From positions 119,186 through 183,185 of the forward strand of contig LDOQ01000071.1 of NCBI GenBank assembly GCA_001887945.1: 64,000 bases of DNA, given 5' to 3'. Positions 1 through 64,000 of the stretch are shown here, piece by piece. Each line of letters begins with the position of its first letter. Position 1 is the first letter of the stretch. Below the pieces are notes generated by a model. It was not told the origin of the DNA, did no database searches, and saw only the letters and a program-made list of their open reading frames with translations. The translations under genes were made by a program, and so were the position numbers. The DNA is from Spraguea lophii (taxonomy: Eukaryota; Microsporidia; Spragueidae).

Positions 1-1
1 A

Positions 2-1000
2 CAATGTTTGGTAGGTATGGATTCTAATGAAGAGAAAATATATGATATGATGATGAAAAATAAGGAGTTGGAGAGAATAGAAGCTTTTAAGGATATAAAA
101 GCAAAAAATAAATATAAGGAATTGGAGAGGGAGTATGGTAGAATGGATAGAACATATTCTGGTGTAATGGATCGTTCAGAGGAACAAGTGTATCAAGATA
201 ATAATAGAATGAATACGGAGTATTCCAATACAATGGGTTATTCTGAAAATAAGGTATACGAAAATAAAAATAATGGCGCGGCTATAAAACCTGCGACGAT
301 GAAAAAATCTTTGGAAAAAAAGATGTTAAAATATAATTTTGTAAATGATGAAAACCAGAATGTAATTTTAAATGTTAAAGAAAGAATAAAAATTATAACT
401 GATAAAGAGGGAAATATTAAGGATGGTAAAGTCGAAGGTAATCTTAATTTGATTGTTAACGATAAAGAATATAATAAAATAGAGATAGAAATAGAGAATA
501 ATGATAAATATAAAATAAACCCTAATGTTAAAACAATAGAAAAAGATAATATTTTAATATTACAACCAAAAAAAGATTATCCATTACATAGAAGTATTAG
601 CTTAATCAAATGGGAAAGAACATTAAATGAAAGTATTATAGATTTTGTTATATGGTTGAGTGAAATCGAAGATAACAAATATTCTTTAACATTTGAATAT
701 AACAGTAAAAGAGATTTAAAAGAATTGGTATTTTATTTCAATTGTGATGGAGAAATAGATGATAATAGGTTAGAGAAGGGGGATTCTTTTATACAATGGA
801 AAATCAAAAATAATGGTAAATATATTGAAAGAGAAGATAGTATAGAATTTATTACAAATACACCCAATGTTTATCCAATAGAAGTAAGTTTTATCTGTGA
901 TGGTATATTAAGTGATTTTAATATAAAAAAGGTTGGTGATATAGGTGAGTGGAAAGAAGAGAGGGTAATGGAAGTAGAAAAGTTTAATATTGAGGAATAA
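2..1000 (+). CDS. RET2: Coatomer subunit delta (delta-COP), C-terminal part
   Basis: Delta-COP is part of the COPI coat that drives retrograde Golgi-to-ER vesicle transport. The visible 330 residues match the C-terminal mu-homology domain. From about residue 110 the order of blocks follows the family: LNVKERI, then a DGK-EGNL strand, EIENNDKYKINPNVKT, ILQPKKDYPLHRS, LIKWERT and YPIEVSF close to the end. A charged linker lies before it. The frame is open to the left edge of the window and full-length delta-COP is about 500 residues, so the N-terminal longin domain should lie upstream. An ATG at 17 is in frame but probably internal. The stop codon merges into an AATAAA-like string. This is a family-level match from memory, with no alignment run. 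Confidence 0.85.
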   Translation, partial: QCLVGMDSNEEKIYDMMMKNKELERIEAFKDIKAKNKYKELEREYGRMDRTYSGVMDRSEEQVYQDNNRMNTEYSNTMGYSENKVYENKNNGAAIKPATMKKSLEKKMLKYNFVNDENQNVILNVKERIKIITDKEGNIKDGKVEGNLNLIVNDKEYNKIEIEIENNDKYKINPNVKTIEKDNILILQPKKDYPLHRSISLIKWERTLNESIIDFVIWLSEIEDNKYSLTFEYNSKRDLKELVFYFNCDGEIDDNRLEKGDSFIQWKIKNNGKYIEREDSIEFITNTPNVYPIEVSFICDGILSDFNIKKVGDIGEWKEERVMEVEKFNIEE

Positions 1001-1511
1001 ATAAAATAATGTATTCTTAAATTCTTTTATTTTAAAATAATTTATAAAAATTAGAAAGCCATATGTTTCATTAGTATTTTACATTAAAATAGTAATTAGT
1101 TGGTATAATTATAATCGTTATTAGAAAGTTAGAAATATACTCCATACACATATTTCTAATGATATGAATCATAACATAATAATAATGTTAATGAGTAAAT
1201 ATAACAAAATTGATTATTATAACTATATTACAAGATAAAGATTACGTTAGTAATAGATTGATGAAAAACTTTCTTTACCTCTGTTAAAAAACATTAGAAG
1301 ATTATTTTGATTATAAATGTATTATTAAAAAATAAACTTACAAACTAATATTTTAATAAATATATTTTCTTTAAATAAATTATAAAAAATATATATTTAT
1401 TATTTTCCGTATTGTTAAACAGGAGGTATAGTTTATTATAATTTAATAATTACTATAAAAAGAATACTATATAATTTATTATTTCTTATAAATATATTAT
1501 TACAATTATTT
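1001..1511. other. Gene-free AT-rich spacer between convergent genes
   Basis: It separates the 3' ends of delta-COP and the minus-strand unknown gene. I see no RNA gene, repeat or ORF worth keeping. Confidence 0.6.
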
Positions 1512-2153
1512 CTATAAAACATAATCTTTTTTCTTCATCAATTTATTAATTAAACTTTTTAATTGTTCCATCCTCTTTGTATTTCTCACTGATGGATATT
1601 TCAATTGCTTATCTAGATGAAATTTTTTCAAAAAATTCTCTACACTCCTAGTACACATAGATTTACTTATTTTAATATTAGACCCCATATACACAGATGG
1701 TAACTGTTGTTTATTGGATATTATATTATAATTATTTAATCTTATATCTATAATACTATCAATAGTATTAGATGTAAATACATTACTTCTTTTAGTATAA
1801 CTATCTAAAAAAAGTTCTCCTAAATACGTACGTATTATAGATAATCTTTTCATATAATTATTTTCTATATTTTTTATAAATTTATTTAATTCTTTTAAAA
1901 AATGCTTTTTTCCTTCTTTTTTCTTTTTTACTGTAATTTCATCATTGTAAAATTTATTTATATTTTTTATTATCTTTTCTTCTTCTGGTGTATATACAAT
2001 AGGATCAGTATAAAATATATTTTTTGTAAATTCTTCTGGGATTAACATACCTTCTTCCATAGGAATAATACTACCGTTTGTATTTAAAATATCATTATCA
2101 GATAGAAAACCGGAACTTCCTTCAATAATAGGGGAATTATCAGATGTAGGCAT
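1512..2153 (-). CDS. Unknown Lys-rich protein, 213 aa
   Basis: I do not recognise the family. The N-terminal 40 residues are acidic and Ser/Gly-rich and look disordered. The rest is Lys-, Asn- and Ile-rich and probably helical, with a run of lysines near residue 75 and a basic C-terminus. There is no signal peptide or membrane segment. The start is a true ATG with a CCC motif 5 nt upstream, as at the conserved genes here, which supports a real expressed gene. It is divergent from the coiled-coil gene at 2463 across about 300 bp of imperfect CATATATTCATTTATATT-type repeats. Confidence 0.6.
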   Translation of the reverse strand: MPTSDNSPIIEGSSGFLSDNDILNTNGSIIPMEEGMLIPEEFTKNIFYTDPIVYTPEEEKIIKNINKFYNDEITVKKKKEGKKHFLKELNKFIKNIENNYMKRLSIIRTYLGELFLDSYTKRSNVFTSNTIDSIIDIRLNNYNIISNKQQLPSVYMGSNIKISKSMCTRSVENFLKKFHLDKQLKYPSVRNTKRMEQLKSLINKLMKKKDYVL

Positions 2154-2158
2154 AGGAA

Positions 2159-2161
2159 GGG
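2159..2161 (-). promoter_or_regulatory. CCC start-proximal motif
   Basis: CCC on the minus strand, 5 nt upstream of the ATG at 2153. Confidence 0.5.
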
Positions 2162-2289
2162 TAAATATATTTTTTTGTTTTTTACCGAAGAGAAAGCTTT
2201 ATTTATTATTCTAAATAATTATTTTATTTTATTTTCAAAATAGTTAATCTATGATAAATGGTATATTGTCTATATTAAAGTAATATTTA

Positions 2290-2425
2290 TATAATTTCAT
2301 TATCATATATTCACTTATATTCATATAATCATATAATCTCCATTCTATCATATCATATATCCATTTATATTTATATATTCATAGAATTCTATTATCATAT
2401 CATATATTCATTTAAATTTATATTT
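2290..2425. repeat. Imperfect short repeats in a divergent promoter region
   Basis: Several degenerate copies of a unit resembling TATCATATATTCATTTATATT lie between two divergent genes. Copy length and spacing are irregular. Confidence 0.4.
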
Positions 2426-2453
2426 TATTGTTTATAAATCAAAATAAATTTTA

Positions 2454-2456
2454 CCC
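2454..2456 (+). promoter_or_regulatory. CCC start-proximal motif
   Basis: TACCCTAAAAG directly precedes the ATG at 2463. Confidence 0.55.
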
Positions 2457-2462
2457 TAAAAG

Positions 2463-4031
2463 ATGAAAGATCTTATTTCTATTATGTCTCGAACAAGAAA
2501 AAAAGAACAAGAATATTATGCATTATTATCTAAAAAATCAGAATTGGAAACAAAAATATATCAAAATAGATATAATGGTAGGTGTATGGAATTAAAGAAG
2601 ATTGTGGATGATAAGAGTGATATAGAGAATAATATGGTGGAATATAAAAGTAAAATAATAGAATTGGAAAAAATGGTAAATGAAAAAGATATTGTTATTG
2701 ATAATCTTAATGAGATGTTGTATTCAGATAAAGAGAATGAAATAAATAATAAAATTAGCGAATTAAATGATGCATTGGAAAAATCTAAAGAAGAAAATAA
2801 AAAAGAAATAAAAAGATTAAATGATGAATATAAAGTAAAAATAGATAAAATGAATGAAGAGAAGAAATCTATGAAAAAGAAAGATAATGTGATAGGAAAA
2901 ATACAGGAATTGGAAAAAAAGAATGATATTCAACAACAAACAATAAGAGAGTTGGAAGAAGAAAATAATAATAATATAAATTATAATAAAGAATTGGAAG
3001 ATGAATTAACAAAAATAAAGAAACAGCATAATAAGCTTACTAAGGATTATAATGAATTGGATAAAGAATATAATGATATGAAAAAATATAATAATAAAGA
3101 AAATGGATCTAACACAGAAAAGAGGTTATTAGAAAAAAATATATTATCTTTAGAAAAAATAATAGATAAGAATGAAGAAGAGATAAATAAACAACAGAGT
3201 ATTATAAATGAATATAAAGATAGAGATATACGATTGGAAAGAAAAATAAAAGAATTAGAAGGATATAAAAATAAATGTAATATGCAAGAAGAAATAATAA
3301 AAGAAAAAGATAATACAATAGAATTATTGAAGAAATATGCAGATGGTAGAAATAATATACAAGAAAATAATATAAAAAATATTCAGAATATAAAAACTAA
3401 AAAAGGAAAAAATAGTATAAAAAATATTGTAGAAGAAAGAGATAGTTTATCATATAGTTCAGGATTAGAAGAAATGATACTTGTAGAAAAGAAGAAACCT
3501 ATAACCAAACCAATGGGTGATAGTCTTGTAATAGAAAATATAAGTGATAATGAAAGTATAATAACCAGTAAAGTAAATCTTGGTGCTAAGAATAAAAATA
3601 AAAAAATAAAAGAAAATGATGGTAATAAAAAAGAAATCAAAAGTAAAAACATAAAAAATAAAGCAAAAGATAATTTAAATAAAAGAAATGTTAAAAATCT
3701 TTATAATGAAGAAAATAAGAATAACGTAGATATTGATAATACGGAATACACTAAAAGAAAAAAGACTGAAGATATAGATAGGAGAATAGCACAAAGATTA
3801 TTACAGAGAGATAATAAAAAAGAAAATGTAAAATATAAAAATACAGATAAAGATATTTTAGATATAAAAAATAAGAATGATAAGACAAAAGAGAGTAAGT
3901 ATGAGAATAAAAAAGAAATTATGTATGATAGTAAAAAGATTAATGAATCCTTCTTTACTAATTTAACATTTATGGATAGTAGTCCTGTAATAAAAAAACC
4001 CATTTTTAAAAAACCTAAAAATAATAAATAA
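2463..4031 (+). CDS. Long coiled-coil protein, 522 aa
   Basis: Residues from about 10 to 300 are almost pure heptad-type coiled coil, rich in Glu, Lys, Asn and Ile with repeated LEK/ELE phrases and no helix-breaking prolines. The remainder is Lys/Asn-rich and probably disordered. It contains two short Pro-Ile-type stretches, KKPITKPMG near residue 345 and PVIKKPIFKKP at the C-terminus. There is no signal peptide or membrane span, so it is probably cytoplasmic or nuclear. A structural role such as spindle pole, tether or cytoskeleton is only a guess. Two long antisense frames inside it are shadows of the repetitive Lys/Asn coding. The start is supported by the CCC motif 6 nt upstream. Confidence 0.75.
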   Translation: MKDLISIMSRTRKKEQEYYALLSKKSELETKIYQNRYNGRCMELKKIVDDKSDIENNMVEYKSKIIELEKMVNEKDIVIDNLNEMLYSDKENEINNKISELNDALEKSKEENKKEIKRLNDEYKVKIDKMNEEKKSMKKKDNVIGKIQELEKKNDIQQQTIRELEEENNNNINYNKELEDELTKIKKQHNKLTKDYNELDKEYNDMKKYNNKENGSNTEKRLLEKNILSLEKIIDKNEEEINKQQSIINEYKDRDIRLERKIKELEGYKNKCNMQEEIIKEKDNTIELLKKYADGRNNIQENNIKNIQNIKTKKGKNSIKNIVEERDSLSYSSGLEEMILVEKKKPITKPMGDSLVIENISDNESIITSKVNLGAKNKNKKIKENDGNKKEIKSKNIKNKAKDNLNKRNVKNLYNEENKNNVDIDNTEYTKRKKTEDIDRRIAQRLLQRDNKKENVKYKNTDKDILDIKNKNDKTKESKYENKKEIMYDSKKINESFFTNLTFMDSSPVIKKPIFKKPKNNK

Positions 4032-4859
4032 ATTTTATTAAAATATATAAATTATTTATTTACATTCTTTAAATAATCTTCTTATATCATTATAATTTAA
4101 GAGTAACCATTGGGTTTAAATTATAACAGAAAATTTTTATAACGAAACAAGGGTTTTTCTATTGCTGATGAAAAACAAAAAAAAAATAAAAACATTAATA
4201 TTTGAATATTCATTTATTCATTTATTCTTATTAGATGATATCTATTTATAATGTTATTCAATAATACTAAAAAATATCAAAGCTATTTATTTTGTAATTT
4301 ATATTCATTTATATTATTAACTACTTATAATATTTTTTAAATGATAATCATTTGATCTGTTGAAGTATAAAGATGATATAAAAATGTTATTTGAAATGAT
4401 ATCTGAAATGATATCAAAAGTATTTTATAATTTTTTTATATAAAATAAAATATTTTTAATAATAAAAAATATGACGTAATTATTAATTAAAATATATTTA
4501 TTTATACATTTATGTTTTTATTGTAAAAATGATTATATCATTAATATTTCTTATTATAAATGTTTAATAAGTTATTGTAATTATAATAGATAATATTGTA
4601 AATATTTAAAATATATAATATTATAATGTTTTTATATAAAATAATTATGATGTTATGATGCTATATTTATAATTTACTATTTTAGAATATATTCATTAAG
4701 AATTTATATTTATAAAATAAAATATTTTAAATAGTTTTGTAAAATTATCATGGATATTGATTTGTAAATTTAATATATCATTGACCTGTATTGAGTATTT
4801 TGATAATTCTATTTTTATATTTATTCATTAGTATATATATTCTGTTTTTTCTTTTTATC
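4032..4859. other. Gene-free AT-rich stretch
   Basis: More than 800 bp with no coding frame of note, no CCC motif and no recognisable mobile element. Confidence 0.6.
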
Positions 4860-5606
4860 ATGACATTTGTTAAAGCAAGATATTACAAATATGATTTCGG
4901 AAAGAAGGTTGGACATTCAATTTCTACTATGTCTACAATAGATATTTTTTCGGGTGTTGGATTGGCAGTAATTGCAATATCACTCTTGGTATGTTCATTC
5001 ATGCCTACTTTGTTAACAAGTGCCACGTTTATTGGTTTTATGAGATATTATAGTTTGGGATATATTATATTGTTTGTATTAGGACAAGGATATAAGATTA
5101 TACAAGAAGATTCTGCTGATAAGAAACAACCTGGATTTTTACAGTATATTCTATTAGTTTTAGGAACTATTGTTGCATTATTGGGTGCGTTGTTTCTTAT
5201 TATCGCGCACGATGAATATATATACAATTATATCCATGGACTTTTTATTTCTTTGGTAACGTATTTCAATATGGTTGATATATGGAGTGGTCAAGAGATA
5301 AATTCATGGGATGTATTTGTTACTAGTGTGACTATGGCGTTGTTGGTAGGTGGAATTATAGCTGAATTCTGTCATGTTCCTGTTCTTGGTTTGTGTATTG
5401 TGTTGGTTTTATTTTTACAGGTAGTCAACTATATATTCTTAGGTGATCAAAAGAAAAAAGATAATGATATTTGTCAATATCTCCCGGCAGTATTTGCATT
5501 GATATCGGTAATAGCAGCTCTTTATATCTGGTTTGGAAATATAGCTGATGAATATCCATGGCTTAGAACTACACCAACCGTTCCCGTCGCAGGTTCTGGA
5601 TCGTAA
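4860..5606 (+). CDS. Multipass membrane protein, 248 aa, family unknown
   Basis: The chosen start is the ATG at 4860 (MTFVKARYY). The frame is open further upstream, but only with a non-ATG codon at 4791. About seven to eight hydrophobic segments alternate with short loops: near residues 25-45, 55-75, 90-112, 118-138, 150-175, 175-195 and 215-235. A charged KKKDND loop precedes the last segment and the C-terminus is a short soluble Thr/Pro/Gly tail. Gly, Ala and Val are much commoner and Asn rarer than in neighbouring genes, so it looks constrained and conserved. I cannot place the family. There is no CCC motif before the ATG. Confidence 0.75.
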   Translation: MTFVKARYYKYDFGKKVGHSISTMSTIDIFSGVGLAVIAISLLVCSFMPTLLTSATFIGFMRYYSLGYIILFVLGQGYKIIQEDSADKKQPGFLQYILLVLGTIVALLGALFLIIAHDEYIYNYIHGLFISLVTYFNMVDIWSGQEINSWDVFVTSVTMALLVGGIIAEFCHVPVLGLCIVLVLFLQVVNYIFLGDQKKKDNDICQYLPAVFALISVIAALYIWFGNIADEYPWLRTTPTVPVAGSGS

Positions 5607-6315
5607 ATAGTTGTGTATAATTAAAGTGCATTGTATGAAATAGTTAAATTTTATAAATAGTAAAATTATTGTCTGTAAATATCAGTTTTATAAAAATCGA
5701 GTATTTTTTTGGTTTAAATTTTATTACATCAAAAAAATAATTTTAATCCTTTTATTTTTAACAACTTAATACAATATACATTATAATGATTCTTTTACAT
5801 TTTATTTATTTATATCGTGTAACATATATTCAGTTACGATATATTTTAATGATATTTGTTATATAATTATTAGAACAAATATATCGGTATGGTCAATTAA
5901 CTAATTATAGATTCATGGGTTTTTTTAAATTGGAGACAGAATTTAATAAATCTGGGTTTTAGTAATATGATTGATTCAATTGATAAAAATCTTGCAAAAG
6001 GAGTTTTTAGAGTGTGTATTGCTACATGTATGTTTAACTTTAAGATTTTTAACTCATACAATCAATAGGCAGGTTATTAATTGCAGGCTTTTAGTAATAT
6101 TTTGGCAAATTGTGTTCTTCCCCATTGGAAAAGAAATAAAACAGATGTCTTGAATTGTTTAATGAAATATTTATGGTTTTTTATCCATAGAAAACGTTTA
6201 CATTTTTAGAAATAAAAAACTTTTATTTTGGAAAAAATGATAATGTTTTTAATTTCATTGAAAATTTTAATATATTTAATCCAACAGTTATAATTTTTAC
6301 ATGCATATTTAATAT
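5607..6315. other. Gene-free stretch between convergent genes
   Basis: It holds only a 60-codon frame with no features that suggest a protein. No element was recognised. Confidence 0.55.
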
Positions 6316-7407
6316 TTATTCAAATAACTTTTTTTTCATATCATAAACAGTATATTTCTCATCGAAAGTCATATCAAAGAAATTTTTCATTTTTATTATA
6401 TTTAGATTCTTTATTTCTATCGATTTACTAGTCCAAGTAAGAATAATTATTTTAAACTTAGTATCGATATTTTTATATAAACTTTTAGTATTCTCTAAAT
6501 CCCTTAAAATCCACATAATATCAGATACATTCTTAAATGTAAAATGTATTATATAATTTAATATATTAGAAGTATTTTCACGTATTAATATTTGCTTGAA
6601 ATCTGGATTGTTTTTATTTTTATAAAAAGGTACTAAAAATTGCTTCATATCTATAAGAGTATTATGTAACTTCATAAGAGATAAATAATGAGGACTATTC
6701 GCTCTTTTAGTTTGTTTTTTGTCCAAAAGAAACATTGCATTTATTATTTTATCTAAATTTACAACACCATCGATAAATTCTTTTTTGATATAATTTATAA
6801 AGGTGTAATAAAGATGTGGAATATCTGATATAATTTTCATTGTTTCACAATGTAATAACTCATATCCTATTATTCTTGTATATATTTCTGTAATTTGGGA
6901 TTTCTGTAAAAGAATTGACAAAGGTAAAATATATTTTCTTAAATCTGAATTAAAGTTATCATTCATTTTTTGATTCTTAATCCAACCTATGTGTTCAAAG
7001 TGTCTTTCAGTTATTTGTTCATCAGCTTGTAATAGATCACCAGGATGAATATACTTTTTCAACGCATTATATATTCGTTTAATTTTTGAATTTAGTATAT
7101 TATGATATTCTACAAAATAATCTATAATATTGTTATATAAATTTTCAGTGGTTTCTGAATTGTTTATTGCATTTTCAAATTCTGCTAATAGATCTTTTGG
7201 ATACTTTACTATATCATCAGCAAATTCAAATAATTCTAAAATAGTTGGTTTATTCAAAGAATATGGCAGAATATAATCTATATGTAGATCAAAATTCTTA
7301 TGTTCTATAAATATTTCATCATCTCTACCAAATTTAATAGTCCCGTCTGGCCCAGTGGTCGTGGGGTGGTAACCAAACCCCAAGCCTGGCGGGTTCGAAT
7401 CCCTCAT
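6316..7407 (-). pseudogene. Tandem-family gene, copy 1, 5' end lost to a SINE
   Basis: From 7338 down to 6316 this encodes a protein clearly paralogous to the copy at 7979-9055. Shared blocks are EHK-F-LHIDY-LP, INNS-TT--LY-N-I-YF, ILNSK, LYTRIIGYELL, KKEFID, WIL and a closing L--K---MFD---T--DM-K--F pattern. The family is unknown and may be secreted or effector-like. Directly before the homologous IKFGRDDE block the frame runs into the 5' head of a SINE inserted in the opposite direction. The first ATG of the surviving frame, at 7407, lies in the SINE B-box region, so a transcript could make a 363-residue chimera with 23 SINE-encoded residues. Remnants of the original 5' region appear beyond the SINE (about 7840-7960). 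I treat it as a disrupted gene; use of the chimeric start is possible but unproven. Confidence 0.6.
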
Positions 7408-7826
7408 CCAGAAAAAATTTTCAAAACAAAAAAAGAATAATAATAAACGGAGAAGAGAAGAAAAAGGTTGTTGAGTGGGTGAGGTTTCGATAGCGCAGCA
7501 TAGCTGTGCCTTGTATGACGGCCCCGCTACTAGATTAAAGTAGTGTTCAGCTGATGTAGTTGCAATCCCTGTATCGATTTGTGACTCGGCCAATACTATG
7601 CAACGAAAGAGGCTGGGAATTCCTTAAGAGCAGGGAGGGGCGGCGACGTGCGCCAGAAGAAAATTCCTAACGCTTTGGTCATAAGGTAAGATGAATTAAT
7701 GCATTTCTGTAGTGAAACCAGTTAATACAGGCTTAGATGTGCTTGAGGAACCGAAGGTTACGGACCATAATAGGCCGCAATCGGCCAGGGAACTTTGATA
7801 AATAAAAGTTTCATTAATAAAAAAAA
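7339..7826 (+). mobile_element. tRNA-derived SINE, copy 1 (near full length)
   Basis: The 5' end AGTCCCG is followed by an exact A box TGGCCCAGTGG (7348-7358) and an exact B box GGTTCGAATCC (7392-7402), at tRNA-like spacing. The short arms TCTGG and CCAGA close the tRNA-like head. A unique body of about 350 bp, strikingly GC-rich for this genome, ends in a perfect hairpin GGCCG-CAAT-CGGCC (7773-7786), a second weak hairpin around GATAAATA and an A-rich tail. It is nearly identical to the copy at 61782-62272. A convincing target-site duplication is not visible here. It sits antisense inside the gene at 6316-7338. Confidence 0.85.
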
Positions 7827-7978
7827 TTGTACCAACTAGCTTCAATATATATATAAATTATTCTTGCCTTAACTTATGTACTAAAATGTTAGAATTTTAC
7901 ATATGATACGCATATTATCAATTTTGATGTGATAATATTTCTAAATTCTCTTCTACTTTTTAAATAATTTTTAATTGT

Positions 7979-9249
7979 TTATTTAGAAAATATTTCTTTC
8001 TCCATATCATGACTAGTAAAACGCTTATCAAACAACATATTATAGATATTTTTTACTTTTTCAAGATTAAGATCTTTAATATGTATATCAGGCCATTTTC
8101 GTATGTTTTCAATCTTATTATTCATATTTGTACTAATGTCGTTTTCACCTTCATTTTCGGAATATAAAATCCATATAGCATCCAATAAATTTTTGCATAA
8201 GTCATTTTTAAAAAAATCCGATCTGTTGTAGTAAAAAGGAATTCTTAATATTTCACTTAAATTTATATTTTCTTGACCAATATAAAAATATTTTGAAAAA
8301 TGTTTCATTTTTATAAAAGTCTGGTGTACCGGAATAAGAGAAAAGGAATAACAGTCTCGAAATGTTATACGTCCTTCTATACCTACATGCAGAATAACAC
8401 TGAAAATATTACCCAAACATTTGAGACTATCGATAAATTCCTTTTTAATATTCTCGTGAAAAATATTGAAGAGATGTGGAATTATCTGTATTTGTGTGAT
8501 TATATTAAGATATAACAGTTCATAACCAATTATCCTTGTGTATAATTGTGTAGTTTCTATTTTTTGCATTAGAATAAACAAAGGTAAAAGATCTTCTTTT
8601 AAAATAATAGAAAAATCATCTCGCCCTTTTAACTTTCTATAGTGTATCATATGAGCAAAATGTTCTTTTGTTATAAGACAATTATTATCAGGATCAGGTA
8701 ATAAATTCGTAGGATCGAAATACACTTTCATTCTAAAATATATTTCCCTAACCTTGGAGTTTAATATTGTATGGGATTTTGCAAAATAAGCTATAAGATT
8801 ACAATATAATTCTTTAGTGGTTGTTGAATTGTTTATACACAATTCGAACTCTTTTGAAATATGTTTTGAGAAACTTATATGATCTTTATATTTACCATAC
8901 AATCTCTGGACACTTGGTATATCCAGGAAATCGGGCAGTAAATAATCTATATGTAAATTGAATTCCTTATGTTCAATATATATTTCATCATATTTACTGA
9001 ACCTAATATTTGTTAATGCAATACCATTATTTTCATATAATCCTATTATTCTTTCTTATTAAAAGAGGTACAATTTATATAAAACATCCTAATGTTTAAA
9101 TAAAATAAGAAATAACATAATGTATTACAAAATATTAATGAGAATCTAATGGAAAAGTTATCACGATTGTATATTTTATGCTGTATGATTGTATTATTCG
9201 GGTTTAAAATATTTGTATAAAAATGGTTTGTCGTGTGTATTGAACTCAT
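7979..9249 (-). pseudogene. Tandem-family gene, copy 2, broken near the 5' end
   Basis: The frame homologous to the 6316 copy is open from 9055 to 7979. It has no ATG before a Met about 100 codons in; its only early start-like codon is a TTG at 8902, which lies inside the homologous region. A second frame, from a real ATG at 9249 to a stop at 9046, carries a hydrophobic segment (around FSLIFCNTLCYFLFYL) that would suit a signal anchor. It overlaps the first frame by about 10 bp. A single frameshift between 9046 and 9060 would explain the split, so this is probably a recent pseudogene or a sequencing error. Gene function is unknown. It lies head-to-tail with copy 1. Confidence 0.55.
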
Positions 9250-9980
9250 AAAGAGGACTATGGAAGGAAATAATAGATATAATCCAGAAAGGGAAAGAAA
9301 TATATTTGTTTCCGGTATGCCTTTTTAATAAAATAGGAAATATCCATTATTTCAACTTTTTAATACCTTTGAAAATTTTCTTTAGAAAAAAATTAACCTA
9401 TTATATATGTATTTATTGTATTCTAAATTTTATTGTTAACTAATATAATATTAAAATATATAATATTATAAGTAAATTGTATACACTATTTTCAAATATT
9501 ATTATAAAAGGAAATTTTCCATTAAAAATTATACGTTGGTTTTATAATTATATAACTGATTATCAAAATGAATAATTATATTTCCTTCTATATCAAATAT
9601 GGTTTAGAAATAAATTATTATCTATATTTTACCTTAGAATTACTTTAATTCGAACATAAAATATTAATTACAGAATATAACATAACTCATACAAATGTTT
9701 TAAATTAATATCAAACATATAATAAATATTTTATTGTTATTTTATATTAAAATATATTTATACCATTTTTGAAACAATATTCCATAATCCAAACAATAAA
9801 ATATTTATATTACCTTAAAATAACATCCAATATTTATTTATCACTTATATTATTTATTGATAAATATATTTTAACAAATATTTAATTACTTTATTTAGAA
9901 GTTTCAATATATCACAATAATATATCAAATCTAAAATTTTGTTTCATATTACCTATAAATAAAAACATTGTTATAGTGAC
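9250..9980. other. Gene-free AT-rich divergent spacer
   Basis: It separates the minus-strand paralogue pair from the plus-strand gene at 9981. I see no motif or element. Confidence 0.55.
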
Positions 9981-12218
9981 ATGCAGAATTATTCACAATC
10001 ATCAAAAAATAACAATTCTACATTAACTAATTCCCAGAGGAAAATATTAACAGATCTAAAATCTAACATACCTTTTCGTATAAAGAAAGCATTGTCGCGT
10101 ATACATACTGTTTACCAAAGTGATCCCAATATATCTATGTATATGAATGAATGTATACGCTTAGCTTCTATAGATCAGAAGAAATATAATTTTACAGAAG
10201 ATGAATCAAAAGATATTAATGGTGCATTGTATTATTTGTTGGCTAGATCTGATAATTATACGCATCTTTTGCTTATAAATACATTATTGCAGAAAACAAA
10301 ACCAAAACTTGGATTTGATTTGGGAGATGATAAAGATATAGTATATGTATATGAGGTCTTGAAAAAAGTAAGAGAAAAAGAAATATTGGATTTTTTCCTC
10401 AAAGAATTGACTGAACCGTTTATTTTTCCATATGTTTACAATCTTTCAAAACAAATGTTTTTAGATCATAAATTTAGAGAAATATTATGCAAAAATATAG
10501 CCAACGTAGACTCTGAGTTAGATGTATATTTACAATCCATATACTACATATCATATATTGATGAACAAATATTAACACTTAAAGAAGTACTTGTTAACCT
10601 GGAGCTATGCCTAAGATTGTATAAGAGTGTAAGAACATATGAGTATGCTCCCAAAGCTATTGTAGCATTACTTAGAATGCTATTATATAGAAGATATAAA
10701 GAAAATTCTGTGATGTTTAAAACACCATTCAGTAATAATGATAAAAACGATAATGATAAAAAAGAACATGAAGGTAGTACAAGTAACAATAATATAAATA
10801 ATAATATAAATAATAACAAAATAAATGAAAGAAGTATCAATAATAGTAATACAAGTAATAATAATATAAATGATATAACCATAGGCATAGGTAATATGGA
10901 TATAAGTGGCAGGAATATAGAAGATATAAATAACAACAATCCAAACAATGAAGAATTAGAAAAAATAAAAAATAATATTTATAATAGCGCAGAAGAATAT
11001 AATGGAATATCCGAATCAGAAGACTTTCTATTAAATGACAGTAAAGATAATTTTATTAATAAAAGAAATAACAAACAAGAATATATTAATGAAACAGATA
11101 CTAACCAAACGAATGATTCAATAAATTATAAAATACCATTATCTCTCATAAAAAACATATCTCATCTGATACAACTACGTGACAAAGCACAAGAAAAAAT
11201 TAGTCTACCGGTAATGAAATCGAATAAACCCAAATTATCATATTCGGAAAAGATACATTCTATTCTTATTGAAATTGCTTCCACCGCAGATCCCATAATA
11301 GTATATTTTTCTATTAAACTACTTTACCACCTATCACTCATAGAACAAAAGCATATAACAACATTAACAATGTTTTTAGATAAAGACGAGCACATAAGCT
11401 ATCCATTCATGACACTCATAAAAGATATTATCACAAATATAAAACCTAAAGAAAACAATAAAAAGAATAATAATTTTATATTAAGCAATAGATTCTTTGC
11501 ATTCAAAAGTACAGATAATATTAGAATATTTAAAATCAAAATACAATTATTACTCATATTATTTAATGAATATGCCCGAAAAGAAATAGAATACGGTTTA
11601 AAAATCTATCCATTCATAGCATTAGAATACATAATAAAAGATCATATTACCAATAATAAACCAGATAATACAATAAACACGGGTACATCATACATTCTAA
11701 AAAAAGCCATAGAATATTGTTCATCCAAAAATAAAAATAAAACCTATGAAATATTATTCACCTATGAAAATAACACTAAAATATACAATATAATAAAAAA
11801 TATAATAAATAAAGAAGAATATAATAACAAACATAAAGAACAACCACCTACAAACAACAATAACCACCCACATATAGTATTATTAGCAAATATGGTTAAC
11901 AAAATACCAGATACAAGCCATCTATCAACAGAAGAAAAAATATATTTATATTTAGTATTATACAATAGAAAGATAATAAATAAAGATTATATAATGAGAT
12001 ACATAGAAGAATTATCTGTAGATCATAAAGAGAAATATAAATATATTATAAGCTATATAAACAATGATAATAATAATGATGATAGTAAAGAGTGTGGTGA
12101 TAAGGAGGGTGATATAAATAATGATGGGAAAGATTGTGATCTAAATAATAATGATATAATTAATAACAATAAAAAAGATGATGGTAAGGAGAGTGATATA
12201 AACAATAATAATAAATAA
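9981..12218 (+). CDS. Unknown helical protein with Asn-rich insert, 745 aa
   Basis: I do not recognise the family. Residues 15-245 form a well-behaved helical region with alternating Leu/Ile patterns, which would suit a HEAT or armadillo-like solenoid. Residues from about 250 to 375 are a low-complexity Asn/Ile/Asp insert. A second helical region (about 385-690) follows, then an Asn/Asp-rich tail with degenerate DGKE-DINNN repeats. There is no signal peptide or membrane span. The start is an ATG with no CCC motif nearby. The interrupted solenoid would suit a scaffold or transport adaptor, but that is an inference. Confidence 0.65.
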   Translation: MQNYSQSSKNNNSTLTNSQRKILTDLKSNIPFRIKKALSRIHTVYQSDPNISMYMNECIRLASIDQKKYNFTEDESKDINGALYYLLARSDNYTHLLLINTLLQKTKPKLGFDLGDDKDIVYVYEVLKKVREKEILDFFLKELTEPFIFPYVYNLSKQMFLDHKFREILCKNIANVDSELDVYLQSIYYISYIDEQILTLKEVLVNLELCLRLYKSVRTYEYAPKAIVALLRMLLYRRYKENSVMFKTPFSNNDKNDNDKKEHEGSTSNNNINNNINNNKINERSINNSNTSNNNINDITIGIGNMDISGRNIEDINNNNPNNEELEKIKNNIYNSAEEYNGISESEDFLLNDSKDNFINKRNNKQEYINETDTNQTNDSINYKIPLSLIKNISHLIQLRDKAQEKISLPVMKSNKPKLSYSEKIHSILIEIASTADPIIVYFSIKLLYHLSLIEQKHITTLTMFLDKDEHISYPFMTLIKDIITNIKPKENNKKNNNFILSNRFFAFKSTDNIRIFKIKIQLLLILFNEYARKEIEYGLKIYPFIALEYIIKDHITNNKPDNTINTGTSYILKKAIEYCSSKNKNKTYEILFTYENNTKIYNIIKNIINKEEYNNKHKEQPPTNNNNHPHIVLLANMVNKIPDTSHLSTEEKIYLYLVLYNRKIINKDYIMRYIEELSVDHKEKYKYIISYINNDNNNDDSKECGDKEGDINNDGKDCDLNNNDIINNNKKDDGKESDINNNNK

Positions 12219-12922
12219 TGTGATAATAAATGATAATAATAACAAACAGTGTGATGATATTATTAATCTACAAGACTATAAGAATATAAAAGTATAATTA
12301 ATAAATGTAGATATGTATAATTAAATATAAAATATTATTATTTGTTATTATTCTATTATAGATTATTATATTTTTATTCTTATTATAGATTATTATTCTA
12401 TTCTTTCTTTTTATATCATTATAATACCTATTACTTCCTTTTACCATCATTTTTATAGTTAACTTTTATTACTCCTTTATCTTTTTTTATTAGTATAATT
12501 ACTAACAATATTCTTTTTTTATCCTTTTTATTATCTCCCTATTATGTTTTTATCTATTATCTCTTTATTATCTATTCTTTCTTTTTATCTACTATTATAA
12601 ATTAATTTATCATCATTATAATACCTATTAAAAATTAATTTATCATCATTATAATACCTATTATCTCTTTTTATCATCATTTTAATTTATCACAATAAAT
12701 TTATCATAATATTTTTTTACCTCTTTTTTTTGTTTATACCTCCATTTTAATATTTTTTAATATTTTAAAAATTTGTATACACTTAAACATAATTTCTTGT
12801 CCATTATCCATAAAAACAAGAAATATGCACATTTATATTTTTTCTTCAAAAAAATATTTTATTTGTATTATTTACCTCTCTTTTTTACCTCCAAAATTAA
12901 AATATTTAAAGAATCTGCCCCA
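12219..12922. other. AT-rich spacer with a short direct repeat
   Basis: It contains a T-rich pyrimidine tract and two adjacent copies of an about 33-bp unit (ATTAATTTATCATCATTATAATACC...) at about 12600-12662. No gene was seen. Confidence 0.5.
12600..12662. repeat. 33-bp tandem direct repeat, two copies
   Basis: The unit begins ATTAATTTATCATC and ends in CCTATTAAAA. The second copy is truncated at its 3' end, and a partial third copy is visible near 12413. Confidence 0.6.
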
Positions 12923-12927
12923 CCCCC
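12923..12927 (+). promoter_or_regulatory. C-rich start-proximal motif
   Basis: GCCCCACCCCCTT ends at the H2B ATG. It is the strongest C-run at any start in the window. Confidence 0.6.
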
Positions 12928-12929
12928 TT

Positions 12930-13307
12930 ATGGCAGTAGGAAAAAAATCAGTAGCAATACAAACAAATCCAGAAAACAGCACAAATATAAAAAAGAGAAA
13001 AACAAAGGTTGGTATCCAAGCTATTATGTTTAGAAGTACCGTAAAGAAGATTATTAAGGTCGTGTATGTAGATTCTATGCAAGTATCTTCATCTACTATA
13101 GAAGTAATGTCTGCTATATTTATGGAAATATTGGATTCTATATCAGATATTGCAGTAGAATTATCAAGAAAGGCAGGTAAACAAACAATAGGTGCAGAAG
13201 AAATAACTGCAGCATTCCAAATTTATTTGAGTGGAGAATTAGCACAACAGACACTAAATGAGATAAGAGAGACATTGGCTAAACAACAGTCAAAAGGAAG
13301 TAAATAA
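12930..13307 (+). CDS. HTB1: Histone H2B
   Basis: Core nucleosome histone of 125 residues, the usual size. After a basic tail the histone fold is clear: a FRSTVKKIIK helix 1 region, VSSSTIEVMSAIFMEILDSI (the family's ISS-AM-IMNSF-DIF helix 2), AVELSRKAGKQTI (EA--L------TI), EEITAAFQIYLSGELAQQ (EI--AV-L-L-GELA) and a C-terminal helix. The tail lacks the canonical Lys pattern, and the VHPD of other H2Bs is replaced by YVDS, so it is divergent, as microsporidian histones are. The start at 12930 is chosen because the C-rich motif lies 2 nt upstream and because longer frames upstream add a non-histone hydrophobic stretch. Confidence 0.9.
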   Translation: MAVGKKSVAIQTNPENSTNIKKRKTKVGIQAIMFRSTVKKIIKVVYVDSMQVSSSTIEVMSAIFMEILDSISDIAVELSRKAGKQTIGAEEITAAFQIYLSGELAQQTLNEIRETLAKQQSKGSK

Positions 13308-13767
13308 AAAAATAATTACTTGAGTATTTTATTTTATTAAATTTTACTTGTAACAATTTTTTCATTTGCTTATTTTTTAAAATTATTAAAATAATGAATA
13401 TTATAACAATAATGTATCTTATTTTAATATTTTAAAAAGAAATATAGAAAATATACCTTATTATTAGAAAATATATTTTATTTATTATATATGAACTAAA
13501 ATCTATTTACAAAATGAATATAGAAATAATACCATTTATCTAATGATTATGGTGTGATAACTAGAGTTAAAATTAGATATGAAAGAAAAAATACTTGTAT
13601 ACATTCAATTTATTGGTATTAAAAAAATATTATAGAGATGAAATCTTCTTGACCTAAAAATGCAACAGTAAACAATAAAACTTACAAATAAAAAAATCAT
13701 AAATAAAAATAATATCACAAATATCACTTAAAAATATAAAATAAAAAAAATAAATAAATATTTTTAA
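13308..13767. other. Gene-free AT-rich spacer
   Basis: I see nothing recognisable between H2B and the next CCC motif. Confidence 0.55.
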
Positions 13768-13770
13768 CCC
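13768..13770 (+). promoter_or_regulatory. CCC start-proximal motif
   Basis: AACCCTTA directly precedes the ATG at 13774. Confidence 0.55.
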
Positions 13771-13773
13771 TTA

Positions 13774-15018
13774 ATGCATTATATAATAAAATCTCTTATT
13801 ATTTCATTTTTAATTACACTACCAATAATATCTATACTATCATCCATAGTAATATCATTAACACAACCAACATTATATATACTATGGAATCCTACAATAA
13901 TATTTCTTAACATATCAATCAATAAATATTTAATCAGTATCGTAATAACAATAATATTAAAAGCAATAAAAATATTTTATAACACCAAAGATAATTTAGA
14001 TGATATAAGTGATAGTGATAATGGTATAGGTAATAAAGATAGATATAATACTAATACTATTAATACTAATACTATTACAACCAATACTAACAACATTAAT
14101 ACTAAAACCAATATAACTATAACTAATATAATAATAGGATTGTATAATTATTATTTTAATATCCTAATACCATTTACATTATCATTTATTAGTTTATATT
14201 TATTTATTAAGAAAATACCTATATCATTTATATTATCTATATTAGAAATATATAAATATAATTATAATATAGAATATATATCAAAGAAAGGATTAATACC
14301 ATATTTACTTAATAAGAATATAAATACTAATAGTATATATATATTAATAAGAATATTACCTATAATATTTATATCTAAAAATATAATAATATCTATAATA
14401 CTTACATATACGTATATAATAATAAAAGAATATATAATATCTATATTTGTGTATAATTATTATATCTTTGTTATAAAATATTATAATAGAGATAATAATA
14501 CGTTACAGATAGATTACAATAATAAATATAATAATAAATATAATAATACGTTAGAAATGAATTATAATAAAAAATATAATAATACATTAGAAATAGATAG
14601 AATAGCATATTTACATAATATATATTATGATAATAATGATATGTATATTAAATATATTTATAGAGAGATAGATAATATAAATAGATTGATAGTAAATATA
14701 AAATATATAATAGAAGAATATAATAATTATAGATATGTAAAAATAAAGATACGAGAGGAAGATAGTAAGCCTGGTATATTTAAAAAATATAATAATAAGG
14801 AGAAAGAAAGGGTTAGGAGAGAGAAGGTATTTAGAGTGGGAATAATATATTATTATTTTAAAAAAGAATTTAAAATAAAATATATTGTAGATTGTTTAAA
14901 AAAGAGTATGTGTATGTTAAATAATATAAATAGAAGTAATAGAGAATTGAATAAAGAGATAGATGGTGTAAGAGAGAAAATAGAAATGTTAAAAAAATAT
15001 GATATAGAAATAATTTAA
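13774..15018 (+). CDS. Multipass membrane protein with basic coiled tail, 414 aa
   Basis: Unrecognised family. The N-terminal half has about six hydrophobic segments, in pairs near residues 4-30, 40-65, 115-150, 175-210 and 205-235, split by an Asn/Thr-rich loop (about 72-112). The C-terminal half is soluble, Tyr/Asn/Lys-rich and then basic and helical, so it probably faces the cytoplasm. Around residues 247-275 a short unit NNKYNNTLE is repeated, encoded by near-identical codons, which suggests replication slippage. The start is supported by the CCC motif. An ER or nuclear-envelope role is possible but not shown. Confidence 0.65.
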   Translation: MHYIIKSLIISFLITLPIISILSSIVISLTQPTLYILWNPTIIFLNISINKYLISIVITIILKAIKIFYNTKDNLDDISDSDNGIGNKDRYNTNTINTNTITTNTNNINTKTNITITNIIIGLYNYYFNILIPFTLSFISLYLFIKKIPISFILSILEIYKYNYNIEYISKKGLIPYLLNKNINTNSIYILIRILPIIFISKNIIISIILTYTYIIIKEYIISIFVYNYYIFVIKYYNRDNNTLQIDYNNKYNNKYNNTLEMNYNKKYNNTLEIDRIAYLHNIYYDNNDMYIKYIYREIDNINRLIVNIKYIIEEYNNYRYVKIKIREEDSKPGIFKKYNNKEKERVRREKVFRVGIIYYYFKKEFKIKYIVDCLKKSMCMLNNINRSNRELNKEIDGVREKIEMLKKYDIEII

Positions 15019-15768
15019 ATATAATTTTATTATTTTCTATTTTCTATGATTGTTTTAGTTTTATTTAAATGATTATTTATTATTAGTTGACTATGTATTT
15101 ATTATTGGTTGACGTATAAGGTTTATTATATAACAGATATTGGCTGTATATTCCTTTATTTATAGATTTTTTTAGTCCCTCGTGATCTATAACCTTTTTA
15201 CCAATACTAACATATGTATTTGATGAGTACGAAGTTAAATTTATCTCATTTCATTGTATTTTCAGGTATTTGGATTTTACAAATAGTATATATTGATATT
15301 TGTTTTCTTCTAATGGATTTTATCTTCTTTCATAATATATTGATATTAATCAATAATCCGTATTAAAACCTTGTATAGGGATAACTAAATATTGTTCTGA
15401 TTCGAGAATAAGATTATGTAAAACATATAACATTACACCTTTGTTATATTACTTTGTATTTAAATGGAGTTTATCATTGGACTTTCAGATATCTTTCAAA
15501 CTTGATAATCATTACACAATAATGCCCATTATTACAACTTAACAAGATAATTTTATAAAAATAAAAAATTATTTATCATAATTTTAAATTGGATATATAT
15601 AAATTTAGATTTTTTAGTAACCTAATTTATAATATAAAATTAAATTATTTTATAAAATTCTATTCAAAAGAATAAACTCTGAATATCTATCGTTATTTAA
15701 AATATGATAGTTATAAATTTTTAAAACTTAAAATTAAAAATAGATGTAAAATATACTCATAAATAAAT
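15019..15768. other. Gene-free spacer between convergent genes
   Basis: No ORF, RNA gene or element could be identified. It is slightly less AT-rich than other spacers, so a very old mobile remnant cannot be excluded. Confidence 0.5.
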
Positions 15769-17019
15769 TTAATAATTTATCACCATTCTATGGATTTCGT
15801 TTTTAGGGATAACTTGATATTTCGCATAATTAAATTTTCTAACCGAAAAATCCAAATATAATTGAAGAATATTTTTATAATCGCAATTTTCACATAAAAC
15901 CATATTGTTATCAAAAAAATTACTTTTTTCTATTGCTATTTTTCGTAAATCTTTATTTTCATTATATTTGTATAATTGTTCTTCAATTTTTGCAAGTTTT
16001 CTTAAATACTTATTAATACGGACATATAAAAGAAGAACATTTTCTGTTGTTCCGTTGTCTAACTCAATACAGATTAAACTTAAATTTAAGTGATGTTGGT
16101 CATTAGTGGTTGTTTCTGGAATTCCTTGTGACACATTTTTTAAAATTTGTTCTAATTCCAAAAAAACCGCATCAAATTTTGCGTACATTTTTTCAATATC
16201 AGTACAAAATTTATTATTAGATAGGTACGATATACATCCATTCATAGCATCAACCATCCATTTCGAATCCAACAAATTATCATAAGCATTTGCGGTTTGA
16301 CCAGATATAGATGCTACACATGGTATATGTTCCATCGAAGATGGTTTTACTTTAGGGTATTCAGCAACGAGCTTTAATTGCATGTTTTTTGATCTAAATA
16401 AATTATACTTTGTTATATAAAATATTTTTGAATTCTTTTTTTTATACGATTCTGATGATTCACCGTTAATATTTTGTGTATTATATCCACGTTCAGGATT
16501 CTCTCGATGTATGCTTGAACTTTTAGCATTTAAATTCTTATAAAAATCATTAATTATATCCCCATGTGCTTGAACAAGCAATTCATAATATTTTATCCTG
16601 TATACATTATATTCACACAAAGATTCCAATAATTGTATAATATCCTTTGACTTAAAAATATTATCTTCCAATGTTTTCGCATATTTTAAAACATTCTCTA
16701 TTTCATCTTTACTTTTATCTGAAATATCATAATAAGAATCCTCCAATTCTATATTTATACCAAACTCTTCTCTATTAAATTCTGTGTCATATAACCAGAA
16801 ATTATTTGATTCATAAAATAAATTAGTTGTAGTAATTGCATCATTATTCCATATATTCTTCACATTTTCTATCATTTCAAATGATAAGCTTTTATCATTA
16901 GTTCCTGTTTCATTATCTGAACATTTTATAAGAAGGAAGATAATATTAATTTGAAATAAATATAAATAATACATAGATAATTTTTTAAATAACTTTATAT
17001 ATAAAGCATTTAATGACAT
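15769..17019 (-). CDS. Probable secreted protein, 416 aa, unknown
   Basis: A short basic N-terminus is followed by a hydrophobic stretch (about residues 15-33, YYLYLFQINIIFLLIKC) ending near SDNETG, which reads as a signal peptide or signal anchor. The rest is soluble, with about ten cysteines scattered along it and no Asn tracts, consistent with an exported, disulfide-containing protein. No domain is recognised. The ATG at 17019 has no CCC motif, as for the other putative secreted genes here. A second ATG 4 nt upstream is in another frame. A host-facing role is plausible but inferred only from the signal. Confidence 0.65.
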   Translation of the reverse strand: MSLNALYIKLFKKLSMYYLYLFQINIIFLLIKCSDNETGTNDKSLSFEMIENVKNIWNNDAITTTNLFYESNNFWLYDTEFNREEFGINIELEDSYYDISDKSKDEIENVLKYAKTLEDNIFKSKDIIQLLESLCEYNVYRIKYYELLVQAHGDIINDFYKNLNAKSSSIHRENPERGYNTQNINGESSESYKKKNSKIFYITKYNLFRSKNMQLKLVAEYPKVKPSSMEHIPCVASISGQTANAYDNLLDSKWMVDAMNGCISYLSNNKFCTDIEKMYAKFDAVFLELEQILKNVSQGIPETTTNDQHHLNLSLICIELDNGTTENVLLLYVRINKYLRKLAKIEEQLYKYNENKDLRKIAIEKSNFFDNNMVLCENCDYKNILQLYLDFSVRKFNYAKYQVIPKNEIHRMVINY

Positions 17020-17927
17020 ACATCAAAATGTCAACAATGTTATTTTGTAAAAATTAAAAATTTATTATTCCGAAGATATTTGAATTCTAAATTTAAATAT
17101 TGTAAATTCAATAATATAAAAGAAAATAATTAAAATACATTATTATTTAAATATTAAAAATTTATAGAAAAACGATGATAAATAAATTTTATATTTTATT
17201 ATTGTAAAAATAATAAATAAATGACATGTATCATGTAGTTAACATTTTAGTAAATGAATTTTATTATTAAAACTGAATAGTTACTAGTTTATATAAATAA
17301 TTCTCTTAACAACATAATTTAATATAAAATTATTTTAAAAAATATAACTTTCTAATATTTACTATAAATACATAATATTCATATTTAACATAACACTAAC
17401 ATCTAATAGATTATTACATTGTCTAACACATAAAATATATACTATTATTTTTGATAACCTATTAATTTAACAAATAACTTAGAATATAATTATATTCAAT
17501 ACATATTATTATCGTGTTATAAGATTTATTTGTTTTTAATAATTATATATTTTGATTTAATATTTAGTAATATTATATTTTATATCATTTGGTTCACAAT
17601 AAATCCTATCACATATAACAATAAACCATAAATGATATCTTCACGTATAAAAATTTACATTATAATTTTGATAATAAATATTTATAATATTTTTTATGTT
17701 AATGTAATAAATTTTTTTATGTTAAAAAAGTAACAATATAAATCTTCTTTTAAAAAACAAACGAAGAAATAAAAAATATAAATTAATAATTATTTATTAT
17801 TATATTTTTTATTTTATTTGATTTGTTAATATGATCTTATTAACATTTATTACTTTATAATATTCTTATGTTCAATGATATTGTAATATTTATCATTGCA
17901 ATAAATATTTCGTTCTATTTCATTTAG
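17020..17927. other. AT-rich divergent intergenic region
   Basis: About 900 bp between a minus-strand secreted-type gene and the plus-strand SNF2 gene. I see no structure other than the CCC motif at its right end. Confidence 0.55.
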
Positions 17928-17931
17928 CCCC
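17928..17931 (+). promoter_or_regulatory. CCCC start-proximal motif
   Basis: AGCCCCTCC directly precedes the ATG at 17935. Confidence 0.6.
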
Positions 17932-17934
17932 TCC

Positions 17935-19821
17935 ATGGAAGATAGTAAAAAAGATAATAAAAAAGTACATAAGCTATTTTTAAATGAAGATGGTGATCTT
18001 GTAATTTCTTCTTCAAAAATATTATCTACTTTTCTTACTAAATATAATGGTTCATTTAATATAAAGACGAACGAGTGGACTGTTGATATTGGTTATTATA
18101 CAGAAATAATAAATTATATAAAAACTAATAAAATATTATATACGTCATTTCCTGATGAATTATATTCTTTTATAATGAATAATAAAAGTAATGGTAAAAT
18201 GAATGTGTCGGGTGGATTGGATTTTTATCTGTCTTCTAAAATATCGCCTGTTTATGCATATTTGCTTCCTTTTCAAAGAGAATCTGTAAATTTTGCATTA
18301 AATAGAAATGGTAGGGTTATATTGGCTGATGATATGGGATTGGGTAAAAGTATTCAAGCATTGGCTATTGCAGAGTATTATAAGAAAGAATATCCACTTT
18401 TAATTATAGCGCCATCTTCTTTGTTGGATGGTTGGAAAGATACAATTAAAAATTTTTTGAATAAAGAAGCTATAGTAATAAGAAGATTGGTAGATATGGA
18501 GAATATAAAAATACATGTAGATAAAAATATAAAAACACATGTAGATAAGAATAAAGTTGATAATAACAGTTATAATAAAAAAGATAATAATAAAGTTTAT
18601 AATATAAATAATAATATACATGTAGATAATACAAATAATAACAATAATAGTAATATCGTGGTAGGAGAAGGAGAAATATCTTCATTTTCCATGACATCTT
18701 TTGACAGCTCTGATATAAACAATTTTAGTATATCCGATGAAGATATTTTAAATGAAATAAATTTAATAGAGAGTAATAAAATAATAGATAACAATATAAT
18801 ATACATTACATCCTACGATATGGCATCTAAGGGTATAAAGCATATAACCGGTATTAAAGCTGTTATAGTAGATGAATGTCATGCATTAAAAGATATGAAT
18901 GCACAAAGAACAAAAAATCTACTACCTTTTTTATCCACGGTTAATAGATTGATATTGGTAAGTGGTACACCGGCATTAAGTAAGCCTATAGAATTATACA
19001 CACTAATAAAAATGTTAAATAGTAAAATATATAAAAATATGAAAATATACGGTGATAGATATTGTTTAAATAATAAATACAATTATAATAAATTTTACAG
19101 TAAGAAACAATATTATAATGGTTGTACTAATGCCGCAGAATTAAAATACGTATTATCATTATTTATGGTACGTAGAATTAAAGAAGAAGTATTACATCAA
19201 TTACCTAAAAAAACACGAAAACAAGAAGTAATAACCAATATCCCCAAAGATAATTTATATGAAGAAAATACAGATATTATGAAAATGTATTATGACAGTG
19301 CATTAAAAAAATTAAACGGAGTGATAGAATACGTAGAAAAACTTCTAAATTTAAAAAGAAAATTTTTAATATTCGCACACCACGAAAGTATGCTTAACGG
19401 AATAGAAAATAAAATAAAAGATAAAACAATGTACATACGCATAGATGGATCTACACCCAGTATACTAAGACAAGGTTTAGTACATAAATTTAATAATACA
19501 GAAGAATATAAAATAGCCCTATTATCCATAACATCAGCATCAACAGGTTTAAATCTTACATCAGCCAATTTAGTACTCTTTGCAGAATTATATTGGAATC
19601 CAGGTAATCTATTACAAGCAGAAGATAGAGTTCATAGAATAGGACAGAAAAGCGAAGTAGAAATAATATATTTGTTAGGAGAAAATACAGTTGATGAGAA
19701 AGTATGGCCTAAAATATTAAATAAATTAAATACATTAGAGAAATTGGGAATAAATAAAAATAAATTAAAAAGTGTAGAAAAGAAAAGTAACAATAATTTA
19801 AATAGATATTTTAATAAGTAA
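17935..19821 (+). CDS. SMARCAL1: SNF2-family ATPase, SMARCAL1/HARP type
   Basis: A probable annealing helicase that rewinds RPA-coated DNA at stalled forks. Residues about 13-65 resemble a HARP domain (NEDGDLVI ... FNIKTNEWTVDI). The ATPase follows: LLPFQRESV, motif I DDMGLGKS (132-139), IAPSSLLDGW (Ia), DECH (about 313-316), SGTPALSKPIEL (III), RRIKEEV, then in the second lobe FAHHESM, RIDGST, SITSASTGLNLT, and motif VI LQAEDRVHRIGQ. Between motifs Ia and II an Asn/Asp/Lys insert of about 75 residues contains HVDKN repeats. At 628 residues it is shorter than animal SMARCAL1, with one HARP domain and no obvious RPA-binding N-terminus. The HARP assignment is less certain than SNF2. Confidence 0.85.
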   Translation: MEDSKKDNKKVHKLFLNEDGDLVISSSKILSTFLTKYNGSFNIKTNEWTVDIGYYTEIINYIKTNKILYTSFPDELYSFIMNNKSNGKMNVSGGLDFYLSSKISPVYAYLLPFQRESVNFALNRNGRVILADDMGLGKSIQALAIAEYYKKEYPLLIIAPSSLLDGWKDTIKNFLNKEAIVIRRLVDMENIKIHVDKNIKTHVDKNKVDNNSYNKKDNNKVYNINNNIHVDNTNNNNNSNIVVGEGEISSFSMTSFDSSDINNFSISDEDILNEINLIESNKIIDNNIIYITSYDMASKGIKHITGIKAVIVDECHALKDMNAQRTKNLLPFLSTVNRLILVSGTPALSKPIELYTLIKMLNSKIYKNMKIYGDRYCLNNKYNYNKFYSKKQYYNGCTNAAELKYVLSLFMVRRIKEEVLHQLPKKTRKQEVITNIPKDNLYEENTDIMKMYYDSALKKLNGVIEYVEKLLNLKRKFLIFAHHESMLNGIENKIKDKTMYIRIDGSTPSILRQGLVHKFNNTEEYKIALLSITSASTGLNLTSANLVLFAELYWNPGNLLQAEDRVHRIGQKSEVEIIYLLGENTVDEKVWPKILNKLNTLEKLGINKNKLKSVEKKSNNNLNRYFNK

Positions 19822-20048
19822 ATAATATAATATATAGAAGTGGTAATAATGGAGAAAATATAATATAATGGATAGAATAGAATATAAAGTATATAATAAT
19901 AATGTATAATGTATAGAACGAAATATAAACTATAAAATATAACGTATACGCTTATATAAATCATAATATTAACATTATAACAACAATACTATAACAACAT
20001 AACAATAACACTATAACAACACAACAATACTATATATAAATTTATTTA

Positions 20049-20978
20049 TTACTTAATTCTATTATTTACAAAATACAATAATACATTTATACTTGATATA
20101 ACAATTCTCAATATATAATTATTTTTCTTATGTATATGTTTAGCTATGATCATTATATGGCTTAATATAAATGAATTTATTAAGAATACTATAGATGGAT
20201 TATTATAATTATTTTTATACAATGAATATATATTAGAAGATACAAATGATAATATGGTTATAAAAAAATATCTAAGAAAATATAAATCTACACTAAGATC
20301 ATAGTATATAAGCTTTCTAAAGAATATTTCTTCTAAATATGATGAAATAAAAATATAATGAAATATATATAAATATTGGGGGAAGTGTGGTAATGTATTG
20401 AATATTTTATAATGTGGTGATCTTTTATTTTTCTCTTTAATATTATTATTTATATTATTTATATTGTTAATATCTCTATCATGAATATCTCTGTTATCTT
20501 TATTTATATTATTTATATTACTTTCATTTATATTACTTCTATCATGGATATTGTTAATATTATTAATATCTCTATTTTTTTCATTAACATTATGAATCTT
20601 TTCATATGGATAATCAAATACTATAAGTCTATCAGAATGATAATTATCTAAAACTATTAGAATATTAAAATATTTTATCGGTAGAAATATTATTAATGAG
20701 AATATATAATATGTTAGTGTTAACAATAAGATAACCAATGTATTGTATAAAATAATATTTTTTTTATATGCATCTATAATTATATCTGATATATTGGTAA
20801 ATTGTTGATGGTTTTTTAATATGTATGATGATAATATAATTGATGCTAAGATTATATCTAGGATTATACTCATAATTTTTAGGAAAACATCGTTTATAAA
20901 TGATTCCATTGTCTTTAACATAAGAAGTTTAATAAGATAATATAAAATAAAAAATACTATTTGAAATGGTTTTATCAT
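20049..20978 (-). CDS. CAAX-protease-like (Rce1/CPBP) membrane protein
   Basis: Rce1 cleaves the last three residues of prenylated CAAX proteins in the ER membrane. Hydrophobic segments lie near residues 5-22, 33-52, 75-105, 202-214, 230-250, 261-280 and 286-303. The key hint is EEIFFR (216-221), the EExxxR motif of CPBP intramembrane proteases. Where motif 2 (FxxxH) should follow, the sequence has F245-VSS-N249, so the expected His is an Asn. His274, His281 and His283 follow in the region of the last motif. An Asn/Asp/Ile repeat insert occupies 130-190. It may be a divergent active enzyme, an inactive relative, or another membrane protein that carries EExxxR by chance. There is no CCC motif. 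Confidence 0.5.
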   Translation of the reverse strand: MIKPFQIVFFILYYLIKLLMLKTMESFINDVFLKIMSIILDIILASIILSSYILKNHQQFTNISDIIIDAYKKNIILYNTLVILLLTLTYYIFSLIIFLPIKYFNILIVLDNYHSDRLIVFDYPYEKIHNVNEKNRDINNINNIHDRSNINESNINNINKDNRDIHDRDINNINNINNNIKEKNKRSPHYKIFNTLPHFPQYLYIFHYIFISSYLEEIFFRKLIYYDLSVDLYFLRYFFITILSFVSSNIYSLYKNNYNNPSIVFLINSFILSHIMIIAKHIHKKNNYILRIVISSINVLLYFVNNRIK

Positions 20979-21619
20979 ACCTTGGATGTTTGTTTGATAT
21001 TTATAAAATGTATGATAAATTAAAAAGAATAAAAAATAATATTTATTATAAATGTAATAATGATAAAGATAATGATAAGAAGATAATGATAGAAGATAAG
21101 AATGTTTTATTTATGTGTATGTGAATAAATAGAAATATAAAAAATATAAACATAAAATACATAAAATAATGTAATGTTATTAAAAAGTATTATAGAATAA
21201 TAGAATATAGAATATAAATTGTTATTTTAAATGTTTTTTTAATAGCATGATATCGTATTATGTATTTTTTAATTAACACTTTGTAAATATTAATTAAACT
21301 TTTTTTCATATATTTTTTTTGTTTGTTTTTTTGCCATAAGAGGAAGAAATACTTTATTTGTTCTTCTAATTGAAATATTTAATAAATATATTCAAAAGAA
21401 AGAGATAAAATAACAAAAAAATAGAAGTAGATAAAATGATTTGAGTTATTAATTTAATAATGTTAACTAAGTTATTAATTATACGATAGTTTAGTATATA
21501 TACCGTATCTAGTTAGTATAGTATAATTATTGTATTGGCTGTTCACTTAATAATAATCTATAAATATAGAATGTAGAATTCTATTAATTCTTAGTGAGAA
21601 ATAATAATGACTCATTAAC
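20979..21619. other. Gene-free AT-rich stretch
   Basis: No gene was seen. The last 150 bp may belong to the decayed SINE that follows. Confidence 0.45.
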
Positions 21620-21760
21620 ATAATTATAATACAATAGACCATAAGGTAAGATGTGATTAATGCATATATACAATGAAATCAGTTAATATAAATATAATAT
21701 ATATATTAAGAAACTAAATGATATATATCATGACTGATATTTAATTATTTCTCGCCCAAA
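21620..21760 (+). mobile_element. Decayed SINE fragment (3' body)
   Basis: ACCATAAGGTAAGATG, TTAATGCAT and ATGAAATCAGTTAATA align in order with the body of the intact SINEs (GTCATAAGGTAAGATG ... TTAATGCAT ... GTGAAACCAGTTAATA). The 5' head is not recognisable. Confidence 0.6.
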
Positions 21761-22157
21761 GAGAAGAAAATTTTTAACTCGCATATTACTCTATGATGTA
21801 TCATGATTAATTCAACAATTTACAATATTCTGGTAATAATTAAAGTATTATTACTTATAAAATATTTTATATTGTCATAATCCTAATTAGTAGTTATATT
21901 AGGTGATGTTATTGTTTTATGGCATTATATCATTTAAATACATTTTGTAAAAATATCTTTGTCATCATATTTTAATTTTCTTTGAGATATTTTTTATATG
22001 GAACAATTATGTATCAATTATCATTGAGTTATCGTATACATCTTTATGATAATTATGATATATATAATAATTTATACGATTTTTATCATGAACAAAGGTA
22101 TATTTCATTTATTTTTTTAATAACAATTACCATAGAGAAAAATATTCTAATATATTT

Positions 22158-22325
22158 ATGGTGGTAGAATTTAGTTATAAATTTGTAAAAAACAGTGATA
22201 ATCCAGAAAATAAAGAAATTGGATATTTAAGAATAACATATGATAATTTTAACGAAGCTGTAATAAATATAATGCATTTTATACGAAATATACTTAATAA
22301 GTGTGTAAATATATTTTTTTTGTAA
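22158..22325 (+). CDS. Possible small ORF or gene remnant, 55 aa
   Basis: A short ATG frame (MVVEFSYKFVKN ... HFIRNILNK) with non-repetitive, protein-like composition lies just upstream of the gene at 22370. No homologue was recognised. It may be a fragment of a decayed gene or chance. Confidence 0.2.
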   Translation: MVVEFSYKFVKNSDNPENKEIGYLRITYDNFNEAVINIMHFIRNILNKCVNIFFL

Positions 22326-22366
22326 TATACAATGATTTGAATAGAAAATTAAAACATAATAGAATA

Positions 22367-22369
22367 CCC
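22367..22369 (+). promoter_or_regulatory. CCC motif abutting the start codon
   Basis: ATACCC immediately precedes the ATG at 22370. This decides the start against a longer frame with a non-ATG codon at 22301. Confidence 0.5.
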
Positions 22370-22879
22370 ATGAATAATAATTTGAAAAGGATAAACAATA
22401 TTATAAAAGGATTTCCTAAGATATCTGCACTACCTAAATTGAATAAACTATATACACCACGTACACTTCTTTTATTAGAGAAAAAGAAAATAATGCATAA
22501 TTTATTGGAGCCTATATCTTTGTTGGTTGATCATTTAACGATATTGCTTACAAAAGAAAATAATGAATTAGAAGAAAAATATAAATATTTAAAAAATGAA
22601 AATGAAATAATAAATAAAAGTTTGAATGATGTATTAAGTAGTCAGAAATATATGGAGAATAATAATTTGTATGAAGAAATAAATAGAATAAAAAGTTTAT
22701 CTAGGTTAGATGATAGAATAAATATAAATAGGGAAAATATCAATGGTTTGAATGTGGAAGATATTATGGGTAATGAAATAGAAAGATATGTGGTTAATAA
22801 AATTGTGGAGATGGATGGATATAAAATTACGGATGAAGAAATAAAAGTAAAGGAAAATTTTGTTAAACGATATGCATAA
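22370..22879 (+). CDS. Small coiled-coil protein, 169 aa, unknown
   Basis: The N-terminal 45 residues are basic and contain a Pro-rich patch (GFPKISALPKLNKLYTPR). A helical section with LLEPISLLVDHLTILL follows, then a coiled coil (about 67-105, KENNELEEKYKYLKNENEII). The C-terminus is mixed-charge and ends NFVKRYA. There is no membrane span or signal peptide. Size and design would suit a small subunit of a larger nuclear or cytoskeletal complex, but no family is recognised. Confidence 0.6.
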   Translation: MNNNLKRINNIIKGFPKISALPKLNKLYTPRTLLLLEKKKIMHNLLEPISLLVDHLTILLTKENNELEEKYKYLKNENEIINKSLNDVLSSQKYMENNNLYEEINRIKSLSRLDDRININRENINGLNVEDIMGNEIERYVVNKIVEMDGYKITDEEIKVKENFVKRYA

Positions 22880-23165
22880 AAGTAAAGTTTAGAGAAAAAA
22901 TCAATTATAAATAAATATCTTTGATAACTAAAAAAACAAGAAAAATTGATAAATAAAATAATAATTTAATTTATAATATAATTTGATTTGTTCAGAATTT
23001 TTTATCGTTTAAATGCATTTTTATTTAAATATTTTTTAAATGTTTATATATTTTATTGAATATCTATTAAATTTTAAATTTTTTTTAGTAATTAATATCA
23101 TAAAAGAAATATTAAATTAAACAAACAAATATTTTTATGCATAATTTATTTGTTTTAAATTGTTT

Positions 23166-25520
23166 ATGCAAATAACTATAAATAATGATATTTTTTGTTA
23201 TGGTATGAAGAAAAAAGCAATAAATATAGAAAATATATCATGTGCAAATTGTATATCTAAAATAAGTAGAGTTCTTATAAGAAAAGGAGTACATTCTGTG
23301 AAAGGAAATACATTATTAAAGAAAATACTGATAAAATACAACGATAGTAAAATTTCTAGTAACAATATTAAACAGGCTTTAAAAGATAATGGATTTTTAT
23401 TTAAGATATCTAAAAAATTATATAAAAGATTATTGATATATAGCACAATGGTATATATAATATTTTTATTATCTAATTATCTGCATAATAATATTAATAT
23501 AGCGTTTATAATATCTACTATTAATATAATAATTATATTATACAATCTTAGACATAAATTCTATAATTTATTGGATGAATTAATGATAATTGGATCCATA
23601 TCTTCTTATTTTTTAGGTATAGTTAGTTATTTATTCGAATCTGATGAATTGTATGAGGATTATAGTACATCTATAACCTTTTTTGATGTATCAATGTTAA
23701 TTATAATATTTTTATTAGTAAAGGAATGTATTTTAGAAAATATTCAGAACAAACAATTAAAATTTATTAATAAATTGGAGAAAGGTGATTTTAGAAAAAC
23801 TGTGACAAAGAAAATAATAGATGGAAAAGAAATAGAAGTTGATATAGATAAAATAATGGTTGGAGATATCATTTTATTAGAAAAAAATGATGTTGTACTT
23901 GTTGATGGTCATATTATAGAAGGAGAAGCTTTTATAGATCAATCTAATATAACTGGAGAATCATATCCAGAGAGTGTTAAAGAAAAAGATAAAATATTAT
24001 CTGGTTCAAAAATATTATCAGGTAAAATAAAGATAAAGGTGGAAAATACAGGAAAAAATTCTTTAATAGGCAAGTTCTTGTCAAATATAAAAACTGCGAC
24101 CTATCAAAAATCGGATGAATTTTCAAACTTTCATAAAATTATATTTTTTATAAGTATTCTAGCATCTTTGTTTTATATGATATTAGGATTATTGAATATA
24201 AAACCATATGCTTTATATGTCTCTGATTATATAATAATCTCATCATTAAAAGTAGGTCTTACCATTTTGACAGTATCATGTCCCTGTGCTCTAATAATAT
24301 CTAAACCTTTATTATTATTAGGAACAATAAAAAAATTAGCAAAAGATGGTATTATTATAAGAAATTATAATGGTTTATTGATAAACAGTATAGATATAAT
24401 ATTTTTAGATAAAACAGGTACCATAACAGATTTTAATGCAAAAAGTATAAAATTTAAAATATTAAAAAATCCAACAATAACGAAGAAAGAATTATTTAAC
24501 ATACTCAACGTTTTAGAAAAAGATGAAAAACACCCAATAGCAAATATAATATATAATTACACACTTAAATACACAACCAAACATAGCATAACAATACAAA
24601 ATAAAAAATTTCATTCAGGCAAAGGCTTAGAAGCCAACATTATATTAAATAATATAACATATAATATAAAAATAGGTAATAAAGATTATATATTAACAAA
24701 AGAAAATATCATAAAAGAAATAACCAACAAAAATAAAAAGATCTACATATCTGTAAATAATAAAATAGAATATATTATTTATATAAAAGAAAGGATACAT
24801 AATAATATTCTAACAACAATAAATAAAATAAAAAAGAATCATATAGAAATAATATTAATATCAGGAGATAGTAAAGAAAATACAAAACCAATAGCAAAAA
24901 AACTCAATGTAAAATACTTTAGTAATAAATCATCAGAGGATAAATCTACAATTATAAAAAAATATATAACAGATAAAAATAACTACATAAAGGAAAAGAA
25001 CAAATATATGAAATACAATGATAATAAGTTTATAAATAATAATTATAATAATACATACCAACATATCAGTAGAAATCTATATTCAATAATAAAATACATA
25101 ATATTTAATATATATACTTATTACTCTAACAAATATAATAAATTATATAAAAATAATAATTCTATTAATTCTATAATGATAGGAGATGGATATAATGATA
25201 TATTAGCTATGAAAGAAACAACAACATCTATATCAATTAATAATCTTCATAGTACATCTGATATAATCATAATAAATAATAAAACAAATAATAATATAAA
25301 TATAGATTATATAATAAAATATATTAACAGTATAAAAGATATAAATACTAAATATAATAATATTATATATTATTTCTATATCTATAATATTATATCTATA
25401 TTAATAGCTATAGGAATATTACTACCATATAACATATATATAAATATAAAGATATCTATTGTATGTATGTTTATATCATTTATAATTATATTATACAACA
25501 GTTGTATAAACGATATATAA
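23166..25520 (+). CDS. Heavy-metal P1B-type ATPase (probable Cu+ exporter)
   Basis: An ATP-driven transition-metal pump of a secretory or plasma membrane. Seen in order: an N-terminal HMA domain with CxxC (CANC, about 26-29), membrane pairs, an actuator domain with TGES, the metal-binding membrane motif CPC (372-374), phosphorylation site DKTGT with Asp415, an HP dipeptide in EKDEKHPIA (the P1B signature in the nucleotide domain), an SGDSKENT stretch, hinge GDGYND (673-678) and two final membrane spans. CPC with one CxxC HMA fits Cu+ pumps of class 1B-1. An Asn/Lys/Tyr insert of about 60 residues sits just before the hinge. The ATG at 23166 is preferred to a TTG two codons upstream. There is no CCC motif. 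Confidence 0.88.
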   Translation: MQITINNDIFCYGMKKKAINIENISCANCISKISRVLIRKGVHSVKGNTLLKKILIKYNDSKISSNNIKQALKDNGFLFKISKKLYKRLLIYSTMVYIIFLLSNYLHNNINIAFIISTINIIIILYNLRHKFYNLLDELMIIGSISSYFLGIVSYLFESDELYEDYSTSITFFDVSMLIIIFLLVKECILENIQNKQLKFINKLEKGDFRKTVTKKIIDGKEIEVDIDKIMVGDIILLEKNDVVLVDGHIIEGEAFIDQSNITGESYPESVKEKDKILSGSKILSGKIKIKVENTGKNSLIGKFLSNIKTATYQKSDEFSNFHKIIFFISILASLFYMILGLLNIKPYALYVSDYIIISSLKVGLTILTVSCPCALIISKPLLLLGTIKKLAKDGIIIRNYNGLLINSIDIIFLDKTGTITDFNAKSIKFKILKNPTITKKELFNILNVLEKDEKHPIANIIYNYTLKYTTKHSITIQNKKFHSGKGLEANIILNNITYNIKIGNKDYILTKENIIKEITNKNKKIYISVNNKIEYIIYIKERIHNNILTTINKIKKNHIEIILISGDSKENTKPIAKKLNVKYFSNKSSEDKSTIIKKYITDKNNYIKEKNKYMKYNDNKFINNNYNNTYQHISRNLYSIIKYIIFNIYTYYSNKYNKLYKNNNSINSIMIGDGYNDILAMKETTTSISINNLHSTSDIIIINNKTNNNINIDYIIKYINSIKDINTKYNNIIYYFYIYNIISILIAIGILLPYNIYINIKISIVCMFISFIIILYNSCINDI

Positions 25521-25643
25521 TTGATATAATGTATATAATATAAAGTATATGATGATAATGATAATATATAATAATATTATATTTATTATTTACTATACTA
25601 CTATAATCACTGTAATAATAAAAGATTTATCAAAATAATTTAA

Positions 25644-28600
25644 TTATAAATTCATATAAAGCATAGTAACACTTAATACACTACCAATATTTATATTATT
25701 AACAACATAAGAATATATTCTATATAAAATATAATTATTAATATAATATTCATTATAAGAATATATCTTCAATATAGTTACAGTAATAGAAATAAATAAT
25801 ATTATAATACACTTAACAATAATATCATAGATATAAGAATATATTATATTATTCTTATTATAACTTCTAAATATAGATTTATCAAATGTTATTATAAATA
25901 ATATACATTTAAAAATAAATGATATAATAGAATATATATTCATAATAAAATATAAAGATAATAGAAATATAGATAACTGTATATTATATTTATAATTATT
26001 ATCAGTGATATGAGTATTATCAGTATGAATATTATTGTTAGTAGTAGTATGATTGTTATTAGGAGTATGAGTATTATTACCATCGTATACATTATTATTA
26101 CCATATACACTATCATATCTATTATTATTGTAATGGTTATCAAAGAATATATCTATAGAATTATCATCATAATAATCTATATTATATTTATTAATATCTA
26201 TATGTTTATCAATACCATTATAATTATAAATATTATCTATATTATTGTTTGTATTAATAATATTATTATCATATGTATATTTATTATTATATAACAATGA
26301 TTTAATTCTATTATATATTCTATTATTATTTATGTTATTAGATATATTGTTATAATAATTATTTATATTATAAGAGATAATATAACTGATAGTAAATAAT
26401 AGAATATAATATAACATACTAATAAGTATAATTGAATATAATCTTATTCTTATATTAGTAGGTATACTACATATACTACCATTAAATATAGTATACTTAT
26501 TATATCTATTATGTATATTTATATTTATCTTAGTATTATTATCAATATATGTATTAATAATAGTATTGTTGTTAATAGTAGTATTTATATCTATATTAGT
26601 ATTATTATTAGGTATATTATTAGTATTGTTGTTAACTGTGTTATTAGTATTATCTTTATTATTATTAGATGTAATATTAGTATTTATATTACTGTTAGTA
26701 TTATCAATATTTATATCTACATTAGTATTGTTACTATTTATATTATCTTTTAATATCATATCTTTATTACATTTAATATTATCAGTATCACTTATCTCTT
26801 TCATCTCTATCTTATTTATATTACTATTATTACTTATATTAGTAGTATTAATATCTTTATTATTATCTGATTTATTATCATTACTCTTAATACTATCAGT
26901 ATCACTTATTTCTTTTATTTCCATCCTACTTACATTATTACTATTGGTATTAGTAGTATTATTATTGTTATTCTTTTTTACTATTATATGATTATTCTTA
27001 TTAGTAGTATAAATGTTATTATCTTTATACTTATTTATAGTAGTGGTATTATTATTAGAAGTTATAGTATTATCTTTATACTTATTTATAGTAGTAACAT
27101 TATTACTATTACTATCATAATTGCTATCCTTTAATATTACATTACTATTATTGCTATTATTACTATCACAGCTATTATCTATACTATGATAATATGTATT
27201 ACTGTTATTAGTATTATTATTAGAAGCTATAGTATTATTACTATCATAGTTATTATCCTTAACATTATCATGGTTATTATTTATATTATGACAGTATGTA
27301 TTAGTATTATTACTATCATAATTATTATCTTTCATATCATTGGAAGTTATAGTATTATTATTTATACTATGGTAATATGTATTATTATTACTATCACGAC
27401 TATTATCATGATTATTATCTAATGATATTTTACTTAAATAAGTATCTATATTATCTATATTACAATCTTTAATATAATTATATACATTACTGTTATTGTT
27501 ACTGTTATTATTGTTATCATCATAATTATTATCTATAACCTTAATACTATTATAAGATAGATCTAATGAAGTATCTATATTATTTATATCATTTATATTA
27601 TTATTTTCTTTACTATTATTATTAATAGTAATACTATCATTTCTATTATTATTATTATCATTAATAGCAATACTTGCATTTTTATTATCGTTTATATTGC
27701 TACCTTTATTATTAATATTATAACTTCTATTATTATTAATTTCTTTACTATTATTTATATCATTAGCATTGATATTATAATTTATATTATTATCATTTAC
27801 ATCATCTATAACCTTATCACTTATATTACTATTACTCATAGCTTTATCATTTCCATTATTACTATCACATATATTTATATCAACATTATAATATAATAGA
27901 TAATAAGATATAGTATCTATAATATATTTAATATTATTATTTCTATTAATAATATATAAGAGTATTATATTTATTATATAATTATCATATTCTATTAATA
28001 AATTAAATAATAATAAAGATATTGTAATAGAAGATATAAATATAAAATATATTATAGGATATATAACAGTATATATTATATTCATTATAGATATTATAGT
28101 GGATACAGTATCATTATTAGTTATAGTGTTATCGGGTATTCTCTTAGGGTCAGTTATATCATTACTGTCTATGTTATTATCATTCTTAGAAATATCATCG
28201 TCATTATCATTTCTATCTATCTTATCATTACCATCTACATTACTATACATCTTACTATCATTATTATTGCTTATAAGAATATTATAAATATTATTTATAT
28301 TCATATCTATATCATATGGAATAAAAGAATATATACCCTTATTAAAATATACTACTAAATATTTTATAATATAATAATATATCATATAATTAATTATACC
28401 TATAACCAATGTAATAATATTAATATTATAATATGTATATAGATTATTAATAATATTATATTCTCTATAATAATTATTTATAACATTAAGAATAATACTA
28501 CCACTGTAATACAATAATAAAATATTATAAATATAATATAATACTATAGAATATATTATCTTATTATTACAAAGGTTAGTATAGGTTATCTTATCAGTAT

Positions 28601-29585
28601 TATTGTCTCTCTTATTGTTATATAATAATAATATTAACAGTATTATAATATTTATAATACTATATTCTATTTTAAATACTATTATACTATAGGTTATACA
28701 TGATAATATTATTAATGTTATTATTCTATTTATTATATTATTCTTAATATTACTAGTATTACTATCTGTGTTATCATTCTTATTACATTTATTCTTAGTA
28801 GTATTCTTATTGTTGTTTGTGTTATCATTCTTAATATCATTCTTATTGTTAACATTTTTAATAGCATCATTACTAATATTTATGTTACCATTCATATTAC
28901 ATTTGATATTATCACTCATATCTTCTTTCTCTTTTATACTGCTCATACTTTCTTCACTATCACTTATACATTCTTCTATATTACCATCAACATCTATATC
29001 ATCTATATTGCTTTCTTCTGTTAATGATACTATGTCTGAACTAGATTCATAATCAGAAAATTCACTTTCTATAAGCGATGCTTCTGATAATGTTTCTTCA
29101 TCTGTATTATTATTAATACCAGTATTATGATTGGTAATAGTATGGTTGTTGGTAATATTAGTAAAAGTAGTATTATTGACATCGCTATAATTACTTCTAT
29201 CATTCTTAATATCACTATAATTATTTCTATCACCATCTTTATTTTTAATATTTTTATTATCTATTTCTTTTGTTATATCTTCTATTATCTCTTCTAAGTT
29301 AAATTTGCCTATTGTTTTATTTTCTAATTTGTTTATTCTTTTTCTTATATAATAAAATATTTTATATAAAGAAATAGATATTAATAATATTAATAAATAT
29401 ATATTCATCTTATTAGAAGTATTATTAATATTAGTATTGGTATTGTTAGTATTAATAGTATTAGTATGATTAATAGTATTAATATGACTAGTATTATTAT
29501 TAACTTCATTATCTTTATTGGTATTATTGGCTTTATTATCACCTGTATCGCTATATTTGTTGTATTGATAATAATCGGTAGACAT
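25644..29585 (-). CDS. Giant Asn-rich membrane protein, 1313 aa
   Basis: Unrecognised. The frame stays open for 3.9 kb in very repetitive AT-rich DNA, which is good evidence that it is translated. Hydrophobic segments near residues 60-82, 283-325, 340-370, 385-415, 490-535, 550-580, near 1100 and at the C-terminus alternate with huge hydrophilic Asn/Asp/Ser/Ile loops. A Ser/Glu-rich acidic loop (about 165-235) contains many ESE/DSEES stretches. The loop from about 600 to 1050 is built from short degenerate units (YDSNN, TYYHSINNN, KEISDTDSIKSN). MEIKEISDTDSIKSN and MKEISDTDNIKCN are near-duplicates. The ATG follows a CCC motif. It may be a nuclear-envelope or ER protein with expanded disordered loops. 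Confidence 0.7.
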   Translation of the reverse strand: MSTDYYQYNKYSDTGDNKANNTNKDNEVNNNTSHINTINHTNTINTNNTNTNINNTSNKMNIYLLILLISISLYKIFYYIRKRINKLENKTIGKFNLEEIIEDITKEIDNKNIKNKDGDRNNYSDIKNDRSNYSDVNNTTFTNITNNHTITNHNTGINNNTDEETLSEASLIESEFSDYESSSDIVSLTEESNIDDIDVDGNIEECISDSEESMSSIKEKEDMSDNIKCNMNGNINISNDAIKNVNNKNDIKNDNTNNNKNTTKNKCNKNDNTDSNTSNIKNNIINRIITLIILSCITYSIIVFKIEYSIINIIILLILLLYNNKRDNNTDKITYTNLCNNKIIYSIVLYYIYNILLLYYSGSIILNVINNYYREYNIINNLYTYYNINIITLVIGIINYMIYYYIIKYLVVYFNKGIYSFIPYDIDMNINNIYNILISNNNDSKMYSNVDGNDKIDRNDNDDDISKNDNNIDSNDITDPKRIPDNTITNNDTVSTIISIMNIIYTVIYPIIYFIFISSITISLLLFNLLIEYDNYIINIILLYIINRNNNIKYIIDTISYYLLYYNVDINICDSNNGNDKAMSNSNISDKVIDDVNDNNINYNINANDINNSKEINNNRSYNINNKGSNINDNKNASIAINDNNNNRNDSITINNNSKENNNINDINNIDTSLDLSYNSIKVIDNNYDDNNNNSNNNSNVYNYIKDCNIDNIDTYLSKISLDNNHDNSRDSNNNTYYHSINNNTITSNDMKDNNYDSNNTNTYCHNINNNHDNVKDNNYDSNNTIASNNNTNNSNTYYHSIDNSCDSNNSNNSNVILKDSNYDSNSNNVTTINKYKDNTITSNNNTTTINKYKDNNIYTTNKNNHIIVKKNNNNNTTNTNSNNVSRMEIKEISDTDSIKSNDNKSDNNKDINTTNISNNSNINKIEMKEISDTDNIKCNKDMILKDNINSNNTNVDINIDNTNSNINTNITSNNNKDNTNNTVNNNTNNIPNNNTNIDINTTINNNTIINTYIDNNTKININIHNRYNKYTIFNGSICSIPTNIRIRLYSIILISMLYYILLFTISYIISYNINNYYNNISNNINNNRIYNRIKSLLYNNKYTYDNNIINTNNNIDNIYNYNGIDKHIDINKYNIDYYDDNSIDIFFDNHYNNNRYDSVYGNNNVYDGNNTHTPNNNHTTTNNNIHTDNTHITDNNYKYNIQLSIFLLSLYFIMNIYSIISFIFKCILFIITFDKSIFRSYNKNNIIYSYIYDIIVKCIIILFISITVTILKIYSYNEYYINNYILYRIYSYVVNNINIGSVLSVTMLYMNL

Positions 29586-29909
29586 AATTATTAGGGCTGA
29601 TAAAAATATTTTTATTTTTTTTAAAAAGAAAAATATTTACTGTCATTATTTTATTGTCATTGTTTATAATCATTATTTATAAAATATTTTATTATCATTG
29701 ATCCATCTTATATTGCTATTGTTTAATGATTTAATATTGTTGGTGTGATAATTAAATATAAAGTTTTTAAGAACAAAAATCTATTACGTAGAAAAATTAT
29801 CAAAACAAAAATATTATATTATAAAAGAATATGTTATTTTTGTTTTGATAAGTATATTATAATACAATGATATTAATATTTTATTATATTTATTGTTTTA
29901 GATAACATA
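29586..29909. other. Gene-free spacer left of the Merlin element
   Basis: Only the CCC motif of the minus-strand gene is recognisable. Confidence 0.5.
29594..29596 (-). promoter_or_regulatory. CCC start-proximal motif
   Basis: GCCCTAATAATT precedes the minus-strand ATG at 29585. Confidence 0.5.
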
Positions 29910-30830
29910 TGCAAATAAAGACATTATAAAGAAACAATTTCAAATATTTACAACAAATAAAATACCAATAGAAATATATGAGCTGTCTAAATGACCATAT
30001 GAGTTTTTTTTAGCTTAAAAACAATGGAATAATTTTATCCAAAAGATTATTTCCAAAACGTAAAAAGATCATGTCTACTAAATGTAGTGATCGAATAGAG
30101 TTATTTAGATAGAGAAGTTCCAATATAAAATTCAAGAGAAAAACGATGTCAATAAGAAAAACAGTTTTTTGATAAATCTAAAATTTCTAGCTACAAAATA
30201 TTTCAAGTATTATTAGAAATATGTAATAAATCAACATATAAACGTATTATAGAAAAAACAGAATTAAGTTATAGAGAAATAAATTCCATAACAAATAAAT
30301 TAAAAACTGTAGCAATCAAAAATAAAAAAAAAGATAAAATATGTATATGCGATAACATAGTAGAAATTGATGAGACTGCAATTTCAAAAGTAAAGATAAT
30401 ACTGAACATCCCTAAAACAATTTTAGGTATTAGTGGCATTTCTATGAACATAAAAGAAGTGTTTTATCATGTTAAAAACAAAAAAAAATGCAAAATTTAT
30501 TGAAAAAATAATCAAAAATGACATTAATATCGGAACAAAAATAATGCAGATGGCTGGAAACCCTATTCAAAACTACCCATTATGTTATATACATGAAACA
30601 ATTAATTATGCAGAGAACTTTGTACACTCACAAAACAAAGAAATACACACTCTAACTTTTGAAATTACGCGGAGATATTAAAAAAAAATATCTAAAAACA
30701 CGACTTATACAGAATATAAATGGATTAATAACACAAATTTCAATCTATTTTTATTTGAAATATATTAAATGACTATTTTAATTGTTTTATTCTTTTTATT
30801 TTTTTCTTACTTATAAGGTCTTTATTTGCA
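29910..30830 (+). mobile_element. Merlin/IS1016-type DNA transposon, non-autonomous relic with TIRs
   Basis: TGCAAATAAAGACATTATAA at 29910-29929 and its inverse at 30811-30830 match at 19 of 20 positions, so these are terminal inverted repeats bounding a 921-bp element. Between them lies the broken transposase. No clear 8-9 bp target duplication is visible at the edges. Confidence 0.75.
30060..30770 (+). pseudogene. Broken Merlin (ISXO2/IS1595-like) transposase
   Basis: Fragments in different frames follow the DDE_Tnp_IS1595 order. First is a helical N-terminal part ending ICICDNIVEIDET (first catalytic Asp, at about 30370). Then comes ILGISGISMNIKEVFYHVKN (the -FGI-ER-T-K-F---V-- strand pair), IIKNDINIGTKIM, and YIHETINYAENFV--- NKEIHTLTFE, the block with the VNHS--FV-P---IHT-TIE hallmark. 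Frameshifts and stops separate them. The Asp/Trp of the middle motif reads MAGNP instead of a SDGW-like sequence, so it cannot be active. Confidence 0.75.
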
Positions 30831-31290
30831 CATTCTACCATATTTCTATATATCTTTTTATGGTAAAAATCATTGTTTTGTTCACAGAGAAAGATAAAAT
30901 TTTACATTTTGTTAAAATCTTATTACCGTATTCTAATAAGGATTAGAATTAATAGTCTAAAGACGTTTGTATCTTTTATCCTCTAAAACTATTATTTAAC
31001 TATCATACCTTTAAAACCTTGGTTATTAAAAATACCACATACAATGATATTAGTTAAGATATGTTATTATTACATGTTTTAATAAATAAAATGTATTAAA
31101 CTATAGTGAATCATTCAGAAAATTTTAAACGAATTAAAGTATTTTTTAAAAAATATAAAATATTTATTTTACATTCTATTGTAATTATAAACGTATTAAT
31201 AACATTTATTTATTTTAGTATAATCATTATTTATGTTATGTTATATTTATATTTATATTCTAATTTTATTATATCTTATATTGATTTTAA
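30831..31290. other. Gene-free spacer
   Basis: An open frame from 31106 (GTG) runs into the next gene, but its hydrophobic content is not part of the CDC5 family. Nothing else was seen. Confidence 0.5.
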
Positions 31291-31293
31291 CCC
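31291..31293 (+). promoter_or_regulatory. CCC start-proximal motif
   Basis: AACCCATTCTTT precedes the ATG at 31301 and argues against any upstream start. Confidence 0.55.
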
Positions 31294-31300
31294 ATTCTTT

Positions 31301-32251
31301 ATGAAAAAATGGTCAGCACAAGATATAGAAATATTAAAAGCTGGTATTATGAAATATGGTATGAATAAATGGTCTAAAATATCATCATTATTAAATAAAC
31401 CAGAAAACGAATGTAAAGAACAATTTTATAAAACTATAACATACAAAGATAGTAATTTAAGAGATAATATGAAAGATAGCAATAATAGAAAAGATGTAAA
31501 AGGTTTAAAAGATATGAACAATATACAAGACAATAATAATATAAATGATATAAAAGATAATGCTAATATAAATATAAGCTTAGAAGAAAGAGTAATAATA
31601 GAAGAAATGAAAAGTAAAAATATAAATAATAATGTAATAGCACAGTATATAGGTAAAAATAAAATTATAATAGAAGAATATTTAAATCATATCAAATATG
31701 ATGATAATAATATTAATAAAAATACTAATAATAACGATACTAACAACATAGATGATAATAATAATATAGATAATAACATAGACAATAATACATTTAATTA
31801 TATGGATATGATAAAAGCTAGGTTAGCTAATAAAAAGAATAGAAAACAATTAAGAAAAGAAAAATTATTAGAAAAAAGTAAAAGAAGAGCATATAAAAAA
31901 TATTATTATAACAACGATACCAATAATGATACTAATATAGATAATAACAATGATATAGATATAAATATAATAGAAAAATATAAAGAATATGTAAATAAAG
32001 GAAATAATAAAAGATATAAAGTAAATGATAGAGATAATATTATAAATAATAATATTACTAAGAATAATAAAAGTAATATTACTAAGAATAATACTATAAA
32101 TACTAATGATATAAATATTATAGGTAATAATATGGATGTTAAGAATATTAAGGATATAAAGATTATATATCCAATAATATACAATGAAGAAAGGGAAGGT
32201 ATAGAAAATAAATATATATTAGAATTTATAAAAAAATATAAAGAATTATAA
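31301..32251 (+). CDS. CEF1: CDC5/CEF1-like Myb splicing factor
   Basis: CDC5/CEF1 is a core member of the Prp19-associated complex of the spliceosome. Residues 1-46 are the first Myb/SANT repeat (KKWSAQDIEILKAGI, MKYGMNKWSKISSLLNK, ECKEQFY), matching the CDC5L form [29 protein letters not shown]. A second, weaker repeat lies at about 87-130 (LEERVIIEEMKSKNINN...IAQYIGK). MIKARLANKKNRKQLRKEKLLEKSKRRAY (from residue 170) corresponds to the [27 protein letters not shown] segment that follows the Myb repeats in CDC5. The rest is Asn-rich. At 316 residues it is far shorter than yeast Cef1. Its presence implies retained splicing. Confidence 0.8.
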   Translation: MKKWSAQDIEILKAGIMKYGMNKWSKISSLLNKPENECKEQFYKTITYKDSNLRDNMKDSNNRKDVKGLKDMNNIQDNNNINDIKDNANINISLEERVIIEEMKSKNINNNVIAQYIGKNKIIIEEYLNHIKYDDNNINKNTNNNDTNNIDDNNNIDNNIDNNTFNYMDMIKARLANKKNRKQLRKEKLLEKSKRRAYKKYYYNNDTNNDTNIDNNNDIDINIIEKYKEYVNKGNNKRYKVNDRDNIINNNITKNNKSNITKNNTINTNDINIIGNNMDVKNIKDIKIIYPIIYNEEREGIENKYILEFIKKYKEL

Positions 32252-33189
32252 TTTAAATAAATGTAATAATATAATAGAATAATAATTTGTAATGATGATA
32301 TAACTTATAAACTTATAGTATTATAATAATAATATAATCGATATTCAGTATATGGTGGAAAATTAAAAGATTAATTGTAACATAATTAAGAGGTTGATAT
32401 AGGTTAGGTTATGATGTAACACAGTTAAAAGGTTAATATGGGTTAGGTTGTGGTTTAATTAAATTTCTATCAATTACAATAAAAATGTTATAATAAGAAT
32501 ATTTTATTTTTACTTGAGGATGAAAAACATTTCACTTATCTATTATTAAGATCTTATAACTACTATATTCCATGGAAGAGTCAGTGGTTCCAGATGTAAG
32601 GATATTGATAACCTTTTACATTTTAAAACCCTATATTCTGAAGATATTGTTCACTTAAGACTGCATTTTAGAATTTTTTTGTTTTTTGTTATACAGAGAG
32701 AAAATATTTGGTTCGAGGAGGTTTTCTTATTGTAAATTTATTTTTTATAAAATCGCTTTTTATTTATAATTTTTTATATTGAAATGGTATGAACTTTGAT
32801 GACGATATTTCCGATAATGTAGTTTGATTAGATCTTAATATTTTTTTTATTAATATGTTACTAATTATATTGTGGTAGATTACATACATTGAAATAGTTT
32901 GATAATAGTTTACAAAATTATATAGGAGGAGAATATTTACAAATAATTTATAAATTTAAGAAACAAATAAAATTAATTTTTGGGTAATGGTCGTATTACG
33001 TGACAAACCATATTATTATATGCTTAATATTAATATTGGTTATGTTTTAGTAACATATGAATAAAATATTTATTTATTTATTCTTTCTCTATTATTTCTT
33101 ATTTCATTATCATCATCTATTCTTTACCATCATTTATTCTTATTTCTTTATTATTTTTTTATATCAATTAAATTTAAATTCTTTGTTTA
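32252..33189. other. Intergenic stretch with GGTTAGGTT-type repeats
   Basis: About 940 bp with no gene. At 32340-32460 three imperfect copies of a unit near AAAAGGTTAATATGGGTTAGGTT occur. Confidence 0.5.
32345..32460. repeat. Imperfect GGTTAGGTT-containing repeats
   Basis: Successive units (AAAAGATTAATTGTAACATAATT, AAGAGGTTGATATAGGTTAGGTT, AAAAGGTTAATATGGGTTAGGTT) share a core and about 50-bp spacing. They are not an obvious telomere array. Confidence 0.4.
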
Positions 33190-33192
33190 CCC
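33190..33192 (+). promoter_or_regulatory. CCC start-proximal motif
   Basis: TACCCTTAA precedes the ATG at 33197. Confidence 0.6.
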
Positions 33193-33196
33193 TTAA

Positions 33197-34399
33197 ATGA
33201 CGGACAGCTTATCTTCTAATTCTTTAAATCTTACATCTATTCCCATCTCTGAAGATTTAAAAATATACAGTAAATATAAATCAAAGATTGAAGAATTAAA
33301 ATATTTACGTATGAAAGAATCATATCTTAATGAGTCTCTTCGCAGTTTAAAAGTTTCTTTACAGAATGCATTGGATGAGATTGCATGGGTGAAGAGTGTT
33401 CCTTTGATAATAGGACAATTTTTAGAAGTTGTGGATGAAGATACGGCTATAATAGGTAGTACCACTGGTTCTAATAGTGTAGTAAAGATGTTAAGTACGG
33501 TTAATAGAGAAATGTTGAGACCTAATACAAGTGTGGCATTACATAGACATTCTAGTGCTATTGTGGATGTATTGCCTCCAGAGGCAGATTCTACTATACC
33601 GGTGGTTGGTGAGGAAGAAAGACCTGATATTACGTATGATGAAATAGGTGGGTTGGATTTACAGAAGCAGGAAATCAAAGAGACAGTGGAATTACCATTA
33701 ACTCATTTTAATTTGTATTCGCAGATTGGAATAGATCCACCACGTGGTGTTTTATTGTATGGACCTCCTGGTACCGGTAAAACTTTGTTGGTGAAAGCAG
33801 TTGCTAATCAAACCAATGCTACTTTTATAAAAGTGAATGGATCTGAATTTGTACAAAAATATTTAGGTGAAGGACCACGTATGGTAAGAGATGTTTTCAG
33901 ACTTGCAAAAGAAAAACAACCCAGTATTATTTTTATAGACGAAGTAGATAGTATAGCTACCAAAAGATTTGATGCCAGTACATCAGCAGATAGAGAAGTT
34001 CAAAGAGTATTATTGGAATTACTTAATCAAATGGATGGATTTGATCAAACAAGCAATGTAAAAGTTATCATGGCTACCAATAGACCAGATACCATAGATC
34101 CAGCACTTTTAAGACCTGGAAGACTTGATAGAAAAATAGAATTTCCATTACCTGATAGAAGACAGAAAAGATTGGTTTTTAACGCTGTTACCAGTAAAAT
34201 GAATATGGGAGAAGTAGATTTAGAAGAATTTGTGAAAAGAGTAGATAGAATATCATCTGCTGATATACATAGTATAGCACAAGAAGCAGGTATGTTGGCA
34301 GTAAGAGGTGGAAGGTATGTTATAGAGCAAAGGGATTTTGAAGAAGCTTATAGTAAGGTGGTAAGTAGAAAGAGTGGAGATAGTGTGCTTTATAATTAA
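33197..34399 (+). CDS. RPT3: 26S proteasome regulatory ATPase Rpt3
   Basis: One of the six AAA+ ATPases of the 19S base, which unfolds ubiquitinated proteins and feeds them into the 20S core. A coiled coil (about 22-60) is followed by the OB region with [20 protein letters not shown] and then [20 protein letters not shown]. The AAA domain has [18 protein letters not shown], Walker A GPPGTGKT (189-196), the pore loop region [19 protein letters not shown], Walker B IIFIDE (244-249), ATNRPDT and [27 protein letters not shown] and [11 protein letters not shown] distinguish Rpt3 from other Rpt subunits. The C-terminus VLYN keeps a hydrophobic-Tyr-X tail that could dock on the 20S ring. Length, 400 aa, is normal. 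It has no Asn insert, unlike many neighbours. Confidence 0.95.
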
Positions 34400-34604
34400 A
34401 ATAATAAAAATGTTATCATAATTTTTTTTACGTTATTTTTTATGTAAAAATTCTAAGAAAGTTGTAAAATGAATACCAATCATAGAATATTGAAGAATAT
34501 ATTTAATACCGGGAAATCATTATAAAATAATAAAGAAAAGTATATTAATTCTGTTAATATGATTTATTGTTCTTTTATATAATTATTTATAATAATTAAA
34601 ATTA

Positions 34605-35035
34605 AAAGCCTATTTGGTGTAGTGGTGGTAGGTTTGCAATTAAGATTTACAAACAATATAATTTTTAAAATAAAGCAATAAAAAAATAAGTTAGATGGTA
34701 ATAATACGAGGGTATAACTTATATATAAAGTATATGATGTTTTTCATTCTAAATTAAAGTAGTAATTAATTTATGATGTTACAATTCCTGTATTGATTAA
34801 TGATTTGTCCAATACTATGCTAACTTCAAATTAAAATCATATTAAAACTGAAAGAATGATAATTTTGTTATACGTAAAATATTAATGCGCTGAAGTATAA
34901 GGAAAACGAAATTAATGTATATATGCAATAAAATCAGGTATTTACGAATTGTTCATAGTTTAGAAAACCAATAACCTCAAATAACAGTGAATGTAACTAG
35001 TTGGAATGTTTTTTATGGTAATTAAAATGGTATTT
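34605..35035 (+). mobile_element. Decayed SINE copy
   Basis: An A box TGGTGTAGTGG (34615-34625) fits TGGYNNAGTGG. The B box and part of the head are lost. Body blocks remain in order: CTAAATTAAAGTAGT, ATTCCTGTATTGATT, TTTGTCCAATACTATGC and AATAAAATCAGGTA. The A-rich tail is interrupted. Confidence 0.6.
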
Positions 35036-35122
35036 TAAAAAAATCAATAAAAATAACAAAATTAAATGGGAAGATTTTAAAAAAATGAAAAACACAATAC
35101 TACCTAAAATTAAACGAAAAAC

Positions 35123-35230
35123 AGTATGTATTTTAAATTTTAAATATATATTTTATGTAATGAATCTTCTATTAAAAAATGTCAAGAATAATGATCTTTT
35201 TATTTTAAATAATAACATTTGAAGAGAGGG
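35123..35230 (+). repeat. 5' flank shared with the pseudogene at 37573
   Basis: The 108 bp upstream of the start match 37466-37572 closely, including TAATGATCTTTTTATTTT. This shows that the tandem duplication included upstream DNA. Confidence 0.65.
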
Positions 35231-36664
35231 ATGGTTAACTTTTTTAATCTATTTATAATATGTACAACTTTGAATTGCGGGTTTCTACATAATATTAGGG
35301 CAGCAAATAATAATAATGATAAGAAAAAAACAAGAGAAATATTAATATTAAAAAATATTCAAGATGAAAAATATGAAATTAACGGTACAATTTCAGTTCT
35401 TTCAACAAATTCTACACAACCAAACAAACGTGTAAAAATTACTGAAATAAAATATGATGGTATTAAAATTCAATTTGTGGATAAAGACTATTCACCTATT
35501 AATATAACAGAATCCGAATTTCATAGAATAATGTGCGGAGATTTAAAATCAAATGATAACGATTATTATTTTAAATTTATCTCATTAGCTTTTAAAGTAA
35601 CAGCATTTATTGAGGAGAAATGTTTTCATACGACCTTATGGTATGATTGTCGCTCAAATTCAATGAAGATTTCTACTTCGTTACATGATCAACTTCCCAA
35701 ATCAATTCGTCTTCTTGGACCGAATCTTTTTTATAAATACATGATTCTAATACTCCCATTAAATTGTTTTGATAGTACCGCATGTTCTAATTCAAAATGT
35801 TCGGAAAAACAAAATATATACACTGTAGATATTTTAAGAGATGAAAAAAAAGAATATGGCTTATATAATTTAACAATTGATAAAGAATCAGAAACATATA
35901 ATATCGATTATTTTATATTTGATTATATTTTTTATTCAGAAGTATATACTAAAATTTATTGTGTGACAAGCGATCATGGAATGATTAAAGGATATATTGG
36001 GAAGTGCACAAACCAATGTAACATGAATGAAAAAATATTAGTTTCCTGTACAAAAACAAATAAACCACAAAATGAAAATAATTTGAAAAATCAAAATATA
36101 CCAGAAAATGCATCGACAATAACTAAAATATCACATAATACACAAACAGATGAAACGGAAAACCCTAATCTTGATTTAATAAATAAATGCCAATGTTGTC
36201 AAAAGAATGTTGAATGCAAAGAAACACGAGCAAATCTAGACGACTTGAATACGAAAGATTGTGAAGAATCAAAAAAAGAAAAGAAAATAGAAGAACGCCA
36301 CTCGTTTGTAACTTATGTTATATGTATCGGGGGTTTTATTACTCTTGTTATATCTTTTATTATTCATTGTGTTTATAAATTTATAAGATGGTGGAGGAAT
36401 AGAAGGAGGAGAAGGAATGAACCGGAGGAAATAGAATCTAGTGATGATGACGAAGATTTTAATATAGATGATGATAGTAGTGGCCCCGTTGAAGAGAGCG
36501 ATTTCGATGTAGCTGATATAAATTTTGATGATGAAGATAGTATTTTTGATAGTGATAGCAGCCCTTTACCACCACCATTACCAAGTGAGTATCCATTAGA
36601 TAATGAAGCAAACCTTACTGCATATTTTAGAAGACACGGATTGCTTAGGGATGATCGAAATTAA
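35231..36664 (+). CDS. Type I membrane protein with acidic cytoplasmic tail, 477 aa
   Basis: Family unknown. The N-terminal MVNFFNLFIICTTLNCGFLH is a signal peptide. A Cys-containing ectodomain (about 25-355) contains FIEEKCFHTTLWYDC and a CQCCQKNVEC cluster before the membrane. A single span (about 359-382, FVTYVICIGGFITLVISF) is followed by a strong basic stop-transfer (RWWRNRRRRRNEP). The tail is very acidic (DDDEDFNIDDD, NFDDEDSIFDSD), with a PLPPPLP motif that could bind SH3 or EVH1 domains and an RRHGLLRDDRN end. The start is the ATG at 35231; a TTG four codons earlier is ignored. There is no CCC motif. It is probably a surface or secretory-pathway protein; a role is not known. Confidence 0.7.
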   Translation: MVNFFNLFIICTTLNCGFLHNIRAANNNNDKKKTREILILKNIQDEKYEINGTISVLSTNSTQPNKRVKITEIKYDGIKIQFVDKDYSPINITESEFHRIMCGDLKSNDNDYYFKFISLAFKVTAFIEEKCFHTTLWYDCRSNSMKISTSLHDQLPKSIRLLGPNLFYKYMILILPLNCFDSTACSNSKCSEKQNIYTVDILRDEKKEYGLYNLTIDKESETYNIDYFIFDYIFYSEVYTKIYCVTSDHGMIKGYIGKCTNQCNMNEKILVSCTKTNKPQNENNLKNQNIPENASTITKISHNTQTDETENPNLDLINKCQCCQKNVECKETRANLDDLNTKDCEESKKEKKIEERHSFVTYVICIGGFITLVISFIIHCVYKFIRWWRNRRRRRNEPEEIESSDDDEDFNIDDDSSGPVEESDFDVADINFDDEDSIFDSDSSPLPPPLPSEYPLDNEANLTAYFRRHGLLRDDRN

Positions 36665-36735
36665 ATTTTAAAAGTTTATTAAAACTGTGTTATTTTTATA
36701 TATAAAATATTTATATTTAATTATATCATACTTCT

Positions 36736-37190
36736 ATTTTTTTATTAATGAAACCTTTATTCATAGGAATTTCCTGGCCAATTACGACATATTATGGTTT
36801 ACGACTTTTGGTTCCCAAAGCACATTTAAACCTATATTAACTGGTTGTGGGGATATATACACTAATCTCAGTTTCCCTTATACTCCAGAGCGTTAAAAAT
36901 TCGCGTATTATACACGTCGCCGTCCCTCCCGCTTTTTTAAAAATTATCAATCTCTTCCTTAAGATAATATTGACCGAGTTATAGGTCAACACAGGGATTG
37001 TATATACACCAATTAAATGCTACTTTAATCTGGTAATGAGAACGACATATAAGGCAAAGTTTATGCTATGATGTTGAATCCTCATCCCATTTAATAATTT
37101 TTCTTCTATTATTCATTTTTTTAAATTCTTTTGAGTGAGGGATTCGAAGCATTAGAGTTGGGATTTGGTTACCATCCCACGAGTATTTAA
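36736..37190 (-). mobile_element. SINE copy, moderately decayed, minus orientation
   Basis: Read on the minus strand: GGGATTCGAAGC-type B box remnant, CCAAATCCCAACTC, ATTAAAGTAGCAT, CAATCCCTGTGTTGACC, the GGACGGCGACGTGTA segment and a T-rich 5' side on the plus strand for the A tail. It lies directly after the end of the near-identical tract of the neighbouring gene. Confidence 0.75.
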
Positions 37191-37465
37191 TTAAATTTCT
37201 TTTGGGAAGATTTATTTTAAAATAATTATATCCAATCCTTTTGAACATCTGTGTAACTAACTCATGGATCAGTTATATGTTAAAACAATAAAACAAATTT
37301 GATTAATACATATGTATATATAATATTTATTAGTATTTTTTTATAAAATAATAAAATTAAACAAAGAAGTTTTTTTTTAAAAATAAAAAATAAATATTAG
37401 AAAATTTCTTTTTTAAAAACTTACAAAATTGAATACATTATTATCTGAAATCAGATAAAACCCAA

Positions 37466-37572
37466 TATGTATTCTAAATTTTAATTATATAATGGATACA
37501 CTGGATCTTCTATTAAAAGAATGTCAAAAATAATGATCTTTTTATTTTAAATAATAATATTCAAAGAAAGGC
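37466..37572 (+). repeat. 5' flank shared with the gene at 35231
   Basis: Counterpart of 35123-35230. It is followed by the pseudogene ATG. Confidence 0.6.
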
Positions 37573-39037
37573 ATGATTAATTTTTTAAATTTATTCATAA
37601 TAGTTATAACTTTAAATTATGACGGTTTTCTACAAAATATTAAGGCAACGAATAATAATATTGGCAAGAAGGAAATAAAAAAGATATTAACATTAGAAAC
37701 TATCCAAGAAAAAAAATATGAAATCGACGGGTACAGTTTTATTTCGTTCGGCGTCACATTCTACATGTGAAAAAAAATGTGTGAAAATTACTAAAATCGA
37801 ATATGATGGTATTGAAATTCAATTTTCAAACAAACAGTCTCCCAGCGTAAATATAGAAGAGCCTGAGTTTCATAGAATAGTAAGTGGGGATTTAAAATCA
37901 AATGATCATGATTATCGTTTTAAAATTATCTCGTTAGTTTTTAAAGTAACAGCATTTATTGAAGAAAAATGTTTCCATACAACCTTATGGTATGATTGTT
38001 CTATAGAACCAATAAAGATTTCGACCTCATTACACGATCAACTCCTCAAAGCATTTCATCTCTTTAGGTCGAATTTTTTTTATAGGTGCATATTTTTAAT
38101 GCTCCCGTTGAATTGTTTTGATAATATCGCATATTCTAATTCGGAATGTTCGGAAAATCAAAATATATACGAGATAGATGTTTTAAAACCCGAACAAAGA
38201 AAATATATTTTGTGTAATTTAACAATTGATAAAGATTCAAAGGTTTATAATATCAATCATTTTACATTTGATTATATTTATTCAAATGTATATACTAAAA
38301 TTTATTATAAGACAATCGATCATAGAATGATTGAAAGATATATTGGAACGAATTCGAACCAATGTAACATGTATGAAAACGTATTGGTTTCCTGCACAAA
38401 AACAAATAAAGCACAAAATAAAAATAATAAAAATATAATACAAAATTAAAATAATTTGAAAAATCAAAATATATCAGAAGATACATTAACAATGACCAAA
38501 ATAACACATAATACACAAACAGATTAAATCGAAAACCTCAATCTTGATTTAATAAATAAATGCCAATGTTGTCAAAAGAATGTTGAATGCAAAGAAACAC
38601 GAGCAAATCTAGACGACTTGAATACGAAAGATTGTGAAGAATCAAAAAAAGAAAAGAAAACAGAAGAAAGCCACTCGTTTGTAACTTATGTTATATGTAT
38701 CGGGGGTTTTATTACTCTTGTTATATCTTTTATTATTCATTGTGTTTATAAATTTATAAGATGGTGGAGGAATAGAAGGAGGAGAAGGAATGAACCGGAG
38801 GAAATAGAATCTAGTGATGATGACGAAGATTTTAATATAGATGATGATAGTAGTGGCCCCGTTGAAGAGAGCGATTTCGATGTAGCTGATATAAATTTTG
38901 ATGATGAAGATAGTATTTTTGATAGTGATAGCAGCCCTTTACCACCACCATTACCAAGTGAGTATCCATTAGATAATGAAGCAAACCTTACTGCATATTT
39001 TAGAAGACACGGATTGCTTAGGGATGATCGAAATTAA
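37573..39037 (+). pseudogene. Tandem pseudogene of the 35231 membrane-protein gene
   Basis: It is co-linear with 35231-36664. The ATG and signal peptide are kept (37573). An extra G in a G run near 37727-37732 shifts the frame, so the first frame ends at 37770. The ectodomain continues in the next frame and is then cut by in-frame TAA codons at 38447-38449 and 38524-38526. After that the frame is open again to 39037, covering the CQCC cluster, membrane span and acidic tail. The 5' two thirds have diverged noticeably in protein, yet the 3' 560 bp are almost identical to the intact gene, with only two substitutions noticed. That is typical of gene conversion. No complete product can be made. 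Confidence 0.8.
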
Positions 39038-39103
39038 ATTTTAAAAGTTTATTAAAACTGTGTTATTTTTATATATAAAATATTTATATTTAATTATATC
39101 ATA
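38540..39103 (+). repeat. Near-identical 3' tract (gene conversion), partner 36167-36730
   Basis: About 564 bp at a constant offset of 2373 bp, including 66 bp beyond the stop codon. The only differences noticed are near 36289 and 36297. Confidence 0.8.
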
Positions 39104-39839
39104 TTTATGTTTAAAAAACAATATAAATATTTTTTTAAAAAAAGTTCTTGTTTATAATTTGTTTGTAATATTCCATAAATAATTTATATTCTTTATAATT
39201 TAAATTATATATATATTAATAATATTTAACATTTCTTATGAAATATAAGAATTCAAAATATTTTTATTTGTTTCAAATAAAGTTGTATATTTTTCAAATA
39301 AGGTTTGTTTATATTATAAACAAATCAATTTGGTAGATAAATTAAAAACCATACGTTAATCTATCAAAGATATATAACGATTCTTCTTTAGCATATCCTA
39401 GACTAAAAATTATTCTATTTTTAATATAAATTAATTTTATTTTTTAACTAAAAATAATTATTATCGAAAATTATATTTAAATATAATAATCTGAAGAAGA
39501 ATTAAAAATAAATGATTAATATAATATATTTAAAAAAAATTACGACGTTAAAATCTATAATCAGTTAATTATAAACCTTGAATTGATATAAAAGAATAAA
39601 TAAAAATAATTCCTGTTTATATCACTTTTTTAAGCTATAGAAATTAAAAATATAGTAATGAAACATAAGAATCTCAAGAAATTTTTTATCACTTTTTCGT
39701 TTGACTTTCCTTTATTAAAAATATATCTTAACACAAAAAACAATCATAAAGTTACTCTTTTATAAAATTGTGTTTATAATATTTTAAATTACTATTCAAA
39801 TTTTCCATATTAAAATATAGTTTTATGAGTATGATAGAT
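39104..39839. other. Gene-free AT-rich stretch
   Basis: No coding or mobile signature was seen. Confidence 0.5.
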
Positions 39840-40620
39840 AGTTTTTTTATTTTGAATATTGCTTCTATTACAATGGAATATGAAATCTAAACTGGTAAGA
39901 GAAACGCATTTTTAAAGCCAATATTGCTGTTTTGATAAGACTAAAGAATGAGACTAAGCAGAATAAAATTATTTACTAAAATACTTGGAAATTATGTAGA
40001 GATTTTCAAAAAAATAAATAATATATCCATAGAATTATAAAAAATTGATACAGATGTAAAATATTACATATTTGATAAGAACGATAAAATATGTATTTTA
40101 CTTTTGAAATTACTAGGAATAGGTTAAATTATACAAATATTAATGTAAGCTTAAAAGTTAACAAAACAGTAAGACCTCGTGTGTATATAAATATATGAAT
40201 ACGAAAATTAATGATAAGATTTTATGTTTATTATCTATAGTGATTCAATTTATATATAAAAAGATCTTGTGATAGAAGTTCAAGGAAAATATTTATCTAA
40301 TATGTTTAGTTATAAAATATAAAACATTCCATTATAAAGTAATTTCTGATTCCGCGACAGACACAATTTCTAAAACATTTTTAAAAAAAATTATTTGAAA
40401 AAAATTATTAAGTATGTGTTTAATTTTGGAGAATGCTATAATTCATCGTTATAAAGAAGCTCTTGACTTTATAGGTGAAAGAAGATATATACATTTGATT
40501 TCTCTCCGCATAATTATCATATACTCAATCCAATTAAGTTTTATTTTTCAAAGATTACATCAATTATTAAAAGTGTGTTGTATTCTGCAGATTCAAATAA
40601 TTCAAACAAGTTAATATCAG
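39840..40620 (+). mobile_element. Probable remnant of an IS630/Tc1-type transposon
   Basis: Near the right end a frame reads LILENAIIHRYKEALDFIGERR, which resembles the second DDE block of IS630/Tc1 transposases (DNA-IH-----V--FI---). Stops and frameshifts surround it. The N-terminal part is not recognisable and no inverted repeats were found. Confidence 0.35.
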
Positions 40621-40898
40621 AGATTTTAAACCAACAGCTAATAATGCATATAATTATTTTTTACATATAAAAAAAAATTAATAATGAATATTTTATTTAA
40701 TAAAATTATTAAATTTAATTGCTTGGGAATTGTATTTTTTAATTTTTATGTTAATAAGAATGAATTCTTATACATATTTTAATTTCAAATCTGGTAAACT
40801 TCGAAGAATTTATTTTGGTAACCAAAAATCGTATCCAGTTATTTATAACTAACCATGGTCTATAACTAATTCTCATATTTTTATTTTTATTTCTATTA

Positions 40899-40901
40899 CC
40901 C
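40899..40901 (+). promoter_or_regulatory. CCC start-proximal motif
   Basis: TACCCTA directly precedes the ATG at 40904. Confidence 0.55.
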
Positions 40902-40903
40902 TA

Positions 40904-43900
40904 ATGCATGCAAAAATCTCGTCAATATTTATATATCAAGATATTTTATATTTTACATCTGCCAATAATTTACTTTCCATAAACAAAAATATATTTTCTT
41001 TTGATTTTTCTATTAAATATTCAAAGATTTTTAACGATATTTTAATAATATATGGTAAGAATAATATTGTCGTAATAGATATAAATAATAATAAAATTAT
41101 TGAAAAATTATATGTTTCTTATATAACAGATATTATATTAGTAAAAGATATTTTATATGTACAAACAATGAATATGACGTATAAAATAATAAATATTTTA
41201 GAAAATAATAATTATAAAATAATCAAAGATAAAATAGAAAATATGAAATTATCTCATTCTTCTACAAAAATAGTGAATGGCAAAATAGAAAACAATAATT
41301 CATCGTATTCTCACATGATAATAGTTGATATGGAAGTAATAAGAAAAAAACAGAAAAATAGATTATATAAAAATATTTCCATTACTTTAAAAGAACCACA
41401 TAATAATTTTTTTACAACCTCAAAATTATTTTATTACAAAAATACGTTAATAAATTTATCGGGAACATTTCAAGGATATTTAATTATAAATACATTTTAT
41501 AATAAAAATAAATATAAAATACATACTGGGAGTATATTAGACATAGATTTTAAATATCCATATATTTATACCTGTTCTCAAGATAGATCTATTACCAAAC
41601 TTCTTTTAAATTCAGATTTTCAAATTATAGATAAAATATATCAAAAATATGATTATAGAAATAGAATATATCAATGTAAAATAGTTAATGATCGATTTAT
41701 TAGTGTAGCAGAGAATAATAAAATAAAGATAGATGATATAGATATAATGATAAATGGTGTTAGTTGTATTTATAATTATAAAGAAAATATTTTTTTAGGT
41801 ACAGAAGATGGATGTATAAAGAAAATAAAAAATAGATCTACAAAGATACATGATAATAATAAAGTAATAGAAAATGAATCTATAAAGATAAGTAACAATA
41901 ATAAAGTAATTGAAGATAATATTGTTAATAAAAATACAATAAAAGATAATAAGATTATTACATCAGTTAAAAATAAAATGATACCTAAGTATTCTAAATA
42001 TTTATTAAAAAATAATTATATTTTAGAAATAGTTTATGAAAATAATGAAGAACGAAATTATAACGACATTTTGGTAATAAAAGATAAAATATTATTAGTA
42101 CAAGAAAATAATTTAAAGATATACAATTTAAAAGAATCAGAAGCAAATTTAAATGAAATAAATACACAGAATAAAAATATTATTTTATTTAAAATTTTAA
42201 AATACAATGAGAAAGTAAATAATAACAACGAAAAAGATTCTATTGATATCGGTAATGATATTGAACAGAATAATAAAATATATTATATTGATATTAATAA
42301 TAATATTAATGAAAGCAATGAAAGAGACTGTATCTGTATCAATGAATTATTAGAAAATAATTATAATATTTTTTCTTATAAAGAAATATCATTTGAAAGT
42401 AAAATATTAAATATTATAGAAAATAATAATATCGAAGAAAGTATAGCTATCAATTTATATAATAGATCGTATATTTTATACGAAAATATTATATATTTTA
42501 TAAAAGATAAAATAATGTGTTTTAATAATAATTTATTAGGAAGTAGACATGGTGCAATCTATGAGATTGACAAGAAAATAAAAAAATATAAAATATTAAG
42601 AGATGGTATAACAGAGATAATTTTTAAAAATAAAAAAATATTTATTAGTAGTAGAGATGGTTGTATTTATAAAATAAAAAAGAAAAATATAAAAAATGAT
42701 ACTTTATCAGGAAATGAAATAAAAACTAATAATTTATCAGGCAAAGAAATAAAAACTAATAATTTATCAGGCAAAGAAAAAAAGAATAAAAATAAAATCA
42801 TAAGATTTAATACACCATACCAATATTTAAATAATTGTATTAAAAACCATTTAAAAGAAAATGATGATAAAGAATATTATTGTATTTGTTCTTATAAAAA
42901 AATAACAAATAATTTTTTAGAAGGAATTACAGATAATTTAGATGGTTGTTATTTCGATAAACAATTTTATATTGGTAATATAACAATGGATATAAAATCT
43001 ATAGAGAATTATAAAATAAAAAATAATATATTTTATTATACAAATAAAGATAATAAGGGAAATACTAATAACATAAATAATAAAGGAAAAGATTTGGGAA
43101 TAATAAATTTGGATAGATTATTTTATTATGATAGTAGTTTTATAGTAAAAAATATAATAAACGGTATTGGAGCAATAGATATAACAAAGGTTAAAAAATA
43201 TAGAAATGGATTTATTATTGGGGATGAATCTGGAAAGGTTATTTTTATGAAGATAAGTAGTAAATCGAATATAAATATAATAGATGAAATACAATTACCC
43301 GGGTCTATCATTGATATTCATATTAATAAGTATATTTTAGTTTCTACTTCTAACCATGTTTTATATATGTTAAAAATCAGTTGTAATAAAATATTTATAA
43401 AAAAGGAAATAAATCTATCTGCTAGAGTATGTGCTATAGGTGTTAAAAAGTATATTTTTGCGCAGTGTAGTAATAATAAAATGTATATTTTAAATAGAAA
43501 ATTGGAAATATTAAAAATAATAGATGAAAAGATAGGATATGCGATGAAAAGTGACGTAAATTTAATTAAAGGGAATTTGGATGGGACTATTACTGAATAT
43601 AAAAAAATCAATAGAAAAAAATATAAAAATAAGATTTTAGAAGAGAAAGATTGTCTAATGATTAGGAATAGCATGTTTTTACGTAGTGAAAATAAAGTAC
43701 ATAATAAAGCTATTTTTGCTTTAGATGCTTACAAAGGAAATATTGTTAGTGGAGGTGATGATCATTTAGTTGTGTATGATAACAAAAAATATATTTATGG
43801 TGATATTCCAATATTAGATATACGTTGTGTATCGAATAGTGATTGCTTTAATGTATTCGTGTGTTATAGAAATAGACTTTTAATTCTGGATAAAAATTTT

Positions 43901-44017
43901 AGAATAAAAAACGAAAAGACATTTTATTTTATAGCACAGGCATTTGAAATAGATGAAAAATATGCATATGTAGTAGGAAATGGATTTATAAGATATAAAA
44001 TTAAAGATCTTATATAA
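40904..44017 (+). CDS. Large WD40/beta-propeller protein, possibly WDR6/Rtt10-like
   Basis: 1037 residues rich in short beta-strands. WD-like units are visible: HTGSILDIDFKYPYIYTCSQDRSI (about 207-230), GVSCIYNYKENIFLGTEDGC, KKIFISSRDGCIYKI and HNKAIFALDAYKGNIVSGGDDHLVVYD near the C-terminus. The arrangement of two or more propellers at about 1000 residues, and the H-G-I---- CSQDRS form, resembles WDR6/Rtt10 (Trm734), the partner of the tRNA 2'-O-methyltransferase Trm7. Other large WD proteins remain possible. Near residue 605 a perfect 30-bp unit encoding LSGKEIKTNN is repeated almost three times. Asn/Lys loops interrupt the propeller at about 310-350. Confidence 0.6.
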   Translation: MHAKISSIFIYQDILYFTSANNLLSINKNIFSFDFSIKYSKIFNDILIIYGKNNIVVIDINNNKIIEKLYVSYITDIILVKDILYVQTMNMTYKIINILENNNYKIIKDKIENMKLSHSSTKIVNGKIENNNSSYSHMIIVDMEVIRKKQKNRLYKNISITLKEPHNNFFTTSKLFYYKNTLINLSGTFQGYLIINTFYNKNKYKIHTGSILDIDFKYPYIYTCSQDRSITKLLLNSDFQIIDKIYQKYDYRNRIYQCKIVNDRFISVAENNKIKIDDIDIMINGVSCIYNYKENIFLGTEDGCIKKIKNRSTKIHDNNKVIENESIKISNNNKVIEDNIVNKNTIKDNKIITSVKNKMIPKYSKYLLKNNYILEIVYENNEERNYNDILVIKDKILLVQENNLKIYNLKESEANLNEINTQNKNIILFKILKYNEKVNNNNEKDSIDIGNDIEQNNKIYYIDINNNINESNERDCICINELLENNYNIFSYKEISFESKILNIIENNNIEESIAINLYNRSYILYENIIYFIKDKIMCFNNNLLGSRHGAIYEIDKKIKKYKILRDGITEIIFKNKKIFISSRDGCIYKIKKKNIKNDTLSGNEIKTNNLSGKEIKTNNLSGKEKKNKNKIIRFNTPYQYLNNCIKNHLKENDDKEYYCICSYKKITNNFLEGITDNLDGCYFDKQFYIGNITMDIKSIENYKIKNNIFYYTNKDNKGNTNNINNKGKDLGIINLDRLFYYDSSFIVKNIINGIGAIDITKVKKYRNGFIIGDESGKVIFMKISSKSNINIIDEIQLPGSIIDIHINKYILVSTSNHVLYMLKISCNKIFIKKEINLSARVCAIGVKKYIFAQCSNNKMYILNRKLEILKIIDEKIGYAMKSDVNLIKGNLDGTITEYKKINRKKYKNKILEEKDCLMIRNSMFLRSENKVHNKAIFALDAYKGNIVSGGDDHLVVYDNKKYIYGDIPILDIRCVSNSDCFNVFVCYRNRLLILDKNFRIKNEKTFYFIAQAFEIDEKYAYVVGNGFIRYKIKDLI
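42708..42785 (+). repeat. 30-bp tandem repeat inside the WD40 gene
   Basis: Nearly three copies of a unit with TTATCAGGCAAAGAAATAAA encode LSG(N/K)EIKTNN. The reading frame is kept. Confidence 0.75.
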
Positions 44018-44929
44018 TGACGTAAATTAATTGAAATTATTTAATCAGTAATATGTTATAACTCAAGATGTTAATATAATGAGGTATGAAAAAAGATAAC
44101 AGATTACTCATAAAAGAAAATATTTATAAATATTACATTTCTACTCATATAATATATGTGGATTAAGCAAATAAAAGTAAATGTTATATGTAAAACGTTG
44201 ATAATTCCATTAAAAACCATTTTTGCTGTATTTTAATAATTTTATAATTCTAAATCTTTCTCTAATGGAAAAAAATTATTATGTTTTGATAACTAATTTT
44301 TAAATCAATTAGTTTTTAATCAATATATTGTATGTGTAACAGAATGCTACTTTTAAGTTTTATTTTCTAGAAATTTATTTATTTAAATAAATAAATTTCT
44401 ACCTTTAGGTTATGTTTAGAAAAGAAATAAATAAAGTTTATTTTAATGAAGATCAGCCGAGAGAGAGTCTTACGGCTACAGTATGATTTCCATTTGTTAA
44501 AAATATTAAAGATGACCAAAATGTTTAATTAATAACGATATGTTCTGTTAATAATTAGCAAATATATACATTGATATCTTAACAGGGGATTGCAATGCTT
44601 GTTATTATAAATGAATATTTCGATAAATGTTATTAAAATGTACCTATATTGAAAATTTAATCGTTTAAAAACCTCGTAACCTTTAAAACAACGATATTTA
44701 CAGGATAATTCAAAAAAATAGGTTTATTTAAATAAATCATATATATTAGATAAGCAATATTCCGTTAAAACATTGCTTACTTTCTCTCCTATTTTAATAT
44801 AAAATTTTATAGGAAAAAACACAGATGTTATTATTAAAGTGGTTTATAGTACCTAAATCTTATTTTTTAAAAATATCTCATTTATTTATATTTGGTCTTT
44901 TATTTGATAGATAACATTAACACAAATAA
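44018..44929. other. Gene-free stretch, probably old mobile DNA
   Basis: No intact ORF. A CAGGGGATTGCAA string near 44583 resembles the SINE body, but its surroundings do not align well. Confidence 0.4.
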
Positions 44930-45660
44930 AGGTATTCACCATAAAGTTTAATCTGGGAGAGTAAATAGATAGAAATAAGTATCTGGTGTTTCTCTCTGTT
45001 AAATAAAATAATACTTTGTTAATCTTATGAGGTCTAAAACTATCTAATATTAGAATTGTATTATTATCATACGTTTTTTTAATGAATATTTTAAAACGTC
45101 ACAAATTATATGCATTTTTTATAAGCTTATTATGTATTATATCAGCTTGTGGAAAAAATCACACATATCGAAATGTTTTAATATAGGCTAGTTGCAACAT
45201 AAACAGTGATTGTATATTTACAAGGCCATGTCTATATGAATTGCTCATGTGGAGTTTAAATCCAATTCTTCTAAAAACAAGAATGTTTTGTTCAACATCA
45301 CAAGAAATATCGAACAATAGTTACAATTTGTTTTAGATGATCACCTGAAAAGACAATAAAGGATGTCTTTTTCGACTTTTTCTAATGATACTAGTAACCT
45401 TAATAGTTTTATGTATAATAGACTGTGATACATGCCAATTCTTGCTATACTTGCTATACGTCGATTTAGGTTAAAAAGTTATTTTAAATAAAAATATCTC
45501 GGATAACAGCAATATCAACCTCTTTATTTTTTGATTTCCACGTTTTTACTATTGTGGTCCTCAAAAGATACAGAGAGATTCTCATCAAAAAATCTTAAAA
45601 AATTATAAATAACATTCCAATCAAGATTAATTATCGCAATAAATAATACGAGAATATTAT
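44930..45660 (-). mobile_element. Decayed Tc1/IS630-pogo type transposase
   Basis: On the minus strand, around 45065-44940, a frame reads ILDSFRPHKINKVLFYLTER then NTRYLFLSIYSPRLN. This matches the second and third catalytic blocks (ILD----HK--KV, then LP-YSP-LN-IE) of Tc1/mariner-superfamily transposases. The final Glu is lost. Upstream minus-strand fragments to about 45660 may be its N-terminal part. No terminal repeats were seen. Confidence 0.45.
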
Positions 45661-45872
45661 TCATCATTATATGTTCTATTTTTCGCGAAAAGATCTTCTG
45701 TTACATTAGTATACGCCTTCCTTTGTATAACCATTATGGAATATGCAATATTTAAAATAAATACATTTTAAAAATTTTTAAAAACGTTTATATTAACAAA
45801 GGACTTTACATATACGTAAATTATTAAAATAAAGACATTTTATTTAAAAATAAACTTTATTTTTTCTTTGAA

Positions 45873-46943
45873 TTATCCTGTATTTATTATTGCACTACAA
45901 AAAGGTACGTATACGTTATCATTTCCATCATCTTTAAAATATAACCCAAAATAAATACCTCTAGCACCATCTGAAACCTTTTTTGCATATAATTTTTTTA
46001 TGCCTGATTTTATATAATCCGGTATATTTGATATATCATCTATATATAAAAGATTATATGCAGTATTTACAACAAAAATATTCAACTTCTTAGATTTACA
46101 TATATTTTCCTTCTTGTTGTAATATTTACATACAAAAGCCAAAAAACTATTATTCTCCATTTTCATACCTTTTACTGATTTTTCTATCGCATATATTTTA
46201 TTCACTGAAAACATCTCTATAGGATTTATCGTCTCCTTTTCAATTTCCACCACCCGTTTTTCATTTTCTTTTGTACCATACACATGCAAATTGGTACGTA
46301 TTCCACTTTTCCCATCATTACATATATATACTCTATAATTATAAACATATAAAGCATATACACCATCACGTATTATTCCATGACTATTATGTAAAAATAA
46401 TTTTTTTTCACCATCCAAAATATACTCATCACTAGAATCATCAAAATAAAATGTATACATTTCATTATTGTAAACATCATGTAATTTTTCAGATTCAAAT
46501 AAATCACCTATAGATAATGAATTATCTTTTATACTATCACAATAATAACCATTTAATATCAATGCATCAACATATTTATTATCATCTTTTATTTTTATAT
46601 TTTTAGGAAATCTAGATAATATAGATGTATCATAATTTATAATATCTTCTATATCAAAATATTCATTGTATTTTATATTTTTATCTTTTTTATCAATATT
46701 GATTTTATTATGCTTTTCATCGTTACTGCTTTCTTTATATTTTTTATTTTTAATAATTTTATTATGTTTTTCATCCTTTTTACCATTAATAATTTTACCA
46801 TGCTTTTCATTTTTATCATTTTCACTATTAACAATATTTCTATTTCTTATAAAATTTACAGTTCCATATAAACATATACTAGTAAGTAAACATATTATAA
46901 TAAATAAAATTATTATTTTTAACCTTCTATTATTTATAGACAT
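45873..46943 (-). CDS. Signal-anchor protein with Lys-rich repeats, 356 aa
   Basis: A short basic N-terminus (MSINNRRLK) precedes a hydrophobic segment (about 9-30, IIILFIIICLLTSICLYG), which suggests a signal anchor. Residues 38-85 hold degenerate units DEKHNKII-NKK and DEKHNKINIDKK. From about 90 to the end is a compact folded domain rich in Tyr and Asp with several Cys, of no recognised family. The location would be the secretory pathway or cell surface. The ATG lacks a CCC motif, in line with the other signal-bearing genes here. Confidence 0.65.
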   Translation of the reverse strand: MSINNRRLKIIILFIIICLLTSICLYGTVNFIRNRNIVNSENDKNEKHGKIINGKKDEKHNKIIKNKKYKESSNDEKHNKINIDKKDKNIKYNEYFDIEDIINYDTSILSRFPKNIKIKDDNKYVDALILNGYYCDSIKDNSLSIGDLFESEKLHDVYNNEMYTFYFDDSSDEYILDGEKKLFLHNSHGIIRDGVYALYVYNYRVYICNDGKSGIRTNLHVYGTKENEKRVVEIEKETINPIEMFSVNKIYAIEKSVKGMKMENNSFLAFVCKYYNKKENICKSKKLNIFVVNTAYNLLYIDDISNIPDYIKSGIKKLYAKKVSDGARGIYFGLYFKDDGNDNVYVPFCSAIINTG

Positions 46944-47189
46944 GGTTATATTTTATTATTACATTATAATATATAAATATAATATACCATTTATAGTATA
47001 TTATTTTATTATAGAATATTTTTATTGTAATAATAATTGATAATATATAAAACTGAGTTTAAAATGTAATAATTTTATTTATTATAATATTTATATATTT
47101 TAATTTAGTTCTTATAATAATAGTTGATAATATTTATTTCTATTGTAATATTATCATGTTTTTGGTATTTATATATTTTAATTGAATTT

Positions 47190-47640
47190 TCATGATTCAG
47201 TAAGTTGTTGCATGGTAACCAAGTCCTTAATTTAATTTCTTACCCAGAAAAATTTGTAAAATAAAAAAAATAAAAAATAAAAGAGAAAAATGAAAGGAAA
47301 AGATAATTGAATGGATAAAAGTTCAATGATTTTAATATACATTATATGATAGTCTCATTATTAGATCAAAGTAATGCTTAGTAAGTGTAATTGTAATTAT
47401 TATATTAAGTTAACTTAGCCAATATTATGTCAAAAAAGGAGGTTGGAATATTATTCAGATTGGTCAAATGGTAATTGCATTATATGCGAATTCCAAATAT
47501 ATCAAAATATAAAATAAAATAATGTATATATATAACAAAACCTATTAGTATAAGTTACTCAAGAAATCAATAACCTCAAACTATAAATCAATTATAACAA
47601 ATTATAATTGTTTGATGATTAACAAAATATTATTTTAAAA
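47190..47640 (+). mobile_element. Decayed SINE copy
   Basis: CATGGTAACCAAGTCC, TTACCCAGAAAAATTT, ATTAGATCAAAGTAATG, TTAGCCAATATTATG, AAACCTATTAGTATAAG and a terminal AAAA-rich tail match the SINE order, with many substitutions. The B box has been lost. Confidence 0.55.
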
Positions 47641-47707
47641 AAAGTTAATATTTTATATATTTTTACAAAAAATAAACTTATTGACTCAATAACTTTTTAT
47701 TTAGATG

Positions 47708-48922
47708 TTATTTCTTTTTTGTTTTTTTCTTATTTTCATTCTTCTTCGTTCCTGCTGGCCTTCCCCTCTTCTTCTCTTGTTTTTCCTCTATAACATTATC
47801 TTCCTCTTTTATAGCCTTCTTAGATTTATTTGTCTGTTTTTTTATTTCCTTCTTTTCTTCCTTTGCAGTCTTATTTATTTCTTTTTTCGATTTGTTTTTA
47901 GCTTCTGTTATCTGCTTCTTACTATTTTTTGCAACATTCTTTATTTCTTTCTTCGTTTTATCTTTAATAGCTTCCATTTCTTCTTTAACATCAATCTCAT
48001 TTTTTATATCATTCGTTATTTCTTCTTTTATCTCTTCTTTCATTTCTTCCATTGCTTCATCAATATCTTCTACTAAATCATCCATTGCTTCTCCAACTTC
48101 TTCTCTTATAGTGTTTATTATAGCATGTTTATTTATTTCGATATATTCTTCTTTTACTTCTTCTTCCTCGTAAACAACTTCGTTAGAAGGTTCTTGCACT
48201 AATGGATATGTATTTATTTCTTCTATTTGATCTTCTAATGGTCGTATTTCAGGAATAGCATAAGTTCCTTCGTTTATATAATTTTCTTCTATTTCATCCT
48301 CTATTTCATCTTGTACTTCTTTTTCTATCTCTCTTTCGATTTCTTCTTCAATTTCTGAACTTAATTCTTGTTGTTCATTTACGTCTACTTCTTCCACAAT
48401 TTCATTATCCTCCAAAACATCAGCATCAGTAGGAACATCCACCATATCCACCGCATTATCTTCTATTTGCAAAAGCTTACTATCCGTTTTATCGACCGGT
48501 ACTTTCAATTCCTCATTTCTTTTCTTCTTGCCACTTTTATACACCAAAGACTTCTTATTAGTCTTATCACCCAATCTCTCAGCTTTTATCTTACGTCCTT
48601 TTACTTCCAACGTATCACCCATATTATACTCCACCTTACCATTTTTAAATACACCTCCTATTTTCACGTCATCCCCTTTAATTACACATACACCCTCCTT
48701 TAAATACACTATGACATGCTCATCCATAACAGTAGGAAGCTGTATACGTATATCACACAACAAAGAAGATCCAATAGTAAGAATATCCTTTTTCAATATA
48801 AATGATATATTCTTATTCTTGGATTTATCAGAATTTATATCAGTAATATCAAAATTTTTATTAGTGTCTACATCCACGTGATTAAAATTATCAGAAGATA
48901 ATACAATTGTTATTCGATACAT
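47708..48922 (-). CDS. FHA-domain nuclear protein with AT-hook
   Basis: Residues 41-116 form an FHA fold: ILTIGSSLLCDIRIQLPTVMDEHV, VYLKEGVCVI and a closing YNMGDTLEVKGRKIKAE. The CDIRIQLP string is the one found in Ki-67-type FHA domains. The Arg that usually follows the first Gly is Ser here, so phosphothreonine binding may be altered. An acidic Glu-rich middle (about 165-300) follows. Then come amphipathic Lys/Ala repeats (KKEIKNVAKNSKKQITEA and similar, about 310-375) and an AT-hook KRGRPAGTKK (385-394) in a Lys-rich tail. This suggests a chromosome- or nucleolus-associated protein. The CCC motif before the ATG supports the start. Confidence 0.75.
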   Translation of the reverse strand: MYRITIVLSSDNFNHVDVDTNKNFDITDINSDKSKNKNISFILKKDILTIGSSLLCDIRIQLPTVMDEHVIVYLKEGVCVIKGDDVKIGGVFKNGKVEYNMGDTLEVKGRKIKAERLGDKTNKKSLVYKSGKKKRNEELKVPVDKTDSKLLQIEDNAVDMVDVPTDADVLEDNEIVEEVDVNEQQELSSEIEEEIEREIEKEVQDEIEDEIEENYINEGTYAIPEIRPLEDQIEEINTYPLVQEPSNEVVYEEEEVKEEYIEINKHAIINTIREEVGEAMDDLVEDIDEAMEEMKEEIKEEITNDIKNEIDVKEEMEAIKDKTKKEIKNVAKNSKKQITEAKNKSKKEINKTAKEEKKEIKKQTNKSKKAIKEEDNVIEEKQEKKRGRPAGTKKNENKKKTKKK

Positions 48923-48931
48923 AAATTGTTA

Positions 48932-48934
48932 GGG
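48932..48934 (-). promoter_or_regulatory. CCC start-proximal motif
   Basis: ACACCCTAACAATTT precedes the minus-strand ATG at 48922. Confidence 0.55.
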
Positions 48935-49019
48935 TGTAAGGTATAATTAAAACATAAATAGAAGAAACAAAAGTAAAACAATCAGATCTTAATGATATGA
49001 ATAATATAATATGATAGAG

Positions 49020-49135
49020 TATGATATAGCATATAACGTAGAGAATATAGCATATAACGTAGAAAGTATAAAATATTATTGAAGATACAGGATATAACAC
49101 ATAGCGTAGAGGATATAACGTAGAAATAAAAAAAT
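49020..49135. repeat. Short imperfect tandem repeats
   Basis: Units resembling AATATAGCATATAACGTAGA recur about four times upstream of the FHA gene. Confidence 0.5.
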
Positions 49136-49249
49136 ATTATCAATTAAATTTTATTTAAAAGCTTATAAATATTCTCATACTAAAAAATAATAAATAAGAA
49201 ATATTTTATTTTCTCATATATTATCTTCTTTAATATCTTATATATTCTT

Positions 49250-50170
49250 AATTTATCTCAATATTTAAATATTAGAAATATATATCTATCACCTATATCA
49301 AACCAATTATCCATATTACATCTTTTAAAAAACTCATCCATATAAAAATATACCCCATTTCACATAGATTATTTCTTCTCATTAATATTTGTATTATAGA
49401 TATAAGAAATTATAAATCTCTCCAATCATCATCTTATATATAAATATCACATAATTGATCATCATTTATTTTTATATAATTTTTATAATATAATTTATAC
49501 GTTTTAATATCATTATAACCATAATATAATTTAAATGTTAATATTTCCACAAGTGATACTTTTTTAAAATAACGTATTTTCAGTTCTACTTTTTATTTTT
49601 AAGTCTTTGAAATAATATTTTATTTTTATATTCAATATCTTCTTTCGCAATCATTTCTTCTTCAAATTTTATATTAAAAAATAATTATCTTTCAATATTA
49701 TTTCTAGGTAATTTATAATTTCTCATAATTAGCTAATCCTTCTTTATTAATAACATAATATTCTTTTACATTAACATAATATTCTTCTGTAATATTTGAT
49801 ACCAAAATATATTATAAAATATTATAAAATATTTTCATTAGAATATTAAAAGAAGCATATATAAAAGAATCATAATAATCAAAATCCAATATACATTTAA
49901 AAATATATAAAAGAATCATAATAAACAATAAATAATAATAAATAATATTTTCTAAAAAAAATTATAAATAAAATAATAAACATAATATAAATGTATTAGA
50001 TGTTTTAATAAACTAATAATATTATATTATTTTATATTTCATATTATATTTTTTTATTTTCTTTCACGTATTAAATTATCCAATCCTTCCATTGTTTGAT
50101 ATATCATATCTTTATTAAATTTCTTATATCTACGATAAACCTTTACTTTAGAAATATTAAATCAATTATT
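49250..50170 (-). pseudogene. Possible heavily decayed gene
   Basis: Minus-strand fragments in several frames look protein-like: VKVYRRYKKFNKDMIYQTME (about 50140-50070), EEYYVNVKEYYVINKEGLA (about 49790-49730), KFEEEMIAKEDIEYKNKI (about 49680-49620) and LVEILTFKLYYGYNDIKTYK (about 49560-49490). They are not repetitive and share one direction, but stops and shifts separate them. No family is recognised. It lies between the FHA gene and L5 in a 1.4-kb stretch without other genes. Confidence 0.3.
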
Positions 50171-50349
50171 TTAATACCTCTTATTAGGTTAGATTGAAAT
50201 AATAAAATTATTGAATGATAATAATGAAAATACCAATAATAGAAAATATTTATCTAATAAACATTCTTATACAATAATTCTTATAATATTTAAAATAATA
50301 AAATAATTCTTATACAATAATAAAATAATAATATTGCGGTTAAAAAATT

Positions 50350-51225
50350 TTAATTATTTTCCACCAGCTTCTGTTGTACTCTTGCATCTCTTTCCTCCTT
50401 TGTCAACTTCATAACCTTATATTTCTTCAATGCAGAATAATCTTTCTTTTCCTTCTTACTTATCTCCTTGGTAACAATACTATTAAAGAGATTTTCATAC
50501 ATTTTCTCTAAATCCTCTGCATTGATATTCTGTTTGATATATTCAGAGAATTGTTTTTTAAACTTAGTTTCATCTTCTTTTTTAAGAAGTTGCATGTAAT
50601 TGGCAACCTCTTTTCCAAAGATTCTATCTCTAAGTTTCTGTTGATCGAATTCTTCATCTTTATTATATCCTGGGAATATTTTTGGTGAATATGGTATTTT
50701 TATACCACCGTCACTAGCTCCTTTCATTGCAGCAAATACTTTTGCACCTTTTGAATTTCTACTTAATCCAATATCCAAATAACACCTATACGCATTTTTC
50801 TCGCCTTCAATATCTTCTACGACATCAACATCAGTACAGAATTTTGGTTTATAAATATTATCTAATTTCTCCATTCTTAGAATTTTTCTTGCACATAATA
50901 ATCCAGTTGCATAAGCAGCAGAATAATTTGTAAATCCTACTTTCAAGCCAAATTCTTTTAATTCTGCAGATGTAGCTTGTGCAACAACCATATCACCACC
51001 TAAATGTGATTTTACCACCTGGCAAATAACCTTACTATTGGTAATTCTAACTACCAATCTACTTTTATCCTCACCCACATTTTTCTGATCCAATTTTATA
51101 AGCTTGGTACGACGACGGTAATTTGTCTTGCATAAACGACGTCTTCTCTTTTTTGTTTGAAAACGTTGGAAGTATGATTTCTTGGATTTATTGTCAGACT
51201 GAAAATTAATTGAATTACTTACCAT
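50350..51225 (-). CDS. RPL5: 60S ribosomal protein L5 (uL18)
   Basis: Binds 5S rRNA in the large subunit. Family blocks in order: KKSYFQRFQTKKRRRR, NYRRRTKLI, RLVVRITNSKVICQVV, GGDMVVAQATS, KVGFTNYSAAYATGLLCARKIL, AYRCYLDIGLSRNSKGAKVF, MKGASDGGIKIPYSPKIFPGY and a basic C-terminus. The length of 291 is normal. The ATG is followed directly by GTAAGT, and 24 nt later TTTTCAG ends. The first residues VSNSINFQ may therefore be an intron read-through, giving a mature start M-SDNKSKKSY. The insert is a multiple of three and has no stop, so the frame alone cannot decide. Confidence 0.93.
   Translation of the reverse strand: MVSNSINFQSDNKSKKSYFQRFQTKKRRRRLCKTNYRRRTKLIKLDQKNVGEDKSRLVVRITNSKVICQVVKSHLGGDMVVAQATSAELKEFGLKVGFTNYSAAYATGLLCARKILRMEKLDNIYKPKFCTDVDVVEDIEGEKNAYRCYLDIGLSRNSKGAKVFAAMKGASDGGIKIPYSPKIFPGYNKDEEFDQQKLRDRIFGKEVANYMQLLKKEDETKFKKQFSEYIKQNINAEDLEKMYENLFNSIVTKEISKKEKKDYSALKKYKVMKLTKEERDARVQQKLVENN
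51199..51222 (-). other. Candidate 24-nt spliceosomal intron after the L5 start codon
   Basis: On the minus strand the segment begins GTAAGT directly after the ATG and ends TTTTCAG before TCTGAC. TTAAT near the 3' end could act as a branch site. Microsporidian introns are known to be very short and to cluster at the 5' ends of ribosomal protein genes. Confidence 0.5.
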
Positions 51226-51233
51226 TTTTTTTA

Positions 51234-51236
51234 GGG
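51234..51236 (-). promoter_or_regulatory. CCC start-proximal motif
   Basis: TACCCTAAAAAAA precedes the L5 ATG at 51225. Confidence 0.6.
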
Positions 51237-51518
51237 TAGAAAAAAAAAATAAAATAATAAAAATTTAAAAAATAAAAAAATAATTTTATATTAGTGATAT
51301 AAGAGATTGTGAGATTAGTGATTGTGATATGAGTGAGATATTAGTAAGATTGTGGTTGTTAATGGTTAGGAGTGAAAGTGAGAAATGTTTGTGGCAGATA
51401 AGAATTGATAAAAATGAAAAGTTAATAAATAACTCATAACTCATAAATAATAAATAATAAATAACAATTAACAAATACGTAATACAACAAATAAATACTA
51501 ATAAATACTACATACTCT

Positions 51519-51580
51519 ATCATCTATATCACTAATATTATCATCTATATCACTAATATTATCATCTATATCACATATAT
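51519..51580. repeat. 21-bp tandem repeat, about 2.8 copies
   Basis: The unit ATCATCTATATCACTAATATT is written here as positions 51519-51539, repeated directly to about 51576. It sits upstream of the cis-prenyltransferase start. Confidence 0.75.
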
Positions 51581-51606
51581 ATTTATTTATAATATTTATT
51601 TTATAT

Positions 51607-51609
51607 CCC
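51607..51609 (+). promoter_or_regulatory. CCC start-proximal motif
   Basis: ATCCCT abuts the ATG at 51611. Confidence 0.55.
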
Positions 51610-51610
51610 T

Positions 51611-53041
51611 ATGTCTTTAATAAATATATTATATAACAATATAATAAATATAATATCTATAACACATAATATAACACATAATATAATAATAAATATAATA
51701 TATAATATAATATCTATAACATTAAAGATAATAATAATATCATTAGAATATATTATAAATTCTAAGTATATGATAATCATAGGTAATCTAATAAATATTA
51801 TAATTACAAGAAATATAAAATATAAAATAAATAATAAAATAAAAGATTATACATCTATGATAGAAGAAGATAGAATAATTATAAATAATAAAATAAATAA
51901 TTATAATAATTATAATAGTGATATAGATGATTGTAGTAGAGACGATTGTAATAGAGATGGTAGAGATGATGATGGTAGTATGGATATAGATTCTAGTAAT
52001 ACTAATAATGATACTAATACTACTAATAATAATATAGATACTAACCTTACTGACCCTAAACATAATAATAATACCAATACTAACAACAATATTAATATAA
52101 TTATTACTATCATAATAAAATATATAATATTTAGAATAATAGATATTTATAATAATATTTATTATTTTATTTTTATTAATAATTTTTTATTCTTTATATT
52201 TTTATTAGAAATTATAAATATTTTATTTATTCTTTATATTTCTAATAAAAATATAAAAATAGCATTTATATGTGATGGTAATAGAAGATATAATAAAAAG
52301 TATTATAATAAAAGTGTTATATGTGATGGTAAAGATGTTATAAGTAATAGTAAATGTGTTATAGATGGTATAAGTGATAATAGAGATGGTAATAGAAATG
52401 GTAGAGATACTGAAGATAAAGAGAATAATTATAATACCACCAATACTAACAACAATACTACCAATAACAAAATTACTATTACTAACAATAATACATCTAC
52501 TATTACTACATCTACATCAACTACTACTAAAATAGAGGGTATAAAAACTATTATTATGTTATCTAAATTATGTAAATCTATTGGTATTAAAGAAGTAAGT
52601 TTTTTTGTGCTTGCTACAAAAAATTATTGTCGTGTTAGCAATGAATTGAATATTTTATACAATAATATTTTTTATAATAAAATATTTAATATTATGGGAA
52701 GAATAAAATTTTATGGTATTTTTAATAAAAAGATAGAAAAAAAATTTAAAGATTTGGAAATGAGAAATTTAGAAGATGGTTTTCTTGTAAATTTTATGTT
52801 TGGATATTCTAGTAAATATGAAATAGAAAATAATATAAAAGGTGTAGATATACCGGATATTATAATTAGAACGGGTGGAGAAAAGAGATTAAGTGATTTT
52901 ATGTTGTATGGTGCAGCAAAGGGATGTTTTATAGAATTTGTGGATATATTGTGGCCAGAGTTGTCTAATTTGCATATGGTGATGATTATTTGTAAGATGA
53001 TGGTGGAAAAATTATTATTAACAAATAATTATAATAGATAG
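51611..53041 (+). CDS. RER2: cis-prenyltransferase (dehydrodolichyl diphosphate synthase), split by Asn inserts
   Basis: Makes the long-chain polyprenyl diphosphate for dolichol, the lipid carrier of protein glycosylation, at the ER. The catalytic domain starts at FICDGNRR (219-226; the family has -MDGNRR with the catalytic Asp). It continues with GIKTIIMLSKLCKSIGIKEV (G---...C---GI--VT-Y-FS), SSKYEIENNIKG and IIRTGGEKRLSDFML (418-432), and ends with IEFVDILWPELS. Before it are about 210 residues of hydrophobic segments and an Asn/Thr/Asp loop. Between DGNRR and the next block is a second Asn/Thr-rich insert of about 85 residues. It is about 200 residues longer than usual. The second insert follows the substrate-binding loop, so folding must tolerate it. 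Confidence 0.85.
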   Translation: MSLINILYNNIINIISITHNITHNIIINIIYNIISITLKIIIISLEYIINSKYMIIIGNLINIIITRNIKYKINNKIKDYTSMIEEDRIIINNKINNYNNYNSDIDDCSRDDCNRDGRDDDGSMDIDSSNTNNDTNTTNNNIDTNLTDPKHNNNTNTNNNINIIITIIIKYIIFRIIDIYNNIYYFIFINNFLFFIFLLEIINILFILYISNKNIKIAFICDGNRRYNKKYYNKSVICDGKDVISNSKCVIDGISDNRDGNRNGRDTEDKENNYNTTNTNNNTTNNKITITNNNTSTITTSTSTTTKIEGIKTIIMLSKLCKSIGIKEVSFFVLATKNYCRVSNELNILYNNIFYNKIFNIMGRIKFYGIFNKKIEKKFKDLEMRNLEDGFLVNFMFGYSSKYEIENNIKGVDIPDIIIRTGGEKRLSDFMLYGAAKGCFIEFVDILWPELSNLHMVMIICKMMVEKLLLTNNYNR

Positions 53042-53284
53042 AATGGAATAAAGTGGAATGATAGATAGTGATATGGTATTAATATAGTAGTAGAATGATA
53101 GAAATTAATTTAAAATTATTTTGAAATAATAAATTTAATAAATTTTTTTAATTCATTTATTTAAAACTTTAATAATAATAATAAAATAGTAATGATAATA
53201 TTATACATTAGAATAATAATAAAATATTAAAGAATTACTTATCATCATTACTTACAATTATAAAATATTCATAATTAAAAAATT

Positions 53285-54871
53285 TTAATTATCGGATTTC
53301 ATTGCCGGAAAGTAGAGTACGTCTTTTATATTGGCTGCATTCGTAAGATACATCACAAGACGATCTATTCCTATTCCCCATCCACCTGTAGGTGGAAGTG
53401 CATATTCTAATGCCATGCAGAAACCTTCGTCAAACATCATCGCTTCATCATCTCCTGCATCCTTATCTTTTACTTGTTGGTCGAATCTTTCTCTTTGGTC
53501 AACGGGATTGTTTAATTCAGTGTATGCATTTATTATTTCTTTTTTGTTGATGAAAAGTTCAAATCTTTCAGTTAGGTATTTGTTTTTACGGTGGGTTTTT
53601 GCTAATGGTGACATTACTACAGGGTGGTTGATCAAAAATGTTGGGTGGATGCATTCTGGTTCAATGTATTCGCTCGCTAGTTTATCTAATGCTCTCGTCA
53701 TGTTGATGGGTTCTTCTAATTCAATATTGTTTTCATTGCAATATTTTACGATACTTTGTAATGTTTCGTTTTTTTCTAAGCTTTCTCCTGTAAGATTTAA
53801 TCCTGTTTTATTTTTAATTTCTTCTAGGAAATCAATTCTTCTAAATGGTTTTTTGAAGCTGATTTCTGTTGTTTCTTTTATTCCGTTTTTTTCTATTTCA
53901 TAACATATTTTTTCTTCTCCTTTTACTTCTTTAACCATTCCCACTAATAAATCTTCTGTCATTTCCATAAGATCGTTATAATCTGCATATGCCATATAGA
54001 ATTCACAAGATGTAAATTCTGGATTATGCGTAAGATCTATTCCTTCGTTTCTAAATTGTTTTCCTATTTCAAATACTCTGTTTAATCCTCCGACTATTAA
54101 TTTTTTATGGTAAAGTTCAGGGCTTACTCTTAAATAGAAATTTGATTTCAATTCATTATGGAATGTAACAAATGGTTTTGCTGCTGCACCACCTGGGATA
54201 TTATTGAGTATTGGTGTTTCTACTTCGATAAATTCTCTTTGTATCAAAAAATCTCTAAGATAATTAATAACTTTCGATCTTGTAATAAATCTATTTCTTG
54301 ATTCCATATTTAAGATTAAATCCAAATATCTTCTCCTATAAATTAATTCTGTATCTTTTAATCCAAAATGTTCTACTGGCAAAGTTCTCAAGCATGGTGA
54401 TAATATAATTATATCATCAACAAAAATAGATAGTTCATCTGTTTTTGTTTTACCCGGATAACCTGTAAATCCTACAATATCTCCTCTTTTTATATTTTTT
54501 ACCATTTCTTTAAGATTTGTTTTTCCATCCTCTGCATTATTTGCTATAATGACAATCTGTATAATCTCACCATCATCTAATATTTTATAGAAATTAACTC
54601 TACCTATATTTCTTGTTGCTACTACTCTTCCAGCCATAGATACTTCTTCTTCAGATTTCGAATTACTCTGACATGTTGAATATTTTGATTTTATTTCTTT
54701 TATGGTATTCTTTACGTGGAATTTATGAGGATATACATTCTTTCCTTGTTTTAAACTGTTACTGATAGATTCGAGTCTTTGAAGGTAAAATGCATCTGTT
54801 GCTTCAGTAGTGTTTGCAGAATCTGTTTCCATTGATTTTATATCTTTTTTGATATTTTCTGGTTGTGACAT
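53285..54871 (-). CDS. KRS1: Lysyl-tRNA synthetase, class II
   Basis: Charges tRNA-Lys in the cytoplasm. An N-terminal extension leads to the OB-fold anticodon-binding domain (MAGRVVATRNIGRVNFYKI from about residue 79). The catalytic domain shows motif 1 (FIEVETPIL, about 214-222), motif 2 (FRNEGIDLTHNPEF, about 273-286), the PTFLINHPVVMSPLAK block, ELNNPVDQRERF, and motif 3 (GGWGIGIDRLVM, about 496-507). Length 528 is typical and there is no Asn insert. The ATG at 54871 is preferred to one 36 nt upstream because a C-run (ACCCCCA) directly precedes it and the extra 12 residues are hydrophobic and not conserved. Confidence 0.95.
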   Translation of the reverse strand: MSQPENIKKDIKSMETDSANTTEATDAFYLQRLESISNSLKQGKNVYPHKFHVKNTIKEIKSKYSTCQSNSKSEEEVSMAGRVVATRNIGRVNFYKILDDGEIIQIVIIANNAEDGKTNLKEMVKNIKRGDIVGFTGYPGKTKTDELSIFVDDIIILSPCLRTLPVEHFGLKDTELIYRRRYLDLILNMESRNRFITRSKVINYLRDFLIQREFIEVETPILNNIPGGAAAKPFVTFHNELKSNFYLRVSPELYHKKLIVGGLNRVFEIGKQFRNEGIDLTHNPEFTSCEFYMAYADYNDLMEMTEDLLVGMVKEVKGEEKICYEIEKNGIKETTEISFKKPFRRIDFLEEIKNKTGLNLTGESLEKNETLQSIVKYCNENNIELEEPINMTRALDKLASEYIEPECIHPTFLINHPVVMSPLAKTHRKNKYLTERFELFINKKEIINAYTELNNPVDQRERFDQQVKDKDAGDDEAMMFDEGFCMALEYALPPTGGWGIGIDRLVMYLTNAANIKDVLYFPAMKSDN

Positions 54872-54872
54872 T

Positions 54873-54877
54873 GGGGG
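54873..54877 (-). promoter_or_regulatory. CCCCC start-proximal motif
   Basis: ATACCCCCA abuts the minus-strand ATG at 54871 and decides the LysRS start. Confidence 0.6.
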
Positions 54878-54959
54878 TATGGAAATAAACAAAAAAAGAA
54901 GTTTCATTAAAAAAATTTTAATGTTTATGTTATGATTTTTTTAATATTCTTGGATATTA

Positions 54960-55442
54960 AAAAAATCTGCTTAGTCTAGCGGTTTGTGGGGTAGCAGGTA
55001 AATTCTAAGATTGGCAGGTTCGAACCCCTCACCGAGAATAATTTTCAAAATAATGATAATAGATAGAAGGGAAGAAAAGGGAAAGGATGTTGAGTGGGTG
55101 AGGGCTCGATAACGTAATATTAATTATCTCTGTACGATGATTCCATTACTAGATTAAAGTAATATTTGGCTAATATAAGTACGATCTTTGTATTGATTTG
55201 TGACTCGGTCAATATTATACCAAGAATGAGGTTGGCATTTCTAAAAAACAGTGAGAGGCAACGAACGTATATCATACGCAAAATTTTAATTATTTAAAAC
55301 ATAAGATGAAATGAGATTCATACATATCTGTAGCAAACTCAATTAATACAAAATTAAATATGCTTTAGAACCCAAGGTCATAAACTATTGTGTTCCACGG
55401 TCGGCCAGGAAACTTCTATAAATAAAAGTTTCATTAAAAAAT
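54960..55442 (+). mobile_element. SINE copy with probable target-site duplication
   Basis: A box-like TAGTCTAGCGG and a B box that has lost one T (AGGTCGAACCCC, about 55018-55028) are followed by the full body. The conserved tail TATAAATAAAAGTTTCATT and an A run end the copy. TTGGATATTA (54950-54959) and TTGGATGTTA (55443-55452) flank the copy and match at 9 of 10 positions. It lies about 90 bp upstream of LysRS in the opposite orientation. Confidence 0.8.
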
Positions 55443-55525
55443 TTGGATGTTACCAGAGAAGTATTAGAAAAACCACCGACAAAATGGATTGAATTTTACT
55501 TATTATTTTCTTTTTTTAAAAATAT

Positions 55526-55955
55526 AGTTTTTATTTAACGAAGTTTTCGGACGGTCGCGGCCTACAATGGCCTTTGGTTATTAAGGTATGTTTAAACTTG
55601 TACTTATTGGTTTCATTTTATTCCATACCCACATATTTGGACTTTGTATATGGAACGATTATCATTCGATCTGGTTTAATAGGGTTAGAATTTCCCTTTT
55701 TAATATAATACTGGCCAAATCATAAATCAACACGGGGATTGAAATTATGCCAGCTAAACTTTATTTTAATCTGATATCGGATCCACCGTACAAAATATAA
55801 TTAATCTTATGATCAAAGTCGTACCCACCCAACAACCTTCTTCCTCTCTTCTCCTCTTCTGCTTTTCATTTTATTTTTTGAAAATTTTCTGGTGTGAGGG
55901 ATTCGAAATCCTTAAGTCTGAGATTTAGTTACCATCTCATGTTCACACAACTAAA
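55526..55955 (-). mobile_element. SINE copy, minus orientation, forming an inverted pair
   Basis: On the minus strand: GATTTCGAATCCCTCACACC (B-box remnant), the AGAAGAGGAG purine stretch, TTTAATCTGATATCGG, GGGGATTGA and the GGCCGCGACCGTCC hairpin region near the 3' end. Several dozen substitutions separate it from copy 1. It faces the 54960 copy with about 80 bp between them. Confidence 0.75.
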
Positions 55956-56083
55956 TAGGCAATTACACATAAAATTATATAAGAAGAAATTAAATAAATA
56001 AAAAAATTATGTTTTTAACTTTTATTCAGATCATTTTTACTTTCGACATTGACGTTTAACTTATTTTTAAATATCTAATCAAA

Positions 56084-56608
56084 TCAAATATCTAGAGGTG
56101 GTTGTCTTTTATCAAAAGGCAAAAACCGATATCTATAGATAGGATCTCGCATTAAATATGTATCCTGACGAAAGTCAAACTCATTACTTTCGTCGGATTC
56201 CGAAGAAACATATAAACCTTTTGCAGTATCATACTTACGTTTTTTTATTCTGTCTTTTTTTGGAGGGTTTTTAATTATTTCGTTATTTGAAGATTGATCA
56301 TCATATTCGAAATAAGATATAAATTTTGAACACAAATCATATACATATTTTTTAACACATGAATTTATCATCCATATCGAATTTTGGTGTTGTTGTATTG
56401 TTTCGTTTTTTTCAATTTTGTTATGAATCTCATTATTTTCTTCATCCAAACAACTTTTCGAATGGATATCTTCTTTAAGATCTGGCGATTTATCTAAAAC
56501 AAGATCTTCAGAATGATTATTGAGACCTGTTTTTTGTTTTAATATCTGAGACGAATAAATCTTATTAACAATAAAAATAAATATTTTCAATGTTATACAA
56601 ATCTTCAT
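56084..56608 (-). CDS. Small probable secreted protein, 174 aa
   Basis: The ATG at 56608 starts MKICITLKIFIFIVNKIYSS, a good signal peptide. A non-ATG codon 33 nt upstream is ignored. The mature part is hydrophilic with four Cys, an ENNEIHNKIEKNE acidic stretch, a KNPPKKDRIKKRKYD basic patch and a Tyr/Arg-rich C-terminus (DPIYRYRFLPFDKRQPP). No family is recognised. There is no CCC motif. The neighbours are SINEs on one side and transposon relics on the other, which is typical for lineage-specific secreted genes. Confidence 0.55.
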   Translation of the reverse strand: MKICITLKIFIFIVNKIYSSQILKQKTGLNNHSEDLVLDKSPDLKEDIHSKSCLDEENNEIHNKIEKNETIQQHQNSIWMINSCVKKYVYDLCSKFISYFEYDDQSSNNEIIKNPPKKDRIKKRKYDTAKGLYVSSESDESNEFDFRQDTYLMRDPIYRYRFLPFDKRQPPLDI

Positions 56609-57409
56609 GATCTTAACAATACCAATTCCTTTTATACACAATATTTACAATTAATTAACCAAATATAAAAAAACAAAAAGGAAATGCGACTTTATGGTAA
56701 ATTAAATTATTTTTTATATAAAACATTTATTATTTAAAGAAAGGATTTTTATCTATTTTGGATTCACAGGATTAAAATTTGATTTCTATATTTAAATAAT
56801 ACTCGGATCACCAATGGATGTGTTTATATACAACATCATCCACTTTATTTTAAATTAAAATTTCGTATATTTAAAACGACTTCTAGCATTTGTTAGATTA
56901 AAACTGTTTTAATATATTATAAATGATGACTAATATTAATATCTTGAGATTATTACACGATTTAATATACAATCAAAGATATAAATTAGTAATAAATAAA
57001 AATACTTACTTTTTAAGGCATATTACATTTTTAAGGGGTATTGATGATAAACTCTAAGGAAATTTTTATTTTTATTCTATTTCTTTTGTCGAACACATAT
57101 ATTATAACATTTTTTCGTAAAAAGAATCTCAATATGTCAAAGTTATATTCTTATTTAAATTTTCTATTAAAGCGTATATCTAAATAATATTCTGTATTTA
57201 TTATTTAATTTACTCAATCCATCCATATATCCCAATATTTTATATTAGATTTAAAAAAGGTAAATATACTGGAAGTTTAATATTATAAAAAATTTGTGAT
57301 ATAATAATCGACAAATATAAAATACTATTTAAAATTTAAGGAGTTGTCTTTATCCGAATACAAAATTAATTGGATAACAATGATGTAATATTTACTTGCT
57401 TATACATAT
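56609..57409. other. Gene-free AT-rich stretch
   Basis: No ORF or element was recognised. Confidence 0.5.
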
Positions 57410-57550
57410 TCTAGTCATTAGATTAAAACAATGTTTGATTAACTTTGTATTGATTATCGATCCAGTCAGTACTATGCTATAAAAGAACTATGAATTTGGT
57501 TAGGACTTAGCAGAGGAAAAGCGACGTAGATTTTTATACGTGAAGTATAT
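57410..57550 (+). mobile_element. Decayed SINE fragment (central body)
   Basis: TCATTAGATTAAAACAATGTT, GTATTGATTATCGATCCAGTCAGTACTATGC and AGCAGAGGAAAAGCGACGTA align in order with the intact SINE body (CTAGATTAAAGTAGTGTT, GTATCGATTTGTGACTCGGCC..., GCGACGTG). Confidence 0.6.
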
Positions 57551-58149
57551 GAAAAATCGAAGATTTATTATATTAATCTATCAAAAAATCTATGATGCGT
57601 AAAATCTAACTTTTTTTTATTTTCACCAGAGGGGAATAAAACTTTCTATTTGTATATTATTACTAGAGTATTACATCTTTGGATAAAATTAAGGACATCC
57701 AAAAAACAAACATGTATAAATAAAAAATGAAATTTATTCATATTAAAATATTATATAATATATTATTTTTTCTTGATTTCCGATTGTTTCTATATATTAA
57801 TATTTTGAAAAAATCACTGTTTTTTTGAATAATCCCGAATGTAAAATTAAGTCTCCTCAACAGTAAAAATCAAATATTAGATAAAAATAATTATATAAAT
57901 ATGTTTATTATAAGAAATAAAAATCTTTATTACCGTATTCATGATTTATGGGATAATTTCTTAAATAATAATGATACATTGATCGTGAAATTACATGGTC
58001 ACAAAAGTTTTGTTAAAGACCAGATTTAGTTAATAAATTATACTTAGAAAATTTATGATGGAAACCGTTTTATTTAATATCCAATTTTTTAAATATCTAC
58101 AAGAAGAAAATCATTCTTTGATAGATATTGTTTAATACATCAATCATTT
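57551..58149. other. No recognisable gene; possible LTR
   Basis: If the gypsy relic is read correctly its 3' LTR would begin at about 58188 and run leftward into this stretch. A second LTR for comparison was not found. Confidence 0.3.
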
Positions 58150-60450
58150 ACTTATTAGCAATCCCCTCATTTAATTATGTATATAACATTCCGCCCCCTC
58201 GAAAGAAAAAACCCACCTTAATAATTTAATATTTTAATGTCCATTCTGGAAAGCCTGTTTATTCTTCCATATTCACAATATCAAGGTTAATGTAAACTTT
58301 CGTTATTTTATGTAAGCTTGCATAACAATGTTTGGTTTTATAATATATCATATTTTTTCATATATACTTTATCATTTATTTGTAATGTTCTATCTTTTAT
58401 CTTTTCATTGGATTTCCCGATTATACTTTTAATATATTCATTTCGGTTCTTAATGTATTCTAATACTTTATTATTTTTTTTTGTTGATGATTCTAATATT
58501 TTTAATGAAATATGATGTATGGAAATATTATAATAATCGTTGATATTGTTTTCAATTCTTTTAAAATAAAAGATAATAGCTTGTAAGATAAAATCTTTAT
58601 AATCTTAACGGCTATTTGGTTGAATCTTTTTGAGATTCAATTTGAGTCAGGTTATACGTAAAAATTAATCATGGTTTATCTTTAAACCAGATAAATATTT
58701 TTTAAATCCCGACCTTATATATTAACGTCCATTATCTGTTATCAGTTATTGGGCATTTCGTATTTTTTAAAAAATAATTTAAAGCCTGTTTTCGACGACA
58801 TCCTTTGGAAACTGTAAACATCTGTGAACCTATAAAAGGTATTTGTTATTAATAAAATACTAAAATTATTTGAATTTAAGGACAATTGAAACACAAACCT
58901 TGAAAAATCTTATTAAATCGCATTAATAACTTTAAAAGGTCTAGTTACAGATATAATTTCTTCATTTTTCCATAGTTTTTTTGGCATAGTTCGCCTTTAC
59001 TGATCATGCTCTGAAGTTGTTCATAAGTTATGTTTTTTAGAATTCAATAATTATGAAAGTTCATGTCGTTCCTGATGAGCATAAACTTGATGTCGTTTTA
59101 ATATTGCAATAGTGTTGGAATGTTTTCTCTCCAAGATAAAACATCTAGATAAGAAAGTGACGGCAATATTATTTGTTCCTTTAATATATTATACGATAAG
59201 TCATAAGATATGAGATGTTCTTCTCATTTTGCAATTTTTTGAAGATGGATTTTTACTAGGGAAATTAAGTTTTTGTTGTGTACACTTATAATGATATTAA
59301 CACAGGAAAAAAGTGTTTTGAATCTTTCGATCGTTTTATATATAACGTAAAATCATTTTTCTATTATTGAATATTTATGCTCGGTTTCATTTGATTTATG
59401 AATTTAAATAGACACCACTCATGTTTTCGATATACAACACTGCTAATAATTGAATTAAAAACATCCATTTCCAATAAAAATCCTTTTTTATAATCGAATT
59501 TAAGAATAGATTCTTCTCCAACTCCGACGACAATATTTTTTCCGGCATTCTTTTTTTCATAAGTTCAGGAATACGACAAGCGTAATTTAATTTATTAGTT
59601 AAAAGGTATTTTTATAGACGTTTAAAATTTTTTGTAATTGTTTCTTACTGGTCGAATGTTTATATTCGTATATTCACTGATTTTGTAAGTTTTGAAACAC
59701 ATTCTTTTTCGCAGATAAAATATTCTAGATAATCGAGTTATTTCCGTCAGAATTCGGATTTACATAAATTTATATCATTATGTTTTTTCTTAATAAAGAT
59801 AATACCACCTTTACATATTCTAAATACTTTCCTCTTGTTTCAGTATATATAAGTATATCATTTAAAAAAAATTAACGCAAGTTTGGAGTACTAATATATT
59901 ATCCATTGCACATTGAAATAATCGGGAGTAGTTATTAAGCCCAAAGATAATCTAGTAAGTTCATATGATCTCCTAAAATTTAGAAGACTGCATACATCAT
60001 TGATTCTTGGTTTATCGCAATTTAGGATATCCCAAATTTAAATTATATTACAAAAATAATGATATCGAGAATATGTTTAAGGCATTCACAAGATTTGCAT
60101 ATAAGTAAAGACATTACGCCGGAAATTTATCAAGTATAACATAAACAACAGCCGTTTTCCTTTGGAACAGAGAAGGCAGGAAATATATGTCGAAGTCTAC
60201 TTTTTGTATTATATTCTCGTCTAAAGATATATATTAGATTTTATCTTTTAATCCGAATTTATAAAGAGTTAAATGGTGTTCTTTCTTGGTTTGAAATCGA
60301 AATTTTAACTTAAATTTTATGTTCGAAATCTTTATAACGTCCAACATTATCTTATAATTTGTATTTAGAAAGAATTTCATTTAATTTTATTTGTTTCAAA
60401 AATAATATTTTATGGGTTATTCCCGAGTTACTATATATGGGTACCCATTC
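58150..60450 (-). mobile_element. Ty3/gypsy-type LTR retrotransposon relic
   Basis: Minus-strand fragments follow the pol order. At about 60200-60030: KTAVVYVILDKFPA ... NALNIFSISLFL (RT blocks resembling KTRVV-DYR-LN and KIFS-IDFKSGY). At 59950-59885: FGLNNYSRLFQCAMDNIL (the PFGL-NAP--FQ-AMD-IL block). At about 59860: MIYLYI in place of the YLDDILI active site. At about 59400-59340: ETEHKYSIIEK (RNase H TE--YSI-EKE). Stops and shifts are frequent. At the far end a GAGGGGGCGG purine stretch (58191-58201) directly precedes TGTTATATA, which looks like a polypurine tract and the start of a 3' LTR. It is inactive. Confidence 0.7.
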
Positions 60451-60589
60451 AACTTTAAACCATCTTCCATTTAATTTAATAAAACACCAATTTTTGTTTT
60501 TTTTGGGATAATATTATTCTAAAACGTATGAAAAATTTACATCGCAAATTAAGATATTTATCAAGAGAATAAAAGTGATACATGAATAA

Positions 60590-61610
60590 TCATACGAATA
60601 TAAAAAGCAAGACAATTATAATCATTACACCTCGAAAAAATGAAAAAAATATCAAACAAACTGAGAGTAAGAGTTATATTATTAAAAAATAAAAAATATA
60701 CAGTCAAATCATGAAAAACGTCCTTAATATAAAATTCCAAACACTATACGGTATGTTAAGGATCTTTAATTGGGAAGGTCTAATAAAAAAAGAAGATTTG
60801 ATGTAATAATCTAAAAAATTAAATATTAAGAAGAGGAAGAATATAATTTCAAAAGTTAGAGAGTTTGTTATTATAGTACAGCAAAATCTCGTAGAACACA
60901 GAACGTGAAATCTAATGTACGAGTAAACAAATTTACAATAGATCGTGCATTACACGATGTTATCTTTACTGTGAAAAAGGTTTCGACTATTCCTGAAAGG
61001 AAAGGCGATGGAAATACAAGAGATGTTTATCAAAAAATAATTCGATAAGATATTAAAAATAGGTTATAAAAATTTTATTTTTGTAAATACAATGGATTTT
61101 AATGTTTTTATGAATGCGAACATGGCTGTTCTCCTAAAAACACCCCGTTAACATGATGGTGTCAAATATAGGAACAAAAATACATCTGTAATAACATCAG
61201 TTAATAAGTATTGAAAAATATATTATTACTTTAATTATTATCCCGTAAATGGAGTTGATTTTAACAATTATATTATCAGATTACTAGAAAAATATTCAGA
61301 AAAAGGTATATCACAACTTATTTTAATAATTGACAATGCTAGAATACATCATTATTTTGAAGTGAAATGAGTAAAATATAATATAGAAGTATAATATTTG
61401 CCCTTATACTCATCCCAACTTAATATCATTGAGAATTGTTTTGGTAAATGAAAAATTATGTTGCACAGCAAAAAGTAAATAATGAAAGGGAATCGAATAA
61501 TTCTATTTAAATGAATTTAAAGAAATAATTGAAAAGGATCTTACTGAGTACTGTAAAAAGTTTTTAAGAGTTACCGATATGTGTAAACAAAAAATTCATT
61601 AATTCATTAA
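60590..61610 (+). mobile_element. IS630/Tc1-type transposase relic
   Basis: Plus-strand fragments: LIKKEDLM ... LNIKKRKNIISKVREFV (N-terminal helix region), NTMDFNVFMN (first Asp block, -DE--F---), LILIIDNARIHHYFEV (second Asp block at about 61320) and LPLYSSQLNIIENCFG (third block ending in the catalytic Glu, at about 61410). The last two blocks keep good similarity, but stops break the frame. The SINE at 61782 sits about 170 bp downstream. No terminal repeats were identified. Confidence 0.65.
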
Positions 61611-61768
61611 ATTTTATTGTTTTATTAAATTAAAAGGAAAATTCTATAATTTAAAAATCGAATTAAAAGTAGTTATAAGTATAATTAAAAAATTTATACC
61701 TTCACGTTTTGTAAAAAATTTACAGAAACGAAATTATTTGAAGAAATTTAATAAATATAAAACAATTA

Positions 61769-61781
61769 ACTTTCAATTACA
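61769..61781. repeat. Target-site duplication, left copy
   Basis: ACTTTCAATTACA, identical to 62273-62285 on the other side of the SINE. Confidence 0.85.
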
Positions 61782-62272
61782 TTTTTTTTTTAATGAAACT
61801 TTTATTTATCAAAGCTTCCTGGCCGGTTGCGGCCTACCATGGTCTGAGACCTTCGGTTCCTCGAGCGAAATTAAACTTGTACTAACTGGTTTCGCTACAG
61901 ATATGCATTAATCTCATCTTACCTTATGCTCCAGAGTGTTAGGATTTTGCGTCTGGTGCGCGTCGCCGCCCCCACTTCCAGCTCTTAAGGAATTCCCAGC
62001 CTCTTTCGTTGCATAGTATTGGCCGAGTCACAAATCAATACAGGGATTGCAACTACATCAGCTGAACACTACTTTAATCTAGTAGCGGGGCCGTCATACA
62101 AGGCACAGCTATGCTGCACTATCGAAACCTCACCCACTCAACAACCTTTTTCTTCTCTTCTCCGTTTATTATTATTCTTTTTTTGTTTTGAAAATTTTTC
62201 TGGATGAGGGATTCGAACCCGCCAGGCTTGGGGTTTGGTTACCACCCCACGACCACTGGGCCAGACGGGACT
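61782..62272 (-). mobile_element. tRNA-derived SINE, youngest-looking full-length copy
   Basis: On the minus strand it begins AGTCCCGTCTGG, with exact A box TGGCCCAGTGG and B box GGTTCGAATCC, and ends with GGCCGCAACCGGCC, GATAAATAAAAGTTTCATT and an A run of 10. It is flanked by a perfect 13-bp duplication. It differs from copy 1 at only scattered positions; the hairpin loop changes from CAAT to CAAC while the stem is kept. It appears to be 491 bp long. Confidence 0.9.
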
Positions 62273-62285
62273 ACTTTCAATTACA
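62273..62285. repeat. Target-site duplication, right copy
   Basis: ACTTTCAATTACA, the partner of 61769-61781. Confidence 0.85.
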
Positions 62286-64000
62286 AACAAAAAAAATGTA
62301 AATTATTAAAAGGGACCAAATCTATAAAAGAAAAAAATAGATCCAGGGAAAAATAAAGAGGAAACAAAAAAAAAGTTTTTCCTTGAAAAAGAAATTTACT
62401 GTTATATATATAAGAAGAAATATAATAAGAATGTATATTTTGAGTTGAACAATCATGAAACAAGATTAATATGGTTTTAGTTTCGTGAGAAAAAACATCA
62501 AATATACGATAAAAATAAAATTCAACGATGAAATATATTTGGTGATCTTAGGCACAAACATGAAAATGCATCCATTGATAAAAAATTGCACGTAAATCAG
62601 AGATAATACCACCTAGATAGATTCAATATTAATTGATCATTCGAAAAGCTAAATTAACAAGCAAATATTGCATATAAGTTAAAAACATTGAAAAAATATT
62701 GATTTGCTAATAAATTTTATAATTATTAAAAACGTAAAATAAAATATAACTTTAATAATGAACTTTATAAGAAAGTACAATCCGATAATCAATGAACTGG
62801 GATTTGATGAACCACAACCACGATTTCATTACATTATATAAAAGATTCCTGGATAAAATTCGTATTGATATTAATAACCCAAGACAAAGAAAATCAAGTA
62901 TGTAAAAATTAAATACGAAATTATAAATGAAATGATACAACAATAGTTCCATAGACATAACGAGAATACACCTTCAAAGTTGGACTATATCTTTTTTATT
63001 TATTATATGAAATATGTACACATCGATTCAATTTTATATAGAAGATCATTAGAAAAATAAAAAACTATAAAAATCATGTATAATATTCGAAAAATGCAGG
63101 AATATATTAAAAAATGCTTTATAAATTATCAATCTATTATTACGGGCTAAATACGTGGAAAAATTGAAGTATGTATCGATCATATAAAACAGAATAAAAC
63201 AATAATTCGAAAACTGGATCTTATTCCAAACATATATGAATTTTAAATAGTTATTGAGACAAAAATTTTTATTGTATTAAACCGGGGATCTGGGTATAAT
63301 CAGATGTTTATTAAGAAATAAAATGGATTTAAATTTTTTTGTTACAAAGGAGGATGATATGAGCATATTATAACGAATTAGAGTCGATAAATGACATATA
63401 TATATATCTCAATGACTAATGAACAAATCAGTAATTTAAATATATTTTTTTGTGGTTTATGAGATGACACTCTGATGTTTTATAAAATATTGCAAAATTA
63501 CTATACAGACATAAACTTATATATAATGCTTTAACGAGTCCATTTTATTAGTTAATTTAAAAAAGTATAATTTCGCAAAAAAAAGGAATAATTCTTGTTG
63601 GATTGAGATTTATAAAAAAATAAATCTACATAAAAACCAGTTACAAAAAAAAGGTGTCAACTCTAATTATCCGAATTATTTAAGGCACAGTCGGTTATAG
63701 GTTCTTTAGAAACTTTGGTAAAAAGTAAATATGGGTACCAGAAATGTTTAATAGAGCTTCTTACGAGAGAATCAAATAACATAAATTTGAATAAATTGAA
63801 ATAGTTAGTCGGAGATGTTCATTCATTCTATAATTTCTATTAAACAAAAATTTTTGTTAAAAAACATAAAATCTTATAAATACAAAAAAATATGAAAGCT
63901 GTGAATAAAAATATCTAAAAAAGTTGTATTTGATTTGTTATAAGAAAACTTGTTTTAAAGAAGTCATTCATTATGAAAAAATTTTATTTGATGGTACAAC
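62286..64000 (+). mobile_element. Degraded DNA, possibly a MULE with FLYWCH-type finger
   Basis: No frame longer than about 70 codons. At about 62525-62650 a broken plus-strand reading gives IWWSLGTNMKMHPLIKNCT, then IRDNTT and DHSKSQIN-like fragments. These recall the W-C-----C-A-I-T spacing and following His pair of FLYWCH fingers found at the N-terminus of some MULE transposases. The rest to the window end is coding-like but unassigned. Confidence 0.25.

What the first reader, a model, noticed from the sequence alone, without database searches (positions are those of the whole stretch)
7339..62272. A tRNA-derived SINE family in a microsporidian-type genome
Copies lie at 7339, 34605, 36736, 47190, 54960, 55526 and 61782, with fragments at 21620 and 57410. 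The intact ones have exact polymerase III A and B boxes (TGGCCCAGTGG, GGTTCGAATCC), a tRNA-like closed head, a constant body of about 350 bp and an A tail. Known transposons of microsporidia are mostly LTR elements, Merlin, piggyBac and Tc1-like. I do not recall a described SINE family, but I could not search the literature. The copies span a wide range of ages, so amplification was long-lasting.
Basis: partly seen in the sequence, partly recalled or inferred. Interest (0 to 1): 0.88.

Follow-up and report, generated by a model that had tools for sequence, protein, structure and literature searches.

The report
tRNA-derived SINE family in a microsporidian
A short parasitic DNA element has copied itself many hundreds of times through the small genome of a microsporidian parasite, apparently borrowing the copying enzyme of a larger element in the same genome, and some older copies sit right behind tRNA genes.

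Summary
The 5.27-Mb genome holds hundreds of copies: the 40 scored of 464 candidates are 97-100% identical to the 61782 copy. Sampled density gives about 890 copies (505-1443), about 5% of bases. Of 27 young copies, 22 have exact 9-16-bp target-site duplications: a true retroposon. Polymerase III A and B boxes lie in tRNA register, but the head does not score as a tRNA.

New here: (1) the SINE's 3' part shares a module of about 55 bp (84%), which folds into two hairpins, with the 3' UTR of a LINE in the same genome. That LINE is the likely mobiliser. (2) Seven of 57 tRNA genes have a SINE starting 8-20 bp behind them, all in the same orientation; about 0.3 expected. This resembles Dictyostelium TRE3 and Skipper-2, but involves under 1% of copies, and survival rather than targeting remains a strong rival. 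Open-access searches found no described SINE family in microsporidia, only a 0.18% "SINE" line in a Nosema table.

The parts
61782..62272 (-). Young SINE copy (reference copy of this report), head at 62272, tail at 61782
   Evidence: 40 scored genome copies at 97-100%, itself included; profile 61792-62269, 550 bits
62253..62263 (-). Polymerase III A box, TGGCCCAGTGG exact
62209..62219 (-). Polymerase III B box, GGTTCGAATCC exact
61814..61861 (-). LINE-like 3' module (approximate bounds), two predicted hairpins, shared with the 3' UTR of the resident LINE
   Evidence: 72% over 97 bp to L050 1307-1401, E 4e-10; 84% over 55 bp at other places in the genome; fold; bounds read
61782..61791 (-). A tail (T run on the + strand)
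61769..61781 (.). Target-site duplication, tail side (ACTTTCAATTACA on +)
62273..62285 (.). Target-site duplication, head side (ACTTTCAATTACA on +)
7342..7815 (+). Full-length SINE copy, 94.5% to the young consensus, no target-site duplication detected
7756..7930 (-). Older antisense SINE fragment overlapping and adjoining the 3' end of the previous copy
   Evidence: 54.6 bits, E 1e-16
21625..21694 (+). SINE fragment (profile 326-395)
   Evidence: E 3e-10
34723..34941 (+). Partial SINE copy (profile 163-387)
   Evidence: E 2e-30
36747..37184 (-). Older SINE copy between two tandem paralogous genes
   Evidence: 328 bits
47204..47582 (+). Old SINE copy (profile 17-428)
   Evidence: 146 bits
54967..55435 (+). 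Older full-length SINE copy, 75% to the young consensus
   Evidence: 352 bits
55522..55959 (-). Older full-length SINE copy, about 87 bp from the previous one, tail to tail
   Evidence: 266 bits
57415..57544 (+). SINE fragment (profile 186-323)
   Evidence: E 4e-8

Best explanation
A tRNA-related SINE family of about 480 bp plus A tail, resident in a microsporidian genome for a long time and active until recently. Polymerase III transcribes it from its internal A and B boxes (inferred). Its 3' part shares a module, predicted to form two hairpins, with the 3' UTR of an APE-type non-LTR retrotransposon (LINE) in the same genome. The LINE's reverse transcriptase most likely recognises that module and copies the SINE by target-primed reverse transcription, leaving mostly 12-16-bp target-site duplications and an A tail (duplications and shared module shown; recognition inferred). 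Insertion is largely dispersed in intergenic DNA, with a small but sharp excess at a point 8-20 bp behind tRNA genes, same orientation (excess shown; active targeting inferred).
For: Copies: the 40 scored of 464 first-look candidates are 97-100% identical over nearly the whole query; density 16 hits per 95 kb (window 9 per 64 kb, ten pre-set control stretches 7 per 31 kb), about 890 copies, 5.4% of bases. Retroposition: 22 of 27 young copies have exact duplications of 9-16 bp, 21 of them 12-16 bp, and each of the 27 ends in an A-rich tail ('young' = 470 bits or more, two of them only 92-95% to the consensus); two tRNA-adjacent copies start at profile position 268 and 316. Promoter: exact A and B boxes in tRNA register. 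LINE partner: SINE nt 367-461 versus LINE 3' UTR, 72% over 97 bp, E 4e-10; of 11 places with the LINE's C-terminal coding end, 8 run on in one unbroken match through the module, and one more, the decayed L051, aligns through it; similar two-hairpin folds in SINE and LINE. LINE identity: a 479-aa frame with endonuclease and the start of a reverse transcriptase; residues 360-467 match LINE-1 ORF2p in the PDB, E about 1e-9. tRNA excess: 7 of 57 tRNA genes, expected 0.32 at intergenic density, Poisson P 5e-8. 57 of 57 tRNAs have a T run behind them, and 6 of the 7 SINEs follow one of 5 or more, but only 5 of 61 SINEs elsewhere do (LINE loci left out), so a T run alone is not the target.
Against: Transcription and mobilisation were not observed. 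Of the 11 LINE C-terminal places, two (C34, C5) were not seen with the module; only 40 of 106 candidates were scored there. The module ends about 135 bp before the LINE's own A tail, so the SINE does not carry the whole LINE 3' end; the resemblance of the last about 25 bases of both is weak (E 0.009, A-rich). The fold is not more stable than shuffles for the SINE (z -0.4), moderately so for the LINE (z -1.6), and is lost in the decayed L051. No LINE copy was seen with endonuclease, reverse transcriptase and 3' end in one piece. The side, distance and orientation used for the tRNA test were chosen after seeing the data; counting both sides and both orientations within 30 bp the expectation is 1.26 and P 3e-4, and with the upper limit of the density the one-sided P is 1e-6. 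None of 27 young copies sits directly behind a tRNA, and only 7 of about 890 copies do, so targeting, if real, is weak or past.
Confidence: 0.82

Rival explanations
1. The copies behind tRNA genes mark survival, not targeting: insertions are random, and the gap just behind a tRNA terminator is one of the few places in a gene-dense genome where a SINE does no harm.
For: 54% of the window is open reading frame; all seven tRNA-adjacent copies are old (73-91% identity); under 1% of all copies are there; 0 of 9 LINE 3' copies lying away from contig ends are within 1 kb of a listed tRNA.
Against: The count is about 20 times the intergenic expectation; all seven share one orientation and one 12-bp distance band; the stretch from 30 to about 1500 bp behind the same tRNAs carries same-orientation copies at about the background rate (6 in roughly 80 kb).
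Confidence: 0.4
2. The SINE is mobilised by another reverse transcriptase, for instance the second, decayed LINE on contig C48 or an L1-like enzyme that only needs an A tail; the shared module is an ancestral leftover with no role.
For: A second diverged LINE exists, 40% identical; the SINE ends in plain A, which relaxed L1-type enzymes use (established knowledge); the module is not at the LINE's very 3' end; its predicted fold is not exceptional.
Against: The module is 84% alike between LINE and SINE while the flanking parts of the two 3' regions are not recognisably alike; the C48 LINE is riddled with stops; 0 of 22 target-site duplications begin with AAAA, as L1 endonuclease sites would.
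Confidence: 0.2
3. The repeat is not a SINE but a DNA transposon derivative (MITE, Helitron) or a solo LTR with chance polymerase III boxes.
For: Length 480 bp and high copy number would fit a MITE.
Against: No terminal inverted repeats between GTCCCG... and ...TTTCATT-A(n) (read in the sequence); duplications vary in sequence and length, mostly 12-16 bp; A tail of variable length; A/B boxes in tRNA spacing; copies that start inside the element; shared 3' module with a LINE, and no such match in the LTR-element loci L009-L011.
Confidence: 0.02
4. The repeat is a structural RNA gene family or its pseudogenes (for example 7SL- or 5S-like).
For: GC-rich (46%) in a window of 22% GC, polymerase III boxes.
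Against: No Rfam match at gathering thresholds in the window; in 20 loci with young copies only an RNase P gene beside one copy; 5S genes are 9 separate loci. 7SL was not sought apart from these Rfam scans.
Confidence: 0.03

Closest known systems
tRNA-derived SINEs with a LINE-shared 3' tail (eel UnaSINE1/UnaL2, salmonid SmaI/RSg-1; recalled, not fetched)
   Same: Polymerase III boxes in a tRNA-related head, unrelated body, 3' part shared with a resident LINE and able to form hairpins, target-site duplications
   Different: Here the shared module is internal to the LINE 3' UTR, about 135 bp before its A tail, and the head no longer scores as a tRNA; host is a microsporidian
Entamoeba EhSINE/EhLINE pairs (recalled; PMC3716655 seen in search listing and abstract start only)
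   Same: Non-autonomous element tied to a resident LINE in a parasite
   Different: EhSINEs are not, as recalled, tRNA-headed with canonical A/B boxes; different hosts
Dictyostelium TRE3 and Skipper-2 (PMC5911963, passages; PMC5006619, abstract and section list)
   Same: Insertion behind tRNA genes in a compact genome; TRE3 in the same orientation as the tRNA; Skipper-2 at 8-23 bp
   Different: Those are autonomous non-LTR and LTR elements named for this preference; here a SINE, at 8-20 bp, and under 1% of its copies
Fungal SINEs such as Foxy (Fusarium) and Mg-SINE (Magnaporthe) (recalled)
   Same: SINEs in the fungal lineage
   Different: No sequence comparison made here; those are ascomycete elements
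Unnamed 'SINE' class, 28,669 bp or 0.18%, in Nosema bombycis (PMC3614468, table passage)
   Same: Microsporidian host
   Different: In the passage seen it is a repeat-class line only: no family, structure, tRNA head or LINE partner

Membership tests
tRNA-type SINE | Short non-coding element, dispersed in high copy | tested here: met
   about 480 bp; the 40 scored of 464 candidates >=97%; about 890 estimated; no long frame of its own in the window's ORF list
tRNA-type SINE | Internal A and B boxes at tRNA spacing near the 5' end | tested here: met
tRNA-type SINE | Head descends from a tRNA (similarity or cloverleaf) | tested here: inconclusive
   Best tRNA-Arg(tcg) score 38; shuffled-head maxima 30 (young) and 34 (old); tRNA to best other-isotype tRNA minimum 34, median 60; no Rfam tRNA match at 7300-7500
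tRNA-type SINE | Target-site duplications of variable sequence | tested here: met
   22 of 27 young copies >=9 bp
tRNA-type SINE | 3' A-rich or simple-repeat tail | tested here: met
tRNA-type SINE | Polymerase III transcript | not testable with these tools
   no RNA data
LINE-partnered (3'-tail-sharing) SINE | 3' part homologous to the 3' region of a resident LINE | tested here: met
   but the shared part is not the LINE's last bases
LINE-partnered (3'-tail-sharing) SINE | Mobilised in trans by that LINE's reverse transcriptase | not testable with these tools
   needs a retroposition assay
TRE3-like tRNA-gene-targeted element | Insertion behind tRNA genes, same orientation | tested here: met
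   in excess of chance at 7 of 57 tRNA genes, 0.32 expected; under 1% of copies; excess is not proof of targeting
TRE3-like tRNA-gene-targeted element | Distance of 40-150 bp (PMC5911963 passage) | tested here: not met
   8-20 bp here; nearer to Skipper-2's 8-23 bp
TRE3-like tRNA-gene-targeted element | Autonomous non-LTR element | tested here: not met
   a short element without a frame of its own
MITE | Terminal inverted repeats, fixed-length target duplications | tested here: not met
   sequence ends; duplications 9-16 bp

The most novel reading that the evidence does not exclude
A LINE/SINE pair in microsporidia has acquired polymerase III-gene targeting on its own: the integration complex is drawn to the 3' side of transcribed tRNA genes, and, because each SINE carries a B box, to older SINEs as well, so that every insertion creates a new harmless landing site. 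This would be tRNA-gene targeting by a SINE, and a further independent origin of the strategy known from dictyostelids and yeasts.
Probability: 0.25. Interest if true: 0.82.

Novelty: new variant of a known kind. Interest (0 to 1): 0.62.

Why it matters
Microsporidia are the textbook case of genome reduction; a SINE that fills about 5% of a 5.3-Mb genome and was recently active shows that even a small microsporidian genome can carry a SINE/LINE parasite system. The shared module makes the LINE partnership testable, and the excess behind tRNA genes offers a new lineage in which to ask whether compact genomes repeatedly drive retroelements to polymerase III genes.

Tried and rejected
Naming the parent tRNA: alignment of a young and an old head consensus to the 57 tRNA matches of the genome gave only tRNA-Arg(tcg) somewhat above shuffles, carried by the A and B boxes. 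Not accepted as a firm parent.

A TT|AAAA (L1-type) target: 0 of 22 duplications begin with AAAA. Annealing of the A tail to the tRNA terminator's T run: it would put the SINE tail, not the head, next to the tRNA (inference from target-primed reverse transcription), whereas all seven have the head or truncated 5' end there. T runs as the target by themselves: 5 of 61 SINEs away from tRNA ends follow one; random 25-mers of the window hold one in 11%.

Closeness to 5S and U6 genes: the nine 5S genes and the single U6 gene were compared by eye with the SINE places listed, which are only a part of all copies; none of those is closer than about 750 bp. SINE beside SINE: 6 of 27 young copies have another SINE within 100 bp (L002, L004, L006, L007, L096 and the 7342 copy) against 2.0 expected at intergenic density, P 0.016 (one search gave 0.05 for 5 of 27, leaving out the 7342 copy): suggestive only. 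The first tRNA table had the wrong strand for minus-strand tRNAs of L018-L047; one search replaces it. An exact 25-base pattern of the SINE's 3' module in IMG/VR: nothing. Copies in other microsporidia could not be searched: no eukaryotic genome collection is on hand.
Full report
OBSERVATION. Ten matches have E <= 4e-8; the next best in the window is 0.12, and the reversed window gives one match, E 2.3. Nine of the ten were checked against the 26 non-overlapping ATG-started frames of at least 100 aa kept, with one frame trimmed where it runs into a SINE (6316-7407, see 'noticed'): none overlaps (57415-57544 lies outside those frames by its coordinates). Exact A and B boxes are present in two copies.

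ORGANISM. The window is 64 kb of a 183-kb contig in an unnamed 5.27-Mb, 73-contig assembly. Its lysyl-tRNA synthetase is closest, among named microsporidian proteins, to Hamiltosporidium (60%), Trachipleistophora (60%) and Encephalitozoon (59%): a microsporidian with no close named relative in that list.

GENOME-WIDE. The genome search scored only 40 of 464 candidates; 40 rows are 97-100% identical to the query (one of them the query itself), and 6 further rows are older neighbours or pieces at 72-91%. Two older copies used as queries bring in further sets, mostly 69-80%. Density: 9 hits in the window (64 kb) and 7 in ten 3.1-kb stretches set beforehand at round coordinates (31 kb), together about 890 copies (505-1443) and 5.4% of bases (the 57415 fragment, found later, is not counted). 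The window came to me because of this finding, but its density is lower than that of the control stretches. Distinct copies in hand run from 99.6% to about 68% identity to the young consensus, and GC falls with age from 46% to about 20%, as expected under AT-biased mutation. The 25 youngest copies differ from their consensus by 0.4-1.9% and share several two-state sites, so more than one source copy may have been active.

RETROPOSITION. Of 27 young copies with flanks (470 bits or more; two of them only 92-95% to the consensus), 22 have exact target-site duplications of 9-16 bp (21 of them 12-16); five do not (7342 in the window, L032, L099, L102, L103; best match 4-8 bp). Nearly all end in ...GTTTCATT, mostly a short linker (CGT or CAT), and a run of 6 or more A; L095 and the second copy in L036 differ slightly before the A's. 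The duplications have no evident common sequence.

HEAD. The two boxes align in register with tRNA positions; the element starts 8-10 bases before the A box. The best tRNA of the genome is Arg(tcg), score 38 against shuffled-head maxima of 30 and 34. ARAGORN sees no tRNA in the window; Rfam none in the window at gathering score and none at 7300-7500 at E <= 5. At a relaxed setting ARAGORN reports an unassigned tRNA in the old consensus and none in the young one.

LINE PARTNER. A reverse-transcriptase search found 9 places. L009-L011 are Ty3-type LTR elements with protease, reverse transcriptase and integrase pieces (read by eye). L017 (contig C72, first 1.6 kb) is a LINE frame of 479 aa with endonuclease and the start of the reverse transcriptase; Pfam matches are below cut-off, but residues 360-467 match human LINE-1 ORF2p, E about 1e-9, and the three best database relatives, endonuclease proteins, are 29-39% identical. 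LINE C-terminal coding pieces lie at 11 places. In L050 the frame ends and the 3' UTR contains a stretch 72% identical over 97 bp to SINE nt 367-461 (E 4e-10). The decayed L051 aligns to L050 right through this stretch, and L051's locus also holds the reverse-transcriptase part at 66%, which ties the C-terminal pieces to the L017 type. A search with the L050 3' UTR (40 of 106 candidates scored) finds 8 of the 11 C-terminal places running on in one unbroken match through the module; C34 and C5 do not appear, nor does L051's place. Two more LINE 3' pieces (C8, C6) begin just inside the module and four (C2, C4, C9, C11) beyond it. A further 27 places match only its inner 49-55 bp at 84-86%; 14 of these coincide with SINE copies seen, the other 13 I did not check. 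In both elements the stretch is predicted to fold into two neighbouring hairpins, though the SINE's fold is no more stable than shuffles (z -0.4; LINE z -1.6), and L051's has lost it. The LINE's own A tail lies about 135 bp further on, so the SINE holds an internal module plus, perhaps, the last about 25 bases (weak, E 0.009).

tRNA GENES. The 57 tRNA matches found (63 of 485 candidates scored) were all examined, most with about 1.5 kb on each side, some less at contig ends. Seven have a SINE beginning 8, 12, 12, 13, 15, 18 and 20 bp after the tRNA match (Ala, Asn, Leu, Ile, an intron-containing tRNA at L072, one at L080, and Lys), all in tRNA orientation, two of them lacking the 5' half or two thirds, all old (73-91%). 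The L080 tRNA match stops short of the full model, so its distance is a few bases less. Expected at intergenic density: 0.32, P 5e-8; at the upper limit of the density P 1e-6; counting both sides and both orientations within 30 bp, 1.26 expected, P 3e-4. Side, distance and orientation were chosen after seeing the data. No SINE lies within 50 bp on the 5' side. Within 250 bp there are 15 matches at 13 of 57 tRNAs. Two of the seven show possible duplications of 8 bp that contain the T run (L032, L024; read by eye, T-rich and so weak; L024 has no A run directly before it); for the other five I could not make one out. The excess is sharp but accounts for under 1% of copies, and survival of harmless insertions remains a strong rival.

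LITERATURE. Open-access library only. Searches: 'microsporidia' with 'short interspersed' (30 of 33 listed), with 'SINEs' (16 listed), 'microsporidia/transposable elements/LINE/Nosema' (30 of 37 listed), 'microsporidian/SINE/retrotransposon', 'microsporidian genome/SINE/LINE/LTR', 'Hamiltosporidium/SINE' (none). No listed paper names a SINE family in microsporidia in its title or abstract start; most were not opened. A 2013 Nosema bombycis table gives SINE 28,669 bp, 0.18% (PMC3614468, passage). Word searches inside PMC4202319, PMC12558613, PMC13174016, PMC12449221 and PMC7313128 found no 'SINE' (main text only, supplements not open to me). LINEs in microsporidia are known (PMC4202319 and PMC13174016, passages). 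tRNA-gene targeting: PMC5911963 (passages) and PMC5006619 (abstract and section list); [quoted passage not shown]

MECHANISM. Shown: dispersed copies, duplications, A tail, boxes, shared module, excess behind tRNA genes. Inferred: polymerase III transcription, recognition of the module by the LINE enzyme, target-primed reverse transcription, and any active recruitment by the tRNA transcription complex.

CHECK. Confidence in the main explanation went from 0.83 to 0.82 for the two LINE places without the module; other odds stand.

Noticed in passing
G000 C63:348, C11:348, C61:891, C21:1427 (all +), C34:232150 (-, contig length 233589): Five LINE C-terminal pieces lie within about 1.5 kb of a contig end with the 5' side facing the end and the 3' side inward; C63:11886 (-) may be a sixth (contig length not seen); the C72 frame at a contig start is the other way round. 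This looks like a subtelomeric LINE, in the orientation known (recalled) from Drosophila telomeric elements.
   Followed up: partly
window 6316-7407 (-): The ATG that opens this frame lies inside the antisense head of the SINE at 7342; similarity to its paralogue at 7979-9055 (39%) begins just beyond the SINE edge. The SINE may have cut or re-started the gene.
   Followed up: partly
window 35122-36741 and 37463-39112: Tandem duplication, 85% identical, of a gene with an apparent membrane segment (by eye), with an old SINE between the copies.
   Followed up: no
L002:1173-1406 (-): Nuclear RNase P RNA gene about 90-110 bp from the tail of a young SINE.
   Followed up: no
L009, L010, L011: Ty3-type LTR retrotransposons, some frames long and open, others interrupted.
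   Followed up: no
G000 C56:36-90, C54:36-90, C15:36-90, C22:157-211: Several contigs seem to begin inside a SINE (only the 3' module was matched), so the family may break the assembly and be undercounted there.
   Followed up: no
L012, C48:24138-25818: A second, diverged (40%) and heavily decayed LINE, with a young SINE beside it.
   Followed up: no
L071, L072, L069, L080: tRNA genes with apparent introns: one with about 40 extra bases after an anticodon-like TAT, and a likely tRNA-Tyr with a short insert (read by eye).
   Followed up: no
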